The notes under the pieces are model-generated. The model was given only the letters and a program-made list of their open reading frames with translations, did not search any database and was not told the DNA's origin. Shown in pieces: positions 1 through 64,000 of a DNA stretch of 64,000 nucleotides. Positions within the stretch are counted from its first letter, which is position 1. Each line of letters starts with the position of its first letter. The stretch spans positions 2,852,001-2,916,000 of the forward strand of contig NZ_LT607410.1 of the NCBI RefSeq assembly GCF_900091515.1. The letters run 5' to 3'. The DNA comes from Micromonospora purpureochromogenes. Its GTDB lineage: Bacteria > Actinomycetota > Actinomycetes > Mycobacteriales > Micromonosporaceae. Position numbers and translations under genes: made by a program.

Positions 1-598
1 TCGCGCCGCGCAACACCTCCACCTCCACCGCCTCGTCCGGGTACCCGACCGACAGCTTCACCAGGAAGCGGTCCAGCTGCGCCTCCGGCAACCGGTAGGT
101 GCCGTCCATCTCGACCGGGTTCTGCGTGGCCACCACCAGGAAGGGCTGCGGCACCGGATGCCGGACGCCGTCCACGGTGACGGTGCGCTCCTCCATCACC
201 TCCAGCAGCGCCGACTGGGTCTTCGGCGAGGCACGGTTGATCTCGTCGGCGATGACGATGTTGGCGAAGACCGGCCCCGGGTGGAACTCGAAGCCCCGGG
301 TGGCCTGGTTGAAGATGGTCACCCCGGAGACGTCCGAGGGGAGCAGGTCCGGGGTGAACTGGATGCGGCGCCACTCACCCTTGACCGTCGCGGTGATCGC
401 CCGGGCCAGGGTGGTCTTGCCGACGCCGGGCACGTCCTCCAGGAGGACGTGCCCCTGCGCGAACAGCGCGGTCAGCGCCAGCCGTACCACCTGCGGCTTG
501 CCCAGCACGACCGCGTTGACGTTCTCCGCCAGCCGGGCGGCGAGAGCGGCGAAGCCCTGCACCTCCGGGTGGGTGAGCGGTTCCTGGGGGCTGTTCAC
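1..598 (-). CDS. moxR: MoxR-family AAA+ ATPase (3' end outside window)
   Basis: MoxR ATPases are AAA+ chaperones that mature or remodel metal-binding or cell-surface partner proteins, usually encoded beside DUF58/VWA genes. The reading frame from GTG 598 shows Walker A PGVGKTT at about residues 57-63, Walker B IVIADE at about 114-119 and a sensor-1 ATQNP near 160. The C-terminal lid lies beyond the left edge, so about 199 residues are visible. It follows the FN3 gene on the same strand by 33 bp and is probably cotranscribed with it. The family is certain; the partner is not visible. Confidence 0.93.
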
Positions 599-631
599 GG
601 TGGTGGTGCTCCTCGACTGGCTGGTACGGCG

Positions 632-3262
632 TCAGCAGGTGGGCAGGACGTTGATGTCGTCGCCGCCCTCGAGATTGAGCCACGCCCACGGGATGTAGTT
701 GCGCCCGGAGTACTCGACCTGCACCCACCACGTGCTGCGCTTGTTGTGGTTGTAGATGTAGGCGTAGACCTCTTCGCCCGACTTCTTGCAGTACGCCTTG
801 AGCCGGGTGCCGGGCTTGGCCCAACCGACCTGCCTGTTGTTGTCCTGCCGGGGCACGGAGAAGACCTCATTGCCGTTGCGGCCGGCCACGTCGTTGTCGC
901 AGTAGCTCGCCTCCGGCCCGGACGCGCCGTTGTTGCAGGTGGCGACGCCGTACAGCGGGTCGGTGGTCTGCGCCCGGGTCGCGGTGCCCTTGCCGGCGGC
1001 GTTGCTCGCCGTGACCGTGAACGTGTACGCCGTCCCCGGCGTCAGGCCGGGCATCGTGATGCTGGAACAGGGACCCGGCTTCGCCGTCTCGCCGGCGGTG
1101 CTCAACGAGCAGGTGGCCTGCCCGCCGCCCGCGTCGACGGTGAAGGTGACGGTGGCCGCGGTGGCGGTCGCCGACGAGCCGGTCACCGTCACCCGGGGCG
1201 CCGCGACCGTCCGCGCGGTGGTGGTGGCCTCCGGGCCGGGGCCGGCCTCGTTGACCGCCTTCACCTTCACCGTCACGCTCTGCCCGTCGTCCAGCCCGCG
1301 CACCGTGGTCTGCGTGTCGGTCACCTCGCTGACCCTGCCCCCGACGTCGACCAGGTACTTCGTCACCAGGCGGCCGTTGTCGAGCGCCGGCGACCACTGC
1401 ACGGCGACGGTGCCCCGCTGGTCGGCGACCGTGGTGGCCCGCAACTCGGCCGGCTGCCCCGGCGGGGCGAACGGCACCACCGTGTTGCTCACCGGTGAGG
1501 CCGCCGAGCCGGCGCCCTTGTCGTTGACGGACACCACGGTGAAGGCGTACTGGGTGCCGTACTCCAGCTCACCGGCCGGCACCACCAGCTCCGTCTTCGC
1601 CGACTCGCCGGCCGGGGCGTTCGTGCCGGCCGAGGTCGCGGTCACCGCGTACCTGGCGATGGTGTTGCCCTGCCCGTTCGCGGCCGGCCACTTCACCAGC
1701 ACGGTGCCGTCCGGCCGGGCCTCGGCGGTCACGCCGGCCGGCGGGTCCGGCACGGCTGCCGTCGGCGTGACCGGGTTGCTCCGCCGAGCCGGGCCGTCGC
1801 CCTTGGCGTTCACCGCGTGCACCGCGAACGTGTAGGACTCGCCGTTGGTCAGGCCGGTGATCTCCACCGCCCGCTGGTTGGCGCCCACCTCGTGCTTCTG
1901 GCCGCCGCCCTCCACCACGTACCTGGTGATCTCGGCGCCGTTCGCGGCCGCCGGCTTCCAGCTCACCCGGGCCCGCGCGTTGCCGGCGGACGCGGTGACG
2001 CTGCGCGGCGCGCTCGGCTTGCCCACCTTCGGCTTCTTCGGCGGAGGCGGCGGCGGGGGAACCGGCGGCGGGTCGCCGCCGAGCACGTCGTTGGCGTACT
2101 TGTTGACCTCGCGCACCTGGTGCTTGTCGTCGACCACCCGGGCGGTCGACGAGTCGGGCGCGTTGATGAACAGGCGGTTCTCCCGCACGTCCAGCTCCAG
2201 CGGGCCGGTCATCCCCTTGCCCCGGATGGTGTCGACCAGCTGGCCGGCGCCGTCGAACGCGTAGACCGTCCCACTGGCCTCGTCGGCGCAGTAGAACCGG
2301 CCGGCCCAGGCCACCGCCGCGTTGAGCCGGTCACCGCTGCCCGGCACGGTGAACTGGCGTACCTCGCTGCCGTCGGCCACCACGTGCACCCGCCGCTCGC
2401 CGCCCACGGTGACCGGCACGGCCGGGCCGCTGGTCCGGGCCGGCAGCGTGCCCGCGGACGACATGGCCAGCGGGGTGCGCACCGTCTCGCCGGCGCGGAC
2501 AGTGACCAGCGACGCCGAGGTGCGGTCCAGCACCGCCACGCCGTCGTCCAGCGTGGACACCACCAGCTCGTGGCTCGGCTCCGCCACCGTGTAGGTCTCG
2601 ACCTGCTTCGGGCTGAGGCCGCCGCCGTCGGTCGGGGCGGAGGGCAGCTCCGCCGCGGTGACCGCCGAGACGGTCCCCTCGCTGGGGATCGCGATCCAGA
2701 GCCGGCCCTTGCCGTCGAACGCGCCGCCGGTGATGCCCGGCGGGTACCGCACCGGCTCACCCACCGGGGTGAGCCGGTGCGGATCCAGCTGCCGGACGAT
2801 GCCCTGCACGGCGTCCACGACGAACGCCGCGTCCTCGTGCAGCACGACGTTCACCCCGAGGCCCGGGGTGGTCCGGGTGGTCGCGGTGATCTGGAGGGTG
2901 GCCAGGTCCAGCGAGCTGACCTGGCCGGTGTTCAGGTCGCGCAGGATCAGCAGCCGATCGGTCTGGGTGACCTGCATCGGGTGCCGCCGCGCGCCGGGGA
3001 CCTCCATCCGGGTGTCGACCCGCGCGGTGACGCCGTTGACCCGGGCCATCTCGCTGCGCGCCGCGCTCCACAACCAGCTGCTCGCGTCGTAGTTGGCCAC
3101 CGCGTTGTCGGCGGCGCCCAGCCCGAGCACCGTCAGCCCCATCGCCGCCAGCAGCGCGCCCACCATGCCGATGGTGACCAGCCCGCCGCGCATCCGGGAG
3201 CGGCGTGGCGGTGCGGCGGTGTCGGTCACGGTGCTCCGCCCCGCGTCGTCGATGGTGGCCAC
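632..3262 (-). CDS. Membrane-anchored fibronectin type III repeat protein
   Basis: An 876-residue envelope protein, probably exported and anchored by one N-terminal helix (about residues 26-50, rich in G, A, L and V). Residues about 55-400 form a beta-rich region that looks like a propeller. A short poly-proline hinge (PPPPPPPKKP) follows, then three to four FN3 modules with repeated TAYTFTV / GESYTFAV-type strands. The last ~90 residues are Cys-containing and resemble an SH3-like cap (WVQVEYSGRNYIPW). Start is GTG 3262 with GGGGAGG 9 nt upstream. It lies between a TPR/FN3 protein and moxR on one strand. A role in surface binding or cell-wall organisation is inferred; no enzyme motif is visible. 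Confidence 0.85.
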   Translation of the reverse strand: MATIDDAGRSTVTDTAAPPRRSRMRGGLVTIGMVGALLAAMGLTVLGLGAADNAVANYDASSWLWSAARSEMARVNGVTARVDTRMEVPGARRHPMQVTQTDRLLILRDLNTGQVSSLDLATLQITATTRTTPGLGVNVVLHEDAAFVVDAVQGIVRQLDPHRLTPVGEPVRYPPGITGGAFDGKGRLWIAIPSEGTVSAVTAAELPSAPTDGGGLSPKQVETYTVAEPSHELVVSTLDDGVAVLDRTSASLVTVRAGETVRTPLAMSSAGTLPARTSGPAVPVTVGGERRVHVVADGSEVRQFTVPGSGDRLNAAVAWAGRFYCADEASGTVYAFDGAGQLVDTIRGKGMTGPLELDVRENRLFINAPDSSTARVVDDKHQVREVNKYANDVLGGDPPPVPPPPPPPKKPKVGKPSAPRSVTASAGNARARVSWKPAAANGAEITRYVVEGGGQKHEVGANQRAVEITGLTNGESYTFAVHAVNAKGDGPARRSNPVTPTAAVPDPPAGVTAEARPDGTVLVKWPAANGQGNTIARYAVTATSAGTNAPAGESAKTELVVPAGELEYGTQYAFTVVSVNDKGAGSAASPVSNTVVPFAPPGQPAELRATTVADQRGTVAVQWSPALDNGRLVTKYLVDVGGRVSEVTDTQTTVRGLDDGQSVTVKVKAVNEAGPGPEATTTARTVAAPRVTVTGSSATATAATVTFTVDAGGGQATCSLSTAGETAKPGPCSSITMPGLTPGTAYTFTVTASNAAGKGTATRAQTTDPLYGVATCNNGASGPEASYCDNDVAGRNGNEVFSVPRQDNNRQVGWAKPGTRLKAYCKKSGEEVYAYIYNHNKRSTWWVQVEYSGRNYIPWAWLNLEGGDDINVLPTC

Positions 3263-3359
3263 GTCCGGCTGCCTCCCCGTCTGGCTGTCCAGGTGGCGCG
3301 CCGTGTCCCCGGCGACCCTCCCCTGAGCCGTGGGACATCATATGGGCCGCGCCGGCACC

Positions 3360-3400
3360 GGGGAACCCGCTGGGTCCCCCTATGGACACCCAGCGTGTCC
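3360..3400 (-). terminator. Two consecutive hairpins between the TPR/FN3 and FN3 genes
   Basis: GGGGA-CCC (3360-3368) pairs with GGG-TCCCC (3372-3379), with one bulged A. GGACAC (3384-3389) pairs with GTGTCC (3395-3400). Neither has a U-tract. They may attenuate transcription between the two minus-strand genes. Confidence 0.35.
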
Positions 3401-3411
3401 GCCGTGGACGG

Positions 3412-6400
3412 TCAGCCCGCCGGCGTCCGCCGCTCCCGGTCCGTGCAGACCTGTCCCGACGTGGCAAAGGCGTCCGTGGAGTACACCGCCAGCACCGTGA
3501 AGCAGTAGTCCACCGTGGAGCTGAGCCCGTTCACGGTGTAGGCCGTCTGTCCCGGGTCGACAGTGGCCATCACGCCGAGCGCCTTACCGGCGCGCCCGCC
3601 GGCGACCATGAACGGCACCCCGCCACCCGCCGGGTCGGACCAGGTGATCGTGACGCTCGTCCCGTCGTCGCGGAGCTTCAGGCCGGTGGGCGGCGCGCCG
3701 GTCGCCTTCGCCGCCCCCGGTGTGCCCCCGGTCGGCGCCGGCGGCACGCCCGGCTCGTCGCGGTCCAGCGCCACCGCGCCGACCGCCCCCGCGACCCCCA
3801 GCACCACGACGCCCGCCACGACGGCCAGCACCACGCGACCCCGCCCGCGCCGCTCCGGCGGCGCCTCGACCGGGTACGCCGGCGGTGGCTGGTACACCGG
3901 CGGATACGTCGTCTCCTGGCGCGGCTGCTCGATTGGGGCGTCGGTCTCCTCCGCCACCACGCGCGGCGGCATGTCGTACGCGACCAGTGGCTCGTCGACG
4001 AGTTCCAGCGGCCCGTCCGTGTCGGCCTGGATGCTGGCGTCGTCGTCCGCCCGCTCGTCGCGGACCGGGGAGGTGGTCAGCGGCTGCGGCGGCGCGGCGC
4101 TGCTCCACGGGGGCGCGGTCAGCCCCCACGGTGGCGTACTGACCGGCGGGGCGCTCATTGGATGGTGTGGTGCCGGCGGCCTGCTGGCCACGGGCGGCAT
4201 CGGCGGCCGGTGCGCCTGGTGGGCCGGCGGGGTGCTCACGGGGTGATGCGGTGCCGGCGGGGTGCTGACCGGGTAGGTGGGTGCGGGCGGGGCGCTGGCC
4301 ACGGGGGGCGCGCTGAGGTGGTGTGTCGGCGGGGCAACCGGACGGTGCGGTGGTCGCGGGGCGTTGATCGGGTGCGGGGGTGCCGGGACCGGCGGCGCGC
4401 TGATTGGCGGCACGGGTGCCGGCGGGACCGGCGGGACCGGCGGTGCAGGCGGCGGCGTGGCCGGTGCGGGTGGTGCGCTGATCGGCGGGGTGGCGCTGAA
4501 CGGTGGCGTGCTGACCGGCGGGATGGCGGCCGCGCTGATCGGCCGCACGGGGACCGGGGGAGCGCTGACCTGGTGCGCGGTGGCCGGGGGAGCGCTGACC
4601 TGGTTTGCGGTGGCCGGGAAAGCGGTGGCCGGTGGTGCGCTGACGACCGGCGGTGCGGGTACCGGGCGGGCGGTCGTGGGCGCCCGGGGCGCCGGTGGTG
4701 CGCTCACCGGCGGCGCGCTGACGGGCTGGGATGTCCCGGCGTGAGGCGGCGCGCTGACCGGGCCGGTAGTGCCCGGGCCTGCGCTGACAGGGCCGGCGCT
4801 GACCGGCGGGGCGCTGACGGGCGGCGTGCTGACCGGGGCGTTCGTCGGTCGGGTCGTCGCCCGCGGCGTCGCCGCCTCGCGCTGAGCCTCCTCGCGTAGG
4901 AGCGGATCTATCTGCTGGACCTGGATGGTCGGCCGGTCCCAGCCGTGCGCCTTTGGAACCGCCGGTTGCGGGACCTCCGCGGCGGGCGGCTCGGCCGACC
5001 TGTCGGGCGGCGTGACCGGCGAAGCATGCGACGCGGTGGCGCCGGTGGTCACCGGACCCGGCGTACCTGCGGTGGTCACCGGACTCGGCATGGTGCCTCC
5101 GGTGGTCACCGGCGTACCCGTGGCGGGCCGGTGGTGCGGCGGAGGCGGAAGTGGCGCCGGCGCCGCGTCGGCCGGCGGCGCCGGAACCGTCCTGCTCGGC
5201 ACCTGGGGTGCAGGTGGCATGACCTCGGATGCGGTCACCGGTCCAGGCGGTACCTCTGCCCGCTGAGGGACCGGGGGCGGTGGCACCGCCGCAGCCGGCG
5301 CCGGGCGCGGAGCCGGCGGCGTGGCGGCGGGCCCAGGCGTCGGCGGCAGGCTCGAGGTGGCGTCGGGTCCGGACGGCGAATCTGCCGGCGCGGTCGCCTG
5401 GTGCGGCGTGCTCGGTGGCACGGCCGGTGCCCGCAGGTGCGGCGGCGCCCACGGTGACGTGGTGGGGAAGGTGGCATCGACGTGCGCGGGTGGCCCGGGT
5501 CGGGGTGGATCGGGTACCACGGGCGGCTGCGGGGTCGGCCGGGCGGGCGGATGCGGCGCGGGCGGGGCCGACCGGGGCGCCGGCACCTGGGGCGCCGGCG
5601 GCACGGAGACCTGGCGGTGCGGCGCGGGCGGAAGCTGCGAGGCCGCGACGGGTGGCGCCGGCGCGGGTGGCGCCGGCGAGGGCGGCACCTGCCGTGCGGG
5701 TGGGGCCTGCGGTGGTGCAGAGACCTGTTGAGCCAGGGGTGGCGCCTGGGGTGCCGGCGGCACGGGCCGCTGCGGCGGCACCGGCGCCGTGGGTTGCTGC
5801 CGCACCGGCGGTACGGCAGGCCTCTGCTGTGGCATACCGGTCGTGGGTGCGGAGAACGCGCCGCCCGTGCTCGGCGCGGTGCTCGGCGGTCCGGCCTGCC
5901 GAACGGCGGGCGGCCCGGGGTGCTGGAGCGGAACCGGCCCGGGCTGCCGAACGGGACCGGGCTGCGGGGCCGGCCAGGGCGGGGCGACGGGCGCGGGCTG
6001 CGTCGCCGGCGGCCCGCCGCCGAGGTACTGCCGGGCCGCCCGTACCGCGGGATGGTGTTCACCGAGCACGGCGGGCCCGGCGGTGGCCACCCGGGTGTAG
6101 TTGCGGCGGGCCTCATGCCGATTGCCGAGCTCCTCGGCCACCGAACCCAGGTCGAAGGTGATGGCCAGCATCAGCGGCTCGGCGCCGGTCCACCGGCGCT
6201 CGCCCGCCGCGTACGCCTCCTCCAGCACCCGACGGGCGGCGGTCGGGTCATCGGCCTCGCGGTGCATCCGCGCCAGCAGGTGGGCGGTGCCCAGCACCTC
6301 CGGGTGGTCCTCGCCGTACGCGGGCCGGGCCGAGGCGATCGTGTCGGCCAGCAGCCGGCGGGCGGCGGGCAGATCACCGGCGGAACGGAGGGCGAGCGCC

Positions 6401-6438
6401 CGCTGCTGGGCGGCGACGAGGGGGGACGGTTGGGACAC
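3412..6438 (-). CDS. TPR / proline-rich / transmembrane / FN3 protein
   Basis: A 1008-residue protein in three parts. Residues about 5-130 form TPR-like helical repeats (AAQQRALALRSAGDLPAARR, then VLEEAYAAGERRW). About 700 residues of low-complexity Pro/Ala/Ser/Thr follow, with many SAPPVSAPP and TTGGT-like units. Then comes one membrane helix (VVLAVVAGVVVLGVAGAVGAV) and a C-terminal FN3-like module ending in DRERRTPAG. The topology suggests a cytoplasmic TPR, an extended arm and an outside FN3 domain. A longer frame opens at 6756 but lies inside the tRNA gene, so I chose GTG 6438, where TPR homology begins. It is probably cotranscribed with the two downstream genes. Function unknown. Confidence 0.78.
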   Translation of the reverse strand: MSQPSPLVAAQQRALALRSAGDLPAARRLLADTIASARPAYGEDHPEVLGTAHLLARMHREADDPTAARRVLEEAYAAGERRWTGAEPLMLAITFDLGSVAEELGNRHEARRNYTRVATAGPAVLGEHHPAVRAARQYLGGGPPATQPAPVAPPWPAPQPGPVRQPGPVPLQHPGPPAVRQAGPPSTAPSTGGAFSAPTTGMPQQRPAVPPVRQQPTAPVPPQRPVPPAPQAPPLAQQVSAPPQAPPARQVPPSPAPPAPAPPVAASQLPPAPHRQVSVPPAPQVPAPRSAPPAPHPPARPTPQPPVVPDPPRPGPPAHVDATFPTTSPWAPPHLRAPAVPPSTPHQATAPADSPSGPDATSSLPPTPGPAATPPAPRPAPAAAVPPPPVPQRAEVPPGPVTASEVMPPAPQVPSRTVPAPPADAAPAPLPPPPHHRPATGTPVTTGGTMPSPVTTAGTPGPVTTGATASHASPVTPPDRSAEPPAAEVPQPAVPKAHGWDRPTIQVQQIDPLLREEAQREAATPRATTRPTNAPVSTPPVSAPPVSAGPVSAGPGTTGPVSAPPHAGTSQPVSAPPVSAPPAPRAPTTARPVPAPPVVSAPPATAFPATANQVSAPPATAHQVSAPPVPVRPISAAAIPPVSTPPFSATPPISAPPAPATPPPAPPVPPVPPAPVPPISAPPVPAPPHPINAPRPPHRPVAPPTHHLSAPPVASAPPAPTYPVSTPPAPHHPVSTPPAHQAHRPPMPPVASRPPAPHHPMSAPPVSTPPWGLTAPPWSSAAPPQPLTTSPVRDERADDDASIQADTDGPLELVDEPLVAYDMPPRVVAEETDAPIEQPRQETTYPPVYQPPPAYPVEAPPERRGRGRVVLAVVAGVVVLGVAGAVGAVALDRDEPGVPPAPTGGTPGAAKATGAPPTGLKLRDDGTSVTITWSDPAGGGVPFMVAGGRAGKALGVMATVDPGQTAYTVNGLSSTVDYCFTVLAVYSTDAFATSGQVCTDRERRTPAG

Positions 6439-6671
6439 GTGAGCAATGCTGCCGGTAGACGGTGTCCGGACGCTACCCGCCCGACGGCACACCCCGCCGA
6501 TGCTGCCCGCCCCATGCCCCTGACCTGGGCAGATGCCGCGACATTGCACCGGGCCGGCGGCGATGTGCATGATCCATCTCGGCGGTGTACAGTAATGCCC
6601 CGTGCGGCCCACCAGGGGCGGCTGGCCGGCAGGAGAGCCGGCGACGCCGACAGGGTAGGCTGGACGAGCAG

Positions 6672-6755
6672 GTCCGGGTGGCGGAATGGCAGACGCGCTA
6701 GCTTGAGGTGCTAGTGCCCGTATAGGGCGTGGGGGTTCAAGTCCCCCCTCGGACA
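6672..6755 (+). tRNA. tRNA-Leu (anticodon GAG)
   Basis: A full cloverleaf is visible. Acceptor GTCCGGG pairs with CTCGGAC, with discriminator A at 6755. Anticodon stem CTAGC/GCTAG encloses loop TTGAGGT, giving anticodon GAG. A long variable arm (TGCCCGTATAGGGCG) marks a class II tRNA, and the T arm is GGGGG-TTCAAGT-CCCCC. No CCA is encoded. Its 3' end is the attachment site of the adjacent island. Confidence 0.96.
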
Positions 6756-8112
6756 CGACTCATAACCCCACGGTGCGCGCTGAGATCAGCTTCAGCGCGC
6801 ACCGTTTGCGTCTCAGGGTGATAAGTGAGCCGGAGTCCGAGTTGCCGGTAGACCTCGGCCTTGTCGGCGGGGTCGGCGTCGCGGAGCACGGTGGCGATGT
6901 CGCCGAGCACGTTCACCAGGGCCGTGATCTCTGCTCGGCTCATCCGGCGCGAGGGTGGTGCCCGCGTTCGTGTGCAGATCTGCTTCCGCGCGGGCGCGTT
7001 CGGCCCGTGTCTGGGCGATCCAGCCGGTGACGACCGCCGGGTCGGCACCAGCGTCGAGGGCGGCGCGGTAGCGCTCCAACTTGGCGTCGCACTCGGTGAT
7101 GATCGTCTGGGCTGCTGTGCCGGTTGCGGGCGGATGATCTAGGGGCTGGGCGTCGGCCATCGCGGTGATCGTTTGTTCGATGCGGTGGGGCGCGAAGGCG
7201 GAGGCCAGCCAGGTGTCGAGCGGGTCGGTGAGGGCGTCCTCGCGCAGGTACACGTTGCGGGGGTGTGGGACCTGGTTGGCGAGGGCGTACTCCTGGGGGA
7301 AGCGGCAGCGGTAGTAGGCGTCGCCGTGGTTGTACTGGCCCTGCATGCGTCGGTCGCAGGCGGCGCAGTAGATGAGGCCGCGGAAGACGTACGGGTTGCG
7401 GGTGCGCTGCCGGACGTGTTGTCCGCCGGTTCCCTGTCCGCGCCATTGCAGGATCGCTTGGGCCTGCTCGAAGGTCGCGTCGTCGATGAGTGGTTCGTGC
7501 GTGATGTCTTTGGAGACCACCCACTTGTCGCGGGCGTTCCAGCGCATGACGCCGGTGTGGCCCATCGCCACGTCGTCGACGTCGAGCAGCACCTCGTCGG
7601 TGCGTTGCTTGTTCCAGACCTGCCGGCCGGTGTAGCGGGGGTTGGTCAGGATGACGCGGACGGCGCTCTTGGACCAGGCGACGCCGCTGCGGTGCCTATT
7701 GCGGGCCCGGTCGTGTGCTGATGGGCAGGGCACGTGATTGGCGGTGAGTCCCTCGGCGATGGCGAAGATGCCGATACCGGCGAGGAACTCGGCGAAGATT
7801 CGCCGGACGATCGGGGCCGTGCTCGTCCGGGGTGAGACCTTTGAGGCGTTTGCCGTCGGCAGCCTTGGCGGGGTTGGGATGGGGGCCAAGGTCGCGGAGT
7901 GTGTAGCCGTAGGGCGGGCGCCCGCCGAGGTAGCGGCCCTCGAGGAGGGTCTGGGCGGCCATGGCGGTGCGGACGCGGAGCTTGATCCGGTTTCGTTCGC
8001 CCTTGCTCATGCCGCCGAAAACGGACATGACCAGTTCGTGGGCCTCGTTGTCGGGGTCGATGGGGCCGCCGATCTCGGGGACCCAGAGTTCGACGCCGTA
8101 GTGGGCGAACAA
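6737..8112 (-). pseudogene. Decayed large serine recombinase (site-specific integrase), copy 1
   Basis: The gene must be read in three frames. A catalytic-domain tail (ELWVPEIGG, GGMSKGERNRIKLRVR) lies in one frame to about 7830. The recombinase domain (TAPIVRRIFAEFLAG, ILTNPRYTGRQVWNKQRTDE) and zinc ribbon (YCAACDRRMQGQYNHGDAYY) follow in a second frame to about 6960. The coiled-coil end (RMSRAEITALVNVLGD to VRAEADLSAHR) is in a third frame. The region with the active-site serine is absent. The last codons run into the tRNA 3' end, the usual arrangement of an integrase at its att site. It cannot be active. Three further remnants of the same family occur in this window. Confidence 0.88.
6745..6759 (+). 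other. Left attachment-site repeat (3' end of tRNA-Leu)
   Basis: CCCCTCGGACACGAC covers the last 11 tRNA bases and four bases beyond. The same 15 bases recur at 33743-33757. In both places a remnant of the same recombinase begins immediately to the right with its 3' end facing the repeat, as expected of an integration site. Confidence 0.7.
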
Positions 8113-8453
8113 CGGCGACGGCGGGCCCGACCTACGCACCACCGTCGCCCACCTCACCACCGGCAGCCTGGGAACACCCGATGAGGCGACATGGGGGGAT
8201 CTAGGCACCGGCGATCGCACGCTGGGAGCTCCTGATCGGCCGGCCCGATCCCGCGCCCACCCAACCCGGCCAGCACGGCAAGCCCGTGCTCGCACCGCCG
8301 TTCGTGGAGTGGCTCATGGGCCTACCCGCCAAATGGGTAACCGACCCCACGCTCGATCTCCCACGCACCGGCGCATTGCGCGTCCTCGGCAACGGCGTCG
8401 TCCCTGCCCAAGCGGCGACCGCCCTCCGTCTCCTGCTCTGCCGCCACCGCTGA
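8110..8453 (+). pseudogene. C-terminal remnant of a phage-type DNA (cytosine-5) methyltransferase
   Basis: No start exists. The frame begins at the break with the recombinase remnant and reads a target-recognition tail ending TPDEATWGDL. A one-base shift at about 8201 (creating TAG) leads on to AIARWELLIGRPDPAP, then PPFVEWLMGLPAKWVTD and the conserved LRVLGNGVVPAQAATALRLL, ending at TGA 8453. The last motif is motif X of C5 methyltransferases, in the form common on actinophages and integrated conjugative elements. Motifs I to VIII are missing, so it is dead. It shows that phage or ICE DNA was once here. Confidence 0.78.
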
Positions 8454-8470
8454 CGCCACACCACGCGGAA

Positions 8471-8508
8471 CTCTTCGCGGGCGGCCCCATGCGGCCGCCC
8501 ACGAAGAG
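8471..8508. terminator. Strong bidirectional hairpin
   Basis: CTCTTCG-C-GGGCGGCC pairs with GGCCGCCC-A-CGAAGAG around a 6-nt loop: 15 pairs with one mismatch. It separates the methyltransferase remnant from the stress-gene promoter region. Confidence 0.7.
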
Positions 8509-8536
8509 CCGCGTTGCGGGTGTTCACTCAGGCTAC

Positions 8537-8552
8537 TGGACTGAATAGTCCA
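8537..8552. promoter_or_regulatory. Operator O1 of the TGGAC-N6-GTCCA family
   Basis: TGGACTGAATAGTCCA is a perfect 16-bp palindrome, 206 bp before the AhpD-like gene. It follows GTGTTCACTCA, an element repeated before O2. It belongs to a set of near-identical palindromes at 8716, 14904, 18433, 22101 and 27531. Confidence 0.75.
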
Positions 8553-8652
8553 AAATTTCATGCGACGGCCGTGTGCGCCAGTATCCGCTCGCGCGTGGTG
8601 TGGCCCTGGTGAGTGAGCTTCCGGGCTGCCTCCGCCCCGCTGTCCACCTGTA

Positions 8653-8668
8653 TGTAATCGACGTTACA
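8653..8668. promoter_or_regulatory. Second type of palindrome in the ahpD-like promoter region
   Basis: TGTAA-TCGACG-TTACA has 5-bp arms in an AT-richer patch between O1 and O2. It could be a second regulator's site; nothing more can be said from sequence. Confidence 0.3.
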
Positions 8669-8715
8669 CAGACTGGGCTTGGAAACCCACTTTCGACGGT
8701 GTTCACTCAAGCGAG

Positions 8716-8731
8716 TGGACGAAATGGTCCA
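8716..8731. promoter_or_regulatory. Operator O2 of the TGGAC-N6-GTCCA family
   Basis: TGGACGAAATGGTCCA lies 26 bp before the ATG of the AhpD-like gene and about 12 bp before its ribosome site, the classic position for repression. It is preceded by GTTCACTCA, as is O1, so the promoter segment appears duplicated. Confidence 0.78.
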
Positions 8732-8757
8732 GTACAGTCACCCGGAGGTTCATCCCC

Positions 8758-9300
8758 ATGTCTCGCCTGACCGCTCCCGCGCGCGCCGACATCGACGCGA
8801 AGACGCAGGGCGCGCTCGACGCCATCGCGAAGCAGTTCGGCTTCGCGCCCAGCATGTTCACCACGCTCGCCGCGAACCCGACCGTGCTCAAGATCGTGAT
8901 GGGCCTGCAGGGCAGCATCGCGAAGCTCCTGGACGCGAAGACGCGCCACACGATCGCCCTCGCGGTCTCTCAGTCGAACGGCTGCCACTACTGCCAGGCA
9001 CTCCACGGTTTCATCTCGTCGAACCTCGGCGGTATGTCGGCGGAGGAGATCGAGCTCGCCCGCATGGGCACGTCCAGCGACCCGAAGCGCGCCGCCGTCG
9101 CGAAGTTCGCGCAGCACGTGATCGAGACGCGTGGCCAGGTCAGCGACGAGGACCTCGCAGCGATCCGCGAGGTCGGATATCTCGACCCGGAGATCCAGGC
9201 GATCGTCACCATCGTGGTCGTCACCCTGCTCACGAACTACCTCAACAACGTCAGCGACGCCGTCGTCGACGTCCCCGGCGCCGACCACCAGTCGGCCTGA
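8758..9300 (+). CDS. AhpD-like carboxymuconolactone decarboxylase family peroxidase
   Basis: A 180-residue all-helical protein. The motif NGCHYCQALH places Cys76, Cys79 and His83 as the CxxC/His alkylhydroperoxidase centre of AhpD-type proteins, which reduce organic peroxides or recycle a peroxiredoxin. The start is ATG with GGAGG 9 nt upstream. It is first of a plus-strand run with a nitroreductase (39-bp gap) and an MmcQ/YjbR protein, and sits behind operators O1 and O2. A role in peroxide or electrophile detoxification is inferred; the substrate is unknown. Confidence 0.9.
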   Translation: MSRLTAPARADIDAKTQGALDAIAKQFGFAPSMFTTLAANPTVLKIVMGLQGSIAKLLDAKTRHTIALAVSQSNGCHYCQALHGFISSNLGGMSAEEIELARMGTSSDPKRAAVAKFAQHVIETRGQVSDEDLAAIREVGYLDPEIQAIVTIVVVTLLTNYLNNVSDAVVDVPGADHQSA

Positions 9301-9339
9301 CTTTCCTCTCCACCCCCCGTTCAAACGAAGGAAAGCGCG

Positions 9340-9993
9340 ATGTTGAATCTCGACAAGCTGATCACGAAGCACCTCACCCGCTACTTCGACCCGAGCAAGA
9401 GGATCCCGGAGGAGACGTTCCAGCAGCTGCTGCGTTACCTGCGCACCTCGCCGACGACGATCAACATCCAGCCGAACCGTTTCCATGTGCTGGAGACGCA
9501 GGATGGTAAGGACAAGCTCGCGGACGCACTGGTCGGCCGCTTCGCGGACAACGCGGAGAAGGTGCGCAACGCGTCGCACGCCATCGTCTTCACGACGCGC
9601 AAGGACATCCCCGACACGCACCTGCAGGAGATCTTCGAGAAGGAGCGCGCCGACGGGCGCTTCGCCGACCCGGAGATCCAGAAGGGATGGGAGGCGGGCG
9701 CCTCCAACTTCGTGGAGATCCAGACAAAGAACTATGGCGGGAACGTGCTCCACTGGCTTGAGAAGAACACCTACCTTGTCGTCGGCGCCACGATGATGGC
9801 CGCCGCATCCCTCGGGGTGGACGCGACGCCGATGGAGGGCTTCGACCGGGCGACCGTGGACGCGGCCTTCGACCTGACCGACACCGACTACACGACCACG
9901 CTGCTCCTGGTGCTCGGCTACCCCGACGAGGCTCGGGTCTCCCACCAGCCGGTCTCGCGGTTCGACGCGGAGAAGATCTTTACGCACATGTGA
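9340..9993 (+). CDS. NfsB/NfnB-type oxygen-insensitive NAD(P)H nitroreductase
   Basis: A 217-residue FMN flavoprotein of the nitroreductase superfamily, expected to reduce nitroaromatics, quinones or dihydropteridines with NAD(P)H. Typical segments are RRYLRTSPTTINIQPN-like LLRYLRTSPTTINIQPNRF near residue 31, the VRNASHAIVF strand, and the C-terminal LLLVLGYPDE plus PVSRFDAEKIF. AAGGAAAG precedes the ATG. It is likely cotranscribed with the AhpD-like gene. A second copy at 16551-16830 has lost its middle. Confidence 0.92.
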   Translation: MLNLDKLITKHLTRYFDPSKRIPEETFQQLLRYLRTSPTTINIQPNRFHVLETQDGKDKLADALVGRFADNAEKVRNASHAIVFTTRKDIPDTHLQEIFEKERADGRFADPEIQKGWEAGASNFVEIQTKNYGGNVLHWLEKNTYLVVGATMMAAASLGVDATPMEGFDRATVDAAFDLTDTDYTTTLLLVLGYPDEARVSHQPVSRFDAEKIFTHM

Positions 9994-10115
9994 CGGACGG
10001 GGCGGACATCGGACCGCGATGCCGGCCCCGTTCACCGCGACTCGGTTGCCCGGCGTCCGCACCTCCTCGACGGAGGCCGGGGCAATCGATCCCTGAGGAC
10101 TTCGAGGAGGTCAAG

Positions 10116-10511
10116 ATGCAGATTGATAAGGCAGTGCAGGATCGAGCCGCGACCCGCGCCGCCGAGCTTCCCGGCTCCGAGCACACACACCAGTTCACCG
10201 GCGACTGGGAGGTATGGAAAGTCGGCGGCAAGGTGTTCATGCTGCAGACGTCCATGCCCGGCGAGCCTGTCGTGATCCTGAAAGCTGATCCAAGCGACGC
10301 GGAGGCGCTCCGCGCAGCTCACGCGAGCATCTCGCCCGGCTACCACATGAACAAGAAGCACTGGATCACAGTGCGGGCGGGTGCGGACGTCGGGCCCGCG
10401 CTGGTCGACAGTCTCGTGACCGAGTCGTACCTCCTCGTCGTTGCCGGCCTGCCGAAGCAGAGCCGTCCCGTCAATCCCGCTTCGTTCCGCGTCCCGCCCT
10501 CCGCCGACTGA
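10116..10511 (+). CDS. MmcQ/YjbR family protein (copy 1)
   Basis: A 131-residue small CyaY-like fold protein (MmcQ/YjbR). The family is often called DNA-binding but its biochemical role is unsettled. Visible landmarks are EVWKVGGKVFML, VVILKADP, GYHMNKKHWITV and the end LVVAGLPKQSRP. I chose ATG 10116, which follows GAGGAGG by 5 nt. The frame opens earlier at 9990 but that stretch lacks homology. It is the third gene after the AhpD-like and nitroreductase genes; the copy at 16125 is also next to a nitroreductase gene, so the pairing is old. Confidence 0.88.
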   Translation: MQIDKAVQDRAATRAAELPGSEHTHQFTGDWEVWKVGGKVFMLQTSMPGEPVVILKADPSDAEALRAAHASISPGYHMNKKHWITVRAGADVGPALVDSLVTESYLLVVAGLPKQSRPVNPASFRVPPSAD

Positions 10512-10558
10512 TCACGCTGACGCCGACCGCGCCCAGAGCGCCGGGCGGGCCGTACGGT

Positions 10559-10632
10559 GTGAGCGTGATCGATGGGTTCGCTGCGCGGTACGCGGAGCTG
10601 GTAACGGGTTCCTACGACTGTGTGGACCGGCA
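10559..10632 (+). pseudogene. N-terminal scrap of a mobile-element-associated protein
   Basis: GTG 10559 opens with IDGFAARYAELVTGSYDCVD, which I recall as the beginning of a longer actinobacterial protein often found beside insertion sequences. The next codons (RQDLEKQQV) no longer fit, so only about 24 residues survive. An inverted repeat GATCACGCT (10510-10518) / AGCGTGATC (10562-10570) frames its start and may be an old element end. Confidence 0.35.
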
Positions 10633-10723
10633 GGATCTGGAGAAGCAGCAGGTACGGCAACGGCGCGCTCATGGGCACGGGCATGACGGCAGCGCAGGGC
10701 TCGAACTCGCTCAGAACCGCACT

Positions 10724-10978
10724 TCAGACAGCCGAACCGAGTATTCGAGCCCCACACGCCCGCGGCAGCGGCACCCCGGCGAGGGCGGTGCGCAGCCGGC
10801 CGATGTCCAGCCGCCCGCAGGCGAGGGTGTCATACAACGCCCCTTGACCCCGACGGTGCTCACCCACCAGCGACAACTCCACCAACGACCGGACCGGCCC
10901 ATCGACGCACAACGCGGCGTCCGTCAGGTCGAACAACGCGTCCGCTGGCACGGTCAAGCAGCGGTAGAACGAGGTTAG
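10724..10978 (-). pseudogene. Transposase N-terminal remnant
   Basis: The minus frame reads FYRCLTVPADALFDLTD, VRSLVELSLVGEHRRGQGAL, then LRTALAGVPLPRACG before losing homology and stopping at 10724. This pattern is the N-terminus of a common actinomycete transposase group. Only about 85 residues remain and no catalytic residues are present. It is another sign of repeated element insertion at this end of the island. Confidence 0.6.
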
Positions 10979-11008
10979 ATCAAGTTAGAGCTGTGCGAAC
11001 GGCCCGAC

Positions 11009-11470
11009 TTATCGCAACGGGCCATCGCCGGGGCCATTGGGGTCGTCGACCAGGTGGATCGCGGCTTCTTCGGCGCTCGCGGCACCCGCGTCGATTCCGG
11101 CGTCCCACGCCACTGACTCGGCCTCCTCGTCCGCGCCCAGACCCTCGTCGTAGGCGACGAGGCGCCCCGCGCGCGTGTCCCGCTCGTACCCCCGCCGGGT
11201 CAGCTCATCCTCGTCGTCGGCCACCTCGGCGTACGGATCGAGGTCCGGCTCCTCCTGACCCAGCAGTTGATCGAGGGACTCGCCCGCCCGCTGCTCGGCG
11301 ATGGTGGTGCCGAAGCGGTTCGCGCCCGTCCAGCGATCTGCGGCGACGATGCCGGTATCGAGGGGATCACTGACGCGATCGTCGTCCAGGGTGTCCGAGG
11401 CGTCCAGGACCCCCTCGTCCTCGATCGCGTCCCACTCCTCGACGGGCTCGATGCTCTCGGTCTGGCTCAC
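11009..11470 (-). CDS. DUF5709 family protein
   Basis: A 153-residue acidic protein with no membrane segment. The centre has the family signature AGESLDQLLGQEEPDLDPY followed by GRLVAYDEG and ends EAAIHLVDDP. GTG 11470 follows AAGGAG. DUF5709 proteins are small, acidic and confined to actinobacteria; their function is unknown. It stands alone between transposase debris and the GNAT pair. Confidence 0.85.
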   Translation of the reverse strand: MSQTESIEPVEEWDAIEDEGVLDASDTLDDDRVSDPLDTGIVAADRWTGANRFGTTIAEQRAGESLDQLLGQEEPDLDPYAEVADDEDELTRRGYERDTRAGRLVAYDEGLGADEEAESVAWDAGIDAGAASAEEAAIHLVDDPNGPGDGPLR

Positions 11471-11966
11471 GGCCGTCTCTCCTTCGTAAGGCTCGAGCGA
11501 TGGCGGAAACCTAGGATGTTTCCTGCCGATCTTGAAACTGGTTGGGTTACTGAGTGTCGGCTGCCGGTGTCAGGCGGCCTCGGGGCGGATGTTCCGGTAC
11601 CGGCCGTCGCCTGTTCTGCTGGTCAAGGAGACCTCACGTGACGAGAGCGACCTCCTGCCAGGGACTGGCCGGCGGACCGGCCCATCTTCGCGGCTACGGC
11701 CCTACCCCCGCCGAAGCCGATGATGAGAACGCTCCGCACCCGCCCCCATCTGGACGTCCAGCGTCGCGGGGGGCCGGCGAGGGTGCGCGTCGCGCGCCAG
11801 AACCCATCCGGCGTGGAGCGGAACGTGGGTCGCCATCACCGGAGAAGAGCGGCCGCACCGTCGCCCGCAGGTCCAACCTCGTGGCGAGGCCGGTACACAT
11901 CCTCGTGGACGAACTCGGGGTCCGCGTCGAGGGGCATGATGCGAGCGCGGAGTCAGCGAGGGTAGC
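11471..11966. other. 496-bp stretch with no recognisable gene
   Basis: Open frames exist on both strands, but none gives a family motif, a good ribosome site or a plausible protein. It may be decayed coding DNA. I see no repeats or strong hairpins in it. Confidence 0.5.
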
Positions 11967-12440
11967 TCAGCCGAGGTCGCGTTCGAACGCGGTGAGCTGC
12001 TCGTCGTCCCGGCCTCCCACGGGTTCGTGCTTGGGGTACGCGCCGGAGCCGGGATGGATCTTGTCGATGAGGTCGGTGTACTCCCGGTTGCGGGCAATGA
12101 ACTCACCCACGACCGGGCAGATGATCGTGATCTTCTTCCCGCTCTCGCGGATCTCGTTCAGGACGCGAGAGACGAGTTCCGTGGCTACCCGATGGTGGCG
12201 GTAGGCGGGATCGACCCAGGTCGTCAGCAGAACGACACGGCCGCCCACGAACCGGTACGGGAGCTCGGCGATCGCTTCGGCGCCGAGGGTGGCGACCCAT
12301 CGCCCGTGCTCCGCGTCGTTGATGACATCGAGCTCCCAGCTGGACTCCACCTCGCTGAGACCTGACTTGTCCAAAGCGGCGATGATCGCCGCGTTGTTCT
12401 CTTCGCGGGAGACCGCCTCGGCCTCGGGATTGATCGGCAT
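11967..12440 (-). CDS. GNAT-like N-acetyltransferase, YjdJ type (copy A)
   Basis: A 157-residue protein of the small YjdJ-like (COG2388) acetyltransferase group. It shows the beta-bulge and acetyl-CoA loop region TTWVDPAYRHHRVATELV, then KKITIICPVVGEFIARN and EYTDLIDKIHP. ATG 12440 is preferred over GTG 12446 because AGGA lies 9 nt upstream. It follows a paralogue by 34 bp on the same strand. The pair probably arose by tandem duplication. The substrate is unknown. Confidence 0.82.
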   Translation of the reverse strand: MPINPEAEAVSREENNAAIIAALDKSGLSEVESSWELDVINDAEHGRWVATLGAEAIAELPYRFVGGRVVLLTTWVDPAYRHHRVATELVSRVLNEIRESGKKITIICPVVGEFIARNREYTDLIDKIHPGSGAYPKHEPVGGRDDEQLTAFERDLG

Positions 12441-12474
12441 CGTCACACTTCCTGTCGGGGAGCTGATGGGTGGT

Positions 12475-12933
12475 TCAGGACCGGGGTGAACCCTTGGTCA
12501 CTCCCGGGTGCTCAGGGTCGATGAGGTCGGCGTACTCGGGGTTGTGCTCGATGAAGGTGCGCACGATCGGGCACAGGATGGTGACCGTCTTGCCTTGCGC
12601 GCGCACGTCGTTTAGGACGCGTCGGATCAGTTCGGTGGCGACGCCCTGTTTGCGGAACTCGGGGTACACCAGGGCGGCCAGCAGCACGAGTCGGTCGTCG
12701 CCGGCGACGTTGTAGGTCAGCCCGGCGATCTCGCGGTCGCCGACGATGGCGTCGTAGATGCCGGTTTTCTCGTCGTTGACGACGGCGAAGTCGAATGCGC
12801 GGGCATGGGGATCATCGAGGACCTCGTCAATGAGGACGGCCTGGTCCTGACTGGCTGTGCCTTTCTCCTCGGGGTGTCCGGCCTCGTCGGGGTACTCGGA
12901 GGCGTAGCGGGTCGGCTCGGCTGGGCCGGTCAT
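12475..12933 (-). CDS. GNAT-like N-acetyltransferase, YjdJ type (copy B)
   Basis: A 152-residue paralogue of the next gene, with ALVYPEFRKQGVATELIRRV as the acetyl-CoA loop and KTVTILCPIVRTFIEHNPEY after it. ATG 12933 follows GAAGGGA. The frame is open further upstream to 13116, but that part is antisense to a quinone-reductase remnant. It is upstream of copy A and likely cotranscribed. Confidence 0.82.
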   Translation of the reverse strand: MTGPAEPTRYASEYPDEAGHPEEKGTASQDQAVLIDEVLDDPHARAFDFAVVNDEKTGIYDAIVGDREIAGLTYNVAGDDRLVLLAALVYPEFRKQGVATELIRRVLNDVRAQGKTVTILCPIVRTFIEHNPEYADLIDPEHPGVTKGSPRS

Positions 12934-12954
12934 GTGGGTGTCCCTTCGTTGATG

Positions 12955-13337
12955 GTCATCAGATCGGTCCCGGCTCGCGGCGACAGTCGTACTCGTCCAG
13001 CGTCTTCCCCTTGACGCGCTCGGTCGGGTTGAAAGCGGCGACGGCATCATCGAGAGCCGCCACGGTGGCGATGTTTGCCCGCAGCCGCCCGTCCCGCACC
13101 TGCTGGACGATCTCACTCAGTTGTCGACTCCCGCGCGCCGAAGTCGAGCGCCGTTTGACGGTCGGCAGCGCGTCCGGTGCCGATGACGTATGCGCCGGCC
13201 TGACGGGCGAGCTGTGCCGCCATCGAGCCGACTGCGCGGGCTCTGCCCTTCACGAAGGCGGCCGTGCTCGCACGGACCTTGCCATGCCGTCAAGCCCGTC
13301 ATCGCGACGCCCGCGCCCAACGCGAAGTCGACGTGAA
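12955..13337 (-). pseudogene. Zinc-free quinone oxidoreductase with internal deletions
   Basis: Reading the minus strand gives pieces of a protein closely similar to the intact gene at 22789: VDFALGAGVAMTGLTAWQG, then SMAAQLARQAGAYVIGTGRA and DRQTALDFGA, then a jump over about 80 residues to LSEIVQQVRDGRLRANIATV and FNPTERVKGKT. The start, nucleotide-loop GAAGAVG and central domain are missing. It overlaps the last codons of the MFS gene. It is one of several internally deleted relics in the island. Confidence 0.82.
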
Positions 13338-14510
13338 CAGGGTGGCGATGAGGGCAAGTGCACCGTAGCCGAGCGCGATCTGCGGCAGCGAGAGGGCGTG
13401 GGAAAGTTGGCCGGCGAGAAGGGCCGGAATCGTAGCGCTGCTGTAGCAGAGCAGGTAGATCACGCTGAAGATCGATGCCCGGTCGGCCGGTGTGCTTCCG
13501 TGCAGCAGACCGCGAGTGGCGGCGCTGATGGCGATCCCTTGAGCGGCGCCGGCGACGATCGTTGCGGCGATGAACAACGCCAGTGTGCCGGTGGCGATCG
13601 CCGTGATGATGCCGATCATTCCGGCTAGGAAGGCGATCATGCCGAGACGTTGGGCTGCCGTTGTGGTGAACCGGCCGCCGAGGGGAGCGCCGAGAACGCT
13701 GGGACCCATGTAGGCGGCGAACACCAGTCCGACGACGAGCGGGCTGCTGGTGTGGAGCTGATCCTCGACCAGCGCAGGCACGAACGCTTGGTAGAAGGCC
13801 CCGGCCGCCCAGGTGGCCAGGAACACCGCCGCCGCGACGGGGAGCAGATGCCTGACCCGGGCTGGCACGTGGACCCGGGGTCGCAGCGATCGCCAAGCAC
13901 CCGGCATCCGGGTGACGGTCTCCGGGCTGACGGCAATGAGACCGACAGACAGGAGGAGAAGGCCGATGACAACCAGAAAGACGAGGTCGCGTGGCCACGG
14001 CCCGAACTGAACCAGGGCGCCGGAGGCGATGGCGCCGACGGCGAGGCCAAGCATGACTGTCTGGCTGGAGGCGACAGAGGCCAACCACGCCGGCCTGGCG
14101 GGTGCGGCGTCGACGATGTACGCAGTGAGGCTGCTACTGGCCAGCCCGGCGCCAAGGCCCATCAGGAGCCGGCCGGTGATCAGGACGCCGATGTCGTGCA
14201 CGTTCAACAGCAGCACACAGCCCAAGAGGAGCAGGACGAGGCTGGCGATCGAGGTGGGCCGCCGGCCCAGATGATTGGACAGTCGCCCCAGCACCAGCAG
14301 CGTGGTCAGAGTGGCGGTGGAGTACGCGACGACGGTCATCGAGATGCCGGCGTTGGTGAACCCGTCCTCGGCCCGATAGATGTTGAACAGCGGGATCGTC
14401 GAGCCCACAGCGGCAAACGCGGCCACCAGGGAGACCACCGCAGATATGAAGGTCAGCCGGAGCGTTCCGCCCCGGCCGGCCACGCTGGTCACTGGTACCG
14501 TGTTGAGCAT
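13299..14510 (-). CDS. MFS exporter, 12-helix drug/metabolite type
   Basis: A 403-residue integral membrane protein with about 12 hydrophobic helices. The motif-A region between helices 2 and 3 is LGRLSNHLGRRP, and GRLLMGLGAGLASS lies in helix 4. It is probably a proton-driven exporter. The last ten residues (STSRWARASR) lie over a quinone-reductase remnant read in another frame, so the natural C-terminus has probably been replaced. ATG 14510 has no clear ribosome site. Confidence 0.85.
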   Translation of the reverse strand: MLNTVPVTSVAGRGGTLRLTFISAVVSLVAAFAAVGSTIPLFNIYRAEDGFTNAGISMTVVAYSTATLTTLLVLGRLSNHLGRRPTSIASLVLLLLGCVLLLNVHDIGVLITGRLLMGLGAGLASSSLTAYIVDAAPARPAWLASVASSQTVMLGLAVGAIASGALVQFGPWPRDLVFLVVIGLLLLSVGLIAVSPETVTRMPGAWRSLRPRVHVPARVRHLLPVAAAVFLATWAAGAFYQAFVPALVEDQLHTSSPLVVGLVFAAYMGPSVLGAPLGGRFTTTAAQRLGMIAFLAGMIGIITAIATGTLALFIAATIVAGAAQGIAISAATRGLLHGSTPADRASIFSVIYLLCYSSATIPALLAGQLSHALSLPQIALGYGALALIATLFTSTSRWARASR

Positions 14511-14625
14511 CTATCTGCGCCTCTCTGTTGTGCTGAACTGTGCGGTTCGACGTGCGCTGTAGGTGGGCACAACGAACGGCGTCATGGTCCGACTGTTTGG
14601 TGTCGGTTCGCGGCGCCGTCTTACT

Positions 14626-14766
14626 TCAATGTCGCGATTGCGCTCCGTTGTGCGGTTCATCGGCGACGAACGTGAAGCCGCGGGTGGTCATGTCCGTGCG
14701 CCGGCGCTCAGTGGCCGGGAGGACAGCTCGGGCGGATGCGACGACACGATCCCGATCAGTTCCCAT
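14626..14766 (-). pseudogene. Truncated duplicate of the OsmC gene
   Basis: 46 codons from ATG 14766 repeat the start of the OsmC gene at 18297 almost exactly (DRDRVVASARAVLPATERRR, then FTFVADEPH) and then run into an unrelated tail and TGA. No active-site cysteine remains. It is part of the segment duplicated between 14652-15020 and 18184-18690. Confidence 0.82.
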
Positions 14767-15020
14767 CAGCCGCGACTTCTGTGTGAATCCTGGTAGTAAC
14801 GGTCCAGCTACGCGGCTCCGCCAGCAGCCGGGCCGCGGTCTGAGTGGGGCCTGCGGCCGGGCGTGTCACCCCGTGACCGAGTACCTCTCCAGGCTAGCCT
14901 CCCTGGACTTTATAGTCCAATCTACTGCTTCTGGTCAGAACCGCTCGGCCCTCGTGCATCATCAACGTCGTCGCCTCCCGCGACTCGGGCGGCCTCAAAT
15001 CCAGACAACATGAAACATCG
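14652..15020. repeat. Segmental duplication, left copy
   Basis: It matches 18184-18690: the OsmC start, the spacer with CCGAGTACCTC and CAGGCTAGCC, an operator, and GTCGTCGCCTCCCGCGAC followed by ACATCGATGCTG-like sequence. The right copy has about 90 extra bases that include a second operator. The rest of the gap up to 15169 holds no recognisable gene. Confidence 0.75.
14904..14919. promoter_or_regulatory. Operator O3 of the TGGAC-N6-GTCCA family
   Basis: TGGACTTTATAGTCCA is a perfect palindrome inside the left duplication copy, 138 bp upstream of the truncated OsmC start. Its target gene is dead. It might still titrate repressor or act on the MFS gene 394 bp away. Confidence 0.7.
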
Positions 15021-15169
15021 ATGCTGTGATCCGCGACGAGCCCTGCGTGGCGTATCCACTGCGTCGGCGAGGTCCAACGGCAAGGCCTCAGCAAGATCGG
15101 TCCGCTCCGCCACGCCGGACAAACCGATCATCCCTTCGGACGATCTACAACCTCCTTCTACCGCGGACG

Positions 15170-16081
15170 TCAGAACTCGAGGACGTACTTGACCCCACCA
15201 GAGCGGCCCCGCGCGACCTGGTCCGCGATCGCGGCGCCGTTCTTGATTGGTGTCGTTTGGACGTCAATTCTCAGTTCGCCGGAGGCGGCGAGTGCCGCGA
15301 GTTCGCCGAGTGCACGTCCGTCGGGCTGCACGTAGAGGTCCGAGGTGGTGATTCCGCGAATCGGGTCGGGTGCGTCCGAGGTGATGGAGGTGAGGCGGCC
15401 TCCGTCGGTGAGCAGTCCGACCGCGTCCTCGGCGGTGCCTTTCGCGGCGATGAGAACGGCGTCGAATCGGCGATCGCTCTTCTGCGCCCAACCGTCAGCG
15501 TGGCTGTCGATGACCTCGCTGGCACCGAGGGCGCGGAGCCGATCGGCGTGGGCCGGCCCGGCACCGGCGACGATGTCGGCGCCCCGGAGGTGGGCGAGTT
15601 GCACGGCCAGTGACGCGGTGGGGCCGGACGCTCCGACGACGAGCAGGCGGGTGGTGGCGTCGACCTGGAGCTCGTCGAGGGCCTGCTGGGCGGTGAGCCC
15701 GGCGACCGGGAGTGCCGCCGCGATCTCCGGAGCCAGGTTCTCGGGCAGTCGTGCGACGTGCGCGGAACGGACCAGGACGCGCTTTGCCCAGGTGCCGCTG
15801 CCGCCGGGCAGGGGCGCCTCGTGGACCAGCACGAGGTCTCCCGTGCGGAATTCGGTCTCGTCCGGGCCGGTCGCGGTGACGCGGCCGACGGCTTCGACGC
15901 CCAGAGCTGCGGGCGGAACGAGGCCGACGTCCCATCCGCCGGTGTGAAGCAGGGCGTCCCACGGCCCGATCCCTGCCGCGACGACCTCCAGGACGAGCTC
16001 GCCCGCGTCAGGCTGGCGGGGGTCCGGAAGATCGAGGATCTCCAGAGCGCCGTTGGCGGCTCGAACACCGAGTCCGATCAT
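15170..16081 (-). CDS. NADP-dependent zinc-free quinone oxidoreductase (MDR family)
   Basis: A 303-residue medium-chain reductase without the zinc-binding cysteines. The N-terminal GroES-like fold (GVEAVGRVTATGPDE, GDLVLVHEA) precedes LPVAGLTAQQALDEL and a Rossmann loop, here LLVVGASGPTASLAVQLA instead of the usual GAAGGVG. Such enzymes reduce quinones or alpha,beta-unsaturated carbonyls. ATG 16081 follows AGGAGGAAGAACC. An MmcQ/YjbR gene lies 43 bp upstream on the same strand, so they are probably one transcript. Confidence 0.9.
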   Translation of the reverse strand: MIGLGVRAANGALEILDLPDPRQPDAGELVLEVVAAGIGPWDALLHTGGWDVGLVPPAALGVEAVGRVTATGPDETEFRTGDLVLVHEAPLPGGSGTWAKRVLVRSAHVARLPENLAPEIAAALPVAGLTAQQALDELQVDATTRLLVVGASGPTASLAVQLAHLRGADIVAGAGPAHADRLRALGASEVIDSHADGWAQKSDRRFDAVLIAAKGTAEDAVGLLTDGGRLTSITSDAPDPIRGITTSDLYVQPDGRALGELAALAASGELRIDVQTTPIKNGAAIADQVARGRSGGVKYVLEF

Positions 16082-16124
16082 GGTTCTTCCTCCTGTGTTG
16101 ATTCTGTTGGGCGTGTTTCGGGTT

Positions 16125-16505
16125 TCAGGCGGCCGGGTTCGTGCTCGGATCCACGGGCCGCCTGGACTTCGGGAGTTTGTCGACCACGAGCCGGTAGGAG
16201 TCGGTGACGAGTTCCTTCACCAGGTTCTCGTCGAGGCTGGGCCCACCTGCTGCCGTGATCCAGTGCTTCTTGTCCATGTGGTAGCCGGTCGTGATCTCTG
16301 CGTACTGCTCGCGCAGCCCAACGGCCTCGTCCGGATCGGCCTTCAGGATCACGACGGGGTGTCCCGGCATGTCGGTCATGAGCATGAAGAGCTTGCCGCC
16401 CACCTTGTACAGCTCCCAATTCGGGCCGACACGGTGCTCGAACGTCACGTCCGGCAGCTCTGTCGCGTACTCGTTCGCGACCTTCTGGAGTTCCTGTCCG
16501 TCCAT
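16125..16505 (-). CDS. MmcQ/YjbR family protein (copy 2)
   Basis: A 126-residue paralogue of the protein at 10116, with ELYKVGGKLFMLMTDMPG, VVILKADPDE, GYHMDKKHWIT and LVVDKLPKSRRP. ATG 16505 follows GAGGAG at 11 nt. As with copy 1, it lies next to a nitroreductase gene, but here that gene (16551-16830) is broken. Confidence 0.88.
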   Translation of the reverse strand: MDGQELQKVANEYATELPDVTFEHRVGPNWELYKVGGKLFMLMTDMPGHPVVILKADPDEAVGLREQYAEITTGYHMDKKHWITAAGGPSLDENLVKELVTDSYRLVVDKLPKSRRPVDPSTNPAA

Positions 16506-16550
16506 AGCTGATCAACTCCTCTAACGATCGGTTCGCCCGGGCCGGGCCGC

Positions 16551-16830
16551 TCAGGCGAAGGTGAAGCGACGCTCGGGCTCGAACCGCGACACCGGGGTCT
16601 TGTACTGCTTCGCCTCGTCGGGGTAGCCGAGCGCGAGCAGCACGGTGGTGGTGTGTCCGGTCGCGCGGATGTTGAAGGCCATGTCCACGCTGACCGCTCG
16701 CCGAGGTTGGCCGCCAGCCGCTCCTTGCCCTCCTGGGTGGACACGACGTAGAAGTGGTTCGGCTGGAGGTTCGTCGACGTGGGAGCCGAGCGCAGGAACT
16801 TCAGCAGCTGCTGAGGGGCTGTAGATAGCG
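16551..16830 (-). pseudogene. Nitroreductase (NfsB-like) with internal deletion
   Basis: Fragments of the 9340 type are joined: PQQLLKFLRSAPTSTNLQPN and VVSTQEGKERLAANLGE, then a shift and loss of about 110 residues, then MAFNIRATGHTTTVLLALGY and the C-terminal PVSRFEPERRFTFA with the stop at 16551. The start and the middle of the FMN fold are gone, so it is non-functional. It sits 46 bp before MmcQ copy 2, mirroring the nitroreductase-MmcQ order at 9340-10511. Confidence 0.85.
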
Positions 16831-16844
16831 GAAGTCGGATACGA

Positions 16845-17606
16845 CTAGGGTTTGCGGGCGAGGAGTTCGCCCACCCGGTCGAAGCTGATGCCTGTCGTGG
16901 CCGAGGCGATGTCGCCGGCCTTGAGCGCCGTGGCCGCCTGTTCGAGAGCACCCATCGCATGCGTGTAGAGAGCAGGGCCCAGGCTGATGCGCTTGACCCC
17001 GGCCTTCTGCAGTTCAGAGACGGTCAGCACCTGGTCCGCCGGTGAGATGAGGACGTTCACGGGTGTCGGCGCGACGGCGGTGACGATCGCGACCAGGGAC
17101 TCGAGTTCGGGCGGGAACGGCGCGTAGAGCACGTCGGCGCCGACCTCAGCGAAGGCCGTCAGCCGTCGGATGGTGTCATCGAGGTCAGGCCGCCCCTGGA
17201 TGAAGTTGTCGGTGCGAGCGGTGACGACGATGCGTCGCTTCGCCGCGGCGACCGCACTGCGAACCCGGCCCACCGCGTCGTCGAAGTCGCGGATCGGGTC
17301 ATTGGGATTCCCGGTGGTGTCCTCGATCCCGATGCCGGCCAGCGCGTGTGCGACGGCACCGTCCACGGTCGCGGCGACGTCCTCGGCGGTGACGCCGTAG
17401 CCGTCCTCGAAGTCACCGTTGACGGGCAACCCCGTGAGCCGGCCGAGCAGCTGTGCGTGGTCGAGATGCTCGTCGCGGGTGATGCTGTGGCATCCGTCGA
17501 CGCGGCCGAGCGCGGCCGCCAGGGCCGCCGACGACGTGCCGATGGCCTCGAAGCCGGCATCCGCCAGGACCAGTGCCGACGCCTTGGCCGACGCGGGGTC
17601 GGGCAA
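16845..17606 (-). CDS. Isocitrate lyase / PEP mutase superfamily protein, N-terminus shortened
   Basis: A 253-residue (beta/alpha)8 protein of the PEP mutase / isocitrate lyase group, which break or form C-C or C-P bonds in oxaloacetate-like acids. Visible signatures are AGFEAIGTSSAALAAALG, the Mg-binding DFEDGYG, GIGIEDTTG and VVTARTDNF. The frame is closed by TAG just before TTG 17606, so the usual 15 to 20 N-terminal residues (LPNAWD-type strand) are absent. It may be inactive. The 262 bp upstream to the OsmC gene show no gene. Confidence 0.75.
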   Translation of the reverse strand: MPDPASAKASALVLADAGFEAIGTSSAALAAALGRVDGCHSITRDEHLDHAQLLGRLTGLPVNGDFEDGYGVTAEDVAATVDGAVAHALAGIGIEDTTGNPNDPIRDFDDAVGRVRSAVAAAKRRIVVTARTDNFIQGRPDLDDTIRRLTAFAEVGADVLYAPFPPELESLVAIVTAVAPTPVNVLISPADQVLTVSELQKAGVKRISLGPALYTHAMGALEQAATALKAGDIASATTGISFDRVGELLARKP

Positions 17607-17868
17607 CTAAGCGCACGCCCCCGTCATCACCGCAACCTCGTCCGGGCACGGGTCGAACCAGGCATTGCAGCGCCACGGGCTGCCGATCCCCGACGACACG
17701 ACCTCCGACAAGTCCGCCCTGCTCGGCGGACGCTCCACCGTCACTTCGCCGACTGCACCGCATCGCGTTCAAGCTGTCGCGGTCGACGGAGACGCTGTCG
17801 CCGTCCGAGGGCGGGACGACAACCGTTTGCTGCTCGGCCGTGATCACCGAGCAGCATGCGGCCTGATT

Positions 17869-18297
17869 TCAGCGCGTTCCGACGAACTCGGTCCTCACGC
17901 TCCATGCGAACTGAATCAGCAGGGTCACCGGGGACTTCTCGGCAATCTCATGCATCACCTTCAAGTCGTCGGGGTCAGGGTCTTCGCTCAGCGTGATCGT
18001 GCGCTGCAGGTAACGCTCTGCGCCTTCCTGCTCGGGCTCGTGGTAGTCGATCTCGACGGTGATGTCACCGGCGGTGTCGTACTTGTAGTCGACGTACTGC
18101 CTGAGCGTCTGAGCAGTGCACGACGCGAGCGCCATCAACAGGTACTCCGTCGGCGTCGGGCCTTCGCCGAGTGTGCCGTGGTGTGGTTCATCGGCGACGA
18201 ACGTGAAGCCGCCGGTGGTCATGCCCGTGCGCCGGCGCTCAGTGGCCGGAAGGACAGCTCGGGCGGATGCGACGACACGATCCCGATCGGTTTCCAT
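17869..18297 (-). CDS. OsmC family peroxidase-like protein
   Basis: A 142-residue OsmC-fold protein; the family reduces organic hydroperoxides through a reactive cysteine. Cys60 stands in LMALASCTAQTLRQYV, the first conserved cysteine. The position of the second is serine (AEKSPVTLL), as in the YhfA-like subgroup, so an Ohr-style disulfide mechanism is not expected. ATG 18297 is the start. Two operators of the TGGAC-N6-GTCCA type lie 136 and 279 bp upstream. Part of its 5' end is duplicated at 14626. Confidence 0.9.
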   Translation of the reverse strand: METDRDRVVASARAVLPATERRRTGMTTGGFTFVADEPHHGTLGEGPTPTEYLLMALASCTAQTLRQYVDYKYDTAGDITVEIDYHEPEQEGAERYLQRTITLSEDPDPDDLKVMHEIAEKSPVTLLIQFAWSVRTEFVGTR

Positions 18298-18432
18298 CAG
18301 CCGTGCCTTCCTGTAGATCCTGGTGTGAGGTTCCAGATACTCGGATCCAGCAGCAGCCGGCCGCAGTCGGAGCGGGGGCTGCGGCCGGGCGTCTTCACCC
18401 CATGACCGAGTACCTCAGCAGGCTAGCCGTGG

Positions 18433-18448
18433 TGGACCAGATAGTCCA
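18433..18448. promoter_or_regulatory. Operator O4 of the TGGAC-N6-GTCCA family
   Basis: TGGACCAGATAGTCCA lies 136 bp upstream of the OsmC start. Its flank (CAGGCTAGCC) matches that of O3. Confidence 0.74.
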
Positions 18449-18575
18449 CTTGATCTCACGTGTCGGCAGCTGCGCGGCGCTCGTGATCATCAACCTCGCG
18501 GGTGTTCAAGCTGCACTGAGAGGTGGTTGGGATCAAGCTGCCCCCAGCATAACTCGCTCAACGCCACAGCCGGAG

Positions 18576-18591
18576 TGGACTTATTGGTCCT
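18576..18591. promoter_or_regulatory. Operator O5 (one mismatch) before the Ada-like remnant
   Basis: TGGACTTATTGGTCCT differs from the consensus only in its last base. It faces the Ada-like frame that begins about 110 bp downstream on the plus strand, so OsmC and Ada were probably divergently controlled from O4 and O5. Confidence 0.55.
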
Positions 18592-18694
18592 TCGAGGTTA
18601 GAGTTTGTCGTCGTTCACGCAGCGGGGTGGCGATCGTCGTCGCCTCCCGCGACACGCGGACTCAAACCGGACAACGTGAGGAACATCGACGCTC

Positions 18695-18890
18695 AATGAT
18701 TTGCAGTGGCAGTGCGAGGCGATCCAGCCACGCGAGGAACGACTCGATGGCGGCTTCCTCGCCGCGGTGAAGACGACCGGCACCTACTGTCGGCCACCGT
18801 GTCGCGCCAAGCCCTCGCGAGGGAAACGTCGACTTTCACCCGACGGGGGCCAGCGCCGAGCTCGCTGAACACCGAGCCTGCAAGCGTTGC
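18695..18890 (+). pseudogene. Remnant of an Ada-type methylphosphotriester repair/regulator domain
   Basis: The plus strand reads NDLQWQCEAIQPREERLDGG, then FLAAVKTTGTYCRPPCRAKP, a one-base shift near 18818, and NVDFHPTGASAELAEHRACKRC. These are the four zinc/methyl-acceptor cysteines (YCRPxC and ACKRC) of the Ada N-terminal domain, which takes methyl groups from DNA phosphotriesters and then activates repair genes. No start codon, DNA-binding AraC domain or methyltransferase domain remains. An IS5-type element starts about 70 bp further on. Confidence 0.72.
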
Positions 18891-18961
18891 TCCCGACGCA
18901 GCGCCCCCGGCCCGGCCGGCGCCTGGCCAGTCGAGCTCGTTGGGGCGTTGGAGCGTTCATC

Positions 18962-19878
18962 GAGCCTTTTCCAAGCTGATCTTGCAGCTCAGGGCAGGTG
19001 CGGCGAGCCCGGGGATCGATGAGGGCGAGGCTCCAGGTAAGACAGCAGTCGACCAAGATCCGATGCCCCGACCGGGAGCCTCGCCCGTGCTGTCTTACCC
19101 TTCCACGATCTCGCTGTCCAGCCGCACCCTGAACCACCTCGCTGACCTCATCCGCCAGCACCGCAACCAGCATCGATCCCGGTGGCGGCGCCTCGATCCG
19201 GGCCGGCAGGCGCTGCTCGCCCTGGCCCACCTGCGCAACGGCGACACCTACACGCGGCTCGCCGCCGGGTTCGCCGTCGGCGTCGCCACCGCCTGGCGCT
19301 ACGTACAGGAAGCGATCGTGCTGCTCGCAGCGGTCGCCGAGGATCTGGCCACGGCGATGCGGCGTATCCGGCAACTGGCGTACGCGATCCTGGACGGCAC
19401 GTTGATTCCGATCGACCGCGTGGCAGACCAGAAGCCGTACTACTCCGGCAAGCACAAGCGCCATGGCGTGAACGTGCAGGTCATCGCCGATGCCGCCGGC
19501 CGGCTCGTCTGGGCCTCACCGGCACTGCCGGGCTCGGCGCACGACCTCACCGCCGCCCGCATCCACGGCATCATCGACGCGCTGACCAGCGCGGACGTGA
19601 TGACCTTCGCCGACAAGGGCTACCAGGGCGCGCGGGGCAGCGTGCGCACGCCGTTCAAGCGGCGCCGCTTCCGGCCGAAGCTGTCGCGCCGGCAGAAGAC
19701 GGTCAACCGGGCGCACGCGAGGATCCGAGCCCGCGGCGAACGGGCCATTGCCACGCTCAAGACCTGGAAGATCCTGGCCAAGCTGCGCTGCTGCCCGCGC
19801 CGCGCCACCGCAATCGTGCAGGCCATCCTCGTCTTGCACCACGTCGAAGCAAACCGCTACGCAGGATGAAAATGGCTC
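18962..19878 (+). mobile_element. IS5-family insertion sequence, about 0.9 kb
   Basis: It is bounded by imperfect ends GAGCCTTTTCC (left) and GAAAATGGCTC (right, whose reverse complement is GAGCCATTTTC). ATC lies next to both ends and may be a 3-bp target duplication. A complete transposase gene is inside. A long internal inverted repeat (GGGCGAGGCTCC and GGTAAGACAGCA against GGAGCCTCGCCC and TGCTGTCTTACC) lies just before the gene and may limit read-in translation. Confidence 0.65.
19063..19869 (+). CDS. IS5-family transposase (DDE_Tnp_4 type)
   Basis: About 268 residues from ATG 19063 (GTG 19087 is an alternative). An N-terminal helix-turn-helix region (NGDTYTRLAAGFAVGVATAW) precedes the DDE core: first Asp in YAILDGTLIPID, second in MTFADKGYQGARG, Glu in RARGERAIATLKTWKIL. 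The gene is intact and could be active. A longer open frame starts at 18706 but enters the Ada remnant, so it is not the gene. Confidence 0.88.
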   Translation: MPRPGASPVLSYPSTISLSSRTLNHLADLIRQHRNQHRSRWRRLDPGRQALLALAHLRNGDTYTRLAAGFAVGVATAWRYVQEAIVLLAAVAEDLATAMRRIRQLAYAILDGTLIPIDRVADQKPYYSGKHKRHGVNVQVIADAAGRLVWASPALPGSAHDLTAARIHGIIDALTSADVMTFADKGYQGARGSVRTPFKRRRFRPKLSRRQKTVNRAHARIRARGERAIATLKTWKILAKLRCCPRRATAIVQAILVLHHVEANRYAG

Positions 19879-20065
19879 ATCGAAGACGGCGTGGTCAATC
19901 GGGGTGGGATCGGCAGTTCGGTGCATCAGCTGGGGAGATCAATCCGCGATGTCGAGCAGCATTGCTCCAACAGGCAGCCGCCGACACGGCGGCACTGGTG
20001 TGCGCGCGCCGCGCAGGGGTCGCGCATGGGTCGCGACGAGCCCCGGTGGGGGCATCGGATCTCAG

Positions 20066-20722
20066 TTAACGGGTCGGCTCGCCGGACGGCTCCGTGAGGA
20101 ACGATTTGATGTGCTCCAGCGCCATGTCCAGCGCAACTTCCATGGGCGCGACGTTGTGCGCGGCGTTCGCCAGCAAGTAGCCGCCTTGCAAAGCTGCCAT
20201 CAACCCCGTGGCCAACTTCTCCGGGTCGGCGTCCTGGCGTAGTGCACCGCTGTCCCGCATCCGGTGCAGACCCTCACTGATCAGCTTTTCCCATGCCGCG
20301 AACGTTTCCAACAGCATCGATCGAGCCTGCTCATCCTGATCGGACAGCTCGACAGCCATCGACCCGAGGCCGCACCCGTATCTGCCGTTGTTCAGCGAGT
20401 TGGCCTGGACCAGCGCGTTACGCCACCGGACCAGCCCGGAGAACGATCTCAGCCGTTCGAGCCCGCCGCGCTCACGCTGAAGCACCAGCGCGCCTCGATA
20501 CTTGACCAACGCGCGCACGAGCTCCTGCTTGTCGGCGAAGTGGTGGTAAAGCTGAGACTTGCTCGTCTGGCTTGCCTCGCGGACGTCGTCAAGGGTTGTC
20601 GCGTTCACTCCCCGCACGAACATCAGCCGGTTTGCCGCCTCGAGGATCCGCTCTCGCGTCGCGATGCCCCGTTGACTGATCCTCCGCTGCCTCGACGGCG
20701 CAGCCACCTGCTCGTCGCCCAT
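20066..20722 (-). CDS. TetR-family repressor (LmrA/YxaF-like), copy 1
   Basis: A 218-residue regulator. The helix-turn-helix spans about residues 33-52 (TTLDDVREASQTSKSQLYHH, then FADKQ). The ligand-binding half has GRYGCGLGSMAVELSDQD and ALQGGYLLANAA, typical of the LmrA/YxaF group. Its recognition helix SKSQLYHHFADK is almost identical to that of the TetR at 27558, so both should read the same operator. A GGAC-N6-GTCC site at 20892-20905 lies 170 bp upstream. It is the best candidate repressor of the scattered stress genes. Confidence 0.92.
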   Translation of the reverse strand: MGDEQVAAPSRQRRISQRGIATRERILEAANRLMFVRGVNATTLDDVREASQTSKSQLYHHFADKQELVRALVKYRGALVLQRERGGLERLRSFSGLVRWRNALVQANSLNNGRYGCGLGSMAVELSDQDEQARSMLLETFAAWEKLISEGLHRMRDSGALRQDADPEKLATGLMAALQGGYLLANAAHNVAPMEVALDMALEHIKSFLTEPSGEPTR

Positions 20723-20891
20723 CGGTCAAGTGTATCCAGCGGCGCGCCAGATTACCCACGGGCGATGGGGCCTTGGAGTCCAGTCGGCGTTATGTCGCAT
20801 TCGCGTGATGGCGAAGGGCGAACGCATGCGCCGCCAGCTTGATTGAGCGGGGTGCTGCGTCCGGGAGATCATCGATAGGGCGAGTCTCCCG

Positions 20892-20905
20892 GGACTATCT
20901 GGTCC
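20892..20905. promoter_or_regulatory. Weak operator-like site near tetR copy 1
   Basis: GGACTATCTGGTCC keeps the core GGAC-N6-GTCC but lacks the outer T and A. It lies 170 bp upstream of the TetR start. Core matches alone are expected two or three times per window by chance. Confidence 0.35.
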
Positions 20906-20928
20906 TCGCTGTGGCAGCAACACGTCCG

Positions 20929-21092
20929 TCAGCGCGGGCCCGGGCACCGGGGAGCCCGTCGCACCCCGGCGCACCTCCCGCAACCCACGCGCGCCAGCAG
21001 TCCGTGCAGCCGATCGAATGCCGCGTCGCGCTCGGCGCCGGTCTCGGAGAGAGCCTGCACCCATCCGGCTGGCTCCTCGTCCAGGCGACCAC
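20929..21092 (-). pseudogene. N-terminal fragment of a sigma-70-family (ECF-like) sigma factor
   Basis: The minus frame reads EEPAGWVQALSETGAERDAA and FDRLHGLLARVGCGR before stopping at 20929. This resembles the opening of actinobacterial sigma factors (WVxALxxxGxxRDAAxxxLHxLLLRAA). Regions 2 and 4 are absent. Confidence 0.5.
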
Positions 21093-21104
21093 CTCGGCCC
21101 CGGG

Positions 21105-21135
21105 CCGGCGCGCGGACCGGGGGTCCGCGCGCCGG
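21105..21135 (-). terminator. msrA terminator hairpin
   Basis: CCGGCGCGCGGACC pairs perfectly with GGTCCGCGCGCCGG around a 3-nt loop, 6 bp beyond the msrA stop codon. No T-tract follows, as is usual in this group. Confidence 0.8.
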
Positions 21136-21140
21136 AGGTG

Positions 21141-21647
21141 TCAGGCGGTCGCCCGCTTCGGGAGCTTCCACCCGGGGCGGGGGAAATGGCAGGTGTAACC
21201 GTCGGGGTAGGTCCTCAGGTAGTTCTGGTGCTCGGGCTCAGCTTCCCAGAAGTCGCCTGCGGAGGTGACCTCGGTGACGACCTTGCCGGGCCACAGGCCC
21301 GAGGCGTCGACGTCGGCGATCGTGTCCTCGGCGACCCGCTTCTGCTCGTCGCTGGTGTAGAAGATCGCCGAGCGGTAGCTGGTGCCGATGTCGTTGCCCT
21401 GGCGGTTTTTCGTTGAGGGGTCGTGGATCTGGAAGAAGAACTCGAGCAGCGCGCGGAAGTCGGTCTTCCCGGTGTCGTAGACGACCTCGATGGACTCCGC
21501 GTGGGTGCCGTGGTTGCGGTAGGTGGCGTTCGGGACGTCGCCGCCGCTGTAGCCGACGCGCGTGGACACGACGCCGGGCTGTTGGCGGAACAGCTCCTCC
21601 ATGCCCCAGAAGCAGCCGCCGGCGAGGATCGCCTTTTCGGTGGTCAC
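21141..21647 (-). CDS. msrA: Peptide-methionine (S)-S-oxide reductase
   Basis: A 168-residue MsrA, which repairs methionine-S-sulfoxide in proteins using thioredoxin. The active site GCFWG gives Cys12. Other marks are [20 protein letters not shown], the HDPS segment and the C-terminal [18 protein letters not shown] with a possible resolving Cys. Length is normal for the short form. It lies 9 bp downstream of a broken msrB on the same strand, and an operator lies about 454 bp upstream (118 bp before the msrB start), so the pair was one operon. Confidence 0.95.
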
Positions 21648-21656
21648 AACGCCTCC

Positions 21657-21983
21657 TTACTTGTCGTTGGTGTCACTCGTGAACATGGTGCGGTATTCGC
21701 CATACCCTGCGTTCTCCAGGGCGTCGAGGTGGCTGAACCGCACCGACGCGGAGTTGCTGCAGTAGCGCAGTCCACCCTTGTCGGGGGGCCGTCGTTGAAG
21801 ACGTGGCCGAGGTGGCTGTCCCCGTGCAGCGAGAGGGCCTCAGTCCGGGCTCGTCCCGTGGCCGGAGTCGTCGCGTTGGCGAACGGGCGCTCGGTGGCGT
21901 CCTGCTGGGTCACGCGGTACTGCTCCGGGTCGAGCCGCGAAACGGCTTCCTGGTTCTTTGTGGTACTGGGTCTGCTGAGGCAC
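21657..21983 (-). pseudogene. MsrB methionine-R-sulfoxide reductase with deletion and frameshift
   Basis: From GTG 21983 (after GGGAAGGGAGAG) the strand reads pieces of MsrB: LDPEQYRVTQQDATERPFAN, then a jump over about 60 residues to [17 protein letters not shown], then a shift to [20 protein letters not shown]. The lost part includes the first zinc CxxC and the GWPSF segment. The catalytic Cys of RYCSNSAS survives but lies out of frame. It sits just upstream of msrA. Confidence 0.85.
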
Positions 21984-22100
21984 CGCTCTCCCTTCCCGGC
22001 CTTTCGGCGCGCGAAGCTGGGTAACGAGGTGAAACGCACCTGGATGCCCGAATGTACAGATACCCTACGGCCGGTGGTATTCCCGCGGCCCCACCGTATC

Positions 22101-22116
22101 TGGACTAACGAGTCCA
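22101..22116. promoter_or_regulatory. Operator O6 of the TGGAC-N6-GTCCA family
   Basis: TGGACTAACGAGTCCA is a perfect palindrome 118 bp upstream of the msrB start codon, in the promoter region of the msrB-msrA operon. Confidence 0.76.
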
Positions 22117-22210
22117 GTAAGATTCCCGCAAGCAGCTGGTTGGGTGCCCTCGTTACGGCAGGCGGCCTGGGATAAACCGCCGCCACGGTAGCACCCGCTT
22201 GAACCAAGAG

Positions 22211-22226
22211 TGGACTTGACGGACCA
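22211..22226. promoter_or_regulatory. Degenerate operator-like site before the SDR remnant
   Basis: TGGACTTGACGGACCA has one mismatch in the right arm (GACCA for GTCCA). It lies between the msrB promoter and the plus-strand SDR remnant. Confidence 0.35.
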
Positions 22227-22392
22227 GTTCTACTGCGGCTAGGTTCAGGATGCCTGACTGGGTGCCTCCGATAGCGACGACTGTCCGACTTACCCACCGG
22301 CGCCGAGTTCTGCGGACGTCGCGCCACTGCCCGGGAACCGGGTGCCGGTGCTGCGAACATGAATCGCGATTCGGTGGGGAGAGACAACTGTC

Positions 22393-22572
22393 ATGACTGA
22401 GAGTTGCGAGGGCCGAAAGGTCGCGGTCGTTGGCGGCAGCAGCGGCATGGGCCTCGCCACGGCCCACCAGGTCGTCGCCGCGGGAGGCACCGTCGTGATC
22501 ACGGGCCGAGACCAGCTGGATGACCGGCGCACTCTCGACGTCGACGGCGGCATCATGCCCGGCCGCAACTGA
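22393..22572 (+). pseudogene. Short-chain dehydrogenase reduced to a 59-codon minigene
   Basis: ATG 22393 opens a normal SDR start with the NAD(P)-binding glycine loop VAVVGGSSGMGLATAHQVVA and VVITGRDQ. It then jumps in frame to the extreme C-terminus, LDVDGGIMPGRN and stop. About 180 central residues with the YxxxK active site are missing. The in-frame fusion could still be translated but not catalyse. The last codons and downstream bases are repeated at 23919-23985. Confidence 0.82.
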
Positions 22573-22788
22573 CCCTCGAAACGTGACGCCAGGATCGCGC
22601 CAGCGGGGGCCGCGACCCCGGCGGCGCCTTACCGACGACTTCGCTCTCGCGCTCGTTCCTCGACGCCCTCGCGCCACAACCGCTACCGATCAACGTGGTA
22701 GAGACCGAGGCGGCGCCGCTAATGCTGGTGAAACGACATTTGCACCTCGTGACCGTACAAACGAGGACTGGATACAGGGAGGCGCCGG

Positions 22789-23706
22789 ATGAAGGCGATT
22801 GTGGTGACGGACCAGGCTGCGGGAACGGCCGGGATGACGCTGGTGGAGCGGCCCGAGCCGGTACCGGCGCTGAACGACGTCGTCGTTCAGGTTCATGCGT
22901 CGGGATTCGTCCCGACTGAGATGTCGTGGCCCTCGACCTGGACCGATCGCCTCGGCCGAGACCGGACGCCGTCGATCCCTGGGCACGAGCTGGCCGGGGT
23001 GGTTAGCGCTCTCGGGTACGGCACGACGGGCCTGTCTGTGGGACAGCGGGTGTTCGGCCTCACGGACTGGACCCGCGACGGCACCCTGGCCGAGTATGTG
23101 GCCGTCGAGGCGCGCAACCTCGCGCAGCTGCCCGGCGACGTCGACTTCACGGTGGGCGCGAGCCTGCCGATCTCGGGACTGACCGCGTGGCAGGGACTGT
23201 TCGAGCACGGCCGCCTTCAGGCGGGGCAGTGCGTCCTCGTACACGGCGCGGCCGGCGCAGTCGGTTCGATGGTGACGCAGCTCGCACGCGAGGCCGGCGC
23301 CTACGTCATCGGCACCGGGCGCACTGCCGACCGTGAGGCGGCGCTCGGCTTCGGCGCGCAGGAGTTCGTCGACCTGGAGAACGACGCCCTGGAAGACGTC
23401 GGCGGGGTCGATCTCGTGTTCGATGTCATCGGCGGCGACATCGGTAAGCGGTCGGCAGGCCTGATTCGCGCCGGCGGAACGCTGGTGTCCGTCGTCGGGC
23501 CGCCGGAGGCGCGGCCCGCCGACGGCCTGGCGGTCGACTTCGTCGTCCTGCCCGATCGCGCTCAACTCGGTGAGCTCGTCCGGCGGGTGCGGGACGGACG
23601 ACTCCAGACAAACATCGGCAACGTCGCGACCCTCGACGACGCCGTCGCGGCTCTCAATCCGACCAAGCGGATCACCGGGAAGACGATCATCCGCGTTCGT
23701 CCCTGA
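22789..23706 (+). CDS. NADP-dependent zinc-free quinone oxidoreductase (MDR family)
   Basis: A 305-residue reductase without catalytic zinc. It shows PGHELAGVVSALGYG, GQRVFGLTDWTRDGTLAEYV, the ISGLTAWQGLFEHGRLQAGQ hinge and the nucleotide loop VLVHGAAGAVGSMVTQLA, ending ALNPTKRITGKTIIRVRP. ATG follows GGGAGGCGCCGG. Likely substrates are quinones or other electrophiles. A deleted copy lies at 12955-13337 and a more distant intact relative at 15170. Confidence 0.92.
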   Translation: MKAIVVTDQAAGTAGMTLVERPEPVPALNDVVVQVHASGFVPTEMSWPSTWTDRLGRDRTPSIPGHELAGVVSALGYGTTGLSVGQRVFGLTDWTRDGTLAEYVAVEARNLAQLPGDVDFTVGASLPISGLTAWQGLFEHGRLQAGQCVLVHGAAGAVGSMVTQLAREAGAYVIGTGRTADREAALGFGAQEFVDLENDALEDVGGVDLVFDVIGGDIGKRSAGLIRAGGTLVSVVGPPEARPADGLAVDFVVLPDRAQLGELVRRVRDGRLQTNIGNVATLDDAVAALNPTKRITGKTIIRVRP

Positions 23707-23835
23707 GGGCTCGGGGACAGCGAGCGGTCCCGCTCTCCTTGTGGATCAGCGTCAACCGCGTGGCAGGTTCGGACGACTCGTATTGAAGACGTCATCGGAC
23801 TGAGCGGGCACCCGGCGTAACCAGCGCCCGGCCGC

Positions 23836-23934
23836 CCGAAGGACATCACGAACGCGGTGTCGTTCCTGCTGCCGGACAAGTCGAGCTGGATGACCGGCGC
23901 CATCGCCGACGTCGACATCATGGCCGGCCGCAAC
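23836..23934 (+). pseudogene. C-terminal scrap of a second short-chain dehydrogenase
   Basis: One frame reads PKDITNAVSFLLPDKSSWMT then GAIADVDIMAGRN, the closing helix and G-rich tail of SDR enzymes. The sequence after it resembles that after the 22393 minigene, so both descend from one duplicated gene. Confidence 0.65.
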
Positions 23935-23968
23935 AGATCCTCGAAACGTAACGCCGGGATCACGCCGG

Positions 23969-24004
23969 CGGGCTGCGGACGTGCCCCTACGCGTCCGCAG
24001 CCCG
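23969..24004 (+). terminator. Hairpin after the quinone oxidoreductase / SDR scrap
   Basis: CGGGCTGCGGACG pairs perfectly with CGTCCGCAGCCCG around a 10-nt loop. Confidence 0.75.
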
Positions 24005-24130
24005 GGCCCGCGGGGGAGACCACCAGCGGATTCGGCGAGAGCGTGGCCCCGCCGGCGCGCACGTGGTCGCGCCCGCTGGTGAGATCCGTGACTCGACCTG
24101 TGCTCACCTAGTTCGTGAAGGCCTACCCCG

Positions 24131-24290
24131 GCCCCTACTTCCAGTGGTAGATCGGCGAGGAAGACGGCCTGCCAGCCGAGGGCCTCGGCCAGGACACCGC
24201 CGACCGACGGTCCCAGTGCCCTGCCTACGGCCGACATGGTGCCGAGCAGCCCCATGGCGCTGCCCGTGCGCGCCTCGGGCACCAACGATG
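24131..24290 (-). pseudogene. Fragment of a DHA2-type MFS exporter
   Basis: The minus strand reads EARTGSAMGLLGTMSAVGRA, LGPSVGGVLAEALGWQAVF and LADLPLEVG, the motif-C region (helix 5) of multidrug MFS proteins. No start or further helices are present. Confidence 0.65.
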
Positions 24291-24595
24291 GTGGGTGCTC
24301 GCCCTTCTCGCGCGTGCCGGCGTAGCCCTGGGCGGCGTGGCGGTACGGCTGGCCGCCCGCTGCGACGTCGGCAGTGCCCTGCTGCGCAGCGGGGCGGGGA
24401 CCTTCCGGGCGATCTGGCAGCCGCGCCGGCCGATCGGCGTCGCGGCCCGGGTCCATCTTCCGGCGATCACGGGCTGGCTGGCAGGCGGAGTCCTGCTCAC
24501 CACGATGATGGGCTCGCTGGCACGTCCTCCGGCGAGCATCAACCACGGCCGCCCTTCTTCGGGGCGTCCATCGCGGACCCACGGGGAGGCAGGGG
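24291..24595. other. Stretch without a recognisable gene
   Basis: Both strands have open frames, including a hydrophobic plus-strand one (GWLAGGVLLTTMMGSLA), but none shows a family signature or ribosome site. It is probably decayed coding DNA. Confidence 0.4.
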
Positions 24596-25171
24596 TCAGT
24601 GCTGCGGTGGCAGCAGCTCCAGCAGCAGCGAGGTCAGATCGTCGGCGCTGAGGTCCGGCAGCCGGTCGAATGCGCCAGAGGCCCGGGCGGTGAGCACGCC
24701 GATGAACGCAGCGGTGAGTACCTCCGCCTTCTCCTGCGGCCGGTCCACCCCGTCGGCAGCCAGCCTGGCAGTCAGCGGGCCGACGATCCGCCTGTGCAGC
24801 TCCGCCCGCGACGCGGCCTGCGCCCGCGGATCGTCGTGTGGCCGGATCGCGACCCGGTAGATCGGGCTGGGTCCACGGCGGACGGCACGGTCGACGAGGT
24901 GCCGCATGCGGGCCGGGTCGAGGATGTCCACGGGGACGTCGTCACCCATCTCCTCGCGCAGCACGGCGATGTACAACTGCGCCTTGCCGCCGAAGTAGCG
25001 GGCGATCATGGCGGCGTCCACTCCGGCCCGCTCCCCGATGTCCCTGGTGGTGGCGTGGTCGTAGCCCCGCTCGGCGAACAGCTCGGCTCCGGCTTTCAGT
25101 AGCGCGGCCCGGGTACCGTCCGCGTCCCGGCGCCGCCGCGGGGAGGCCGCGCCGCCGCGCGAGTCACTCAT
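24596..25171 (-). CDS. TetR-family regulator of the adjacent MFS exporter
   Basis: A 191-residue TetR protein. The HTH is TTRDIGERAGVDAAMIARYF; the recognition helix differs from those of the two other TetR proteins here, so its operator should differ too. It overlaps the end of the MFS gene by 8 bp and is its partner in one operon. A tandem palindrome upstream of the MFS gene (26677-26703) is the likely operator. Confidence 0.9.
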   Translation of the reverse strand: MSDSRGGAASPRRRRDADGTRAALLKAGAELFAERGYDHATTRDIGERAGVDAAMIARYFGGKAQLYIAVLREEMGDDVPVDILDPARMRHLVDRAVRRGPSPIYRVAIRPHDDPRAQAASRAELHRRIVGPLTARLAADGVDRPQEKAEVLTAAFIGVLTARASGAFDRLPDLSADDLTSLLLELLPPQH

Positions 25172-26624
25172 GCCGACTCCTCGCCGCTCGGTTTGTGAGA
25201 CACCGGCGCGCTCGGCCCGCTGGCTGGTGCCAGGCCGGGAGCAGTGCGCCGGCGGCCAGACTCATCAGCCACAGGGCCACCCCGAGGAAGGCCGCGGCGG
25301 TGTACCCGGAGGCGGACGGGTACGGCTGCCAGCTCGGGGTGTGCACGGCCAGCATCTCGGCGCTCAGCGCGCTGCCGGTGGAGTAGCCGACGTAGCGCAG
25401 CACCTGGTTGAAGCTCATCGCGCTGCCGGTCGCCTGAGCCGGCACGGCTCGAGTGATCATGCCGGGCATGACCGCGAACACCGTACCGACCGCCAGCCCG
25501 ACCACGGCCATCACGACCACCAGTTCCCCGATGGTGTGCCGGAGGAGCCCAAACAGCACCATGCCCGCGAGCGCGAGCGCGGACGCGGCCGGGATCAGCA
25601 GCCGCTCGCCACCGCGGGAGACCACTACCGGCGTGATCCGGCTAGCCGCGAAGCTGCCGGCGGAGAACGGCAGCAGCACGAGACCCGCGACGACGACTGA
25701 GCCGCCGAGCCCGTCGGCCGTACCGACAGGGGTCTGCACGAACTGCACCACGAGGGAGATCAGCAGGTACATGCCGAGCCCGGCGAGCACCGCGGCGACG
25801 TCCGCCGCCAGTACCCCGCGGTGGCGTAACAGCCGCAGGTCCACCAGCGGCCGCTGGTGGCGCAGTTCGTACCCGGCCCAGGTTGCCGTCGTCACCACCG
25901 CGACGACGATAGCCACCACCGAGCGCGGCGAGAACCAACCCCAGGCATCGCCCTCGCTGATGAACAGGATCAGGGCCGCCAGTCCGGCGCCGAGGAGAAC
26001 CGCACCGGGTACGTCGAGCCGGACCCTGGGCAGGTGACGCGATGACGGCACGATCCACCCCGCGGTGAGCAGCGCGACCAGACTGACCACCGCCCCGAAC
26101 CAGTACGCCAGATGCAGCCCGCCGTACTCGGCGATCAGTCCGGTGACCGGGTACCCGAGGCCGACGCCGGCCACCGTGGTGATGGAGAGCATGGCCATGG
26201 TGGGTCGTGCGCGCTGCGGCGGCAGCGAGTCGCGGGCCGTCGCGATCGCCAGCGGTGTGAGGCCCAGACCGGCGCCCTGCAAACCCCGGCCGACGAGCAG
26301 GGCGGCAAACCCAGTCGGCAGCGCGGCCAGCGCGCAACCCGCCGTGACGAGTACGAGCCCTGCGAGCATCACCGTGCGCCGTGCGGGACCGTCGCCGAGC
26401 CGGCCCATGATCGGCGTCGCGATCGCCCCGACCAGTAGCGTGATCGTCAGAGACCACTGGGCGTCGGTCACCGATACGCCGTCGGCCGCGGCGATCTTCG
26501 GGATGAGCGGCGCGCCGAGGCTGCTCACCACCGCGACCACGGTGCCCAGGAAGATCAGTGTGGGGACCAGACCGCGTGTCGAGCGCCGTTGATACGTGGG
26601 CGGCTTCTCCTGTACCACCGTCAT
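25164..26624 (-). CDS. DHA2-type MFS multidrug exporter (about 14 helices)
   Basis: A 486-residue transporter from ATG 26624, which follows GAGGAG at 10 nt; the 23 earlier codons in frame lack a better site. Motif A is MGRLGDGPARRTVML, and VGRGLQGAGLGLTPLAIA lies in helix 4. Helix count and length fit the 14-helix proton-driven drug exporters. It is translationally coupled to a TetR gene that probably represses it in the absence of substrate. Confidence 0.92.
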   Translation of the reverse strand: MTVVQEKPPTYQRRSTRGLVPTLIFLGTVVAVVSSLGAPLIPKIAAADGVSVTDAQWSLTITLLVGAIATPIMGRLGDGPARRTVMLAGLVLVTAGCALAALPTGFAALLVGRGLQGAGLGLTPLAIATARDSLPPQRARPTMAMLSITTVAGVGLGYPVTGLIAEYGGLHLAYWFGAVVSLVALLTAGWIVPSSRHLPRVRLDVPGAVLLGAGLAALILFISEGDAWGWFSPRSVVAIVVAVVTTATWAGYELRHQRPLVDLRLLRHRGVLAADVAAVLAGLGMYLLISLVVQFVQTPVGTADGLGGSVVVAGLVLLPFSAGSFAASRITPVVVSRGGERLLIPAASALALAGMVLFGLLRHTIGELVVVMAVVGLAVGTVFAVMPGMITRAVPAQATGSAMSFNQVLRYVGYSTGSALSAEMLAVHTPSWQPYPSASGYTAAAFLGVALWLMSLAAGALLPAWHQPAGRARRCLTNRAARSRHE

Positions 26625-26676
26625 GCTGGCCCTGCTCCTCACCGCCGGGTACGGCGACCCGCGTCCGGCGCGCATG

Positions 26677-26703
26677 TCATCAACTGATGTCATCGCTTGA
26701 TGA
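26677..26703. promoter_or_regulatory. Tandem palindrome, probable operator for the MFS-TetR operon
   Basis: TCATCA-AC-TGATG is followed directly by TCATC-GCTT-GATGA, two overlapping inverted repeats of the same half-site, 53 to 79 bp upstream of the MFS start. The remaining gap to 26998 holds one further inverted repeat (CGATTGCG / CGCAATCG, 26816-26853) and no gene. Confidence 0.6.
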
Positions 26704-26998
26704 CTACGGTAGACGCCGGGCGGGCGACCAGCGGCAGCCGGTGGTCAAGGTCACTCCCATGGCCGCCGGGTCGGTGCCGCCGCCGGCCCGTCTCAACCAA
26801 TCTGACGGCAAGTCCCGATTGCGGCTGACGGCTGAGGTCAGACGCAATCGGTGGGGAGGCGGGCGCTGAAGGCGAGCAGGGCGACCCCGCTGCTTCCACG
26901 GGTGGCGGTTCCGGCGGCTGGTGTCCACCGCGTACCCGGCCATTGATGGGGCGTCTGTGCGAGCACCCCAGCATGGCCGGCGCGGCCGGGCCATGAGG

Positions 26999-27475
26999 TC
27001 AGGCGCGGGAGCGCAGGAAGCGCACCAGCCCGGCTACATCCTCCGGTACGAGGCGGCCGATGGCCCCGCTGGAGTAGACGGCGTTGAGTACGGAGCCGTC
27101 CGGGCCGAGGACGAAGCCGGTCGACTGCAGGTGACGGCGGTCGTCGTTGAGGTACGCGCCGGTCAGGGCGGCGACCTGCTCGGCGTCCGCGCTGTGGCCG
27201 ACGGGGAACGCGAGGTGGTGCTTGTCGACCAGCGCCCTGGTGGTGGGTTCATCGTCGACGGAGAGCGCGGCGACCCGGACGTCGAGTGCAGTGAGAGTGT
27301 CGGTGGCGCGCTGGAACGCCGCGAGCTGAGCGGTGCAGTAGGGGCACCAGGAGCCCCGGTAGATCAGTACGACGCCGTAATGCCCGGCGAACTCATCGGG
27401 TAGCCGGAGGGTGCCCCCGCCGGTACGGGGCACCTCGAGGGTCGGAAAGGTCTGGCCGTTGTCGAGTCGAGCCAT
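26999..27475 (-). CDS. Peroxiredoxin / AhpC-TSA-like redoxin
   Basis: A 158-residue thioredoxin-fold protein with RGSWCPYCTAQLAAFQRATD, giving Cys44 as peroxidatic or redox cysteine and Cys47 as its CxxC partner. DVRVAALSVDDEPTTRALVD follows. This resembles the redoxin group that includes peroxiredoxin-like thiol peroxidases. ATG 27475 follows AAGGAG; an 11-codon upstream extension is less likely. It diverges from a TetR gene across operator O7, so both should be controlled together. Confidence 0.88.
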   Translation of the reverse strand: MARLDNGQTFPTLEVPRTGGGTLRLPDEFAGHYGVVLIYRGSWCPYCTAQLAAFQRATDTLTALDVRVAALSVDDEPTTRALVDKHHLAFPVGHSADAEQVAALTGAYLNDDRRHLQSTGFVLGPDGSVLNAVYSSGAIGRLVPEDVAGLVRFLRSRA

Positions 27476-27530
27476 GTTGCGTCTCCTTGTCAGCCGGTTC
27501 ACGATCACATTGAGTCAACGCCACGAAAAC

Positions 27531-27546
27531 TGGACCGACAAGTCCA
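27531..27546. promoter_or_regulatory. Operator O7 of the TGGAC-N6-GTCCA family
   Basis: TGGACCGACAAGTCCA lies in the 82-bp gap between the peroxiredoxin gene (minus) and the TetR gene (plus), 11 bp before the latter's GTG. This is the clearest regulator-target arrangement in the set. Confidence 0.82.
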
Positions 27547-27557
27547 GTTAAGCCGTC

Positions 27558-28199
27558 GTGACGGACATGACAGCGACGAGGTCCACCGGGCTGACCGCCC
27601 GCGGTGCCCGGACCCGGGAGCGGATCATCGAGGTGACAGCCACCCTCGTTTTCCGCCAGGGCGCCGCCGGAACCAGCCTGGACGAGGTCATGGCCGAGGC
27701 GGCGGTCAGCAAATCGCAGCTCTACCACTACTTCGCCGACAAGGACGACCTGCTGCGGGCGGTGATCGACCGACAGACCGGCCGCATTCTGGAGGCTCAG
27801 CGCGCCCAACTGGACGACCTCGACTCGATCGAGGGTCTCCGGCGCTGGCGGGATCTGGTCGTCGCGACCCAGGAGGCCGCTGGCCGGGTCGGGGGGTGCC
27901 CGCTCGGTTCGTTGGCCAACGAGTTGGCCGACCGGAACGAGAACACCCGTGGTGTCCTCGATTCCTCCTTCCGGCGGTGGGCGGCGCGGCTGGCCGATGG
28001 GCTGGCCGCGATGCGGGCCAACGGGCAACTGGTGTCCGAGGCGGATCCCGCGGCCCTCGCCGAGGCGCCCATCGCCGCCCTGCAGGGCGGCCTGCTCCTG
28101 GCCAAGACCCGGCGGACCGCCCGACCGCTGGCCCGGGCCCTTGACATGGCCATCGCGCACATCAACACCCTCACGCCCAGCGGACGGCGCCGCGGATGA
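27558..28199 (+). CDS. TetR-family repressor (LmrA/YxaF-like), copy 2
   Basis: A 213-residue TetR protein from GTG 27558 (ATG 27567 is also possible). The HTH TSLDEVMAEAAVSKSQLYHY plus FADKDD has the same recognition helix as the TetR at 20066. GGCPLGSLANELADRNENTR and ALQGGLLLAKTRR mark the LmrA/YxaF-like sensor domain. Operator O7 lies immediately upstream, implying autoregulation and control of the peroxiredoxin. An inducer such as a quinone or electrophile is inferred from the target genes only. Confidence 0.93.
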   Translation: MTDMTATRSTGLTARGARTRERIIEVTATLVFRQGAAGTSLDEVMAEAAVSKSQLYHYFADKDDLLRAVIDRQTGRILEAQRAQLDDLDSIEGLRRWRDLVVATQEAAGRVGGCPLGSLANELADRNENTRGVLDSSFRRWAARLADGLAAMRANGQLVSEADPAALAEAPIAALQGGLLLAKTRRTARPLARALDMAIAHINTLTPSGRRRG

Positions 28200-28242
28200 C
28201 GGACGGCGGCCATCCCGGGCAGCCGCGCCAGCCGCGACGCAG

Positions 28243-28405
28243 GAACGCACCTGCCAACCCTGGGACGCCATCAACCGCTCGACCCGCGCGCCGTCCACGC
28301 TGATGCCGTCACGGCGTAGCTGCCGGTGCACCCGGTCCACGCCGTAGGTACACCTCGACGCCTGCCAAATCTCGTGATCGTTGGACAGCAGGCCGAGGCG
28401 GCGCT
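28243..28405 (-). pseudogene. IS3-family transposase fragment
   Basis: The minus strand reads LLSNDHEIWQASRCTYGVDR then VHRQLRRDGISVDGARVERL and MASQGWQ, the region before the integrase core in IS3 OrfB proteins. About 52 residues remain; no DDE residues. Confidence 0.65.
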
Positions 28406-28450
28406 GTGACCCCGACCGGGAGCGGGCTGGCCGAAGGTCTGGCCCTGGGG

Positions 28451-29755
28451 CTAGCCGAGGACCGTGACGTACAGCAGGTACACGTTCAATACGATGATCA
28501 CTGCGGCGATGCCACCTGCCGCCGCCGTGGTGGCCCGGCTGTTGACGAACGAGCCCATGATGTCCGCGCGGCGGGTGAGCAACAGCAACGGGACCAGAGC
28601 GAAGGGGATGCCGAACGACAGGACCACCTGCGAGACGACCAGGCTGTCCGTGGCCGGCAGGCCCAACCCCAGCACCAGCAGTGCCGGGAGCATTGTCAGC
28701 CCGCGCCGGACGAACAGCGGGATGCGCCGGCGGATGAAGCCCTGCATGACGACCTGCCCGGCGTAGGTGCCCACGCTCGACGACGACAGTCCGGAGGCGA
28801 GCAGGGCCACGGCGAACGCGAGGGCCGCGCCGCCACCGACGAGGTGGCCGAGCCCGGCGTGGGCGGCCTCGATCGAGTCGACGTCGGCATGGCCGGTGCG
28901 GTTGAACAGCGAGGCCGCGATCACCAGCATGGACAGGTTGATCACACCGGCCGCGCCGAGCCCGACAACCACGTCGAGCCGCTGGAAGCGCAGCAGCTCG
29001 TGGCGCTCGGCGTCATCCCGGCAGGCCACCCGGGCCTTCGTCAAGGCGGAGTGCAGGTACACCACGTGCGGCATCACGGTCGCGCCGATGATGCCCGCCA
29101 CGAGCAGCAGGCTGTCGTTGCCGGCGAGCCCGGGAACCATCCCGTCGGCGACACCGACCGGGTCGGCGCCGACCACGGCCAGGTCATAGAGGAAACCGAG
29201 AACCACGATGCAGAGCAGCCCGACGATGGCAAGCTCGAAGCGCCGGTAGCCGCGCTGCTCCAGGCCGAGGATCCCGAACGCGACGACCGCGGTGATCAGC
29301 CCGGCCGGGAACAGCGGTACGCCGAACAGCAGATTCAGCCCGACCGCCGCGCCGACGAACTCGGCCAGGTCGGTCGCCATCGCGATCACCTCTGCCTGGA
29401 CCCACAGGCCCCGGGAGACCGGGCGCGGCAGGTGCTCGCGGCACAGCTCCGGCAGGTCACGCCCGGTCGCCACGCCAGCCTTGGCCGACAGGTACTGCAC
29501 CAGCATGGCCATGAGGTTGGCCACCACGATCACCCAGGCCAGCGTGTACCCGAACCTCGCGCCGGCGGTGAAGTTGGTGGCGAAGTTGCCGGGGTCGATG
29601 TACGCAACCGCTGCCACGAACGCCGGACCGAGCAGCGCCAGCACCCCGCGCAGCCGCCCGCGGGAGCGCAGCAGCTGCAGATCGCTCAGCTCGGTGACGG
29701 GTGCGGCGGGCTCGGTGACGGCCGGTGATCGGCCGTCACCGATTACGGGGCCCAT
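28451..29755 (-). CDS. mntH: Nramp-family Mn2+/Fe2+ transporter
   Basis: A 434-residue, 11-helix proton-coupled divalent metal importer. Helix 1 carries the metal-binding DPGN (Asp54-Asn57) and helix 6 the MPH motif in GATVMPHVVYLHSALTK. Start ATG 29755 follows GTGAGG. No Mn riboswitch or MntR box was recognised. It lies beside a groEL scrap and a ferritin-like gene. Manganese import would fit the peroxide-defence content of the island. Confidence 0.95.
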   Translation of the reverse strand: MGPVIGDGRSPAVTEPAAPVTELSDLQLLRSRGRLRGVLALLGPAFVAAVAYIDPGNFATNFTAGARFGYTLAWVIVVANLMAMLVQYLSAKAGVATGRDLPELCREHLPRPVSRGLWVQAEVIAMATDLAEFVGAAVGLNLLFGVPLFPAGLITAVVAFGILGLEQRGYRRFELAIVGLLCIVVLGFLYDLAVVGADPVGVADGMVPGLAGNDSLLLVAGIIGATVMPHVVYLHSALTKARVACRDDAERHELLRFQRLDVVVGLGAAGVINLSMLVIAASLFNRTGHADVDSIEAAHAGLGHLVGGGAALAFAVALLASGLSSSSVGTYAGQVVMQGFIRRRIPLFVRRGLTMLPALLVLGLGLPATDSLVVSQVVLSFGIPFALVPLLLLTRRADIMGSFVNSRATTAAAGGIAAVIIVLNVYLLYVTVLG

Positions 29756-30047
29756 GCCTCACCCGGACCGACGGCCCGAGCCCGAGCGACTGCGGCGTAC
29801 GGGAGTCCGGCGACGGCTGTCGCAGCCCCTCGTCCAGCGGCCCGAACTGGGTCATCGGCGACGGGCTGCCATCCCACGGTGTCTGCTCTCGAACGACCAG
29901 CGTGTTCGTGGTCGGCAGCAGGCCGGCCACCGAGGCGCCGTTCTGCAGCGCCGCGCGTGCCACCGGCGGTGGGTCGACGACACCCATCTCGATCACTGTG
30001 CCGAAGCTGCCCTGCGGCGCGTCGAACCCGTCGGTGGATCGGGTGGA
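29736..30047 (-). pseudogene. 3'-terminal scrap of groEL
   Basis: The minus frame reads GFDAPQGSFGTVIEMGVVDP, then PVARAALQNGASVAGLLPTT and NTLVV, the closing segment of GroEL (compare GVIDPxKVTRSALQNAAS). The catalytic and GroES-binding regions are missing, and the tail continues into unrelated codons to 29736, overlapping the mntH start by 20 bp. It cannot be a chaperonin. Confidence 0.75.
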
Positions 30048-30224
30048 GTTCGAGGTGCATCATGTGCTTTCTATCCTGGTCGTTGCCCGGCGGTGACGGC
30101 GGCGATCCGGTGCCGCTGAGGTGGAGTCTGGCGCTGGCCGTGTGCTGGGCGCACGGGCCCGTCCGGTACGGGCCTGGGAACACGTGCCGCAGTGCGCGCC
30201 GGGACCGCGGCGATGGCCAGGTGA

Positions 30225-31133
30225 CTAGCTGGGGGCCCCGCCGCTCATCGTGATGTCGCCGTTGAGGCCGGAGGGATAGAAGCCGCCGGAGTTCGCCGGG
30301 CTCGCGTTGAGGTACACGATATTCAGGACCGACTGGGCCGAGCGGCCGTAGGTGATGCCGTTGGCGTCGTTAGGAATAAGGTTCGCCTCGGCGCTGGTGC
30401 CGATACCCTGGTCGTCGTCGACCGGTCCGTCGAGACTGTTGCGGGCGTCGGAGAGCTTCTGCACGCCCGCGAAGACGGCATCGTCGATCATGCCTTCGTT
30501 GTAGAGCGCGTGGCGGACGATCCCGGCGTGGTACGCCTCCGTGGCGAGCATACCCGCGGCAGCGTCCAGGTACGTCTTGTTGGACAGCAGCGGTGCCGCT
30601 CCTTTGAACGCGGAGACGCCGACGTCCTCGAACAGGAACGCGGCGAACAGGAAGTTGAGATCGTTGGCGTACGGGTCGAATATTTCGCCCGACTTGATGA
30701 GCCCGGCCGCGGTGGCCGCTGCGGTGAAGCTCGTGTCAAGAGAGATCGCCGGACGGGAAACGGCGTGCTCCCCGAGGGCGGACCGCAGGAAGGCCACATG
30801 CTGCTGCTCGTCCGACGCGATCTCCCGTGCGAACTTGCGCACTACCGAGTTGCTGAAGTTGACCATGCCCCCACCGGTCACCTCACCCCGGGTGCCGGTA
30901 CCGGTGGTCATCTCGTCGGGCAGTCCCTGCCCCGTGGTGGCGCGCAGGTAGAACTCGGCTTCGAGGTATTCGAGGTTGAGGGCGAAGTTCAGGACCGTCG
31001 CGTCACTCGGCCCAGAGCCGTCCGGCGATTGCGCGCCGGGGTTCGTCGGGTCCGTCATCGACGCGAGCTTCCGTCGATCGTCATCCGACTCCGCGCTGCG
31101 CGACACCGCCTCTTTGATGAACTTCTTCACCAT
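30225..31133 (-). CDS. Ferritin-like domain protein (desiccation-associated type)
   Basis: A 302-residue protein from ATG 31133 (GTG 31160 is possible). The four-helix ferritin-like domain has the metal-ligand pattern LNLEYLEAEFYLRATTG and EIASDEQQHVAFLRSALGE, with a later EAYHAGIVRHALY. The C-terminus is Asn/Gly-rich (LNASPANSGGFYPSGLNG). Relatives are plant desiccation protein PCC13-62 and bacterial stress ferritin-like proteins. No signal peptide is visible. A role in iron or oxidative stress is inferred. Confidence 0.85.
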   Translation of the reverse strand: MVKKFIKEAVSRSAESDDDRRKLASMTDPTNPGAQSPDGSGPSDATVLNFALNLEYLEAEFYLRATTGQGLPDEMTTGTGTRGEVTGGGMVNFSNSVVRKFAREIASDEQQHVAFLRSALGEHAVSRPAISLDTSFTAAATAAGLIKSGEIFDPYANDLNFLFAAFLFEDVGVSAFKGAAPLLSNKTYLDAAAGMLATEAYHAGIVRHALYNEGMIDDAVFAGVQKLSDARNSLDGPVDDDQGIGTSAEANLIPNDANGITYGRSAQSVLNIVYLNASPANSGGFYPSGLNGDITMSGGAPS

Positions 31134-31156
31134 CGAAAGTCGACCCCCGTTTCGAT

Positions 31157-31837
31157 TCACGACACGCCGGGTATCGATATGTCGCCGGTGCGCCGCACGC
31201 TACTGCCGTCGGCGCTCACGCTAGGGGCGTGGCTGTCTCGGCCGTGCTTCTTTCCCGAACCTTCACCCGCGGGAGGTGCACGGCGGGGATGGCCGCACCA
31301 CGGCGCAGGCCAACCAAGAGCGATGACAGATGGAACCGAAGATGGCACAGGTTCCGACGGCGAGCACGTGCACCTCGAAGGCTCGGCAAGTGATGTCGTG
31401 CGCCGCGGCGCGGACGGACGCTGGCGGTACCTGATCGATAACGCTATCGCCACTGCACCCAAGAAGTCGCCGACGAATTCGGACCAGAGTTCGCTGCCGA
31501 ACATTTTGAAGCCAATGCCGTAGGTGATGGGCGTAGCAATGATGACACCCAGAGTGCAGTGCGTAGCACAATGGCAAGCTTTGATTGTCGTAAGCCCACG
31601 TCGCGACCACCTGGGCGGGCTGCCGTGCCGGTCCAACCACCGTGGAGATTGGGGTCTGCCCCACTTCCAGTAGACCAGGACGGCTGCTGGGCCAAGGTAG
31701 GTGGCGGTTGCCGGCCAGACCATCTCCATAACCTTGACCGGCTGGCGGTATCCCAGCCCAAATTGGTCAACAATGACAACGGCAGTGCTGGCCAACCCCA
31801 CAAGGAGCAGAGCCCACGAAAGCATCACGAGCCACAT
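31157..31837 (-). CDS. DUF4396 membrane protein, C-terminus frameshifted
   Basis: From ATG 31837 the protein starts with two membrane helices (MWLVMLSWALLLVGLAST and MVWPATATYLGPAAVLVYW) and then the family Cys/His segment KACHCATHCTLGVIIATP and FVGDFLGAVAIALSIRYRQ. From there the sequence becomes Arg/Ser/Pro-rich and no longer fits a membrane protein, so the last two helices are probably lost by frameshift. The Cys-His cluster suggests metal binding, perhaps copper; this is inference. Base composition here is lower in GC than the neighbours. Confidence 0.6.
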   Translation of the reverse strand: MWLVMLSWALLLVGLASTAVVIVDQFGLGYRQPVKVMEMVWPATATYLGPAAVLVYWKWGRPQSPRWLDRHGSPPRWSRRGLTTIKACHCATHCTLGVIIATPITYGIGFKMFGSELWSEFVGDFLGAVAIALSIRYRQRPSAPRRTTSLAEPSRCTCSPSEPVPSSVPSVIALGWPAPWCGHPRRAPPAGEGSGKKHGRDSHAPSVSADGSSVRRTGDISIPGVS

Positions 31838-32384
31838 CGGTTGCACAACCGTCTCCGTTCGCTCAGGACACTCGATGCAAGGTCGGTGGTGGTGGATTTT
31901 GACAAACTCCGTCACCAGGTGGGCAAGGTGACCAAATTTGCCGTCTCCAACATGAGAGCACATCCGGCGGTGGGGCATGCGGCATCGCCCACCTGCACGA
32001 CATAGCGCCATGGGCTGAGTAATGCACCGATGCCGAGCAATGCGGACTCAAGGAATTTGGCGGAGCTAGCAACCCAGCATTGACCTCACCGACGCGGCCA
32101 GGAGCGATGCTATTGCGTGCGTGCGTGCGTGCGTGCGTCCGGTAGGGCAGGGCTTCCAGGTCGTGATGGTCCGCCAGTCGGGCGGCCAGGTGTGGCAGCT
32201 GACCGCCCTGGGCCATCGGTTTCGGCGACCTGGCGGTGCCCACCGTGGTGATCTTTCTCTTCCACACGGGCCTGCAGCTGGGCCGACTGCGGGGCGCGCG
32301 GCGGAAGAGCCAGGCCGACACGCTGAGGCTGCGGCTCCGGATGTGTCGCCTCCTCCGCAGGGGCAGGGTGTTCAGGTTCGGCGA
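31838..32384. other. Intergenic stretch without a recognisable gene
   Basis: Apart from the TGCG tandem repeat at 32115 I see no feature. A Cys/His-rich in-frame extension of the DUF4396 frame to ATG 31963 exists (HHHRPCIECPERTE) but lacks a ribosome site. Confidence 0.4.
32115..32138. repeat. (TGCG)6 microsatellite
   Basis: Six tandem TGCG units in non-coding DNA. Such tracts can vary in length by slippage; no gene appears to be controlled by it. Confidence 0.85.
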
Positions 32385-32482
32385 TCAAGGACGTTGTTCT
32401 GCAGCAGGCCGACGAACGATTCCCTGGCGGCGTTGTCGCCGGCGGCGCCGACCCTGCCCATCGACCCGAGTGGCTCTGACCG
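32385..32482 (-). pseudogene. IS3-family transposase C-terminal scrap
   Basis: The minus strand reads LGSMGRVGAAGDNAARESFV then GLLQNNVLDR, the segment holding the last catalytic Glu region of IS3 OrfB. About 30 residues survive. Confidence 0.6.
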
Positions 32483-32501
32483 GCGTATGAAACACGCCTT
32501 A

Positions 32502-33601
32502 AGTGGGCGTTTTAATCTTGTCTGCATGTGATTGACGGCATTCGGCCCGCCGATGCCGAGGTTAGCAGCGCGGTCGACTCATGGCTATGGACACCATTTG
32601 CCCCGGCTGATGCCGCATCGATATGCCAGCTTCGTTCCGCAGAACGTGTCTGGTTCAGGAAAGCTCTCGTATCGTCGGACTCCAGGTGCGATCCACCGCG
32701 CCTCGTCCACAGTAGACCTACGGCATGGCCGAGCGACCCGCCTACCCCTCTGACCTGTCCGACGCCCGCTGGGCGCTGATCGCGCCACGGCTGACCGCCT
32801 GGCGCCAGGCCCGCACCGACGCCGGCGTCGGCGGACGTATCGCCACCCACGACCTGCGGGAAATCTTCAACGCCATCCTCTACGTCAACCGCACCGGCAT
32901 CGCCTGGCGCTACCTGCCGCATGACTTCCCGCCCTGGCAGACCGTCTACGGCTACTTCACCGCCTGGACCGGCGACGGCATCTTCACCCAGCTCAACTAC
33001 GACCTCACCGCACTGGCCCGCGCCAGGGCCGGACGCACCACGCAACCGTCGGCCTGCGTCATCGACACCCAGAGCGTGAAGACCTCCACCAACGCATCTG
33101 CCGCCACGCAGGGCATCGACGCCGGCAAGAAGATCGTCGGACGCAAACGCGGCATCGTCACCGACACCCTCGGCCTGCTCCTCGCCGTCATCGTCACCGC
33201 CGCCAGCGCCAGCGACAACACCATCGGTATCGACCTGCTGGAACAGGCCAAAGCCACCCACCCAGCCCTCACCAAAACCTGGGTCGACGCCGGCTTCAAG
33301 AACAAGGTCATCGAACACGGCGCCACCCTCGGCATCGACGTCGAGGTCGTCGCCAAAGACCCACACGTCAAAGGGTTCTCCGTGGTCAAACGCCGTTGGG
33401 TCGTCGAACGAACCCTGGGCTGGATCATGCTCCACCGGCGCTTGGCCCGCGACTACGAAGCCCTGCCCGGGAACTCCGCCAACATGATCCGCATCGCCAT
33501 GATCGACAACCTCGCCAGACGACTCACCAATGAAACCACCCCAACCTGGCGAGACACCTAAAAGCGCATCACTCACAAATTACGTGAATCAGACGCCCTC
33601 T
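32502..33601 (+). mobile_element. IS5-family insertion sequence, about 1.1 kb
   Basis: Imperfect terminal repeats AGTGGGCGTTTTAATC (left) and AGAGGGCGTCTGATTC (right, reverse complement) match at 12 of 16 positions. One intact transposase gene lies between. No convincing target duplication was found. The right end is about 140 bp from the second attachment-site repeat. Confidence 0.7.
32725..33561 (+). CDS. IS5-family transposase
   Basis: A 278-residue DDE transposase. The DUF4096-type start (YPSDLSDARWALIAPRL, WRYLPHDFPPWQTVYGYF) is followed by the catalytic Asp in CVIDTQSVKTS, the second Asp in KTWVDAGFKNK and Glu in RRWVVERTLGWIMLHRRLAR. It is full length and apparently intact, unlike most mobile-element genes here. 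Confidence 0.93.
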   Translation: MAERPAYPSDLSDARWALIAPRLTAWRQARTDAGVGGRIATHDLREIFNAILYVNRTGIAWRYLPHDFPPWQTVYGYFTAWTGDGIFTQLNYDLTALARARAGRTTQPSACVIDTQSVKTSTNASAATQGIDAGKKIVGRKRGIVTDTLGLLLAVIVTAASASDNTIGIDLLEQAKATHPALTKTWVDAGFKNKVIEHGATLGIDVEVVAKDPHVKGFSVVKRRWVVERTLGWIMLHRRLARDYEALPGNSANMIRIAMIDNLARRLTNETTPTWRDT

Positions 33602-33742
33602 AAGGCCCCTCTCTGTGTGCAGGTGTTGGCAACATCGAGGTCCCCGTTAGCGAGACAGCCCCAGGTCACCGGAGCACCTGGACTTGTGTGAGCCTCAAGG
33701 TCTTGGCGATCGTCATCGGCGGTGGGGCAATAGTTCGTGTGG

Positions 33743-33757
33743 CCCCTCGGACACGAC
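33743..33757 (+). other. Right copy of the tRNA-Leu attachment-site repeat
   Basis: CCCCTCGGACACGAC is identical to 6745-6759, without the rest of the tRNA. It lies at the truncated 3' end of recombinase remnant 2, the same relation as at the tRNA, which suggests tandem integration of related elements. Confidence 0.7.
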
Positions 33758-34460
33758 CCATGCTGCGGTGCCGAGGCCGGGTAGATCATCAGTTGCCTTG
33801 GCGTTAGCCACAGCGCTGATCGTTCGTTCGATGCGGTCCGGGGCGAAGGCGGAGGCCAGCCAGGTGTCGAGCGGATCGGTGAGGGCGTCCTCCCGCAGGT
33901 AGACGTTGCGGGGGTGCGCGACCCGGTTGACGAGGGCGTATTCCTGGGGGAAGCGGTAGCGGTAGTACGCGTGCGCTCGCAGGCGGCGCAGTAGATCAGG
34001 CCGCGGAAGACGTACGGGTTGCGGGTGCGCTGCCTGGTTCTTTCGCCGTCGGTTCTTTGCCGACGCCGGCTGAGGAGAGCCTGCGCTTCTTCGAAGGTCG
34101 CGTCGTCGATGAGCGATGGGTGGGTGATTTCCTTGGAGACCACCCACTTGTCGCGGGGGTTCCACCGCATGGCGCCGGTGTGGCCCATGGCGACGTCATC
34201 GACGTCGAGGAGTACTTCGTCCGTACGTTGCTTGTTCCAAACCCCGTGTACCGGGGGTTGGTGAGGATGACGCGGACGGCGCTCTTGGACCAGGCGATGC
34301 CGCTGCGGTGCGGACTGCGGGCGCGGTCGTGCGCCGAGGGGCAGGGCACGTGGTTGGCGGTAAGGCCTTCGGCGATGGTGAAGAGTCCGTCGCGGGCGAG
34401 AAACTCGTCGAAGATTCGGCGCACGACCGGAGCGGTCTGGTCGTCCAGCGCGCCACCGTC
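33758..34460 (-). pseudogene. Decayed large serine recombinase, copy 2
   Basis: Three frames are needed: QTAPVVRRIFDEFLARDGLF, then SAVRVILTNPRYTG, then RDKWVVSKEITHPSLIDDAT and YVFRGLIYCAACE, then YYRYRFPQEYALVNRVAHPR and TDPLDTWLASAFAPDRIERT. The catalytic N-terminus and the C-terminal coiled coil are missing. The end passes directly into the attachment repeat. Protein similarity to copy 1 is high throughout, so both elements had related integrases. Confidence 0.85.
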
Positions 34461-34529
34461 AGTTCGCTCTGTCTGGGTGGCGGTGTTGGTTGGTGTCAGG
34501 GCCGGCCGTCGAGCGGTAGTCGGTGACGG

Positions 34530-34665
34530 CGAGGCAGAGGCGTGGAGCTGTAGCGCCAGCGAGCCAACGGCTCCACCGCCGAGGCCAAGGCCCTCGCCAC
34601 GAAGATCGAAGCGGACCGGGCCGCCGAGGTGCAGGCCCTGCAACTCCTGACCGCGCACTTCCGGC
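34530..34665 (+). pseudogene. C-terminal remnant of a DUF305-like protein
   Basis: The plus strand reads RQRANGSTAEAKALATKIEA then DRAAEVQALQLL, matching the end of DUF305 (AKALAxxIxxxQxxEIxxM). A stop codon precedes it and no His/Met cluster remains. DUF305 proteins are often found with copper genes. The remaining ~325 bp before the carboxylase gene contain CCAAAA-CTTTTGG at about 34840 but no gene. Confidence 0.45.
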
Positions 34666-34989
34666 CGGCGACGCCCTCGTTGGAGGCGAGCGCCGGCCGG
34701 GCCTTGAGCCGTCTGGGGCGGGGACGAGGGGGCGTCGCCGGCTTGCTTGCGCCAATTGCCGCCGGCGTCGGCGGCGACGGGCGGCCGGGGCGATTGCCGT
34801 CGGGTCGTGGTCGAGGGGCCGAACCGGCGGTGCGGGGACCAAAAACTTTTGGTGGTTTCCTACAAATGACGGGTGGGTGGTTCGGTGATAGCGCCATGGC
34901 GCTCCCGGCCGGCAGGCGGAAGGGTAACCACTGCCGGGAGCCGTCGTCTCGCGGCGCACGCCATGGGTCTACCAAAAGGGGTCAATCGG

Positions 34990-37900
34990 GTGTTCAACCG
35001 TGTCGCCATCGTCAACCGTGGTGAGGCTGCCATGCGGCTCATCCACGCGGTCCGAGAGTTGGCTGCGGAGACCGGCGTCCCGATCGAGACCGTCGCCCTG
35101 TACACCGACGTCGACCGCACCGCGACCTTCGTGCGTGCGGCGGACATCGCCTACGATCTCGGTCCGGCGTCCGCCCGCCCGTACCTCAATCTGGTGGCGC
35201 TGGAGCGCGCGCTGACGGAGACCGGGGCCGACGCCGCGTGGGTCGGCTGGGGTTTCGTCGCCGAGGATCCGGCGTTCGCGGAGCTGTGCGAGAAGATCGG
35301 GGTCACCTTCGTCGGGCCGAGCGCGGAGGCCATGCGCCAGCTCGGCGACAAGATCGGCGCGAAGCTGATCGCCGAGGAGGTCGGTGTGCCGGTCGCGCCG
35401 TGGAGCCGCGGTGCCGTCGGGACTGTGGATGCCGCCCGGGCGGCGGCGGCCGAGATCGGCTACCCGCTGATGCTGAAGGCGACCGCGGGCGGTGGCGGGC
35501 GCGGCATCCGCGTGATCAGGAACGAGGACGAGCTCGCCGACGCGTACGAGCGCACCAGTCAGGAGGCGGCGCGGGCGTTCGGCAGCGGCGTCGTGTTCCT
35601 GGAGCGCCTGGTCACCGGGGCCCGGCACGTCGAGGTCCAGGTGATCGCCGACGGGCAGGGCACCGCGTGGGCGCTCGGTGTCCGCGACTGCTCGGTGCAG
35701 CGACGCAACCAGAAGGTCATCGAGGAGTCGGCGTCGCCGGTGCTCAGCCCGGCGCAGGCAGCCGAGCTCAAGGCGTCGGCCGAACGGCTGGCCGTGGCGG
35801 TCGGTTACCGCGGCGCGGCGACCGTCGAGTTCCTGTACCACCCCGGCGACGGGGTGTTCGCGTTCCTCGAGGTCAACACCCGCCTGCAGGTCGAGCACCC
35901 GATCACCGAGTTGACCACCGGGTTCGATCTCGTCAAGGCGCAGCTGCACGTCGCCTCCGGTGGGCGACTCGACGGCGAGCCGCCGGCGGAGCGCGGGCAC
36001 GCCATCGAGGCCCGGCTGAACGCCGAGGACCCCGACCGCGACTTCGCGCCGTCGCCGGGTCGTATCGCGCGGCTGGACCTGCCCACCGGCCCGGGGATCC
36101 GGGTGGACACCGGCGTCAGCGAGGGTGACACCATCCCGGCCGACTTCGACTCGATGATCGCCAAGATCATCGCGTACGGCCGCGACCGCCACGAGGCGCT
36201 CGGCAAGCTGCGCCGGGCGATGGCGAACACCACGGTGATCATCGAGGGTGGGGCGACGAACAAGAGCTTCGTCCTCGACCTGCTCGACCAGCCCGAAGTG
36301 ATCGACGCCAGCGCGGACACCGGCTGGATCGACCGCGTCCGAGGCGAGGGCAGGCTCGTCGCGCACCGGCACTCCGCGGTCGCGCTGGCCGCCGCCGCCA
36401 TCGAGGCGTACGAGGAGGAGGAGCGCGTCGAGCGGCAGCGGCTGCTGTCGACGGCGTCCGGCGGGCGCCCGCAGGTGCAGCACCGCAGCGGCCGGCCGCT
36501 CGACCTCAAACTGCGCGGCGTCACCTACCGCATGCGCGTGGCGCGGGTCGGCGCGCACCGGTTCCGCGTCGGCATCGAAGCGGGCTCCGCCGTACGCACC
36601 GCCGATGTCGAGCTCGACCGCTTCGACCGGCACACCGGCCACATCGTCGTCAACGGCTCCCGGTACCGCCTGCTCACCGGCACCCACGGGCCCACCCACC
36701 TGGTCGAGGTGGACGGCGTGACGCACCGGGTCAGCCGCGACGAGGGCGGCGTCGTCCGTTCCCCCATGCCCGCGCTGGTCGTCGCCACGCCACTGCAGGC
36801 CGGCGACGAGGTCGAGGCGGGCGCGCCGGTGCTGGTGCTCGAAGCCATGAAGATGGAGACGGTGCTGCGGGCGCCGTTCCGGGCGCGGCTGAAGGAGTGC
36901 GCCGTCGCCGTGGGCAGCCAGGTGGAGGCCGGTGCGCCGCTGCTGCGGCTGGAGCCACTCACCGACGGGGCCGCCGAGACCGCGAGCGGCCCGGCCGCCG
37001 TTCCCGTCGAGCTGGACCTGCCCGCCGCGTCCCAGGACGTTCCGGCGTACCGGCGCAGCAGGCGCGGCCAGGAGGACCTGCGCGGCCTACTGCTCGGCTT
37101 CGACGTCGACCCGCACGACGACCGTCGAGTGCTCGACGATTACCTCACCGCGCGGCGGGCGGCCACCGAGGACGGCCACCGGCCCCTGGCCGAGGAGCTC
37201 GACCTGGTCACCGTGTTCGCCGACCTCACCGAGCTGAGCCGCAACCGGCCGACGGGCGAGGACGGCGACGGCCACGTCTACAGCGCCCGCGAGTACTTCC
37301 ACACATACCTGCAGAGCCTCGACATCGAACGGGCCGGCCTGCCCGGTTCGTTCCAGGCCAGGCTCGCCAAGGCGCTCGGGCACTACGGGGTCACCGACCT
37401 GGAGCGCTCTGCCGAGCTCGAAGCCGCCGTGTTCCGGATCTTCCTCGCCCAGCAACGGGCGTCCGCCGACGCCACGGTCGTCGCGACGCTGCTGCGCGCG
37501 TGGCTGCGGGAGCCGCCGCCGGACGAGACGCTGCGCGAGCCCGCCGGCCTCGCGCTGGAGCGGCTGGTGGCCGCGACGCAGGTCCGCTTCCCGGTGGTCG
37601 CCGACCTCGCCCGCGGCGTGGTGTTCGCCTGGTTCGCCCAGCCGCTGCTGCGCCGCAACCGCGCCCGCGTTTACGCCCAGGTCCGGGGCCACCTTCGTCA
37701 GCTGGACGCGCACCCGGACGCGCCGGACCGCGCCGAGCGCATCGCCGAGATGGTACGCAGCACCGAGCCGCTGGTCCGGCTGCTCGGCCAGCGGCTCGTG
37801 CGCGACCACCTCGACAACACGGTCATGCTGGAGGTGCTGACCCGGCGGTACTACGGCAACAAGGCGCTCACCAGCGTGCGTGCCCGCGCGGTCGCCGGCT

Positions 37901-40446
37901 GCCGGTTCGTGGTCGCCGAGCGCGCGGACTCCAGCGTGGTCTCCACCGCGGTGCGCTTCGACGCGCTGGGCAGCGCGCTGCGCGGGCTCGCCGAGCTGGC
38001 CGGCGACGAGGACGCCGTCGACGCCGACATCTACCTCGGCTGGGAGGACCAGCCGGAGGACTTCGACGCGATGGCTGCCGCGCTGCTGGAGGTCATCACC
38101 GCGCACCCGCTGCCGCGGGTCCGCCGGCTCACCACCACCGTCGCGGGTCGCGGCGGCGCGGTGATGCACCACCACTTCACCTTCCGCCCGTCGGGTACGG
38201 GGATCACCGAGGACCGGCTGATCCGCGGCCTGCACCCGTACATCGCGCAGCGGATGCAGCTGGAGCGGTTGCACAAGTTCGACCTGACCCGGCTGTCGTC
38301 GTCGGACGAGGAGGTCTACCTCTTCCAGTGCGTGGCGCGGGAGAACCCGTCCGACGAGCGCCTCGTCGCGTTCGCCCAGGTGCGGGACCTGACCGAGCTG
38401 CGCGAGCAGGACGGTCGGCTGGTCGCGCTGCCGACCACCGAGGACGCCATCGCCGCCTGCCTCGACTCGATCCGCCGCGCCCAGTCGCGCCGACCGTCGA
38501 AGACGCGCTTCACCACCAACCGGATTGTGGTCTACGTCTGGCCGCCGAGTGAACTCACCCGCGAGGAGATGGAGATGATCGCCGGGCGCGTGCGCCCGAC
38601 GACGGCGGGCGCCGGGCTGGAGGAGATCCTGTTCATCGCGCGGCAGCGCGACCGCCGGACCGGCGAGCTGACCAAGATTGCCGTACGGATCTTCTTCGAC
38701 GCCGCGGGCGGCGCCGAGCTGACCGTCGGCGAACCGCCGGTCGAGCCCGTCGAGCCGCTCGACGAGTACCGGCTGAAGGTGCTGCGCGCGAGCAGCCGCA
38801 ACACGGTGTACCCGTACGAGCTGACCGGCCTGCTCGGGGACTTCGTCGAGCACGACCTCGACGACCACCACGCGCTGGTGCCGGTGGACCGGCCGAGGGG
38901 GCGCAACAGCGCCGCCATCGTCGCCGGGGTGGTCACCACGCCGACCGCGCGGCATCCGCAGGGTGTCGCCCGGGTCGTGCTGCTCGGCGACCCGACGAAG
39001 TCGCTGGGCGCCCTGTCGGAGCCGGAGTGCCGGCGCGTGATCGCCGCGCTGAACCTGGCGGAGCGGATGCGGTTGCCGCTGGAGTGGTGGGCGCTGTCCG
39101 CCGGGGCCCGGATCTCCATGACCTCGGGCACCGAGAACATGGACTGGGTGGCCGCGGCGCTCAAGCGGATCGTCGAGTTCACCCAGGCCGGCGGTGAGAT
39201 CAACATCGTCGTCGCGGGCATCAACGTGGGCGCGCAGCCGTACTGGAACGCCGAGGCGACGATGCTCATGCACACCCGGGGCGTCCTCGTGATGACGCCG
39301 GAATCGGCGATGGTGCTCACCGGCAAGCAGTCGCTCGACTTCTCCGGTGGGGTGTCCGCCGAGGACAACTTCGGCATCGGCGGCTACGACCGGGTGATGG
39401 GACCGAACGGGCAGGCGCAGTACTGGGCGCCGAACCTGACCGCCGCGCGGGACGTGCTGATGTCGCACTACGACCACACGTACGTCGCGCCCGGCGAGGA
39501 GGCGCCGCGTCGGGCGACCACCACCGACCCGCTCGATCGTGACATCTCCGACTTCCCGCATGCCGTGGCCGGCAGCGACTTCACCACCGTCGGCCAGATC
39601 TTCTCCGCGGAGGCCAACCCGGAACGCAAGAAGCCGTTCGACATCCGGACCGTGATGCGGGCGCTCTCCGACCAGGACCACCCGGTGCTGGAGCGCTGGG
39701 CGGGCATGGCCGACGCGGAGACTGCGGTGGTGCAGGACGTACACCTCGGCGGCATCCCGGTGTGCCTGCTCGGCATCGAGTCACGAGCCGTGCCACGGCG
39801 CGGCTTCCCGCCCACCGACGGCCCGGACACCTACACGGCGGGCACGCTGTTCCCGCGGTCGTCGAAGAAGGCGGCGCGGGCGATCAACGCGGCCAGCGGC
39901 AACCGGCCGCTGGTGGTGCTGGCGAACCTGTCGGGCTTCGACGGCTCACCGGAGTCGATGCGCAAGCTGCAGTTGGAGTACGGCGCCGAGATCGGCCGGG
40001 CGATCGTGAACTTCCGCGGGCCCATCGTCTTCTGCGTGATCTCGCGGTACCACGGCGGCGCGTTCGTGGTGTTCTCGAAGGCGCTGAACCCGAACATGAC
40101 GGTCCTCGCGCTGGAAGGCTCGTACGCCTCGGTCCTCGGCGGCGCCCCCGCCGCCGCGGTGGTGTTCTCCGCCGACGTCAACGCCCGCACGGCGGCCGAC
40201 CCCCGGGTGCGGGACCTGGAGGCCCGCGCTGCGGCCGCGGCCGGCACCGCACGCGCCGCGTTGACCGCGGAACTCGACGAGCTGCGCTCCTCGGTGCGCG
40301 CGGAGAAGCTCGGCGAAGTTGCCACGGAGTTCGACCGCGTGCACAACATCCAGCGCGCCGTCGAGGTCGGCTCGGTGGACGCCGTCATCCGCGCCGCCGA
40401 GCTGCGTCCGCGCATCATCGACGCCATCGAGTCGCGCCTGCTTTGA
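34990..40446 (+). CDS. Single-chain biotin-dependent acyl-CoA carboxylase (BC-BCCP-central-CT)
   Basis: An 1818-residue fusion. Residues about 1-450 are biotin carboxylase (VNRGEAAMRLIHAVREL, ATP-grasp loop KATAGGGGRGIRVI, HVEVQVIADG, EVNTRLQVEHPITE). The biotin site EAMKMET puts biotin on Lys621. About 640-1280 is an all-helical central region like that of eukaryotic acetyl-CoA carboxylases. About 1280-1810 is the carboxyltransferase (SGARISMTSGTENMDW, then GGYDRVMGPNGQAQYW). It carboxylates acetyl- or propionyl-CoA; which one cannot be told. I chose GTG 34990, which follows AAGGGG and begins the homology; ATG 34963 is possible. It is monocistronic with a terminator after it. Confidence 0.93.
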   Translation: MFNRVAIVNRGEAAMRLIHAVRELAAETGVPIETVALYTDVDRTATFVRAADIAYDLGPASARPYLNLVALERALTETGADAAWVGWGFVAEDPAFAELCEKIGVTFVGPSAEAMRQLGDKIGAKLIAEEVGVPVAPWSRGAVGTVDAARAAAAEIGYPLMLKATAGGGGRGIRVIRNEDELADAYERTSQEAARAFGSGVVFLERLVTGARHVEVQVIADGQGTAWALGVRDCSVQRRNQKVIEESASPVLSPAQAAELKASAERLAVAVGYRGAATVEFLYHPGDGVFAFLEVNTRLQVEHPITELTTGFDLVKAQLHVASGGRLDGEPPAERGHAIEARLNAEDPDRDFAPSPGRIARLDLPTGPGIRVDTGVSEGDTIPADFDSMIAKIIAYGRDRHEALGKLRRAMANTTVIIEGGATNKSFVLDLLDQPEVIDASADTGWIDRVRGEGRLVAHRHSAVALAAAAIEAYEEEERVERQRLLSTASGGRPQVQHRSGRPLDLKLRGVTYRMRVARVGAHRFRVGIEAGSAVRTADVELDRFDRHTGHIVVNGSRYRLLTGTHGPTHLVEVDGVTHRVSRDEGGVVRSPMPALVVATPLQAGDEVEAGAPVLVLEAMKMETVLRAPFRARLKECAVAVGSQVEAGAPLLRLEPLTDGAAETASGPAAVPVELDLPAASQDVPAYRRSRRGQEDLRGLLLGFDVDPHDDRRVLDDYLTARRAATEDGHRPLAEELDLVTVFADLTELSRNRPTGEDGDGHVYSAREYFHTYLQSLDIERAGLPGSFQARLAKALGHYGVTDLERSAELEAAVFRIFLAQQRASADATVVATLLRAWLREPPPDETLREPAGLALERLVAATQVRFPVVADLARGVVFAWFAQPLLRRNRARVYAQVRGHLRQLDAHPDAPDRAERIAEMVRSTEPLVRLLGQRLVRDHLDNTVMLEVLTRRYYGNKALTSVRARAVAGCRFVVAERADSSVVSTAVRFDALGSALRGLAELAGDEDAVDADIYLGWEDQPEDFDAMAAALLEVITAHPLPRVRRLTTTVAGRGGAVMHHHFTFRPSGTGITEDRLIRGLHPYIAQRMQLERLHKFDLTRLSSSDEEVYLFQCVARENPSDERLVAFAQVRDLTELREQDGRLVALPTTEDAIAACLDSIRRAQSRRPSKTRFTTNRIVVYVWPPSELTREEMEMIAGRVRPTTAGAGLEEILFIARQRDRRTGELTKIAVRIFFDAAGGAELTVGEPPVEPVEPLDEYRLKVLRASSRNTVYPYELTGLLGDFVEHDLDDHHALVPVDRPRGRNSAAIVAGVVTTPTARHPQGVARVVLLGDPTKSLGALSEPECRRVIAALNLAERMRLPLEWWALSAGARISMTSGTENMDWVAAALKRIVEFTQAGGEINIVVAGINVGAQPYWNAEATMLMHTRGVLVMTPESAMVLTGKQSLDFSGGVSAEDNFGIGGYDRVMGPNGQAQYWAPNLTAARDVLMSHYDHTYVAPGEEAPRRATTTDPLDRDISDFPHAVAGSDFTTVGQIFSAEANPERKKPFDIRTVMRALSDQDHPVLERWAGMADAETAVVQDVHLGGIPVCLLGIESRAVPRRGFPPTDGPDTYTAGTLFPRSSKKAARAINAASGNRPLVVLANLSGFDGSPESMRKLQLEYGAEIGRAIVNFRGPIVFCVISRYHGGAFVVFSKALNPNMTVLALEGSYASVLGGAPAAAVVFSADVNARTAADPRVRDLEARAAAAAGTARAALTAELDELRSSVRAEKLGEVATEFDRVHNIQRAVEVGSVDAVIRAAELRPRIIDAIESRLL

Positions 40447-40457
40447 TCCCTGCCCGG

Positions 40458-40485
40458 CCGGGGACTTCCACCAGGGAGTCCCCGG
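40458..40485 (+). terminator. Carboxylase terminator hairpin
   Basis: CCGGGGACTTCC pairs with GGGAGTCCCCGG (one G-T pair) around ACCA, 12 bp after the stop codon. No T-tract follows. Confidence 0.8.
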
Positions 40486-40551
40486 TCTCCCGCCGGGGTG
40501 ACGTCTCCGCCGCCCGCGGTTGACCGCCTGCAGCAGGGAGGTGGAGGACAG

Positions 40552-40745
40552 TCTCGTTGCTCTGGTGTGGTGCCGATGACGGTAGTGGCGCGGCTCGGCT
40601 CATCCGGCGCGGGCTGTCTCCCGACTGCGAAGAGATCGGCTTCAGCGCGAGCGCGTTCGGCCTGGGTCTGAGAGATCCAGTTGATTACCACCGCGGGGTC
40701 CGCTCCGGCGTCGAGGGCGGCGCGGTAGCGGATTTCGGCGGACAC
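40552..40745 (-). pseudogene. Serine recombinase remnant, copy 3
   Basis: The minus strand reads RYRAALDAGADPAVVINWIS, QTQAERARAEADLFA and then scraps of the coiled coil, corresponding to copy 1 positions about 6940-7080. Nothing upstream of this part survives. It lies just beyond the carboxylase terminator. Confidence 0.75.
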
Positions 40746-40871
40746 CGCTGACCGTCGCCGACCTGACGGCCGGGCTCGTCCCCAGCGCTGGCGCGGCGTC
40801 GCCGGCGGTCCCGGGCCAGGGGTAGGGGCGGGGTCGCCGGCCGCACCCCGCCCCGTCCCGCCCGCCGCCGC

Positions 40872-40925
40872 TACGGCTTCAGCACGACCTTCACGCAGTC
40901 CTCCTGCTTGTTCTTGAAGGAACAG
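40872..40925 (-). pseudogene. 3' scrap of a zinc-dependent alcohol/formaldehyde dehydrogenase
   Basis: The minus frame ends FKNKQEDCVKVVLKP and stop, the closing residues of class III-like alcohol dehydrogenases. About 18 codons are recognisable, so the call rests on a short match. Confidence 0.35.
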
Positions 40926-41012
40926 CGGCAGCACCGCGCCGCGGAGGTCCCGCCGGACAGGGCCGGAGGTCGTGAGCCGGCTTCCATCCACGCCTCGCCA
41001 CCAGCATCCCGG

Positions 41013-43550
41013 TCACCGGTCGAGCGCGGCGGCCAGGCGCCGGGCCTCGGTGACCAGCCGGCTCGACCCGCCGCGCGCGGCGACCTCGGCCAGCCCGGGC
41101 ACGTCGATCCGGGCGCCGGCCGCGCCCGCCGTCTCCGCCGCCAGGGTCAACAGGTCCGGGGTGCCGCGCGGGGCCTTCGGCGCCGCGAGCAGCGCGGGCA
41201 ACGCGGCGGCGAGCAGGCGCCAGGTGCTGAGCGGGGCACCGGCGGCGGCCGCGTCGCGCAGCGGCTGCAGGGTGCGGGTCAGCGTGAGGTCACCGACGGC
41301 GGCGAGGGCGCCGAGGTGGGCCCCGACCGTGGGGGCGTCCAGGTCGCCGGCGGCGGCCAGCATCAGCAGGGCGTCAACGGCGGCGACCCGGTCGGACTCG
41401 TGCCGGGCACCCAGGCCGTACGCGAGGGCGAGGTCGACGGCGGGACCGCCGTCGCCGCCGCACTCGGCGAGCAGCGGCAGGATCGCGGCGCCGCCGGACA
41501 GGTCCTGGTCGGCGCCACTGGCGATGTCGGGCAGCGCGTACGCCGCGACCAGTCCCCGGTAGCCGGGCAGCACGGCCGGCCAGAGCAGGGCCGCGCCGCC
41601 GACGTAGCTGTCCACGGATCCGGCCGGCACGGTGAGCAGGCCGAACGGGTCGTCGACGCCCTCCGGCGGGCTGACCAGCACGTGCGTCCGCTGCCGGGGC
41701 AGGTGCTCGTACCCCCAGTAGTGGCCCTGTCGGTGCTCGCTACGGGGCAGCGTGACCACCTGCTGGTCCGGGGTCGGCAGGCCGCCGGCGCGCAGCCATC
41801 CGGCGAGCCGGTTACCGGCGGGCGTGCCGAGCGCCGCCGCCCTGGCCGCGAGGGGCTCGTCGACCCGCGCGGGCAGCCGCAGCAGGGCCTGCGTCAGGTC
41901 CACCTCCCACGCGCCGCGCTCGCCGAGCCGGGTCAGGCGGTCGTACAGCACCTCCGGGTCGATGGCACCGCTTGCCCTGGTCGGGGCCGCGAGCAGACCG
42001 GGGTGCTGGGGCGGGCCGACGCGGTCACCGATCTCGGCCAGCCGGGCGCGCAGCAGCCGGTGCGGCGGGGGTACCCGTGGATCGAGGGACGGTCCGCCCG
42101 GCGTGCGGCGACGCAACGCCGCCAGCATCGCGGCCCACCGTCCCCGCCGTACGCCCCCCTCGACCGGGTCGGCCGCCGCGTGCAGCACCCCGCCGAGGAG
42201 ACCGCACAGGCAGCACGGATCCCACGGGTGCTCCTCCGCGCCGGCGCGGTGCCGCCGCAGCACCGGAATCAGGGCGTCTTTCAGCCGGGCCCGGTCGCCA
42301 CCGGCGAGCCGGACCACTGCGTCGAGGACCCGTTCCAGACCGGACGCCGTCGTGGGGCCGCCGAGCAGGGAGGCGGCCTCCTCCGCCAGCTCGTCCGGGT
42401 CGGTGATGGCCGGGGGCGCGGGCAGCGGGCCGGCCGGTGGCGGCAGGTCGTCGCCCACCGCACCGACCACGACCCGCGGGGCGACCACGTGCCCGTGCCG
42501 GGCGGCCAGCGTGCCGGCCCGGTCGCGGACGTCCGCCGCCGGGTGGTCGACCGCTGTCGCGATGACCTCGGCGATCTCCGCCGCCCGGTCGGGGTGCCGG
42601 CGGGCGAGCTGGTCCAGCCAGCCGAGCTGGGCGCGGACCAGCGCCTTGTCGGGCCGGACGAGGACGGCCCGCGACGCGTCGAGCAGCCCCTCGACCTCCA
42701 CGCCGTCGAGAGCCCGCAGCGTCTTCTGCGCCATCGACGCCACGGACCCGGGGGCGTCGGCGAGCAGGCGCAGGTAGTCTCCGCGATGCCGGTCGACCTC
42801 GCTGGCGGTGGGCTCCAGCAGGGCGTGCAGGGTGACGAACGCGCGTAACGCGGCCGGCCGGTCGCCGCGCAACAGCCGGCTCACGCAGCCGTCGAGCAGC
42901 ATCGTCCGGTCCAGGCGGCCCTCGCCGGCCAGTCGCGCCAGCGCGCGCGGCAGGGCGAGCTTCTCGTCGGTCATGAACTCGTCGAAGGACATCCGCGTCC
43001 CGGCGCCGTCCACCTCGAACAGGCGCGGCACCAGGGCGTCGAGGAACACGTCCGCCCGGAGCCGGTCCACCAGCGGGACCGGTCGCTGCCACTCCGGCGG
43101 CCACGCCATCAGGGCGAGCCAACCCTCCACGAACTGGTCACCGGTGGGCGGTGCCGCCTTCTCGGCGGTGAGCATCTCGGCGACGAATCCCCAGCCGTCC
43201 ATCGGGTCGTCCCGGCGGAGCCGGTCCGCCAGCCGGTATGCCAGCTCGGCCAGCCAGGGCACCCCGCGCGTCCGCGCGACCTGGACCACCAGCCCGGCGT
43301 CGGCGCCCCGCAGCGACACGTTCCGCCGGCCGAGCAGCTCGGCCGCCGTGGCGGCGGTGGGCAGGCACCCGACCGCGGCCACCGCCAGGGCCGTCGCCTC
43401 GGTGTTCCACCACCAGTTGTCGCGCCGCCGGCGCACGTGGGCCACCAGCCCGTCGGCGAACGACCGCCGCCCCTGGTCGTCGAGGCCGGTGACCGCGTCG
43501 ACGGCCGCGCCGATGTCGCCCCGGACCAGGAACTCGAACGGATCGGTCAC
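41013..43550 (-). CDS. DUF6493 family protein, partner of the SWIM protein
   Basis: An 845-residue, Ala/Leu/Arg-rich, mostly helical protein with repeat-like ~40-residue units (for example VDALLMLAAAGDLDAPTVGA). This suggests a HEAT-like solenoid. No catalytic motif is visible. GTG 43550 overlaps the TGA of the SWIM gene (GTGA), so translation is coupled and the two should act together in equal amounts. The frame is open further upstream but antisense-like. DUF6493 proteins are known only as conserved actinobacterial partners of SWIM zinc-finger proteins. Confidence 0.82.
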   Translation of the reverse strand: MTDPFEFLVRGDIGAAVDAVTGLDDQGRRSFADGLVAHVRRRRDNWWWNTEATALAVAAVGCLPTAATAAELLGRRNVSLRGADAGLVVQVARTRGVPWLAELAYRLADRLRRDDPMDGWGFVAEMLTAEKAAPPTGDQFVEGWLALMAWPPEWQRPVPLVDRLRADVFLDALVPRLFEVDGAGTRMSFDEFMTDEKLALPRALARLAGEGRLDRTMLLDGCVSRLLRGDRPAALRAFVTLHALLEPTASEVDRHRGDYLRLLADAPGSVASMAQKTLRALDGVEVEGLLDASRAVLVRPDKALVRAQLGWLDQLARRHPDRAAEIAEVIATAVDHPAADVRDRAGTLAARHGHVVAPRVVVGAVGDDLPPPAGPLPAPPAITDPDELAEEAASLLGGPTTASGLERVLDAVVRLAGGDRARLKDALIPVLRRHRAGAEEHPWDPCCLCGLLGGVLHAAADPVEGGVRRGRWAAMLAALRRRTPGGPSLDPRVPPPHRLLRARLAEIGDRVGPPQHPGLLAAPTRASGAIDPEVLYDRLTRLGERGAWEVDLTQALLRLPARVDEPLAARAAALGTPAGNRLAGWLRAGGLPTPDQQVVTLPRSEHRQGHYWGYEHLPRQRTHVLVSPPEGVDDPFGLLTVPAGSVDSYVGGAALLWPAVLPGYRGLVAAYALPDIASGADQDLSGGAAILPLLAECGGDGGPAVDLALAYGLGARHESDRVAAVDALLMLAAAGDLDAPTVGAHLGALAAVGDLTLTRTLQPLRDAAAAGAPLSTWRLLAAALPALLAAPKAPRGTPDLLTLAAETAGAAGARIDVPGLAEVAARGGSSRLVTEARRLAAALDR

Positions 43551-44881
43551 GCCCCGACCTCCACCGGAGCGCCCACCATCGTCGTGGCGAGCGCGTGCTT
43601 GCAGGGCCCGCGCTGACCGCGGTGCCGCGCCCACCAGGGGCAGGAGCAGGTGTACGAGCCGTCCGTCCGGCGGCGGACCCGATAGACCTCGACGCCGTGG
43701 CGTACGGTCGCCGCCTCGCCGTCGAGCGTGACCGCGCCCGCCTCGACCAGCGCCCGCGCCCCGACCAGCCGGGGATTGTCCCGCTCGGCCCGGCCGGCGT
43801 CGTACGGCAGCACCCGGTGGAAGTAGCCCGCCTCGGCCACGTCGAAGCCGACCCGGCCGGCGGTGCCCAGCTGGGCCAGCGCGGCCCGGACCCGGTCCGC
43901 CGAAATCCCCGCCGAGGCGGCCAGCGCGTGGACATCGATCGTCGGGTCCCAGGACAGCAGCGCGGCGACCAGCGCGGCGTCGTCGGCGACGTCGTCCGTG
44001 GCGAGCGCGGTCAGCGCGCCGCCCTCGCCGGAGAAGCCCCGGTAGGGCTCCGGCGACAGGGTCAGCGACAGCCGCAGCGCGCCGGTGTCGAGCTCCCACA
44101 CGCTCGGCAGCGGCGGCGACCCGGCCGCCGCCGATGGCCCGTACACCCGCAGGGTCTTCGCGTACCGGAGCAGCCCACGCAGCGTGGCGAGCCGTCCGGC
44201 GCCGGCCAGGCACACCGCGCCGGGCGCCGGGCGCGAGGTCAGCCGCAGTGAGCGCCCGGCCGGCACCACCCAGAGCACCGACCGGTCGTTGCCCGCCGGC
44301 AGCCGGCGCAGAAAGGCGGCCGCCTCCGCCGCCGGGATCTCCGCCCGCGGTTCCATGGCCGCGGCGATCAGGTGGACCTCGGCGAGCCCCCGCAGCCAAC
44401 GCCCGGGCAGCGGCACCTTCTTCTCCACCACCGGGCCGTCGAGGGTGGACACGGTCAGGTCGTCCGGCCCCACCGACAGGTGCAGCGGGTCGATGCCGCC
44501 CACCCGGGCCAGCGCCTCCCGCAGCGGCGCGTTCACGTCGACGTTGGTGGTGCCGTGCTCGACGATGTCGCCGTCGAACCCGGCCGGCACGACGTCCAGC
44601 CGCGCGTACACCCCGCAGCAGCCGGAGAACGATTCGAAGCGCATCCGGTCCCGGCTGCCGGTGACCACGGGATCGAGGCTCGCCGGGCTGACCGGCTGGT
44701 GGTACCGGGTCCGGGCGACCTCGGCGACCGCCAGCAGCCCGGCGGCCGCGGCCTGCGGAGTCGTCAGAAAACCGGAGAAGAACCGCGGGTTGGTCGCGGG
44801 CCCGCCGCTGGTCTGCAGCGCCAGGTCACCCCGGTGCAGCGTGGACGGCTGGAGGTAGCGGTAAGTCTGAAGGGCGCTCAC
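43547..44881 (-). CDS. SWIM zinc-finger protein
   Basis: A 444-residue protein. The SWIM motif CxC-Xn-CxH lies near the C-terminus in SYTCSCPWWARHRGQRGPCK followed by H. SWIM domains bind nucleic acid or proteins. The N-terminal 350 residues are family-specific (YRYLQPSTLHRGDLALQTSG; FESFSGCCGVYARLD). GTG 44881 begins VSALQTYRYLQPS; no strong ribosome site is seen, so it may be leaderless. It is first of a two-gene operon with the DUF6493 gene. Confidence 0.87.
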   Translation of the reverse strand: MSALQTYRYLQPSTLHRGDLALQTSGGPATNPRFFSGFLTTPQAAAAGLLAVAEVARTRYHQPVSPASLDPVVTGSRDRMRFESFSGCCGVYARLDVVPAGFDGDIVEHGTTNVDVNAPLREALARVGGIDPLHLSVGPDDLTVSTLDGPVVEKKVPLPGRWLRGLAEVHLIAAAMEPRAEIPAAEAAAFLRRLPAGNDRSVLWVVPAGRSLRLTSRPAPGAVCLAGAGRLATLRGLLRYAKTLRVYGPSAAAGSPPLPSVWELDTGALRLSLTLSPEPYRGFSGEGGALTALATDDVADDAALVAALLSWDPTIDVHALAASAGISADRVRAALAQLGTAGRVGFDVAEAGYFHRVLPYDAGRAERDNPRLVGARALVEAGAVTLDGEAATVRHGVEVYRVRRRTDGSYTCSCPWWARHRGQRGPCKHALATTMVGAPVEVGA

Positions 44882-45182
44882 GGCTGCAGAACTTACGACC
44901 GACCCCCGACAGGGCACGACGGCAGGCTGCAACCCGGGCGACAGGGCTCCATCCGACCCGGCAGCGTGGGCCAACGGCCGATCGCCGAAATCTGTCGGGC
45001 GATCGACGGGTGGGCCGCTTGGCCGACATGATGGACCGTGTGGCCGACAAGTGGGGGAGCGTGGGGCCTCGGCCTATTGATCCAGGTCGTTAGGGTCTGG
45101 CAACCGGTGGAAGGCGTCGGCCGGCACCGCAGTCTGCCTAGTGCTCCAACGTCACTTGATCTTGACGCGGCAGTCTCAAAAA
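44882..45182. other. Intergenic region upstream of the SWIM gene
   Basis: 301 bp without a gene. It must hold the promoter for the SWIM operon and ends just after the stop of the CoaD-like gene. GCCGATCGCCG and GGGCGATCGACGG form a loose repeat at about 44980-45010; I see no clear promoter. Confidence 0.4.
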
Positions 45183-45713
45183 TTATCCGGGCGGCGGTCC
45201 GACGAGCGGTTCGCCAATGTCGGGCATGCTACGGCTGCGTGGACGAAGTGACTTTCCCAGCGTGCGCACCGCAGTCGAAGACACCACGGCCAGTTCGGGC
45301 TGCGCAGGCAGAAATACCGTGGGGACACCCAGCGACTGGTTCATCGCGGCGAGCTGGTACTCGGTCCGAAGGTCGGTGGTGTTACGCACGCCGCGGACGA
45401 TCACTCCTACGTCATGGCGACGGCAGTAGGTGGAGGTCAACCCGCTCCAGGCCGCAACGGTGACGGAGGTCCACTCGACCGGCAGAATGGCCCGAACAGC
45501 GGCCGCTCGCTCCTCTTCGTCGGTGCCCGGATGCTTGATGCTGTTGACCGCGACGAGCACGACCACTTCGTCGAAGAGGTCGCGTGCCCGGTTCACCACA
45601 TTCAAATGCCCGGGAGTGAAGGGATCAAAGCTGCCGGGGTAGACGGCTCGCACGCGTACGCGACCGGGGGTGCGTGCTATCGAACCTGGCCCTGCCGATG
45701 GTTCGGGTGTCAC
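45183..45713 (-). CDS. CoaD-like nucleotidyltransferase (phosphopantetheine adenylyltransferase family)
   Basis: A 176-residue adenylyltransferase. The ATP site YPGSFDPFTPGHLNVVNRA (H in TPGH), IVRGVRNTTDLRTEYQLAAM and the SSTAVR segment follow the CoaD plan, in which 4'-phosphopantetheine receives AMP from ATP. Divergences from housekeeping CoaD are visible (LVAVNSIKHPGTDEEE; the VSSTAV end). GTG 45713 overlaps the TGA of the DUF6817 gene. Coupling to that gene suggests a specialised cytidylyl- or adenylyltransferase, not the essential CoaD; this is inference. Confidence 0.78.
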   Translation of the reverse strand: MTPEPSAGPGSIARTPGRVRVRAVYPGSFDPFTPGHLNVVNRARDLFDEVVVLVAVNSIKHPGTDEEERAAAVRAILPVEWTSVTVAAWSGLTSTYCRRHDVGVIVRGVRNTTDLRTEYQLAAMNQSLGVPTVFLPAQPELAVVSSTAVRTLGKSLRPRSRSMPDIGEPLVGPPPG

Positions 45714-46243
45714 GGCCGCAAGACCCGTTGCACATCGCGGATGACCTGCTCAGAGGCCAGTGGGGCCCAAGAGGCGAACAGTTCCCGGAAGTAGGTACCG
45801 TGCCGGTCCGCCACCGCAGGATCGTGCTCGATGACGTCCAGTTCGTTGACGATGCTCAGGTCCATGAGCGACCGAAGTTGAGCCGCATTCGGCGTTCTCA
45901 CCTGACGTACGAAGCGGTCGAACACCTGGCCGGTCTTTGCCAGCTCCCGCCAGCTGCGTCTACGGTCGCAGGCGCCATACAGATAGACAAGCTCCTCGGC
46001 ATCGGCACCAACGAGATCCCGTAGCACAGCACGATCGGCCCGATCAAGCAGGGCGAGGTCGAACCCGTCGGTGCCGTAGACGGCGTGGGTTAGGCCCGCG
46101 GCTTGCACTTCACTGCTGCAGCCAAGCACGGCGAGTCGTTCACTGACTCGACATAGGTGCGCGTACAGGTTGCCCCCGGGATGCGCGATCTGCTCAGCTC
46201 CGCGCCGGCGGAGCCAGACCCGCACGCCTTTGTCGGTGCTCAT
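45710..46243 (-). CDS. DUF6817 family protein
   Basis: A 177-residue protein from ATG 46243. Its conserved elements are GAEQIAHPGGNLYAHLCRVS, QAAGLTHAVYGTDGFDLALL and EELVYLYGACDR. The His/Asp spacing (H in HPGG, H in YAHL, H in LTHAVYGTDGF) recalls an HD-type metal phosphohydrolase. The activity is unproven. It overlaps the CoaD-like gene by 4 bp, upstream in one operon. An in-frame extension to 46300 lacks support. Confidence 0.75.
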   Translation of the reverse strand: MSTDKGVRVWLRRRGAEQIAHPGGNLYAHLCRVSERLAVLGCSSEVQAAGLTHAVYGTDGFDLALLDRADRAVLRDLVGADAEELVYLYGACDRRRSWRELAKTGQVFDRFVRQVRTPNAAQLRSLMDLSIVNELDVIEHDPAVADRHGTYFRELFASWAPLASEQVIRDVQRVLRP

Positions 46244-46298
46244 GGCCCGACTGTAGGTATCGGCTGTCGGTCGGATTCGCTGGCCCCTGGGTGTGGGC

Positions 46299-47377
46299 AA
46301 TATGTCACAGCGCCGTGGATCCGTCTGGCACTCGCCTGGCCGGGTGGCGGGTCATCCTGGACGAGGCGGTGACGCGTGTCGCGGGCCGATTCGTGCGGGC
46401 GGAGCCGCGCCGGACCGCCGGGCAGTTCGTGGAAGGGCTGCTGTCGGGCGTGGAACGCAAAAGCTGCTGGTCCCTCGCGGAACGGGCTGGTCACACAATT
46501 CCGCAGGCGATGCAGCGGTTGTTGCGTACGGCGGCGTGGGACGCCGACGCCGTCCGCGATGACGTGCGTGACTGGCTGATCAAGCAACTCGGCCACCCCG
46601 ACAGGGTGCTGGTCACCGACGAGACCGGATTCCTGAAGAAGGGCGTACGCTCGGCCGGGGTGCAGCGGCAGTACACGGGCACCGCGGGTCGTGTCGAAAA
46701 CAGCCAGGTCGGGGGTGTTTTTGGCCTACGTATCACCCGCAGGCCGGGCGCTGATCGACCGCAGGCTCTACCTACCCAGGACGACCTGGTGCGACCGCCC
46801 CGATCGCCGCGCCGCCGCCAGCGTCCCCGACCAGGTCGAGTTCGCCGCGAAACCGGCCCTGGTCCGCCAGATGATCGCGGCCGCACTCGACGCCGGTGTC
46901 CCCGTCGGTTGGGTGACCGGCGACGAGGTCTACGGCGCCGACCCCGGCCTACGCGATGACCTCGAGCAGCGCGGGATCGGCTACGTCCTGGCCGTCGGCT
47001 GCGACCGGCGCGTACGCGTCAACGACGCCCGCACCCGTGTGCTTGTCGACGAGGTCGCCGAGCGGGACCAGGGACGACGAGGACTCGATAGCTTCACCCG
47101 TCAAGCCTGCCTCGACCCCTGGACACGAGCAACGCAACAGACCCCACGACGCCTATCCGACGTCGTCTACAAGCAGATGATCAAGGACACCGCGGCAGCG
47201 AGGACGGGCCCGGGAGGACACGTGGGGGCGACTCTTCAATCCAGCGCGGTCGACCCGATCCCCATGGTCAACACTTCGGAACAGTCACTTCCCGGACCCG
47301 CCGAACCCCAGCCTAGAACACCGCTCCTCGCCGCACAGAGGGGTGCCACCAGCGGGCACGCCGCCGAGGCGGTGTGA
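46299..47377 (+). pseudogene. Frameshifted and truncated IS701-family transposase
   Basis: The first frame reads RRTAGQFVEGLLSGVERKSC, RAGHTIPQAMQRLLRTAAWD and the DDE start VLVTDETGFLKKG up to about 46715. At a GGGGG/TTTTT run one base is gained, and the gene continues in the next frame (FLAYVSPAGRALIDRRLYLP, VTGDEVYGADPGLRDDLEQR) to about 47080. The rest of the core is missing, and the tail (RRLSDVVYKQMIKD, STSEQSLPGP-like NTSEQSLPGPAEP) resembles the end of a different transposase. It is not functional as it stands. Confidence 0.82.
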
Positions 47378-47457
47378 CGGTCGTCCCCGCAGACCTTGAG
47401 TCGGCCAGACTTGTCGTGGTCATGCAAGCATCAACTGAGGCCGTAGTGTCAACCACC

Positions 47458-47819
47458 ATGCGAGACCAGGCAGCCGGCTGCCAGCGAGACGTGGATCCGG
47501 ATGAGCTTGCAGGCTGCGTGGTTGTGGAGGTCGGGGAGCGGCAGGCTCGGCCGTTCATCACCGTTGCCGAGGGTCGCAGCACGCCGTCGCGTGAAGCTCG
47601 GCTTTACCTCGACAGCGTGTGGCAGGTTCGGTCGCCTTCGGGGACGAGCGGGGCGTTGTCGGCTTCGGCGGATGTGTCAGGTTGCTCGACCTGAACAGCC
47701 TGACGGTGGAGCGGGCTCAGGTCAGCGATGCAGGTGACCTGGAGGTCCGATTCGCGGACGGTTCCAGCGTGACCGTGTCCGGTGCGGCAACGGCCGACAG
47801 CGGTCGAGTCGGACGGTGA
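47458..47819 (+). pseudogene. Frameshifted small protein, DUF6188-like
   Basis: ATG 47458 begins MRDQAAGCQRDVD and continues to REARLYLDSVW, resembling the RLYIDxxW strand of DUF6188. The remainder, VAFGDERGVVGFGGCVRLLD and LEVRFADGSSVTVSG, lies in another frame from about 47619. Joined, they make a plausible ~120-residue beta-rich protein. Either the gene is broken or one base is miscalled. Confidence 0.5.
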
Positions 47820-47985
47820 CGCGCCTGCCGGCGAAGTGGTAGCCGACGGGGTGTTGCCGGCCGGCGAGGCTGATCAGGCCGGTGGCGTTGACGAGCCGGT
47901 CGACCTCGATCGGGCGGCGATCCGGCCGGACCGCAGGTGGCAGGCCGAAGCCGGCTTGCGGCGCCCGTCGAATTGGCAAAGTTGG
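47760..47985 (-). pseudogene. C-terminal remnant of an IS481-type transposase
   Basis: The minus strand reads RPIEVDRLVNATGLISLAGR, then HPVGYHFAGRRVTVRLD, the small beta-barrel after the integrase core of this transposase type. No DDE residues remain. It overlaps the end of the DUF6188-like remnant on the other strand. Confidence 0.65.
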
Positions 47986-47988
47986 GGG

Positions 47989-50490
47989 GTGACCAGGAGT
48001 TGGCCGGCGCCGCATCCGGGTGAGCGTCGTTTGCGATTTCTAGGGAGTATTCACCTTTCCGTCGGGGGCGTCGGGGTGACGCGGTTGGAGCTGTTCCTCG
48101 ACCTGGTGTTTGTGTACGCATTCCTGAGCGTGACGGACCTCATGGCGGAGAACTTTCGGATCGAGGGCCTGTTCCAGGGTGTGCTGGTGGTCCTGTTGCT
48201 GTGGCGGTGCTGGAGCTCGTACACCCTGCTCGGCAACGTCGTCAGGTTGGACCGGGGATTCATGCGGCCGCTCATCTTCGGGCTGGCCGCGACGATCCTG
48301 TTGATCGGGATCGCCACGCCGGTGATCTTCACGGATCGGCCGGGTGGCTTGTTCGGGCCGATGATCTTCGTCGTCGCCTTCCTGCTGGCCCAGTCCAGCG
48401 CGCTACTGATCTTGACGTACACCGTTTCGGACAGGACCCGAAGACCCCTTCTACGCGCATGGTTGCCGTTCTCCGGTGGCGCGATCCTGCTCCTGTCCGG
48501 TGCGCTGCTGCCTCGCCACCTGCCCTCGGACGTCGACGGTGGTTCCGTCCAACTGGCCCTGTTCTTCGCCGCCACCGCCGTCGACTTCATCGGCGTGCGG
48601 GCGCTCGGCACGGGCACCTGGCGGATCGTCTCCGTGCCGCACTGGGCCGAGCGGCACCGGCTGGTCATGCTCATCGCGTTGGGCGAAACGATCATCTCGA
48701 TCGGCACCAGCCGCGGCCTCATCGGTGACCCACCGATCACCTGGTCCGTCATCGCGGGCTCCGCCCTGAGCCTCGTCGTCGTGGCAGTGCTCTGGTGGCG
48801 CTACTTCGACATTGCCGGATTCGCCGCCGAGCAGGCGCTGGAGCAGCGGCCGGCAGCCACCAGGTCACGACTCGGCCGGGACGCGCACACCGTCCTGCAC
48901 GTCGTGATGATCGTCGGTCTCGTCCTCACTGCGCTGGGGCTCAAACGCGCGTTGAGTTCAGTCGAGCCCGACACCGCGCACCGGTGGGACCTGCTCAGCG
49001 CGCTCGTCCTCTATGGAGGCGTCCTCGTTTACCTGCTCGGCCAGGTGGCCCTCGAGCGCCGCACCATCCGCTTGCTGGGTCGCAGCCCGTTGTTGGGGAT
49101 TGTCCTGGTGACCGCCTTGGTTCCGATCGCGGTCCGCCTGCCAGCGGTGGGCGCGGTCGGGCTGCTCGCCGCCATCCTCACCAGCATGGTCCTGGCTGAT
49201 CTCACCGTCTTCCGCCGGCGGCATCACGTGCTGCATCGGCAGGCGGCGCAGGCGGCCGTCCGGGCCGCCACCAGCGGAGTCACACCCAAGGAACTCTTCC
49301 TCGATCTGGTGGTCGTCTACACGTTCATCCAGGTGACGGTGTTGATGACCCGACACCCCACGGGGGTCGGGGTCGTCCAGGCCTTGGCTGTGCTCAGCGT
49401 GCTGTGGGTCGCCTGGTCCCTCTACACCCAGGTGGGGAACGTCCTTCGCAGCGAGTCCATCCCTGTGCGGTTGAGCGCCCTGCTGGTCGTGGCACTGACC
49501 CTGACGATCGGCATCGCCATCCCGCAGGCGTTCGACGTCGTACCCGACGGCTTGCCCGGCCCACTGATCGTCGTGATCTGCTACATCACGCTACGCATGC
49601 TGCACCTGACGGCACTCCTGGTCCTTTCTCGGGACCGGATACCACGCGCCCAACTGTTGCGGGCGGGCGTTCCGAACGTGGCCGCGCTCGTCCTGCTGGT
49701 GTTCGCCGCGCTGGCATCCTCGCGGCCCCATGCCCCCGCAGGGCTGAGCCAGCTCGTGGCGGGCCTCTGGCTGGCGGCCATCGTTGTCGACCTCGCCGGG
49801 GGCTACCTCGTCGTGCGGCGGTTCTGGCAGGTGACTTCGGCCAAACACTGGACCGACCGGTATGCCCTGATCATCCTCATCGCACTGGGCGAGGCGGTCA
49901 TCTCGGCAGGAGTGGCCGTCTTTGGCCGCCCGATCTCCTGGTCCGTGATCGTCGCCGTCGCCACCAGCATGGCCCTTCTGGCCACCCTCTGGTGGGCGTA
50001 TTTCGACACCGACGCCATCGTTGCAGAACACGTCATGCGAGACCGTGCCCGCAACCAGCGAGTCGCGCTGGCCCGCGACGCCTATACCTACCTGCACCTA
50101 CCCATGATCATCGGGCTGATGCTGCTCGCCTTCGGCCTGCGAAGGACCCTCGACGTGGTCAGCGATCCGTCAGGACCGGCGCGCGACCCGCTCGGGTACG
50201 CCCTCCTTTTCGCCGGAGTGGTCGTCTATCTTCTCGCCAACCAGGCATTCTGGTGGCGCATCCAGCACGAGATTCGCTGGGTCCGGGCCACCGGAATCCT
50301 GCTGGTGGCGATCCTCGCGCCGGCGACCAACCGACTGCCCCCACTGTGGGCGCTGACCATCCTTACCGCCGTCACCGCCGCCGTCATTATGATCGACTCC
50401 CGCCGCGCGGGCGAACTACGGCGGCGGCTGCACGAGCCGCCACCGTCGACCATCCTGACCGACGTCCGCCCCGTCAACCCCGTCAGGTAG
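47989..50490 (+). CDS. Tandem-duplicated LtrA (low temperature requirement A) membrane protein
   Basis: About 833 residues with roughly 16-18 helices, made of two LtrA units. Unit 1 opens with TRLELFLDLVFVYAF and has VMLIALGETIISIG; unit 2 opens at about residue 432 with PKELFLDLVVVYTFIQV and has LIILIALGEAVISAG. The repeated E-L-F-L-D-L and A-L-G-E motifs show internal duplication; most LtrA proteins have one unit of ~400 residues. The function of LtrA is unknown beyond the cold-growth phenotype that named it. The start is uncertain: GTG 47989 is chosen, GTG 48076 is the alternative. Confidence 0.85.
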   Translation: MTRSWPAPHPGERRLRFLGSIHLSVGGVGVTRLELFLDLVFVYAFLSVTDLMAENFRIEGLFQGVLVVLLLWRCWSSYTLLGNVVRLDRGFMRPLIFGLAATILLIGIATPVIFTDRPGGLFGPMIFVVAFLLAQSSALLILTYTVSDRTRRPLLRAWLPFSGGAILLLSGALLPRHLPSDVDGGSVQLALFFAATAVDFIGVRALGTGTWRIVSVPHWAERHRLVMLIALGETIISIGTSRGLIGDPPITWSVIAGSALSLVVVAVLWWRYFDIAGFAAEQALEQRPAATRSRLGRDAHTVLHVVMIVGLVLTALGLKRALSSVEPDTAHRWDLLSALVLYGGVLVYLLGQVALERRTIRLLGRSPLLGIVLVTALVPIAVRLPAVGAVGLLAAILTSMVLADLTVFRRRHHVLHRQAAQAAVRAATSGVTPKELFLDLVVVYTFIQVTVLMTRHPTGVGVVQALAVLSVLWVAWSLYTQVGNVLRSESIPVRLSALLVVALTLTIGIAIPQAFDVVPDGLPGPLIVVICYITLRMLHLTALLVLSRDRIPRAQLLRAGVPNVAALVLLVFAALASSRPHAPAGLSQLVAGLWLAAIVVDLAGGYLVVRRFWQVTSAKHWTDRYALIILIALGEAVISAGVAVFGRPISWSVIVAVATSMALLATLWWAYFDTDAIVAEHVMRDRARNQRVALARDAYTYLHLPMIIGLMLLAFGLRRTLDVVSDPSGPARDPLGYALLFAGVVVYLLANQAFWWRIQHEIRWVRATGILLVAILAPATNRLPPLWALTILTAVTAAVIMIDSRRAGELRRRLHEPPPSTILTDVRPVNPVR

Positions 50491-50654
50491 CCCCGAGCAT
50501 TGCCCGCGACCATCGCTCGAGTGGGGCTCCCGGCCCGACCAGCGGGATAAGGTGACCGCGAATGGCCTGCTGCGGTCCGCCGCTCGTCGAGGGCCAGAAC
50601 CGACGCTTGCGTGACGCTCCCTCCACACGCGCCTCGATCGGCTTGAACAGCACC

Positions 50655-50847
50655 TCGATGCTGATCGTTCGTTCGATGCGGTCCGGGGCGAAGGCGGAGG
50701 CCAGCCAGGTGTCGAGCGGGTCGGTGAGGGCGTCCTCCCGCAGGTAGACGTTGCGGGGGTGCGCGACCTGGTTGACGAGGGTGTATTCCTGGGGGAAGCG
50801 GCAGCGGTAGTGCGCGTCGCCGTGGTTGTACTGGCCCTGCATTCTGG
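50655..50847 (-). pseudogene. Serine recombinase remnant, copy 4
   Basis: The minus strand reads QGQYNHGDAHYRCRFPQEYT then LVNQVAHPRNVYLREDALTD and TWLASAFAPDRIERTIS. It is nearly identical at DNA level to 33815-33960 of copy 2. It is fused head-on to an IS5-type transposase scrap at 50848. The 165 bp between it and the LtrA stop hold no recognisable gene. Confidence 0.8.
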
Positions 50848-51080
50848 TCGACCGGCCGCCAGCGCGCCGGCGCGAGGGCGAGCAGCGGTCCGAGGGTGTC
50901 GATGACCCGATGCGCGCGGAGTACGACACCCCGGCCAGCGGCCCGATCTGCCGCATGGTCAGGTTGGTGCGCCAGTAAGTGGCCCATCAGCAGCACCCGA
51001 TCGGCGAGGTCTAGAGCTCACTGCCGGCCCGGCCGGCCGTCGGCGATGGCGTCCCCACCGCGCTCGGCGACCAGGCGGAC
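50848..51080 (-). pseudogene. IS5-family transposase N-terminal remnant
   Basis: The minus strand reads ALDLADRVLLM, then in a shifted frame TYWRTNLTMRQIGPLAGVSY, then RVIDTLGPLLALAPARWRPV. An in-frame TGA interrupts it near 51014. It is the HTH part of a transposase group that continues PVDQ-IVDGTL in intact copies; here it breaks into the recombinase remnant. Confidence 0.65.
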
Positions 51081-51122
51081 CCGACACCGGGGTTAGGAGA
51101 CATCTCTTAAGCAGCCGCACGG

Positions 51123-51179
51123 TCACGTCGGGTCGGTGCACTCCGGGTCGCAGTCGCAGGACACCACGAACTCAAGCAT
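51123..51179 (-). CDS. Possible 18-residue cysteine-rich peptide
   Basis: ATG 51179 encodes MLEFVVSCDCDPECTDPT and stop, with AAAGGG about 9 nt upstream. The C-x-C-x3-C arrangement is notable, but the frame is so short that chance is a fair explanation. No modification enzymes lie nearby. Confidence 0.25.
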   Translation of the reverse strand: MLEFVVSCDCDPECTDPT

Positions 51180-51229
51180 CCGGATCACCCTTTTTCCGTC
51201 GTGGACGGGCATGGCGGAAGGTCGGGCAT

Positions 51230-51460
51230 TTGACATTTTGCCCGGGGTCGATCGAGGCGGCGTTGCAAGAGTTGGAGCGCCGGCTCTGCGATAAGCGGAT
51301 GGATACCTGGGATGCGATTGAAGAGGCGAGAATCGTGCGGCGACGCTTACTTGAGGGTTTCAGCGTTACGGAGTCACGCTCGCATGGCGGGTCGCGGTTC
51401 CGTCAGATCAACGTCTTTCCTGGTCAGTGGCGATGGCCGGCGACCAGGTGGCTCACCTGA
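51230..51460 (+). CDS. Small hypothetical protein (76 residues)
   Basis: TTG 51230 follows GGAAGGTCG. The product, MTFCPGSIEAALQELERRLC to FPGQWRWPATRWLT, is charged, helical at first (WDAIEEARIVRRRLLEGF) and unlike any family I know. Codon use is less GC-biased at third positions than in the neighbours, suggesting transfer or decay. From here to 51660 no other gene is visible. Confidence 0.35.
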   Translation: MTFCPGSIEAALQELERRLCDKRMDTWDAIEEARIVRRRLLEGFSVTESRSHGGSRFRQINVFPGQWRWPATRWLT

Positions 51461-51666
51461 CGGATGCGAATTCATTTCCTGAAAGGAGCCCGGGTTTGCA
51501 TTTGGTGAGCCTGCGAAACCGACAATGCTCGCACGGCGGTCCGCTCCGGTAAATGGCTGAGTCCGCTTGGTGGCAGGAGCCTTGTGAATGGGATTCATCG
51601 CTCCAGAATTGAATCCGACCGGGGAATTGTTGCCCCGGCGGCTCTCACTTCAGGAGGTAAATCCCC

Positions 51667-52908
51667 ATGAGTCGAATGAGATCGGGCGGACGCGGAGGCA
51701 CGATCATGCGCCGTACCCTTTTCGCGTTGGCCGCCGCGATCGTCGCCACCGGCGCGATCGGAACACCGGCAGTGGCCGACGGCAAGCCGGTCACCCCGTC
51801 GGCCCAGCCGGCCGAGGCCGTGCCGGGCGGGTTCTCCACCTGGCGTGAGCTGTTCTCCGTGCAGGAGCGGCTCAACTCGGCCGCCGACGAGATCATGGCC
51901 GCCCGCGGCGACGGCTTCGCCGGCGTGGTCGCCGCGCCGGAAGACCGCAAGCTCACCGTCTACTGGAAGGGGCAGGTGCCCGGATCCGTCCGTGACCTGG
52001 CCAAGCGGCTCGCCGTACCGGTCAGGTTCAAGCCGGCCCGGTTCCACCAGCGCGAGATGGTCGCCGAGGCGCAGCGGCTCGCTGCGGACCCGCGTGCGGT
52101 CTCGGTGTCCGCCAAGGTCGACGGCAGCGGCCTCGCGGTGACCGTCACCGGCAAGGCGCCGGTGGCGGGTAAGCAGGACGTCCTGCGTACCGCGCGGCTG
52201 CCGCTCAGCCTGAGCACCGCATCGCGCCCGACGCTGCTGAATCGCCAGAACGACTTCGCCCCGTACTGGGGTGGTGCGCGGTACTACGCCGGTGGTGGAT
52301 GCAGTACCGGCTTCGGGGTGTACTGGAACGACGCCCGCCAGATCCTCAGCGCCGGGCACTGCGGGTCGAACGGTCAGGTCGCGTACGACGGTGGTGGCCC
52401 CACCAACACCATGGGGCCGATCATCAACGACAACAACCCGCGGGACACCCTGATGATCAGGGTCGCGGCCGCCGGCCGGATCTACACCGGACCGTACAAC
52501 GCTGCCACCAGCATCGGGGTCGGCGGGGCGGCATCGGACTACGTCGGCAACTATGTCTGCACCGGCGGCGCCTCGAGCGGTGAGCACTGCAGCATCCGGG
52601 TCAGCGTCGTCAACCAGTTCATCAACGTCGGCTACGTGATCGGGCCCGTGACGCAGGCCAACCACGTCACCGCCGGGGCCTGCGCCGCCGCCCCGGGCGA
52701 CAGCGGCGGGCCGGTGTACTCGTACCGCTCCGACGGGCGGGTCGACGCTCGCGGCACCATCTCCGCCGGGGTGACCGGCACGGCGGTCTGCCCCGGCGTC
52801 GTCGCCAACGGCTCCAGCAACGTCTGGTACGCCCCGCTGCTGCGGCCGGTGGGTGACGCGCAGATCGGGTCGCTCACCTACCACGGCGCCTCGCTCATCC
52901 AGGGCTGA
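51667..52908 (+). CDS. Secreted chymotrypsin-like serine protease with propeptide
   Basis: A 413-residue pre-pro-protease of the streptogrisin/alpha-lytic kind. The signal peptide ends near residue 37 (IGTPAVA). Residues about 38-185 form a propeptide (ERLNSAADEIMAARGD, KLTVYWKG). The mature domain carries His231 in LSAGHCG, Asp260 in RDTLMIR and Ser346 in APGDSGGPV. Disulfide candidates are Cys212-Cys232 and Cys339 with a later Cys. ATG 51667 follows AGGAGG. It stands alone, with a terminator after it. Confidence 0.93.
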   Translation: MSRMRSGGRGGTIMRRTLFALAAAIVATGAIGTPAVADGKPVTPSAQPAEAVPGGFSTWRELFSVQERLNSAADEIMAARGDGFAGVVAAPEDRKLTVYWKGQVPGSVRDLAKRLAVPVRFKPARFHQREMVAEAQRLAADPRAVSVSAKVDGSGLAVTVTGKAPVAGKQDVLRTARLPLSLSTASRPTLLNRQNDFAPYWGGARYYAGGGCSTGFGVYWNDARQILSAGHCGSNGQVAYDGGGPTNTMGPIINDNNPRDTLMIRVAAAGRIYTGPYNAATSIGVGGAASDYVGNYVCTGGASSGEHCSIRVSVVNQFINVGYVIGPVTQANHVTAGACAAAPGDSGGPVYSYRSDGRVDARGTISAGVTGTAVCPGVVANGSSNVWYAPLLRPVGDAQIGSLTYHGASLIQG

Positions 52909-52963
52909 CGCGTATCCGGCGCCCAGCCGCAACGGGTCGGCGCCAAGCAGTGATCGAAGTACC

Positions 52964-52991
52964 GTGGGCCGGTCCGTACGGGCCGGCCCAC
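52964..52991 (+). terminator. Protease terminator hairpin
   Basis: GTGGGCCGG pairs with CCGGCCCAC around a 10-nt loop, 56 bp after the stop codon. Confidence 0.7.
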
Positions 52992-53130
52992 GCCGCTGAC
53001 GGCCCCGAGCGCACTCCGCCGCTGGGTGTGGCGGAGTCGCCGCCGTCGACCACCACACTCACCTCATCGAACATCCCGTCGGAGGCAGTGGCCGACTCGC
53101 GACGCCCCTGACTCCCATCCAACGAGGGAC

Positions 53131-54495
53131 CTACGCGAGGTGCGACGTCGTGGGATGGTGCACCACCACCAGGGGACGTTTCCCGGCGGCACCTGCCGGG
53201 ATGGTGTCCACGACGGTGACCGACACGGTGGCTGGCCTTGCGCCGGCCGTGGTGAGTTCGGCGCGAACCGCCTCTTCGGTTGCGGTCTGGTTGAAGCCGA
53301 GCCCGGGGGAGGCGACAAGCACGGTGATGTCGCGTTCACCCTGGCGGACCTGCCATCCGGCGGCGTCGATCAAGTCGAGCGCGCGGTGGAACGCGACCGG
53401 GTGGATGCGGATTCCGCCGCCGGCCGCAGCGGGTAGCACGAGGACGTCGTCGGTCCGGCCCTCGATCGAGGCCAGGAGTCGGAACGGCAGCCCGTCCGGG
53501 CAGGGTTCGGTAGCGAGGGTGACCCGGTCAGTCATCTCATAGCGGATAAGCGGAATGGTACGGCTGGACAACACGGTGACGAGCAGCCGGTCACCGGGCT
53601 GTCCTGGCGGTACCGGCCGGTAGGCGTCGTCGACGACCTCCGGGATGACGAGGTCTTCGAACAGGTGCATGCCCCGGTGGTGGTGACATTCGGCCGCGAT
53701 CCCGCCGGTCTCCGTGGCGGCGTAGACGTTGAACGGCGACACGTGCCAGGCATGGGTGGCCATGGCGCGCGCCTCCGCGGTGAGGACCTCCGAGGAAGAG
53801 TTCACCGCACGAGGTGCGATGCGTAGCCGTCCTTGGATCTGCTCGTCGGCCAAGGCGCGGATCATCGACGCGTAGGCGACGAGAACGTCAGGTCGTAGTT
53901 CGTTGAGCTGGGCGACGATGTCGGGTATCCGGGCCGCCGCGTCGAGGCGTTCGCTTCGGATGAACGGGCTGCGGACGGTAGCGGCCACCCGAGATGATTG
54001 GTGCCACGAGGTGGTGGAGCTGACCACAGCCATGCTCATCGGATGCAGCAAGCCGGCTCGGATACCGGCCCACTGGTTGGCCCGGGCATACGACGCGATC
54101 GTCATTGCCCATTCGCGCGCGTCGCTCGGGATGATGCTCCTGCGCCCTGAGCTGCCGGAGGTGGCCGACACCCAGTAACGGCCGGCGAAGCGTTCGTTGC
54201 CATGCAGCCCGTCCAGGTATGCCTGCAGATCGGCCAAGCGAACCACCGGGTCGGTGGAGATCTCGTCGAAATGGTCCATCAGGGTGGCCTTGGTCAGCAC
54301 CGGCAACTCGTCAAGCGGAGCCGCGGCCAGGCCCCGGTGGAACTGGCGGTAGAACGGCGAGCGTTCGGTGGTGAAGATTCGCAACGCCGCGAGTTCTCGC
54401 TGCTGGTGCTCACGGAGCTGCTCAGGAGTCCACCGCTCGCGGTAGCCCAGGGTGCGCCGCAGCCGCAGTATGTTGGCGATCATCCGGACGTCCAC
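53131..54495 (-). CDS. PaaK-like adenylate-forming ligase (phenylacetate-CoA ligase family)
   Basis: A 454-residue ANL-superfamily enzyme that should activate a carboxylic acid with ATP and pass it to CoA or another acceptor. The P-loop-like A3 motif is SATSGSSGRRS; FNVYAATETGGIAAEC is the A5-type segment; PLIRYEMTDRV and IEGRTDDVLVLP are A7/A8. A C-terminal KRP near PAGAAGKRPLVVVHH may supply the catalytic Lys. GTG 54495 is preferred because GAGGAGG lies 6 nt upstream, whereas ATG 54501 touches it. The substrate is unknown and there is no paa cluster nearby. Confidence 0.85.
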   Translation of the reverse strand: MDVRMIANILRLRRTLGYRERWTPEQLREHQQRELAALRIFTTERSPFYRQFHRGLAAAPLDELPVLTKATLMDHFDEISTDPVVRLADLQAYLDGLHGNERFAGRYWVSATSGSSGRRSIIPSDAREWAMTIASYARANQWAGIRAGLLHPMSMAVVSSTTSWHQSSRVAATVRSPFIRSERLDAAARIPDIVAQLNELRPDVLVAYASMIRALADEQIQGRLRIAPRAVNSSSEVLTAEARAMATHAWHVSPFNVYAATETGGIAAECHHHRGMHLFEDLVIPEVVDDAYRPVPPGQPGDRLLVTVLSSRTIPLIRYEMTDRVTLATEPCPDGLPFRLLASIEGRTDDVLVLPAAAGGGIRIHPVAFHRALDLIDAAGWQVRQGERDITVLVASPGLGFNQTATEEAVRAELTTAGARPATVSVTVVDTIPAGAAGKRPLVVVHHPTTSHLA

Positions 54496-54554
54496 CCTCA
54501 TCCTCCTCGCCGCAGCTGAACGAGGACCGTCCCAAGTGGACGGCCCCGCCGTGG

Positions 54555-54776
54555 TCAGCGCAACGTGTCCAGGCGCCGGTGATACTCCCCGGTGTCCAGT
54601 TCGCCGCGTGCATAGCGTTCGGCCAGGATGCGGCGCGCGGAGTCATGCACGTCCGGTGCCGGTCGGCGCCCATAGCTGGTGGCGAGCAACACCGCCCCGA
54701 TCACAAGCAGAGCCAGGAAGAGCCAGCCGATCATCATCATCCCGCCCATGGGCCAGACCCAGCCGTTGCCGTGCAT
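54555..54776 (-). CDS. Small SHOCT-domain membrane protein
   Basis: 73 residues from ATG 54776, which follows GGGAAGGGGA at 7 nt. One membrane helix (MMMIGWLFLALLVIGAVLLA) precedes the SHOCT motif ARRILAERYARGELDTGEYH. SHOCT domains are short C-terminal helices found on membrane and stress proteins. It follows the DUF2933 gene closely, so it belongs to the copper-related block. Confidence 0.85.
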   Translation of the reverse strand: MHGNGWVWPMGGMMMIGWLFLALLVIGAVLLATSYGRRPAPDVHDSARRILAERYARGELDTGEYHRRLDTLR

Positions 54777-55111
54777 GACAGTTCCCCTTCCCGACATGGG
54801 ACCCTCGGCGCCCCTTCCGCGATCTGGGTAAACGAATCGGATACCCGGCGCGGGCCGGACCTCACCTCAGACCTGAGCCGTCCAGGGGAGGACGGCCGAC
54901 CCTTGTCGCCCGGGTCGTGACCCTGGTGGTGGTGGTGACCCTCGTGACCCCCGTGACCGCCGTGACCGCCGTGCATGAACAGCATCATCAGCGGGCACGC
55001 GAGCGCCAGTAGGCCGAAGGCCAGCGACTTGGCCGGTACACCGACCGCCAGTGCCCCGACGACCACGATCGCCAGGGCGATGGCGTATAGCGGCAGACGT
55101 TGACGTCTCAT
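54737..55111 (-). CDS. DUF2933 membrane protein with His-rich tail
   Basis: About 124 residues from ATG 55111, 7 nt after GAGGAG. Two helices (LYAIALAIVVVGALAVGVPA; FGLLALACPLMMLFM) are typical of DUF2933. A metal-binding-type tail follows, HGGHGGHGGHEGHHHHQGHD. The remaining 55 residues do not fit the family, overlap the SHOCT gene by 40 bp, and cross a hairpin (GCCGTCC/GGACGGC, 54877-54896) that looks like the original terminator. The natural stop may therefore have been lost. DUF2933 genes are commonly found beside copper ATPases, as here. Confidence 0.7.
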   Translation of the reverse strand: MRRQRLPLYAIALAIVVVGALAVGVPAKSLAFGLLALACPLMMLFMHGGHGGHGGHEGHHHHQGHDPGDKGRPSSPGRLRSEVRSGPRRVSDSFTQIAEGAPRVPCREGELSCTATAGSGPWAG

Positions 55112-55263
55112 CACCGTCTCCTCTCGATTGCTTCCACCTTGACGATGCTGCCCCGACCGGCTCGGAGGACACGGGCCCAGGACCCCCGGCCCCGGGCCGA
55201 AAGTCCCTACCCCCTCCCGGTACCCGTATCGAAGCCTTGGGACGTGATCCCAGGAGGACTGTC

Positions 55264-55389
55264 ATGAACGGTGTAGAAGCGGTGGTTCTCGTCGTCGCGG
55301 CGGCGGCCATCGCCGGGTGCACTCTTATCAGCTCAGTTGCCATATACCCCCCGGGGGCATATGGTGCCGGGTGGAGGTGGACGGCATGA
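55264..55389 (+). CDS. 41-residue small membrane or lipoprotein-like ORF coupled to copB
   Basis: ATG 55264 follows a strong AGGAGG. The product has a hydrophobic core (VVLVVAAAAIAGCTLISSVA) with a possible lipobox AIAGC, and ends GAGWRWTA. Its TGA overlaps the ATG of the ATPase (ATGA), which implies translational coupling. Residues about 26-34 (IYPPGAYG) are encoded by the CsoR-like palindrome. It may be a real small protein, or a leader frame set by the operator. Confidence 0.5.
   Translation: MNGVEAVVLVVAAAAIAGCTLISSVAIYPPGAYGAGWRWTA
55340..55364. promoter_or_regulatory. CsoR-like copper operator
   Basis: CCATATACCCCCCGGGGGCA followed by TATGG forms a palindrome with a poly-C/poly-G centre and ATAC/ATAT flanks. 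This is the pattern of actinobacterial CsoR sites (TACCC-N-GGGTA type). It lies 22 bp before the CopB-type ATPase start. CsoR leaves the DNA when it binds Cu(I), which would induce the ATPase. No csoR gene is in the window. Confidence 0.65.
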
Positions 55390-57491
55390 GACAGGAACAC
55401 GCAACCGACGCCGATGGCATGGCCCTGGCCGGTGAGACGCAGCAGCACGGCCATCAGGTACAGGTGGGTGAGCACCCCGGCGGTGGCCCGCATGACGGGC
55501 ATCGAGGCGCTGCCGGGCCGGCGGGTGGCCACAACGGCGACCACCACCACGCGGGGCATGGATCCGCTGGCGGGCACGGGGCTCATGACAAGCACGCGGG
55601 GCACGACCCGGAGCAGTTCCGGCGCAAGTTCTGGCTGAGTCTGGCGCTGACGATTCCGATCGTGGTGACCAGCCACATGGTGATGGACTGGCTCGGCTAC
55701 ACCCTCGACTTTCCGGGCATGAGCTGGGTTGGCCCGGTTCTCGGCTCGGTGGTCTTCTTCTACGGAGGCTGGCCGTTCCTGGTCGGCGGTGCCAGCGAGG
55801 TCCGCGACCGGACTCCCGGGATGATGCTGCTGATCTCGATGGCGATCACGGTGGCCTACGTCGCCTCGATGGCCACCAGCCTCGGCGCGTTCGACCTGGA
55901 CTTCTGGTGGGAGCTGGCCGCCCTCGTCACGATCATGCTGCTGGGTCACTGGCAGGAGATGAAGGCCATCGGCCAGGCGCAGGGCGCCCTCGCCGCACTG
56001 GCGGCGCTCCTGCCGGACGACGCCGAACGGGTCGACGCCGACGGCACGGTGCACCGGGTGCCGGTGGCCGAGCTGCTGTTCGGCGACGTGGTCCTGGTCC
56101 GCTCCGGTGGCCGGGTACCGGCCGACGGCCGAATCATCGACGGGGCCGCCGAACTGGACGAGTCCATGATCACGGGGGAGTCCCGCCCGGTGCCTCGCAG
56201 CGTCGGGGATCGGGTCGTGGCCGGCACGGTGGCGACCGACTCCGCGCTGCGGGTCCGGGTCGACGCGGTCGGGGAGGACACCGCGCTCGCCGGCATCGGC
56301 CGGCTCGTGGCGCAGGCGCAGGCCTCCAGCGGCCGGGCGCAGGTCCTGGCTGACCGGTTCGCGGCAATGCTGTTCTACGTCGCCACCGCCGCCGCGCTGG
56401 TCACCTTTGCAGCCTGGTGGGCGCTGGGTGACCTGGACCAGTCCGTGGTCCGGACGGTGACGGTCCTGGTCATCGCCTGCCCCCATGCCCTCGGGTTGGC
56501 CATCCCGCTGGTGATCGCGCTGTCCACCGCGGTGTCGGCGAAGGCCGGCATCCTGGTCAGGGACCGCCTCGCCTTGGAGCGGATGCGCACCGTCGATGCG
56601 GTGCTGTTCGACAAGACCGGCACCTTGACCAAGGGTGCGCACACCGTTACCGCCACGGTCGCCGCCAGCGGCACCAGCGAGGACGAGGTGCTGCGCATCG
56701 CCGGCGCGGTCGAGGCCGACAGCGAGCACCCACTCGCCAAGGCTCTGGTCAGGGTCGCGCAGGACCGGGGGCTGCGGGCGGTCGCCGGGAACTTCCGATC
56801 CCTGACCGGTCGAGGGGTCCAGGCGGTCGTCGACGGCACCACCTGGGCCGTGGGCGGCCCCGCCCTGCTGCGGGAACTCGGCGCGCACGTTCCCGAGGAG
56901 CTGGCCACCACCGCGCGAGAATGGTCGGGCCGCGGCGCGGCGGTGCTGCACCTGATCCGCCTGCCCCAGTCCGGCCAACCGGCCGCGGTCGGCGCGTTCG
57001 CGTTGGAGGACGAGGTCCGTCCGGAGGCCCGCGAAGCAATCTCCAGCCTGCGCGAGCAGGGCGTGAAGAAGATCGTGATGATCACCGGGGATGCCCGCCC
57101 GGTCGCCGAGGCGGTCGCCGCGGACCTGGGGTTCCGGCCTGGGGTCGACGAGGTCTTCGCCGAGGTGCTGCCCGCGGACAAGGACAGGGCGGTCGCCGAC
57201 CTGCAGGCCCGGGGGCTGATCGTGGCGATGGTCGGCGACGGCGTCAACGACGCACCCGCCCTGGCCCGCGCCGACGTCGGCCTGGCCATCGGCGCTGGCA
57301 CCGACGTCGCGATCGAGTCCGCCGGGGTCATCCTGGCCTCGTCAGACCCGCGCGGCGTCATCGGCGTCATCCGGTTGTCCCGGGCGCCGTACCGGAAGAT
57401 GATCCAGAATCTGGCCTGGGCCGCCGGATACAACGTGGTGGCGATCCCACTCGCCGCCGGCGCGCTGTTCCGATGGGCCCTGTCCACCTGA
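55386..57491 (+). CDS. CopB-type P1B ATPase with missing C-terminal helix
   Basis: A 701-residue copper-exporting ATPase from ATG 55386 (GGAGGTGG upstream). The N-terminus is His/Gly-rich (HHHAGHGSAGGHGAH). Helix 6 carries CPH (Cys365-His367), the CopB/P1B-3 signature as opposed to CPC. The phosphorylation site is DKTGTLT with Asp409; TGES and GDGVNDAP are intact. The family normally ends with a further ~35 residues (LSPAVGAVLMSxSTxxVAxNA), but here the frame turns into FRWALST and stops. The last helix, which carries a Met/Ser metal-site motif, is therefore lost, and activity is doubtful. Confidence 0.9.
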   Translation: MRQEHATDADGMALAGETQQHGHQVQVGEHPGGGPHDGHRGAAGPAGGHNGDHHHAGHGSAGGHGAHDKHAGHDPEQFRRKFWLSLALTIPIVVTSHMVMDWLGYTLDFPGMSWVGPVLGSVVFFYGGWPFLVGGASEVRDRTPGMMLLISMAITVAYVASMATSLGAFDLDFWWELAALVTIMLLGHWQEMKAIGQAQGALAALAALLPDDAERVDADGTVHRVPVAELLFGDVVLVRSGGRVPADGRIIDGAAELDESMITGESRPVPRSVGDRVVAGTVATDSALRVRVDAVGEDTALAGIGRLVAQAQASSGRAQVLADRFAAMLFYVATAAALVTFAAWWALGDLDQSVVRTVTVLVIACPHALGLAIPLVIALSTAVSAKAGILVRDRLALERMRTVDAVLFDKTGTLTKGAHTVTATVAASGTSEDEVLRIAGAVEADSEHPLAKALVRVAQDRGLRAVAGNFRSLTGRGVQAVVDGTTWAVGGPALLRELGAHVPEELATTAREWSGRGAAVLHLIRLPQSGQPAAVGAFALEDEVRPEAREAISSLREQGVKKIVMITGDARPVAEAVAADLGFRPGVDEVFAEVLPADKDRAVADLQARGLIVAMVGDGVNDAPALARADVGLAIGAGTDVAIESAGVILASSDPRGVIGVIRLSRAPYRKMIQNLAWAAGYNVVAIPLAAGALFRWALST

Positions 57492-58000
57492 GGGTTCGGG
57501 CGGGAGTCGGCCTGGCTTCGCAGGATGGTTCGGGTGAGGTCGGGATGGGACGAGTCGATGACCAGGGCATCCCAGTCCTGTCCGATCAGCACGATCCGGC
57601 CATCCGGGCTCAGCACACGCTGCGCCTCCGCCAGTGCGGGCGCGGGGTCCGCCACCTCGTGCAGCACCTTGTCCGCCCGGTAGCCCGACACCGCATGGTC
57701 GGAGAGCGGGAGAGACTGGGCGGTGCCCATCCGGAACTCGGCTCCCTGCCAGCGGCGGCGTGCCGTGGCGATCATCAGCTCATCCGGGTCGACGCCGATC
57801 GCGGCGACGCCGCGCTGGTTGAGTTCGGCCACGGCGCGTCCCGTGCCACAGCCCACGTCGACGACCGAGGCACCGGGGGAGAGGTCCAGCAGGTCATAGC
57901 TGCGGTGCCGCAGACGCACCGCGCCCGGCTCGGTCTCCGCGGCGTCGAGTCGGGCGATCAGCCCGGCAGTGGCATCCATGATGGTCGTGTCTTCGGTCAT
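57492..58000 (-). CDS. SAM-dependent methyltransferase, C-terminus lost
   Basis: From ATG 58000 (GGAGG at 8 nt) about 160 residues of a class I methyltransferase are readable: the SAM loop VVDVGCGTGRAVAEL, the acidic VDPDELMIATARR, and VLSPDGRIVLIGQDWDALVI. Near TRTILRSQADSRP the homology ends at the junction with the ATPase gene. The open frame continues to 56375, but only as antisense of the ATPase. A substrate-binding half is absent, so it is probably inactive. The natural 5' region with its palindrome is intact. Confidence 0.75.
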
Positions 58001-58015
58001 GGACGCCACCCTCCG

Positions 58016-58037
58016 ACTTCAGGTCGACCTGAAGTCA
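58016..58037. promoter_or_regulatory. Perfect 22-bp palindrome before the methyltransferase
   Basis: GACTTCAGGTC is followed by its exact reverse complement GACCTGAAGTC. On the minus strand it is preceded by TT, giving a -35-like TTGACT overlapped by the palindrome, as in MerR-family promoters where the operator fills the spacer. It lies 16 bp before the start codon. No -10 is obvious. Confidence 0.65.
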
Positions 58038-58105
58038 AGAGGCCGTCCCACCAGCGGATGACGTCTCGTCGGTGAGTGCGCATGGGGTGAGGGTGGGGCC
58101 GTAGC

Positions 58106-59287
58106 GTGCCGGGGGTGGACAGCGTGCACCTGCCCCGCCGGCTGCTGCTCGCCGGAATAGGCTCAGCTGCGGTGGCAACCGTGACCGGCTGCGAGTCGCA
58201 CCGCGCCACGTCCTCGACCCCACGGCCAACGAGCAGCCCGGGGCCGTCCGGCACATCGGGCGGGGGTGAGGCCGCGTTGCGGCGAAAGATCGCCAGCCTG
58301 CTCGTGGTCGGCTTTCGCGGCACCCAAGCCCCGAACTGGATCATCAAGGCGGTGCGGGACGGTCTCGGCGGCGTCATCCTTTTCGACGAGGACCTCGAGA
58401 CCAGGTCGGTGCGTAACATCCGCTCGCCCGAGCAGGTAACGCGACTGGTGAAGAGTTTGAAGGATGCCTCACCGGGCCCGCTCATCGTCTCCATCGATCA
58501 GGAAGGCGGCCGTACCTCCCGCCTCAAGCCGAGCAACGGCTTCCCGACCACGAAGTCGGAGGCCGAGATCGGCGCGGAGAACTCGCCGTCGGCGACCCGC
58601 GACTGGGCGCGAGGACTGGTGGCGAGTCTGACGCGGATCGGGGTCAACCTGAACTACGCCCCGGTCGTCGACCTGAACATCAACCCCGACAGCAGAGCGA
58701 TCGGCAAGCTCGGCCGCAGCTTCTCCGCCGATCCGGACGTGGTGGTCAACAATGCCACGGAGGAGATCCAGGCGCACCGGGCGGCTGGTGTGAAAACCAG
58801 CCTGAAGCACTTTCCCGGATCAGGTAGCGCCGCCGGAAACACCGATTTCGAGGTCGTCGACGTCAGTGACACCTGGCGGGAGGTCGAACTGGAGCCGTTC
58901 CAGCGGCTGATCCAGGCCGGCCTCGCCGACTCGGTCATGGCCGCCCATGTGCTCAACAAGCAGCTTGACCCGGCGTATCCGGCTTCGCTGTCGACCGCGA
59001 CCGTGACCGACCTGCTGCGCGGCCGGCTCGGCTGGCGTGGGCCGGTGGTCAGCGACGACATGCAGGCGGTCGCGATCACCGAACGGTACGGCGCCGCCGA
59101 GGCGGTCGCCCTGGCGTCGCGGGCCGGCCTCGACCTGCTCGTCTTCGCCAACCAGCAGGTGTACAACGCGCGAGTGGTCGAGGAGACAGTCGACGCGATC
59201 ATCGATCTCGTCCGGACCGGGCGCCTCACCGAGGACCGCATCGACCAGTCCGTCGCGCGAGTGAATTCCCTCCGCCCGAAACGCTGA
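58106..59287 (+). CDS. NagZ-like glycoside hydrolase family 3 lipoprotein
   Basis: A 393-residue exported beta-N-acetylhexosaminidase-like enzyme. The N-terminus has RR (LPRRLLLAG) and a lipobox VTGC at about residue 28, then a Thr/Pro/Ser linker. The catalytic barrel shows GGVILFDEDL, SIDQEGGRTSRL, the NagZ loop KTSLKHFPGSGSAAGNTDFE with its acid/base His region, and the nucleophile in VVSDDMQAVAI. It probably trims GlcNAc from peptidoglycan fragments at the cell surface. GTG 58106 is the listed start; GTG 58115 is possible. Confidence 0.88.
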   Translation: MPGVDSVHLPRRLLLAGIGSAAVATVTGCESHRATSSTPRPTSSPGPSGTSGGGEAALRRKIASLLVVGFRGTQAPNWIIKAVRDGLGGVILFDEDLETRSVRNIRSPEQVTRLVKSLKDASPGPLIVSIDQEGGRTSRLKPSNGFPTTKSEAEIGAENSPSATRDWARGLVASLTRIGVNLNYAPVVDLNINPDSRAIGKLGRSFSADPDVVVNNATEEIQAHRAAGVKTSLKHFPGSGSAAGNTDFEVVDVSDTWREVELEPFQRLIQAGLADSVMAAHVLNKQLDPAYPASLSTATVTDLLRGRLGWRGPVVSDDMQAVAITERYGAAEAVALASRAGLDLLVFANQQVYNARVVEETVDAIIDLVRTGRLTEDRIDQSVARVNSLRPKR

Positions 59288-59426
59288 CCCGACATGCTCG
59301 GGAGGGCTCCAACCCTGTGGACGCGTTCGCCGCACGACAGGCGTCCGCTACTACCTCGTGGGCGCGGGCCCGGGCGGCCGAGCGCTCGGCCGGCAGCTCG
59401 GAATCGGCACCGCGGATAGGAGCGGA

Positions 59427-59771
59427 ATGTACGCAGGGGCAGCGAGCATGGCGTTGGTGGCCGCGCTCATCGTCGCCGGCCTGTACCTGGCCCACCGGGC
59501 CCTGGCGATCGCTTCCTCGCCGCTGGGGAGCCTGCCCTTCCAGTCCGGGTGGCAGCCCGAGGAGCACGCACTGTCGCGCTACCACGTCCGGTGGTACCTC
59601 GCCACGCTGCTCTTTCTCGCCTTCGACGTGGAAATGCTGTTCATGTACCCGTGGTCGGTGGTCGTCACCCGACTCGGGGCCACCGCGATCGTCGAGATGT
59701 TCGTCTTCCTCGGCGGGGTCTTCGTGGCCGTGCTCTGGGCCTGGCGGGAAGGCGCACTGCGGTGGGTCTGA
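59427..59771 (+). CDS. nuoA: NADH-quinone oxidoreductase subunit A
   Basis: A 114-residue, three-helix membrane subunit of complex I. The conserved loop PFQSGWQPEEHALSRYHVRW and the acidic helix TLLFLAFDVEMLFMYPWSVV are present. ATG 59427 follows GGAGCGG. It starts an operon whose following genes overlap or nearly touch. In the usual bacterial nuo operon nuoB comes next; here a different gene follows. Confidence 0.93.
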   Translation: MYAGAASMALVAALIVAGLYLAHRALAIASSPLGSLPFQSGWQPEEHALSRYHVRWYLATLLFLAFDVEMLFMYPWSVVVTRLGATAIVEMFVFLGGVFVAVLWAWREGALRWV

Positions 59772-61123
59772 GCGAAGCGTTAGGTCGGGTCGCCGCCCGG
59801 CACGCGCATGTCCTCGTAGCCGAGGTGCCGGGGCACTGGGTGACCCGGGCCGCGGTCGAGCGGCACGTCCTTGCCCGGGGCTGGCGGCTGGCTCTGTCCC
59901 CGGGGGACGCCGACATCCTGGCCGTCTGCGGCCCGCCGCCCCCGCACCTGGTGGAACCGCTGCATCGGCTGTGGGAGCAGATGCCCGGCCCGCGCGCTCG
60001 CATCGAGGTCGAATCCCCGCAGGGAGTCCTGCCCGCCCTCGTCGCAGCGGAGGAAGAGCTGCTCGACCTCACCCGGCAGCGGGCCGACAGCCGGGACCGG
60101 TCGCCCGATCAGGCCGGGACCGGCCATGTCGATCCGGGTGAGCATCACGCCCAGGAACGGCACGCTCCACACGGCCGCGCCGGGCACGACACCGCCCACC
60201 CCGCCTCGGAGCGCCGCTGTGGCGGCGGACAGCAGGGCGGGGCGGCCCATGAGCCGCAGGCCGACCACGGCACGGACGCCAACTCCGCGGAGACTCAGAA
60301 AGGTACGCACCGCGGAGGGCCGAGGCACGACGCGCACGGCCACGTCGGCCACCACGAGCCGCCACCCGGCAGCGGTGAGCCGGCCGACGACGGAGGCCGG
60401 GGGCATGGAGATCACGGCCACGTGGGCCACGGTGGCATGGACATGGCCCCCGGCGGCATCCCACTCGCCAGCGGCGGTGAGGACCGCGACGGCTTGGAGA
60501 TGGATCTTCTGCAGCTGCGACTTGGCCCGGTCCTGGCGTACTGGCCGGCGGGCCTCGTCCTGCGTTGCACCCTCCAAGGCGACGTCATCGTCGAGGCGGA
60601 GACCAGCCTGATCGCCGCCGACGACCCCACTGCAGCCGCAGAGCGGCGGTACGCGCCGGAGGAGCTGCGCCGGTTCGCCGCCCGACGATGCGACAACGCT
60701 GCCAGCCTCCTGGGGCTCGCGGCCTGGGGTGATGCCGCCTCCCGTGCTCGGCGGATGCGTGACGCCCTGCTCTTCACCGATGACCCTGACGGGTCGGAAC
60801 TCCACCGGCTCCGCCGCATGGTCGGCCGGTCGTGGTGGTTGCGGTGGTCGCTGCGCCGGGTCGGGCCGCTGGATGCGCAATATCTCGCCCACCGCGGCCT
60901 ACCGGCCACCATGACGGGCGACGTCCGTGACCGGCTGCTCGCCATGCTCGACCGAGCCGCGCACAGTATCGCCGGCCAGCAGCCCACCGGCCCGTCGCTC
61001 GGCGTACCCGTCGACGCGATCCCTGATCTGGTACGCGGGTGGGACCTCGCCACCGCCCGACTCATCGTCGCCAGTCTCGACCTCGACCCGCTCGCCGCGG
61101 ACCGGGAGGCGAACCATGTCTGA
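59762..61123 (+). CDS. Unusual complex-I-operon protein: NuoB-like start, His-rich linker, NuoD-like end
   Basis: A 453-residue protein from GTG 59762, overlapping nuoA by 10 bp. Residues about 1-105 recall NuoB (SPGDADILAVCGPP; LWEQMPGPRARIEV) but lack the cysteines that bind cluster N2. Residues about 125-240 are a low-complexity linker rich in His, Gly and Asp (HAHGHVGHHE; HGDHGHVGHGGMD), likely to bind metal. The last ~210 residues (LRLGPVLAYWPAGLVLRCTL; WWLRWSLRRVGPLD) vaguely resemble a NuoD/hydrogenase large subunit without active-site residues. It may replace the peripheral arm of complex I. Function is inferred from position only. Confidence 0.6.
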   Translation: MGLSEALGRVAARHAHVLVAEVPGHWVTRAAVERHVLARGWRLALSPGDADILAVCGPPPPHLVEPLHRLWEQMPGPRARIEVESPQGVLPALVAAEEELLDLTRQRADSRDRSPDQAGTGHVDPGEHHAQERHAPHGRAGHDTAHPASERRCGGGQQGGAAHEPQADHGTDANSAETQKGTHRGGPRHDAHGHVGHHEPPPGSGEPADDGGRGHGDHGHVGHGGMDMAPGGIPLASGGEDRDGLEMDLLQLRLGPVLAYWPAGLVLRCTLQGDVIVEAETSLIAADDPTAAAERRYAPEELRRFAARRCDNAASLLGLAAWGDAASRARRMRDALLFTDDPDGSELHRLRRMVGRSWWLRWSLRRVGPLDAQYLAHRGLPATMTGDVRDRLLAMLDRAAHSIAGQQPTGPSLGVPVDAIPDLVRGWDLATARLIVASLDLDPLAADREANHV

Positions 61124-62054
61124 ACCCGCGGTCACCGTGGTCCCCGCCGGGTGGGCGCTGGCCGCCGCCGGGCTGCTCGGGCTCCTGGCGGTTGCCGCTG
61201 CCGTTCTCGACGGGTTCCTGACCGCGCGGCCAACCGGCATCGGCTCATCAGGGCTGAGCCAGCCATTCGGTGAGGTGGCCCGGCTGATGCGGCAGCGGCG
61301 GCGGACCACGGTCGCGGCGGACAGCCTGTTGTGGCGTATCGGAGGGGCCGGACTGCTGCTGATGGCGTTGATGATCATCACGGTGGTGCCGCTGGGACGG
61401 TGGACCCTGTTCGACCTCGACGTCGGGGTCATCTGGTTCAACGCCATGGACGTCCTCGCGTGGGCGTTCGTGTGGCTGACCGGCTGGGGCGCCAACTCGG
61501 CGCATTCGGTGATCGGCGGTTACCGGTTCCTCGCCCACGGGCTGGCCTACGAGCTGCCGCTGATGTTCGCGCTCGTGGCGCCCGCGGTCGGTGCGTCGAG
61601 CCTGAACGTCGGGGAGATCGCCGCCGCCCAGCAGGGCGTCTGGTTCGTCGTTTGGATGCCGGTGGCCTTTCTCGTGTTCTGCACGGGCGTCCTGGCGATC
61701 GCTGTCTGGGGACCGTTCTCCCCGGCCCTCGGCGCTGACCTGGCCGGCGGCGTGACCACCGAGCTGTCCGGCGTCGACCGGCTGCTGTTCCAGGGCGGCC
61801 GGTACGCGCTGCTCGCCGCCGGGGCCGCGTTCGCGGTGCCGATGTTCCTCGGCGGCGGCGCCGGCCCGCTGCTGCCCGCCTGGGCGTGGGTGCTGGTCAA
61901 GACCCTCGCCCTGCTGGCCGTGTTCGTGTGGCTGCACCGCCGCCTGCCCGCGGCGCGGCCGGACCTGTTCATGGAGGCCGGGTGGCTGGTGCTGCTACCC
62001 GCGGTGCTGCTGCAGGACCTGATCGTCGCGGTCGTCGCCGCAGGCAGGAGCTGA
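61116..62054 (+). CDS. nuoH: NADH-quinone oxidoreductase subunit H
   Basis: A 312-residue membrane subunit that forms the quinone-site floor of complex I. Helices are regularly spaced, and the loop GWGANSAHSVIGGYRFLAHG then LAYELPLMFALVAP matches the NuoH segment GWxSNSKYALLGxxRxxAQxxSYE. Some acidic residues of the quinone channel differ. ATG 61116 overlaps the preceding gene by 8 bp and follows GGGAGG. Confidence 0.87.
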   Translation: MSEPAVTVVPAGWALAAAGLLGLLAVAAAVLDGFLTARPTGIGSSGLSQPFGEVARLMRQRRRTTVAADSLLWRIGGAGLLLMALMIITVVPLGRWTLFDLDVGVIWFNAMDVLAWAFVWLTGWGANSAHSVIGGYRFLAHGLAYELPLMFALVAPAVGASSLNVGEIAAAQQGVWFVVWMPVAFLVFCTGVLAIAVWGPFSPALGADLAGGVTTELSGVDRLLFQGGRYALLAAGAAFAVPMFLGGGAGPLLPAWAWVLVKTLALLAVFVWLHRRLPAARPDLFMEAGWLVLLPAVLLQDLIVAVVAAGRS

Positions 62055-62055
62055 G

Positions 62056-62619
62056 GTGATCACCCACGTCGCGTTCTGGGCCCTGGCGGTCGTCGCCGTC
62101 CTCGCCGGCGCCGCCGTGTTCATCGTCGACTCGATGGCCCGGGCCAGCTACGCCCTCGCCGTGTCGTTCATCGCCGTCGGCCTGCAGGTGCTGCTGATGC
62201 GGCAGAACTACGTAGGCGTGGTGACGATCCTGATGATGGTCATGGAGATGGCCGTCATGGCCGTCTTCATGGTCATGTTCATGGGCATGAACCCGGCGCT
62301 GATGCCGATGAGCATGGTCCACGACAAGCGCCACGCCCTGGCGGTGTCCGTCGGTGTGTTCGTGCTCCTCGCCGCCGGTGTGCTGTTCGTGCCCTGGCCC
62401 ACGCGACGCGGCGCCCCGCCCGTCGACATCACCGAGGCGTTGGGGGAGGAGCTGATGGGCCCGAAGATGCTGACCATGGCGGCCGTCGGCGCGGTCATGG
62501 CCGTCACCATCGTCTCCGGCGTCGTGCTGGCAGCCCATCGGACCCGCTACGACCGGTTCGGCGACGACCTGCGTCGGCGACCGGCCGACGACCCGCAGCC
62601 AGGAGGTGTCGGCCGATGA
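62056..62619 (+). CDS. nuoJ: NADH-quinone oxidoreductase subunit J
   Basis: A 187-residue, five-helix subunit. It starts at GTG 62056, one base after the nuoH stop and following AGGAG. Its third helix region is unusually Met-rich (VTILMMVMEMAVMAVFMVMF, then MGMNPALMPMSM), where ordinary NuoJ has a pi-bulge helix with Gly/Tyr. It overlaps nuoK by 4 bp. Confidence 0.82.
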   Translation: MITHVAFWALAVVAVLAGAAVFIVDSMARASYALAVSFIAVGLQVLLMRQNYVGVVTILMMVMEMAVMAVFMVMFMGMNPALMPMSMVHDKRHALAVSVGVFVLLAAGVLFVPWPTRRGAPPVDITEALGEELMGPKMLTMAAVGAVMAVTIVSGVVLAAHRTRYDRFGDDLRRRPADDPQPGGVGR

Positions 62620-62918
62620 CCCTGCAGACCGTGCTGCTCGTGGCGGCGGCGCTGTTCAGCGTCGGCCTCTACGGCGCGCTGTCGCAGCAGGTGGTGGTCA
62701 TGGTGATGATGGGGCTGGAGTTGATGCTCAACGGCCTGATCCTGGCCGCCGCCGGCTTCTGGTGGTTCCTCGCCCCGGACCCGTCCGGGCAGGTGCTGTT
62801 GCTGATCATCATCGTCGCGATGACCGTCGAGATGGCGATGGGCTTCGCCGTGGCCACCCAGCTGCATCGGATCCGTCGTAGCGACATGACCGACATGGCC
62901 GGTGACCTGTCCCGATGA
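62616..62918 (+). CDS. nuoK: NADH-quinone oxidoreductase subunit K
   Basis: A 100-residue, three-helix subunit of the proton channel. The acidic residues sit in MMGLELMLNGLILAAAGF and IIVAMTVEMAMGFAVATQL, the two conserved Glu positions of NuoK. ATG 62616 overlaps the nuoJ stop (ATGA), and its own stop overlaps nuoL the same way. Confidence 0.92.
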   Translation: MTLQTVLLVAAALFSVGLYGALSQQVVVMVMMGLELMLNGLILAAAGFWWFLAPDPSGQVLLLIIIVAMTVEMAMGFAVATQLHRIRRSDMTDMAGDLSR

Positions 62919-64000
62919 GCCCACTCGCGCAGGCGGCCCTGTGGTTACTGGTTGCCCTCCCGACGGCAGCGGGGGTCCTGCTGGTCGCGAGCCGGCGGGC
63001 GGAGCGGGCCGCCGCCCCGGTCTCGCTGGCCGTCGCCGCAGCCTCGGTAGTCCTGGCGGTGATCGTCGCCGTGGCACGGCCTGCCGTGGCGGTGCCGTTC
63101 ATGGCCGGCGTCGACTTCGCGCTCACCGTCGACGGGCTCGCCGCGCTGCTCGCGCCCATGCTCGCCGTGGTGACCCTGCTGGTGCTGGCCGCCGCGGCAG
63201 GGGAGATTCGCCGCTCGCAGGCACGCTTTCACGGCCTGATGCTGCTGTTCGCCGCCTCCGCCGCGCTCACCGTCACCGCGGCGACCCTGCCCACGTTGCT
63301 GTTCGCGTGGGAGATCATGGGCGCGGCCTCGTACGCGCTGATCGGGTTCTGGTGGCGGGACGAGGACCGCGTGTCGGCCGGGCTGACCGCGTTCGTCACC
63401 ACCCGCTCGGCCGACCTGGGACTGTACGTCGCCGCGGGAGCCGCGCTGGCCGGTGGCGCGGGTCTGGCGCTGGCCGACCTGCCACACAGCAGCCCCGGTT
63501 GGCGGCACGTCATCGCCGCCGGGATCCTCGCCGCCGCGCTCGGCAAGGCCGCGCAACTGCCACTGTCGTTCTGGCTCTCCCGGGCGATGGCCGGCCCGAG
63601 CCCGGTCAGCGCGCTCCTGCACTCCGCGGCGATGGTGGCCATGGGCGGCTACCTGCTGCTGCGGGTACAGCCCCTGCTCGCCGCCACCGGCTGGGCAGCC
63701 CCGGTGACCATGTGGGCCGGCGGTCTGACAGCGCTGCTGCTCGGCGCGGTGGCGGTCGCCCAGCGGGACATCAAGCAGCTCCTTGCCGCCTCCACCGCCG
63801 CCCAGCTCGGGTTCGTGGTGATGGCCGCCGGCGCCGGCACAGTAGCCGGCGGCGCCGCCCATCTGATCGCGCACGCCGCCACCAAGGCGCTGCTGTTCCT
63901 GGCGGCCGGGGCGTGGCTGACCGCGGTGGGCACCACGCGGCTCGCCGACCTACGAGGGATCGCCGGGCGGTGGCGGCTGGTCGGCTGGTCCGCCACCGCC
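62915..64000 (+). CDS. nuoL: NADH-quinone oxidoreductase subunit L (5' part)
   Basis: The first 362 residues of an antiporter-like proton-pumping subunit; the gene continues past the right edge. Motifs are LLFAWEIMGAASYALIGFWW (the Glu of helix 5), KAAQLPLSFWLSRAMAGPSP (the Lys of helix 7, from the conserved KSAQxPLHxWLPxAMxGPTP), and SALLHSAAMVAMGGYLLLR. ATG overlaps the nuoK stop. The W-L-S-R spelling where WLPDAM is usual marks a divergent NuoL/MrpA-like protein. Confidence 0.92.
   Translation, partial: MSPLAQAALWLLVALPTAAGVLLVASRRAERAAAPVSLAVAAASVVLAVIVAVARPAVAVPFMAGVDFALTVDGLAALLAPMLAVVTLLVLAAAAGEIRRSQARFHGLMLLFAASAALTVTAATLPTLLFAWEIMGAASYALIGFWWRDEDRVSAGLTAFVTTRSADLGLYVAAGAALAGGAGLALADLPHSSPGWRHVIAAGILAAALGKAAQLPLSFWLSRAMAGPSPVSALLHSAAMVAMGGYLLLRVQPLLAATGWAAPVTMWAGGLTALLLGAVAVAQRDIKQLLAASTAAQLGFVVMAAGAGTVAGGAAHLIAHAATKALLFLAAGAWLTAVGTTRLADLRGIAGRWRLVGWSATA

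Follow-up and report, generated by a model that had tools for sequence, protein, structure and literature searches.

We propose that two TetR-family regulators, here called TetR A and TetR B, very probably form with the palindrome TGGAC-N6-GTCCA a thiol-switch regulon, carried by a shuffling module inside a tRNA-Leu island of Micromonospora purpureochromogenes. The analysis covered a window of 64,000 nucleotides (Table 1), and the palindrome in it is best read, from sequence comparison, as an operator recognised by a TetR subfamily resembling NemR, AcuR and AltR, two members of which occur here. The association of operator and regulators is supported by comparative genomics, as is the earlier claim from the sequence-only reading that one operator is common to the stress genes and tied to both TetR proteins; the target genes are indeed those of peroxide, thiol, quinone and methionine-repair functions. 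How the regulon might work is inferred from NemR, AltR and AcuR, which supply the models for how the repressors, their cysteine switch and an inducer would act. As dimers, TetR A and TetR B would repress their own promoters through the palindrome, together with those of peroxiredoxin, ahpD-nitroreductase-yjbR, osmC, msrBA and the divergent quinone oxidoreductase, and a thiol-reactive or oxidising compound would modify the conserved Cys114, release the repressor and switch the gene set on. The genes and their operators would make up a partly decayed module.

Table 1. Features of the window, from left to right
Feature	Position	Strand	Remark
tRNA-Leu(gag)	6672..6756	+	left edge of variable stretch
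19-base repeat over tRNA 3' end, left copy	6745..6763	+	candidate attachment site
Serine recombinase remnant, two overlapping frames	6813..8295	-	Pfam
Putative operator, distal, ahpD operon	8537..8552		perfect palindrome, extended match
TGGGC-N6-ACCCA palindrome	8674..8689		candidate operator of Gly52-type TetR
Putative operator, proximal, ahpD operon	8716..8731		perfect palindrome, extended match
AhpD/carboxymuconolactone decarboxylase-like peroxidase	8758..9300	+	Pfam, NCBIfam
NfsB-like nitroreductase	9340..9993	+	Pfam, NCBIfam
MmcQ/YjbR protein	10113..10511	+	Pfam, NCBIfam
Second osmC copy, fragment (residues 1-41)	14644..14766	-	
Putative operator remaining before dead osmC copy	14904..14919		perfect palindrome, extended match
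OsmC	17869..18297	-	Pfam
Putative operator, proximal, osmC	18433..18448		perfect palindrome, conserved, extended match
Putative operator, distal, osmC	18576..18591		one mismatch, conserved
TetR B, S-K-S-Q helix	20066..20722	-	Pfam, alignment
Weak putative operator, proximal, tetR B	20767..20782		two mismatches
Weak putative operator, distal, tetR B	20891..20906		two mismatches
MsrA	21141..21647	-	Pfam, NCBIfam
Open frame with msrB sequence	21644..22387	-	partial SelR match only
Putative operator, msrBA/quinone oxidoreductase side	22101..22116		perfect palindrome, extended match
Putative operator, one mismatch	22211..22226		contains TTGAC toward quinone oxidoreductase; extended match
Zinc-type quinone oxidoreductase/alcohol dehydrogenase	22789..23706	+	divergent from msrBA
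AhpC/TSA peroxiredoxin	26999..27508	-	divergent from tetR A
Putative operator, peroxiredoxin/tetR A intergenic	27531..27546		perfect palindrome, extended match
TetR A, S-K-S-Q helix, Cys114	27558..28199	+	Pfam, alignment, structure comparison
19-base tRNA-end repeat, right copy, one mismatch	33743..33761	+	adjoins second recombinase stretch

All six palindromes that had been called near-perfect are perfect in a pattern search of the window. The three weaker ones held up in part: 18576 and 22211 have one mismatch, and the third, given as 20892, lies at 20891 with two. A one-mismatch palindrome adjoining the tRNA (6661) and the two-mismatch palindrome at 20767 had been overlooked. The genome of 6,674,134 bases holds 25 perfect sites, six in a 19 kb stretch of the window and 19 elsewhere, a background of about 0.18 per 64 kb that agrees with the earlier expectation of well under one per window. 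For 19 kb this predicts 0.054 sites (Poisson P of six or more, 3.4e-11); since 14904 and 18433 lie within one 83%-identical duplication, and 8537 and 8716 share flanking bases, the six are not all independent, and counting them as four independent groups gives P = 3.5e-7. An open reading frame with GC3 of at least 0.8 covers only one of the six (8716, an 82-aa antisense frame), as against 16 of the 19 elsewhere. An extended consensus, AnTGGACYnnnnRGTCCAnT, allowing at most one mismatch, has seven matches in the genome, all within 8535-27548 and including the weaker site 22211; it was built from 43 sites mostly of other genomes, with five window sites and one from locus L028 identical in letters to 27531 among them, and the same pattern read backwards, as a control, likewise has seven genome matches. 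The best-matching sites of this genome are thus confined to the island, and the motif is not strewn at random through the genome. One site outside, at 3065396, has the 16 letters of an L028 operator but lies inside a coding frame and was taken as a chance occurrence.

Four promoter regions (ahpD, osmC, msrBA/quinone oxidoreductase and tetR B) carry pairs of sites 110-179 bases apart, and the peroxiredoxin/tetR A region has a single site. TTGACA is common in the spacers of type-A sites, hinting at a -35 element, although a -10 element follows 3 of 11 TTGACA-bearing sites versus 11% of shuffles, which is not clearly above the control. The Ada remnant named earlier as a target was dropped: a short open stretch of 71 aa ahead of tetR B has no Pfam match, and its frame, we assume, resembles the start of a sigma factor. 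At locus L139, alignment with the window stops 195 bases upstream of tetR B, and the DNA from there to msrA is different; 20767 and 20891 were therefore assigned to tetR B itself.

Across 20 further genomes of the genus, the operators stay with osmC, msrBA/quinone oxidoreductase and tetR while the gene order changes, and they also stay with ahpD and a molybdo-oxidoreductase where these occur. Counting sites up to 500 bases upstream that carry no more than one mismatch, in the genus stretches, the window and L028, we find one at osmC in 20 of 20 cases, ahpD in 4 of 4, a sulfite-oxidase-like gene in 6 of 7, quinone oxidoreductase in 14 of 29 and tetR B in 13 of 21; for msrA, where msrB intervenes, the count is 6 of 17 loci. 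Other genes of these stretches (MFS, acetyltransferase, DUF5709, QOR1, FNR, nitroreductase) have such a site in 1 of 32 cases. All nine fetched type-A loci of the genus carry an operator beside a divergent peroxiredoxin. Extended sites average 3.98 in 47 genomes with an A/B-type TetR versus 1.16 in 103 without (P 1.4e-15, kinship ignored), and the control pattern gives 7.3 versus 6.7 (P 0.10). Both TetR proteins have the recognition-helix motif S-K52-S-Q, and because it is identical they should read the same sites. This bears on whether TetR B alone runs the regulon, with TetR A limited to its own peroxiredoxin pair and little cross-talk, a division that is conceivable though doubtful: the type-B stretches do hold the osmC, msrBA, ahpD and sulfite-oxidase sites, and at the type-A loci of the genus the sites are confined to the peroxiredoxin intergenic region (in stretches of only about 3.6 kb), but the shared motif argues against it, as does L028, where ahpD and sulfite-oxidase operators lie close to TetR A and the 20.6 kb covered include no TetR B.

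The joint control by TetR A and TetR B that we favor can be set against a wider family, as 2,822 homologues score at E <= 1e-20 among 8,000 candidates. For so large a TetR group, an operator, regulator and target list would make regulons readable from genomes. At 53 homologue loci, some of them near-copies, a perfect TGGxx-N6-xxCCA palindrome lies upstream of the regulator in 39, compared to 0.42 expected from shuffles; it is absent at 14, seven of them with Lys/Arg52. Loci of homologous regulators outside the genus, Pseudomonadota included, have the same palindrome, and a divergent peroxiredoxin accompanies 20 of 30 loci with Lys/Arg52 versus 2 of 23 others. Among the 39, residue 52 goes with the operator in every case, namely Lys with TGGAC (23/23), Ser with TGGAT (10/10), Gly with TGGGT (3/3) and Ala/Thr with TGGAG (3/3), though the operator classes need just three changes on the tree, so that this link reflects few evolutionary events. 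A second set of 36 loci, which may overlap with the first, has 14 Lys52 loci with perfect palindromes, all TGGAC (L118 adds an unrelated TGGCG one), and nine Lys52 loci without (L161, L164, L165, L169, L185-L188 and L205). In that set the Gly52 locus L018 shows TGGGC, L162, L171 and L175 (also Gly52) have no perfect palindrome and L172 an unrelated one; the palindrome of the Ser52 locus L160 is imperfect, and none of the seven Ala52 loci (L119-L125, all from the genus) has a perfect one. The TGGGC-type palindrome of the window lies at -84 from ahpD, as it does in L140 and L151, but taken alone it is not above chance (0.52 expected). We regard as evenly balanced the broader proposal of a cysteine-bearing TetR family of several phyla, often next to a divergent peroxiredoxin, in which residue 52, the first of the recognition helix, would set the inner bases of the operator (C for Lys, T for Ser, G for Ala/Thr, GT or GC for Gly), shuffled genes would keep their operator pairs, and Lys and Gly paralogues would read separate sites in one promoter, as at ahpD; in Micromonospora, a stress gene that moved would then remain under its repressor wherever it landed. 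As a natural series, the residue-52 variants would suit tests of how TetR repressors change specificity.

The kind of regulator is already known. TetR A and TetR B score above the gathering thresholds of the Pfam domains PF21993/PF16925 (LmrA/YxaF-type C-terminal domain). The AcuR equivalog NF051457 is the best-scoring NCBIfam model for TetR A, though far under its cut-off of 247 bits (TetR A 68.6, TetR B 49.4), and the ScbR-type butyrolactone receptor model NF041196 also stays below its 150 bits (64.1 and 61.5). NemR of Escherichia coli (PDB 4yze) is among the closest solved folds to TetR A, differing in sequence with about 26% identity, and its sensing cysteine, presumably number 106, aligns with Cys114, a place at which TetR B and all 53 homologue loci also have cysteine. 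NemR responds to electrophiles and bleach and controls nemA-gloA from a TAGAC-type operator, unlike the one found here. LmrA/YxaF of Bacillus subtilis (PDB 1sgm), which is flavonoid-responsive, shares PF21993 but has isoleucine at the place of Cys114. The alignment with the NemR cysteine makes a thiol- or electrophile-derepressed regulon the best reading. A signal in the form of a bound small molecule (quinone, flavonoid or acrylate-like), modelled on AcuR and LmrA/YxaF, with Cys114 being structural and the TetR proteins still reading the sites, seems unlikely to us: the AcuR score and the LmrA/YxaF domain speak for it, as does the acrylate response of the AcuR operon (PMC3017554), but it sits poorly with a cysteine kept at every locus in register with that of NemR and with target families that handle peroxides, oxidised methionine and electrophiles.

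For the thiol switch, PMC13178969 describes a close parallel in Pantoea ananatis: AltR, a TetR protein, represses the alt (allicin tolerance) cluster as well as its own gene, with the operator CAATCTAC-N6-GTAGATTG at several places in one cluster, Cys100 as the key cysteine and thiosulfinate as inducer. It resembles the system proposed here in autoregulation and in the control of neighbouring stress genes through multiple N6 palindromes and one key cysteine, whereas the operator letters, host and gene set differ. AcuR of Rhodobacter sphaeroides represses its own operon, a single acrylate/DMSP operon, through TAATAGAC-N6-GTCTATTA (PMC3017554); it is likewise of TetR type and shares the inner GAC-N6-GTC and the spacing, but has TAGAC-N6-GTCTA in place of TGGAC-N6-GTCCA, and our proteins fall below its NCBIfam cut-off. 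CssR and DitR, considered as possible relatives, were set aside as their operators differ, going by the passages of the literature covered; PMC8176726 likewise gives another operator. In the published literature searched, which leaves most subscription papers outside, TGGAC-N6-GTCCA was not found as an operator, nor was anything on a TetR with Micromonospora, OsmC and methionine sulfoxide reductase.

The claim that the regulon travelled as an island is well supported in part. The variable stretch starts at tRNA-Leu(gag), the left flank being kept in five of five relatives, with similarity ending at the tRNA in two and past the recombinase in three. A repeat of the tRNA 3' end recurs at the far edge (18 of 19 bases alike), a match for which none of 150 random 19-mers has a comparable copy in the same span; no exact repeat of at least 14 bases lies wholly inside the tRNA gene. 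Recombinase stretches occur at both ends, the left one a remnant in which frame 6816-7889 matches PF07508 and PF13408, and frame 7699-8295 has no Pfam match. A variable stretch running from a tRNA with an integrase, and a second copy of the tRNA 3' end, in direct orientation, at its far edge, are the marks of a tRNA-borne island. The relatives gave no clean empty site: of eight, six have both outer flanks on one contig, and there the flanks are widely separated. Within the island there are also a transposase, a nitroreductase copy with an internal deletion and the dead osmC copy. Together with the duplicated osmC segment and the common flanks of 8537/8716, these might suggest that the palindromes are by-products of duplicated or transposed segments with no regulatory role in this genome. 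Such a reading is most improbable, given that half-sites are better conserved (0.87-0.99 identical) than spacers (0.53-0.90) and flanks (0.59-0.80) at six sites and that homologous regulators of other genera and of Pseudomonadota have the palindrome at their loci too. The operator-tagged, shuffled genes lend themselves to the study of how a regulon spreads from one genome to another together with its control sites. In the relatives, the flank markers, the right carboxylase gene and the left 876-aa gene, are not neighbours, and in six carboxylase-side stretches similarity to the window starts only at about 34,790-34,840.

All six perfect TGGAC-N6-GTCCA palindromes that the sequence-only reading had placed in the window were recovered where it put them, as were its three weaker ones, one of them a single base off. 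The genome is a single contig of 6,674,134 bases, with the window at 2852001-2916000, and holds 25 perfect sites, 6 of them inside the window, where the rate from the 19 sites in the rest of the genome predicts 0.054 in 19 kb. Two site pairs are not independent, which weakens this excess but does not remove it. A high-GC3 open frame covers 16 of the 19 outside sites versus 1 of the 6 inside (8716, by an 82-aa antisense frame). We built an extended consensus, AnTGGACYnnnnRGTCCAnT, from 43 sites: 34 upstream of homologous regulators (one being the copy of 27531 in L028, the locus of Micromonospora sp. MA102), 4 from other parts of L028, and 5 window sites. Allowing no more than one mismatch, it occurs at seven places in the genome, every one of them between 8535 and 27548; the control pattern, the consensus read backwards, also has 7 matches in this genome, as a total count only. 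The paired window sites are spaced 179, 143, 124, and 110 bases apart.

Comparison of genomes supports, at the level of sequence, a putative regulon that joins operator, regulator, target set, and operator pairs. Searching 151 genomes of the genus gave matches in 56 (E <= 1e-25). Where loci were compared, in 24 of 150 relatives, TetR B was confirmed, with identities of 90-98%. Twenty type-B stretches (19.9 kb each) carry overlapping gene sets in varying order, with operators alongside. Counting sites with at most one mismatch within 500 bases upstream, window and L028 included, osmC has one in 20/20 cases (both window copies, live and dead, counted) versus 0.30 expected in shuffles. The corresponding counts are 4/4 for ahpD, 6/7 for a molybdopterin oxidoreductase, 14/29 for the quinone oxidoreductase and its paralogues, 13/21 for tetR B (20/21 if two mismatches are allowed), 6/17 for msrA, where msrB intervenes, and 1/2 for the peroxiredoxin, and for other genes 1/7 (MFS), 0/8 (acetyltransferase), 0/2 (DUF5709), 0/2 (QOR1), 0/9 (FNR), and 0/4 (nitroreductase). 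At six sites, alignments made without motif anchoring show identities of 0.87-0.99 in half-sites, 0.53-0.90 in spacers, and 0.59-0.80 in flanks; weak matches at -39 of osmC and -560 of msrA show no stand-out conservation in the same alignments. On the genome scale, own genome excluded, extended sites average 3.98 in 47 relatives with an A/B-type regulator versus 1.16 in 103 without (Mann-Whitney P 1.4e-15, genomes treated without correction for relatedness); control-pattern counts show no such difference (7.3 versus 6.7, P 0.10).

TetR A and TetR B are 44% identical and share an LmrA/YxaF-type C-terminal domain and the recognition-helix motif S-K-S-Q. A scan of named genomes gave 72 loci, of which we kept the 53 matched over most of the protein's length, near-copies such as L068 and L076 included, and excluded 19 short matches (L080-L088, L090-L099). 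A perfect TGGxx-N6-xxCCA palindrome precedes the regulator in 39 of the 53, versus 0.42 in shuffled sequence, in both Actinomycetota and Pseudomonadota; the site of the sole Verrucomicrobia locus, L048, is imperfect. A peroxiredoxin related to the window's own (26999-27508) is divergent from the regulator in 22 loci, 20 of which belong to the 30 Lys/Arg52 loci, and type-A loci of the genus keep the divergent pair with its operator in 9/9 examined (of 10 matches).

In the structural prediction (mean pLDDT 88.9), residue 52 opens a helix (52-58) that is expected to be the DNA-reading one. Among the 39 loci with a perfect palindrome, Lys52 goes with TGGAC (23/23), Ser52 with TGGAT (10/10), Gly52 with TGGGT (3/3), and Ala52 or Thr52 with TGGAG (3/3). 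A third family member in the window's own genome (4914812) has Gly52, adjoins a quinone-oxidoreductase-like gene, and has TGGGC palindromes. The L028 regulator TetC carries Gly at the same place (S-G-S-Q); a 65% relative of it is divergent from ahpD in two other loci, L140 and L151, which have a TGGGC palindrome 84 bases upstream of ahpD, the helix being known from L028 alone. In the window, TGGGCTTGGAAACCCA at 8674 lies at the same distance from ahpD, which alone is not above chance. A further 36 loci include 14 with Lys and TGGAC. Counting against the series, a perfect palindrome is absent at 7 Lys/Arg52 loci of the 53, and among the further 36 no perfect palindrome was found at 9 loci with Lys or at seven Ala52 loci of the genus. 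Three changes on the tree suffice for the operator classes, so few independent events lie behind the series.

The target set would be repressed and then relieved of repression. Cysteine 114 is present in 53/53 homologues and aligns with the sensing cysteine of NemR, Cys106. NemR is also among the closest solved folds (third among the matches listed). AltR is a NemR-like repressor of a local thiosulfinate-tolerance cluster that requires Cys100 and has a palindrome with N6 spacing, like the operator here (PMC13178969); the AcuR operator, TAATAGAC-N6-GTCTATTA, has the same spacing and inner GAC (PMC3017554). Given these likenesses and the conservation of Cys114, the regulators are most likely thiol/electrophile sensors, the main rival being that a bound ligand would serve as the signal instead. 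A limited literature search found no paper with operator strings of this type, nor, by other combinations of features, a description of this regulon.

The left flank, up to and including tRNA-Leu(gag), is conserved in 5/5 relatives. To the right of it, two relatives lose similarity at the tRNA itself and three only beyond a recombinase. None of the five stretches (12-20 kb) contains a perfect operator, and one has a relative of the quinone oxidoreductase. A 19-base stretch over the tRNA 3' end recurs with one mismatch at 33743-33761; 0/150 random 19-mers have a comparable copy in the same span. The recombinase stretch directly after this second copy is 79% identical to that beside the tRNA. 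No clean empty site was found among the relatives compared. In the nearest named relative, L028, the island is rearranged, with main blocks 92-97% identical and the second nitroreductase intact. Its oxidoreductase pair, also in several relatives' stretches, was not found in the window island. Near the TetR_C_16/MFS pair, the window scan shows no site within one mismatch.

Coordinates of island features (window positions unless a locus is named)
Feature	Position	Remark
19-base repeat, left copy	6745-6763	over tRNA 3' end
DDE transposase (PF13359)	18706-19869	within island, between osmC and tetR B
TetR (TetR_C_16) and MFS transporter pair, another kind	24596-26693	within island
19-base repeat, right copy	33743-33761	one mismatch
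Second serine recombinase stretch	33762-34446	directly after right repeat copy, just before conserved carboxylase gene
Molybdopterin oxidoreductase and FAD/NAD oxidoreductase	L028:4992-6514	two operators at start

Two further operator-like sites recur. AATGGACCnGCAAGTCCA (G020:C21:18024, G066:C5:333552, and others) sits, in two genomes, about 1.3 kb away from other TetR matches. TGGACTTCTGAGTCCA recurs across the genus in several genomes; its copy in locus L005 (G000:C1:1129981) overlaps two open frames at their ends.
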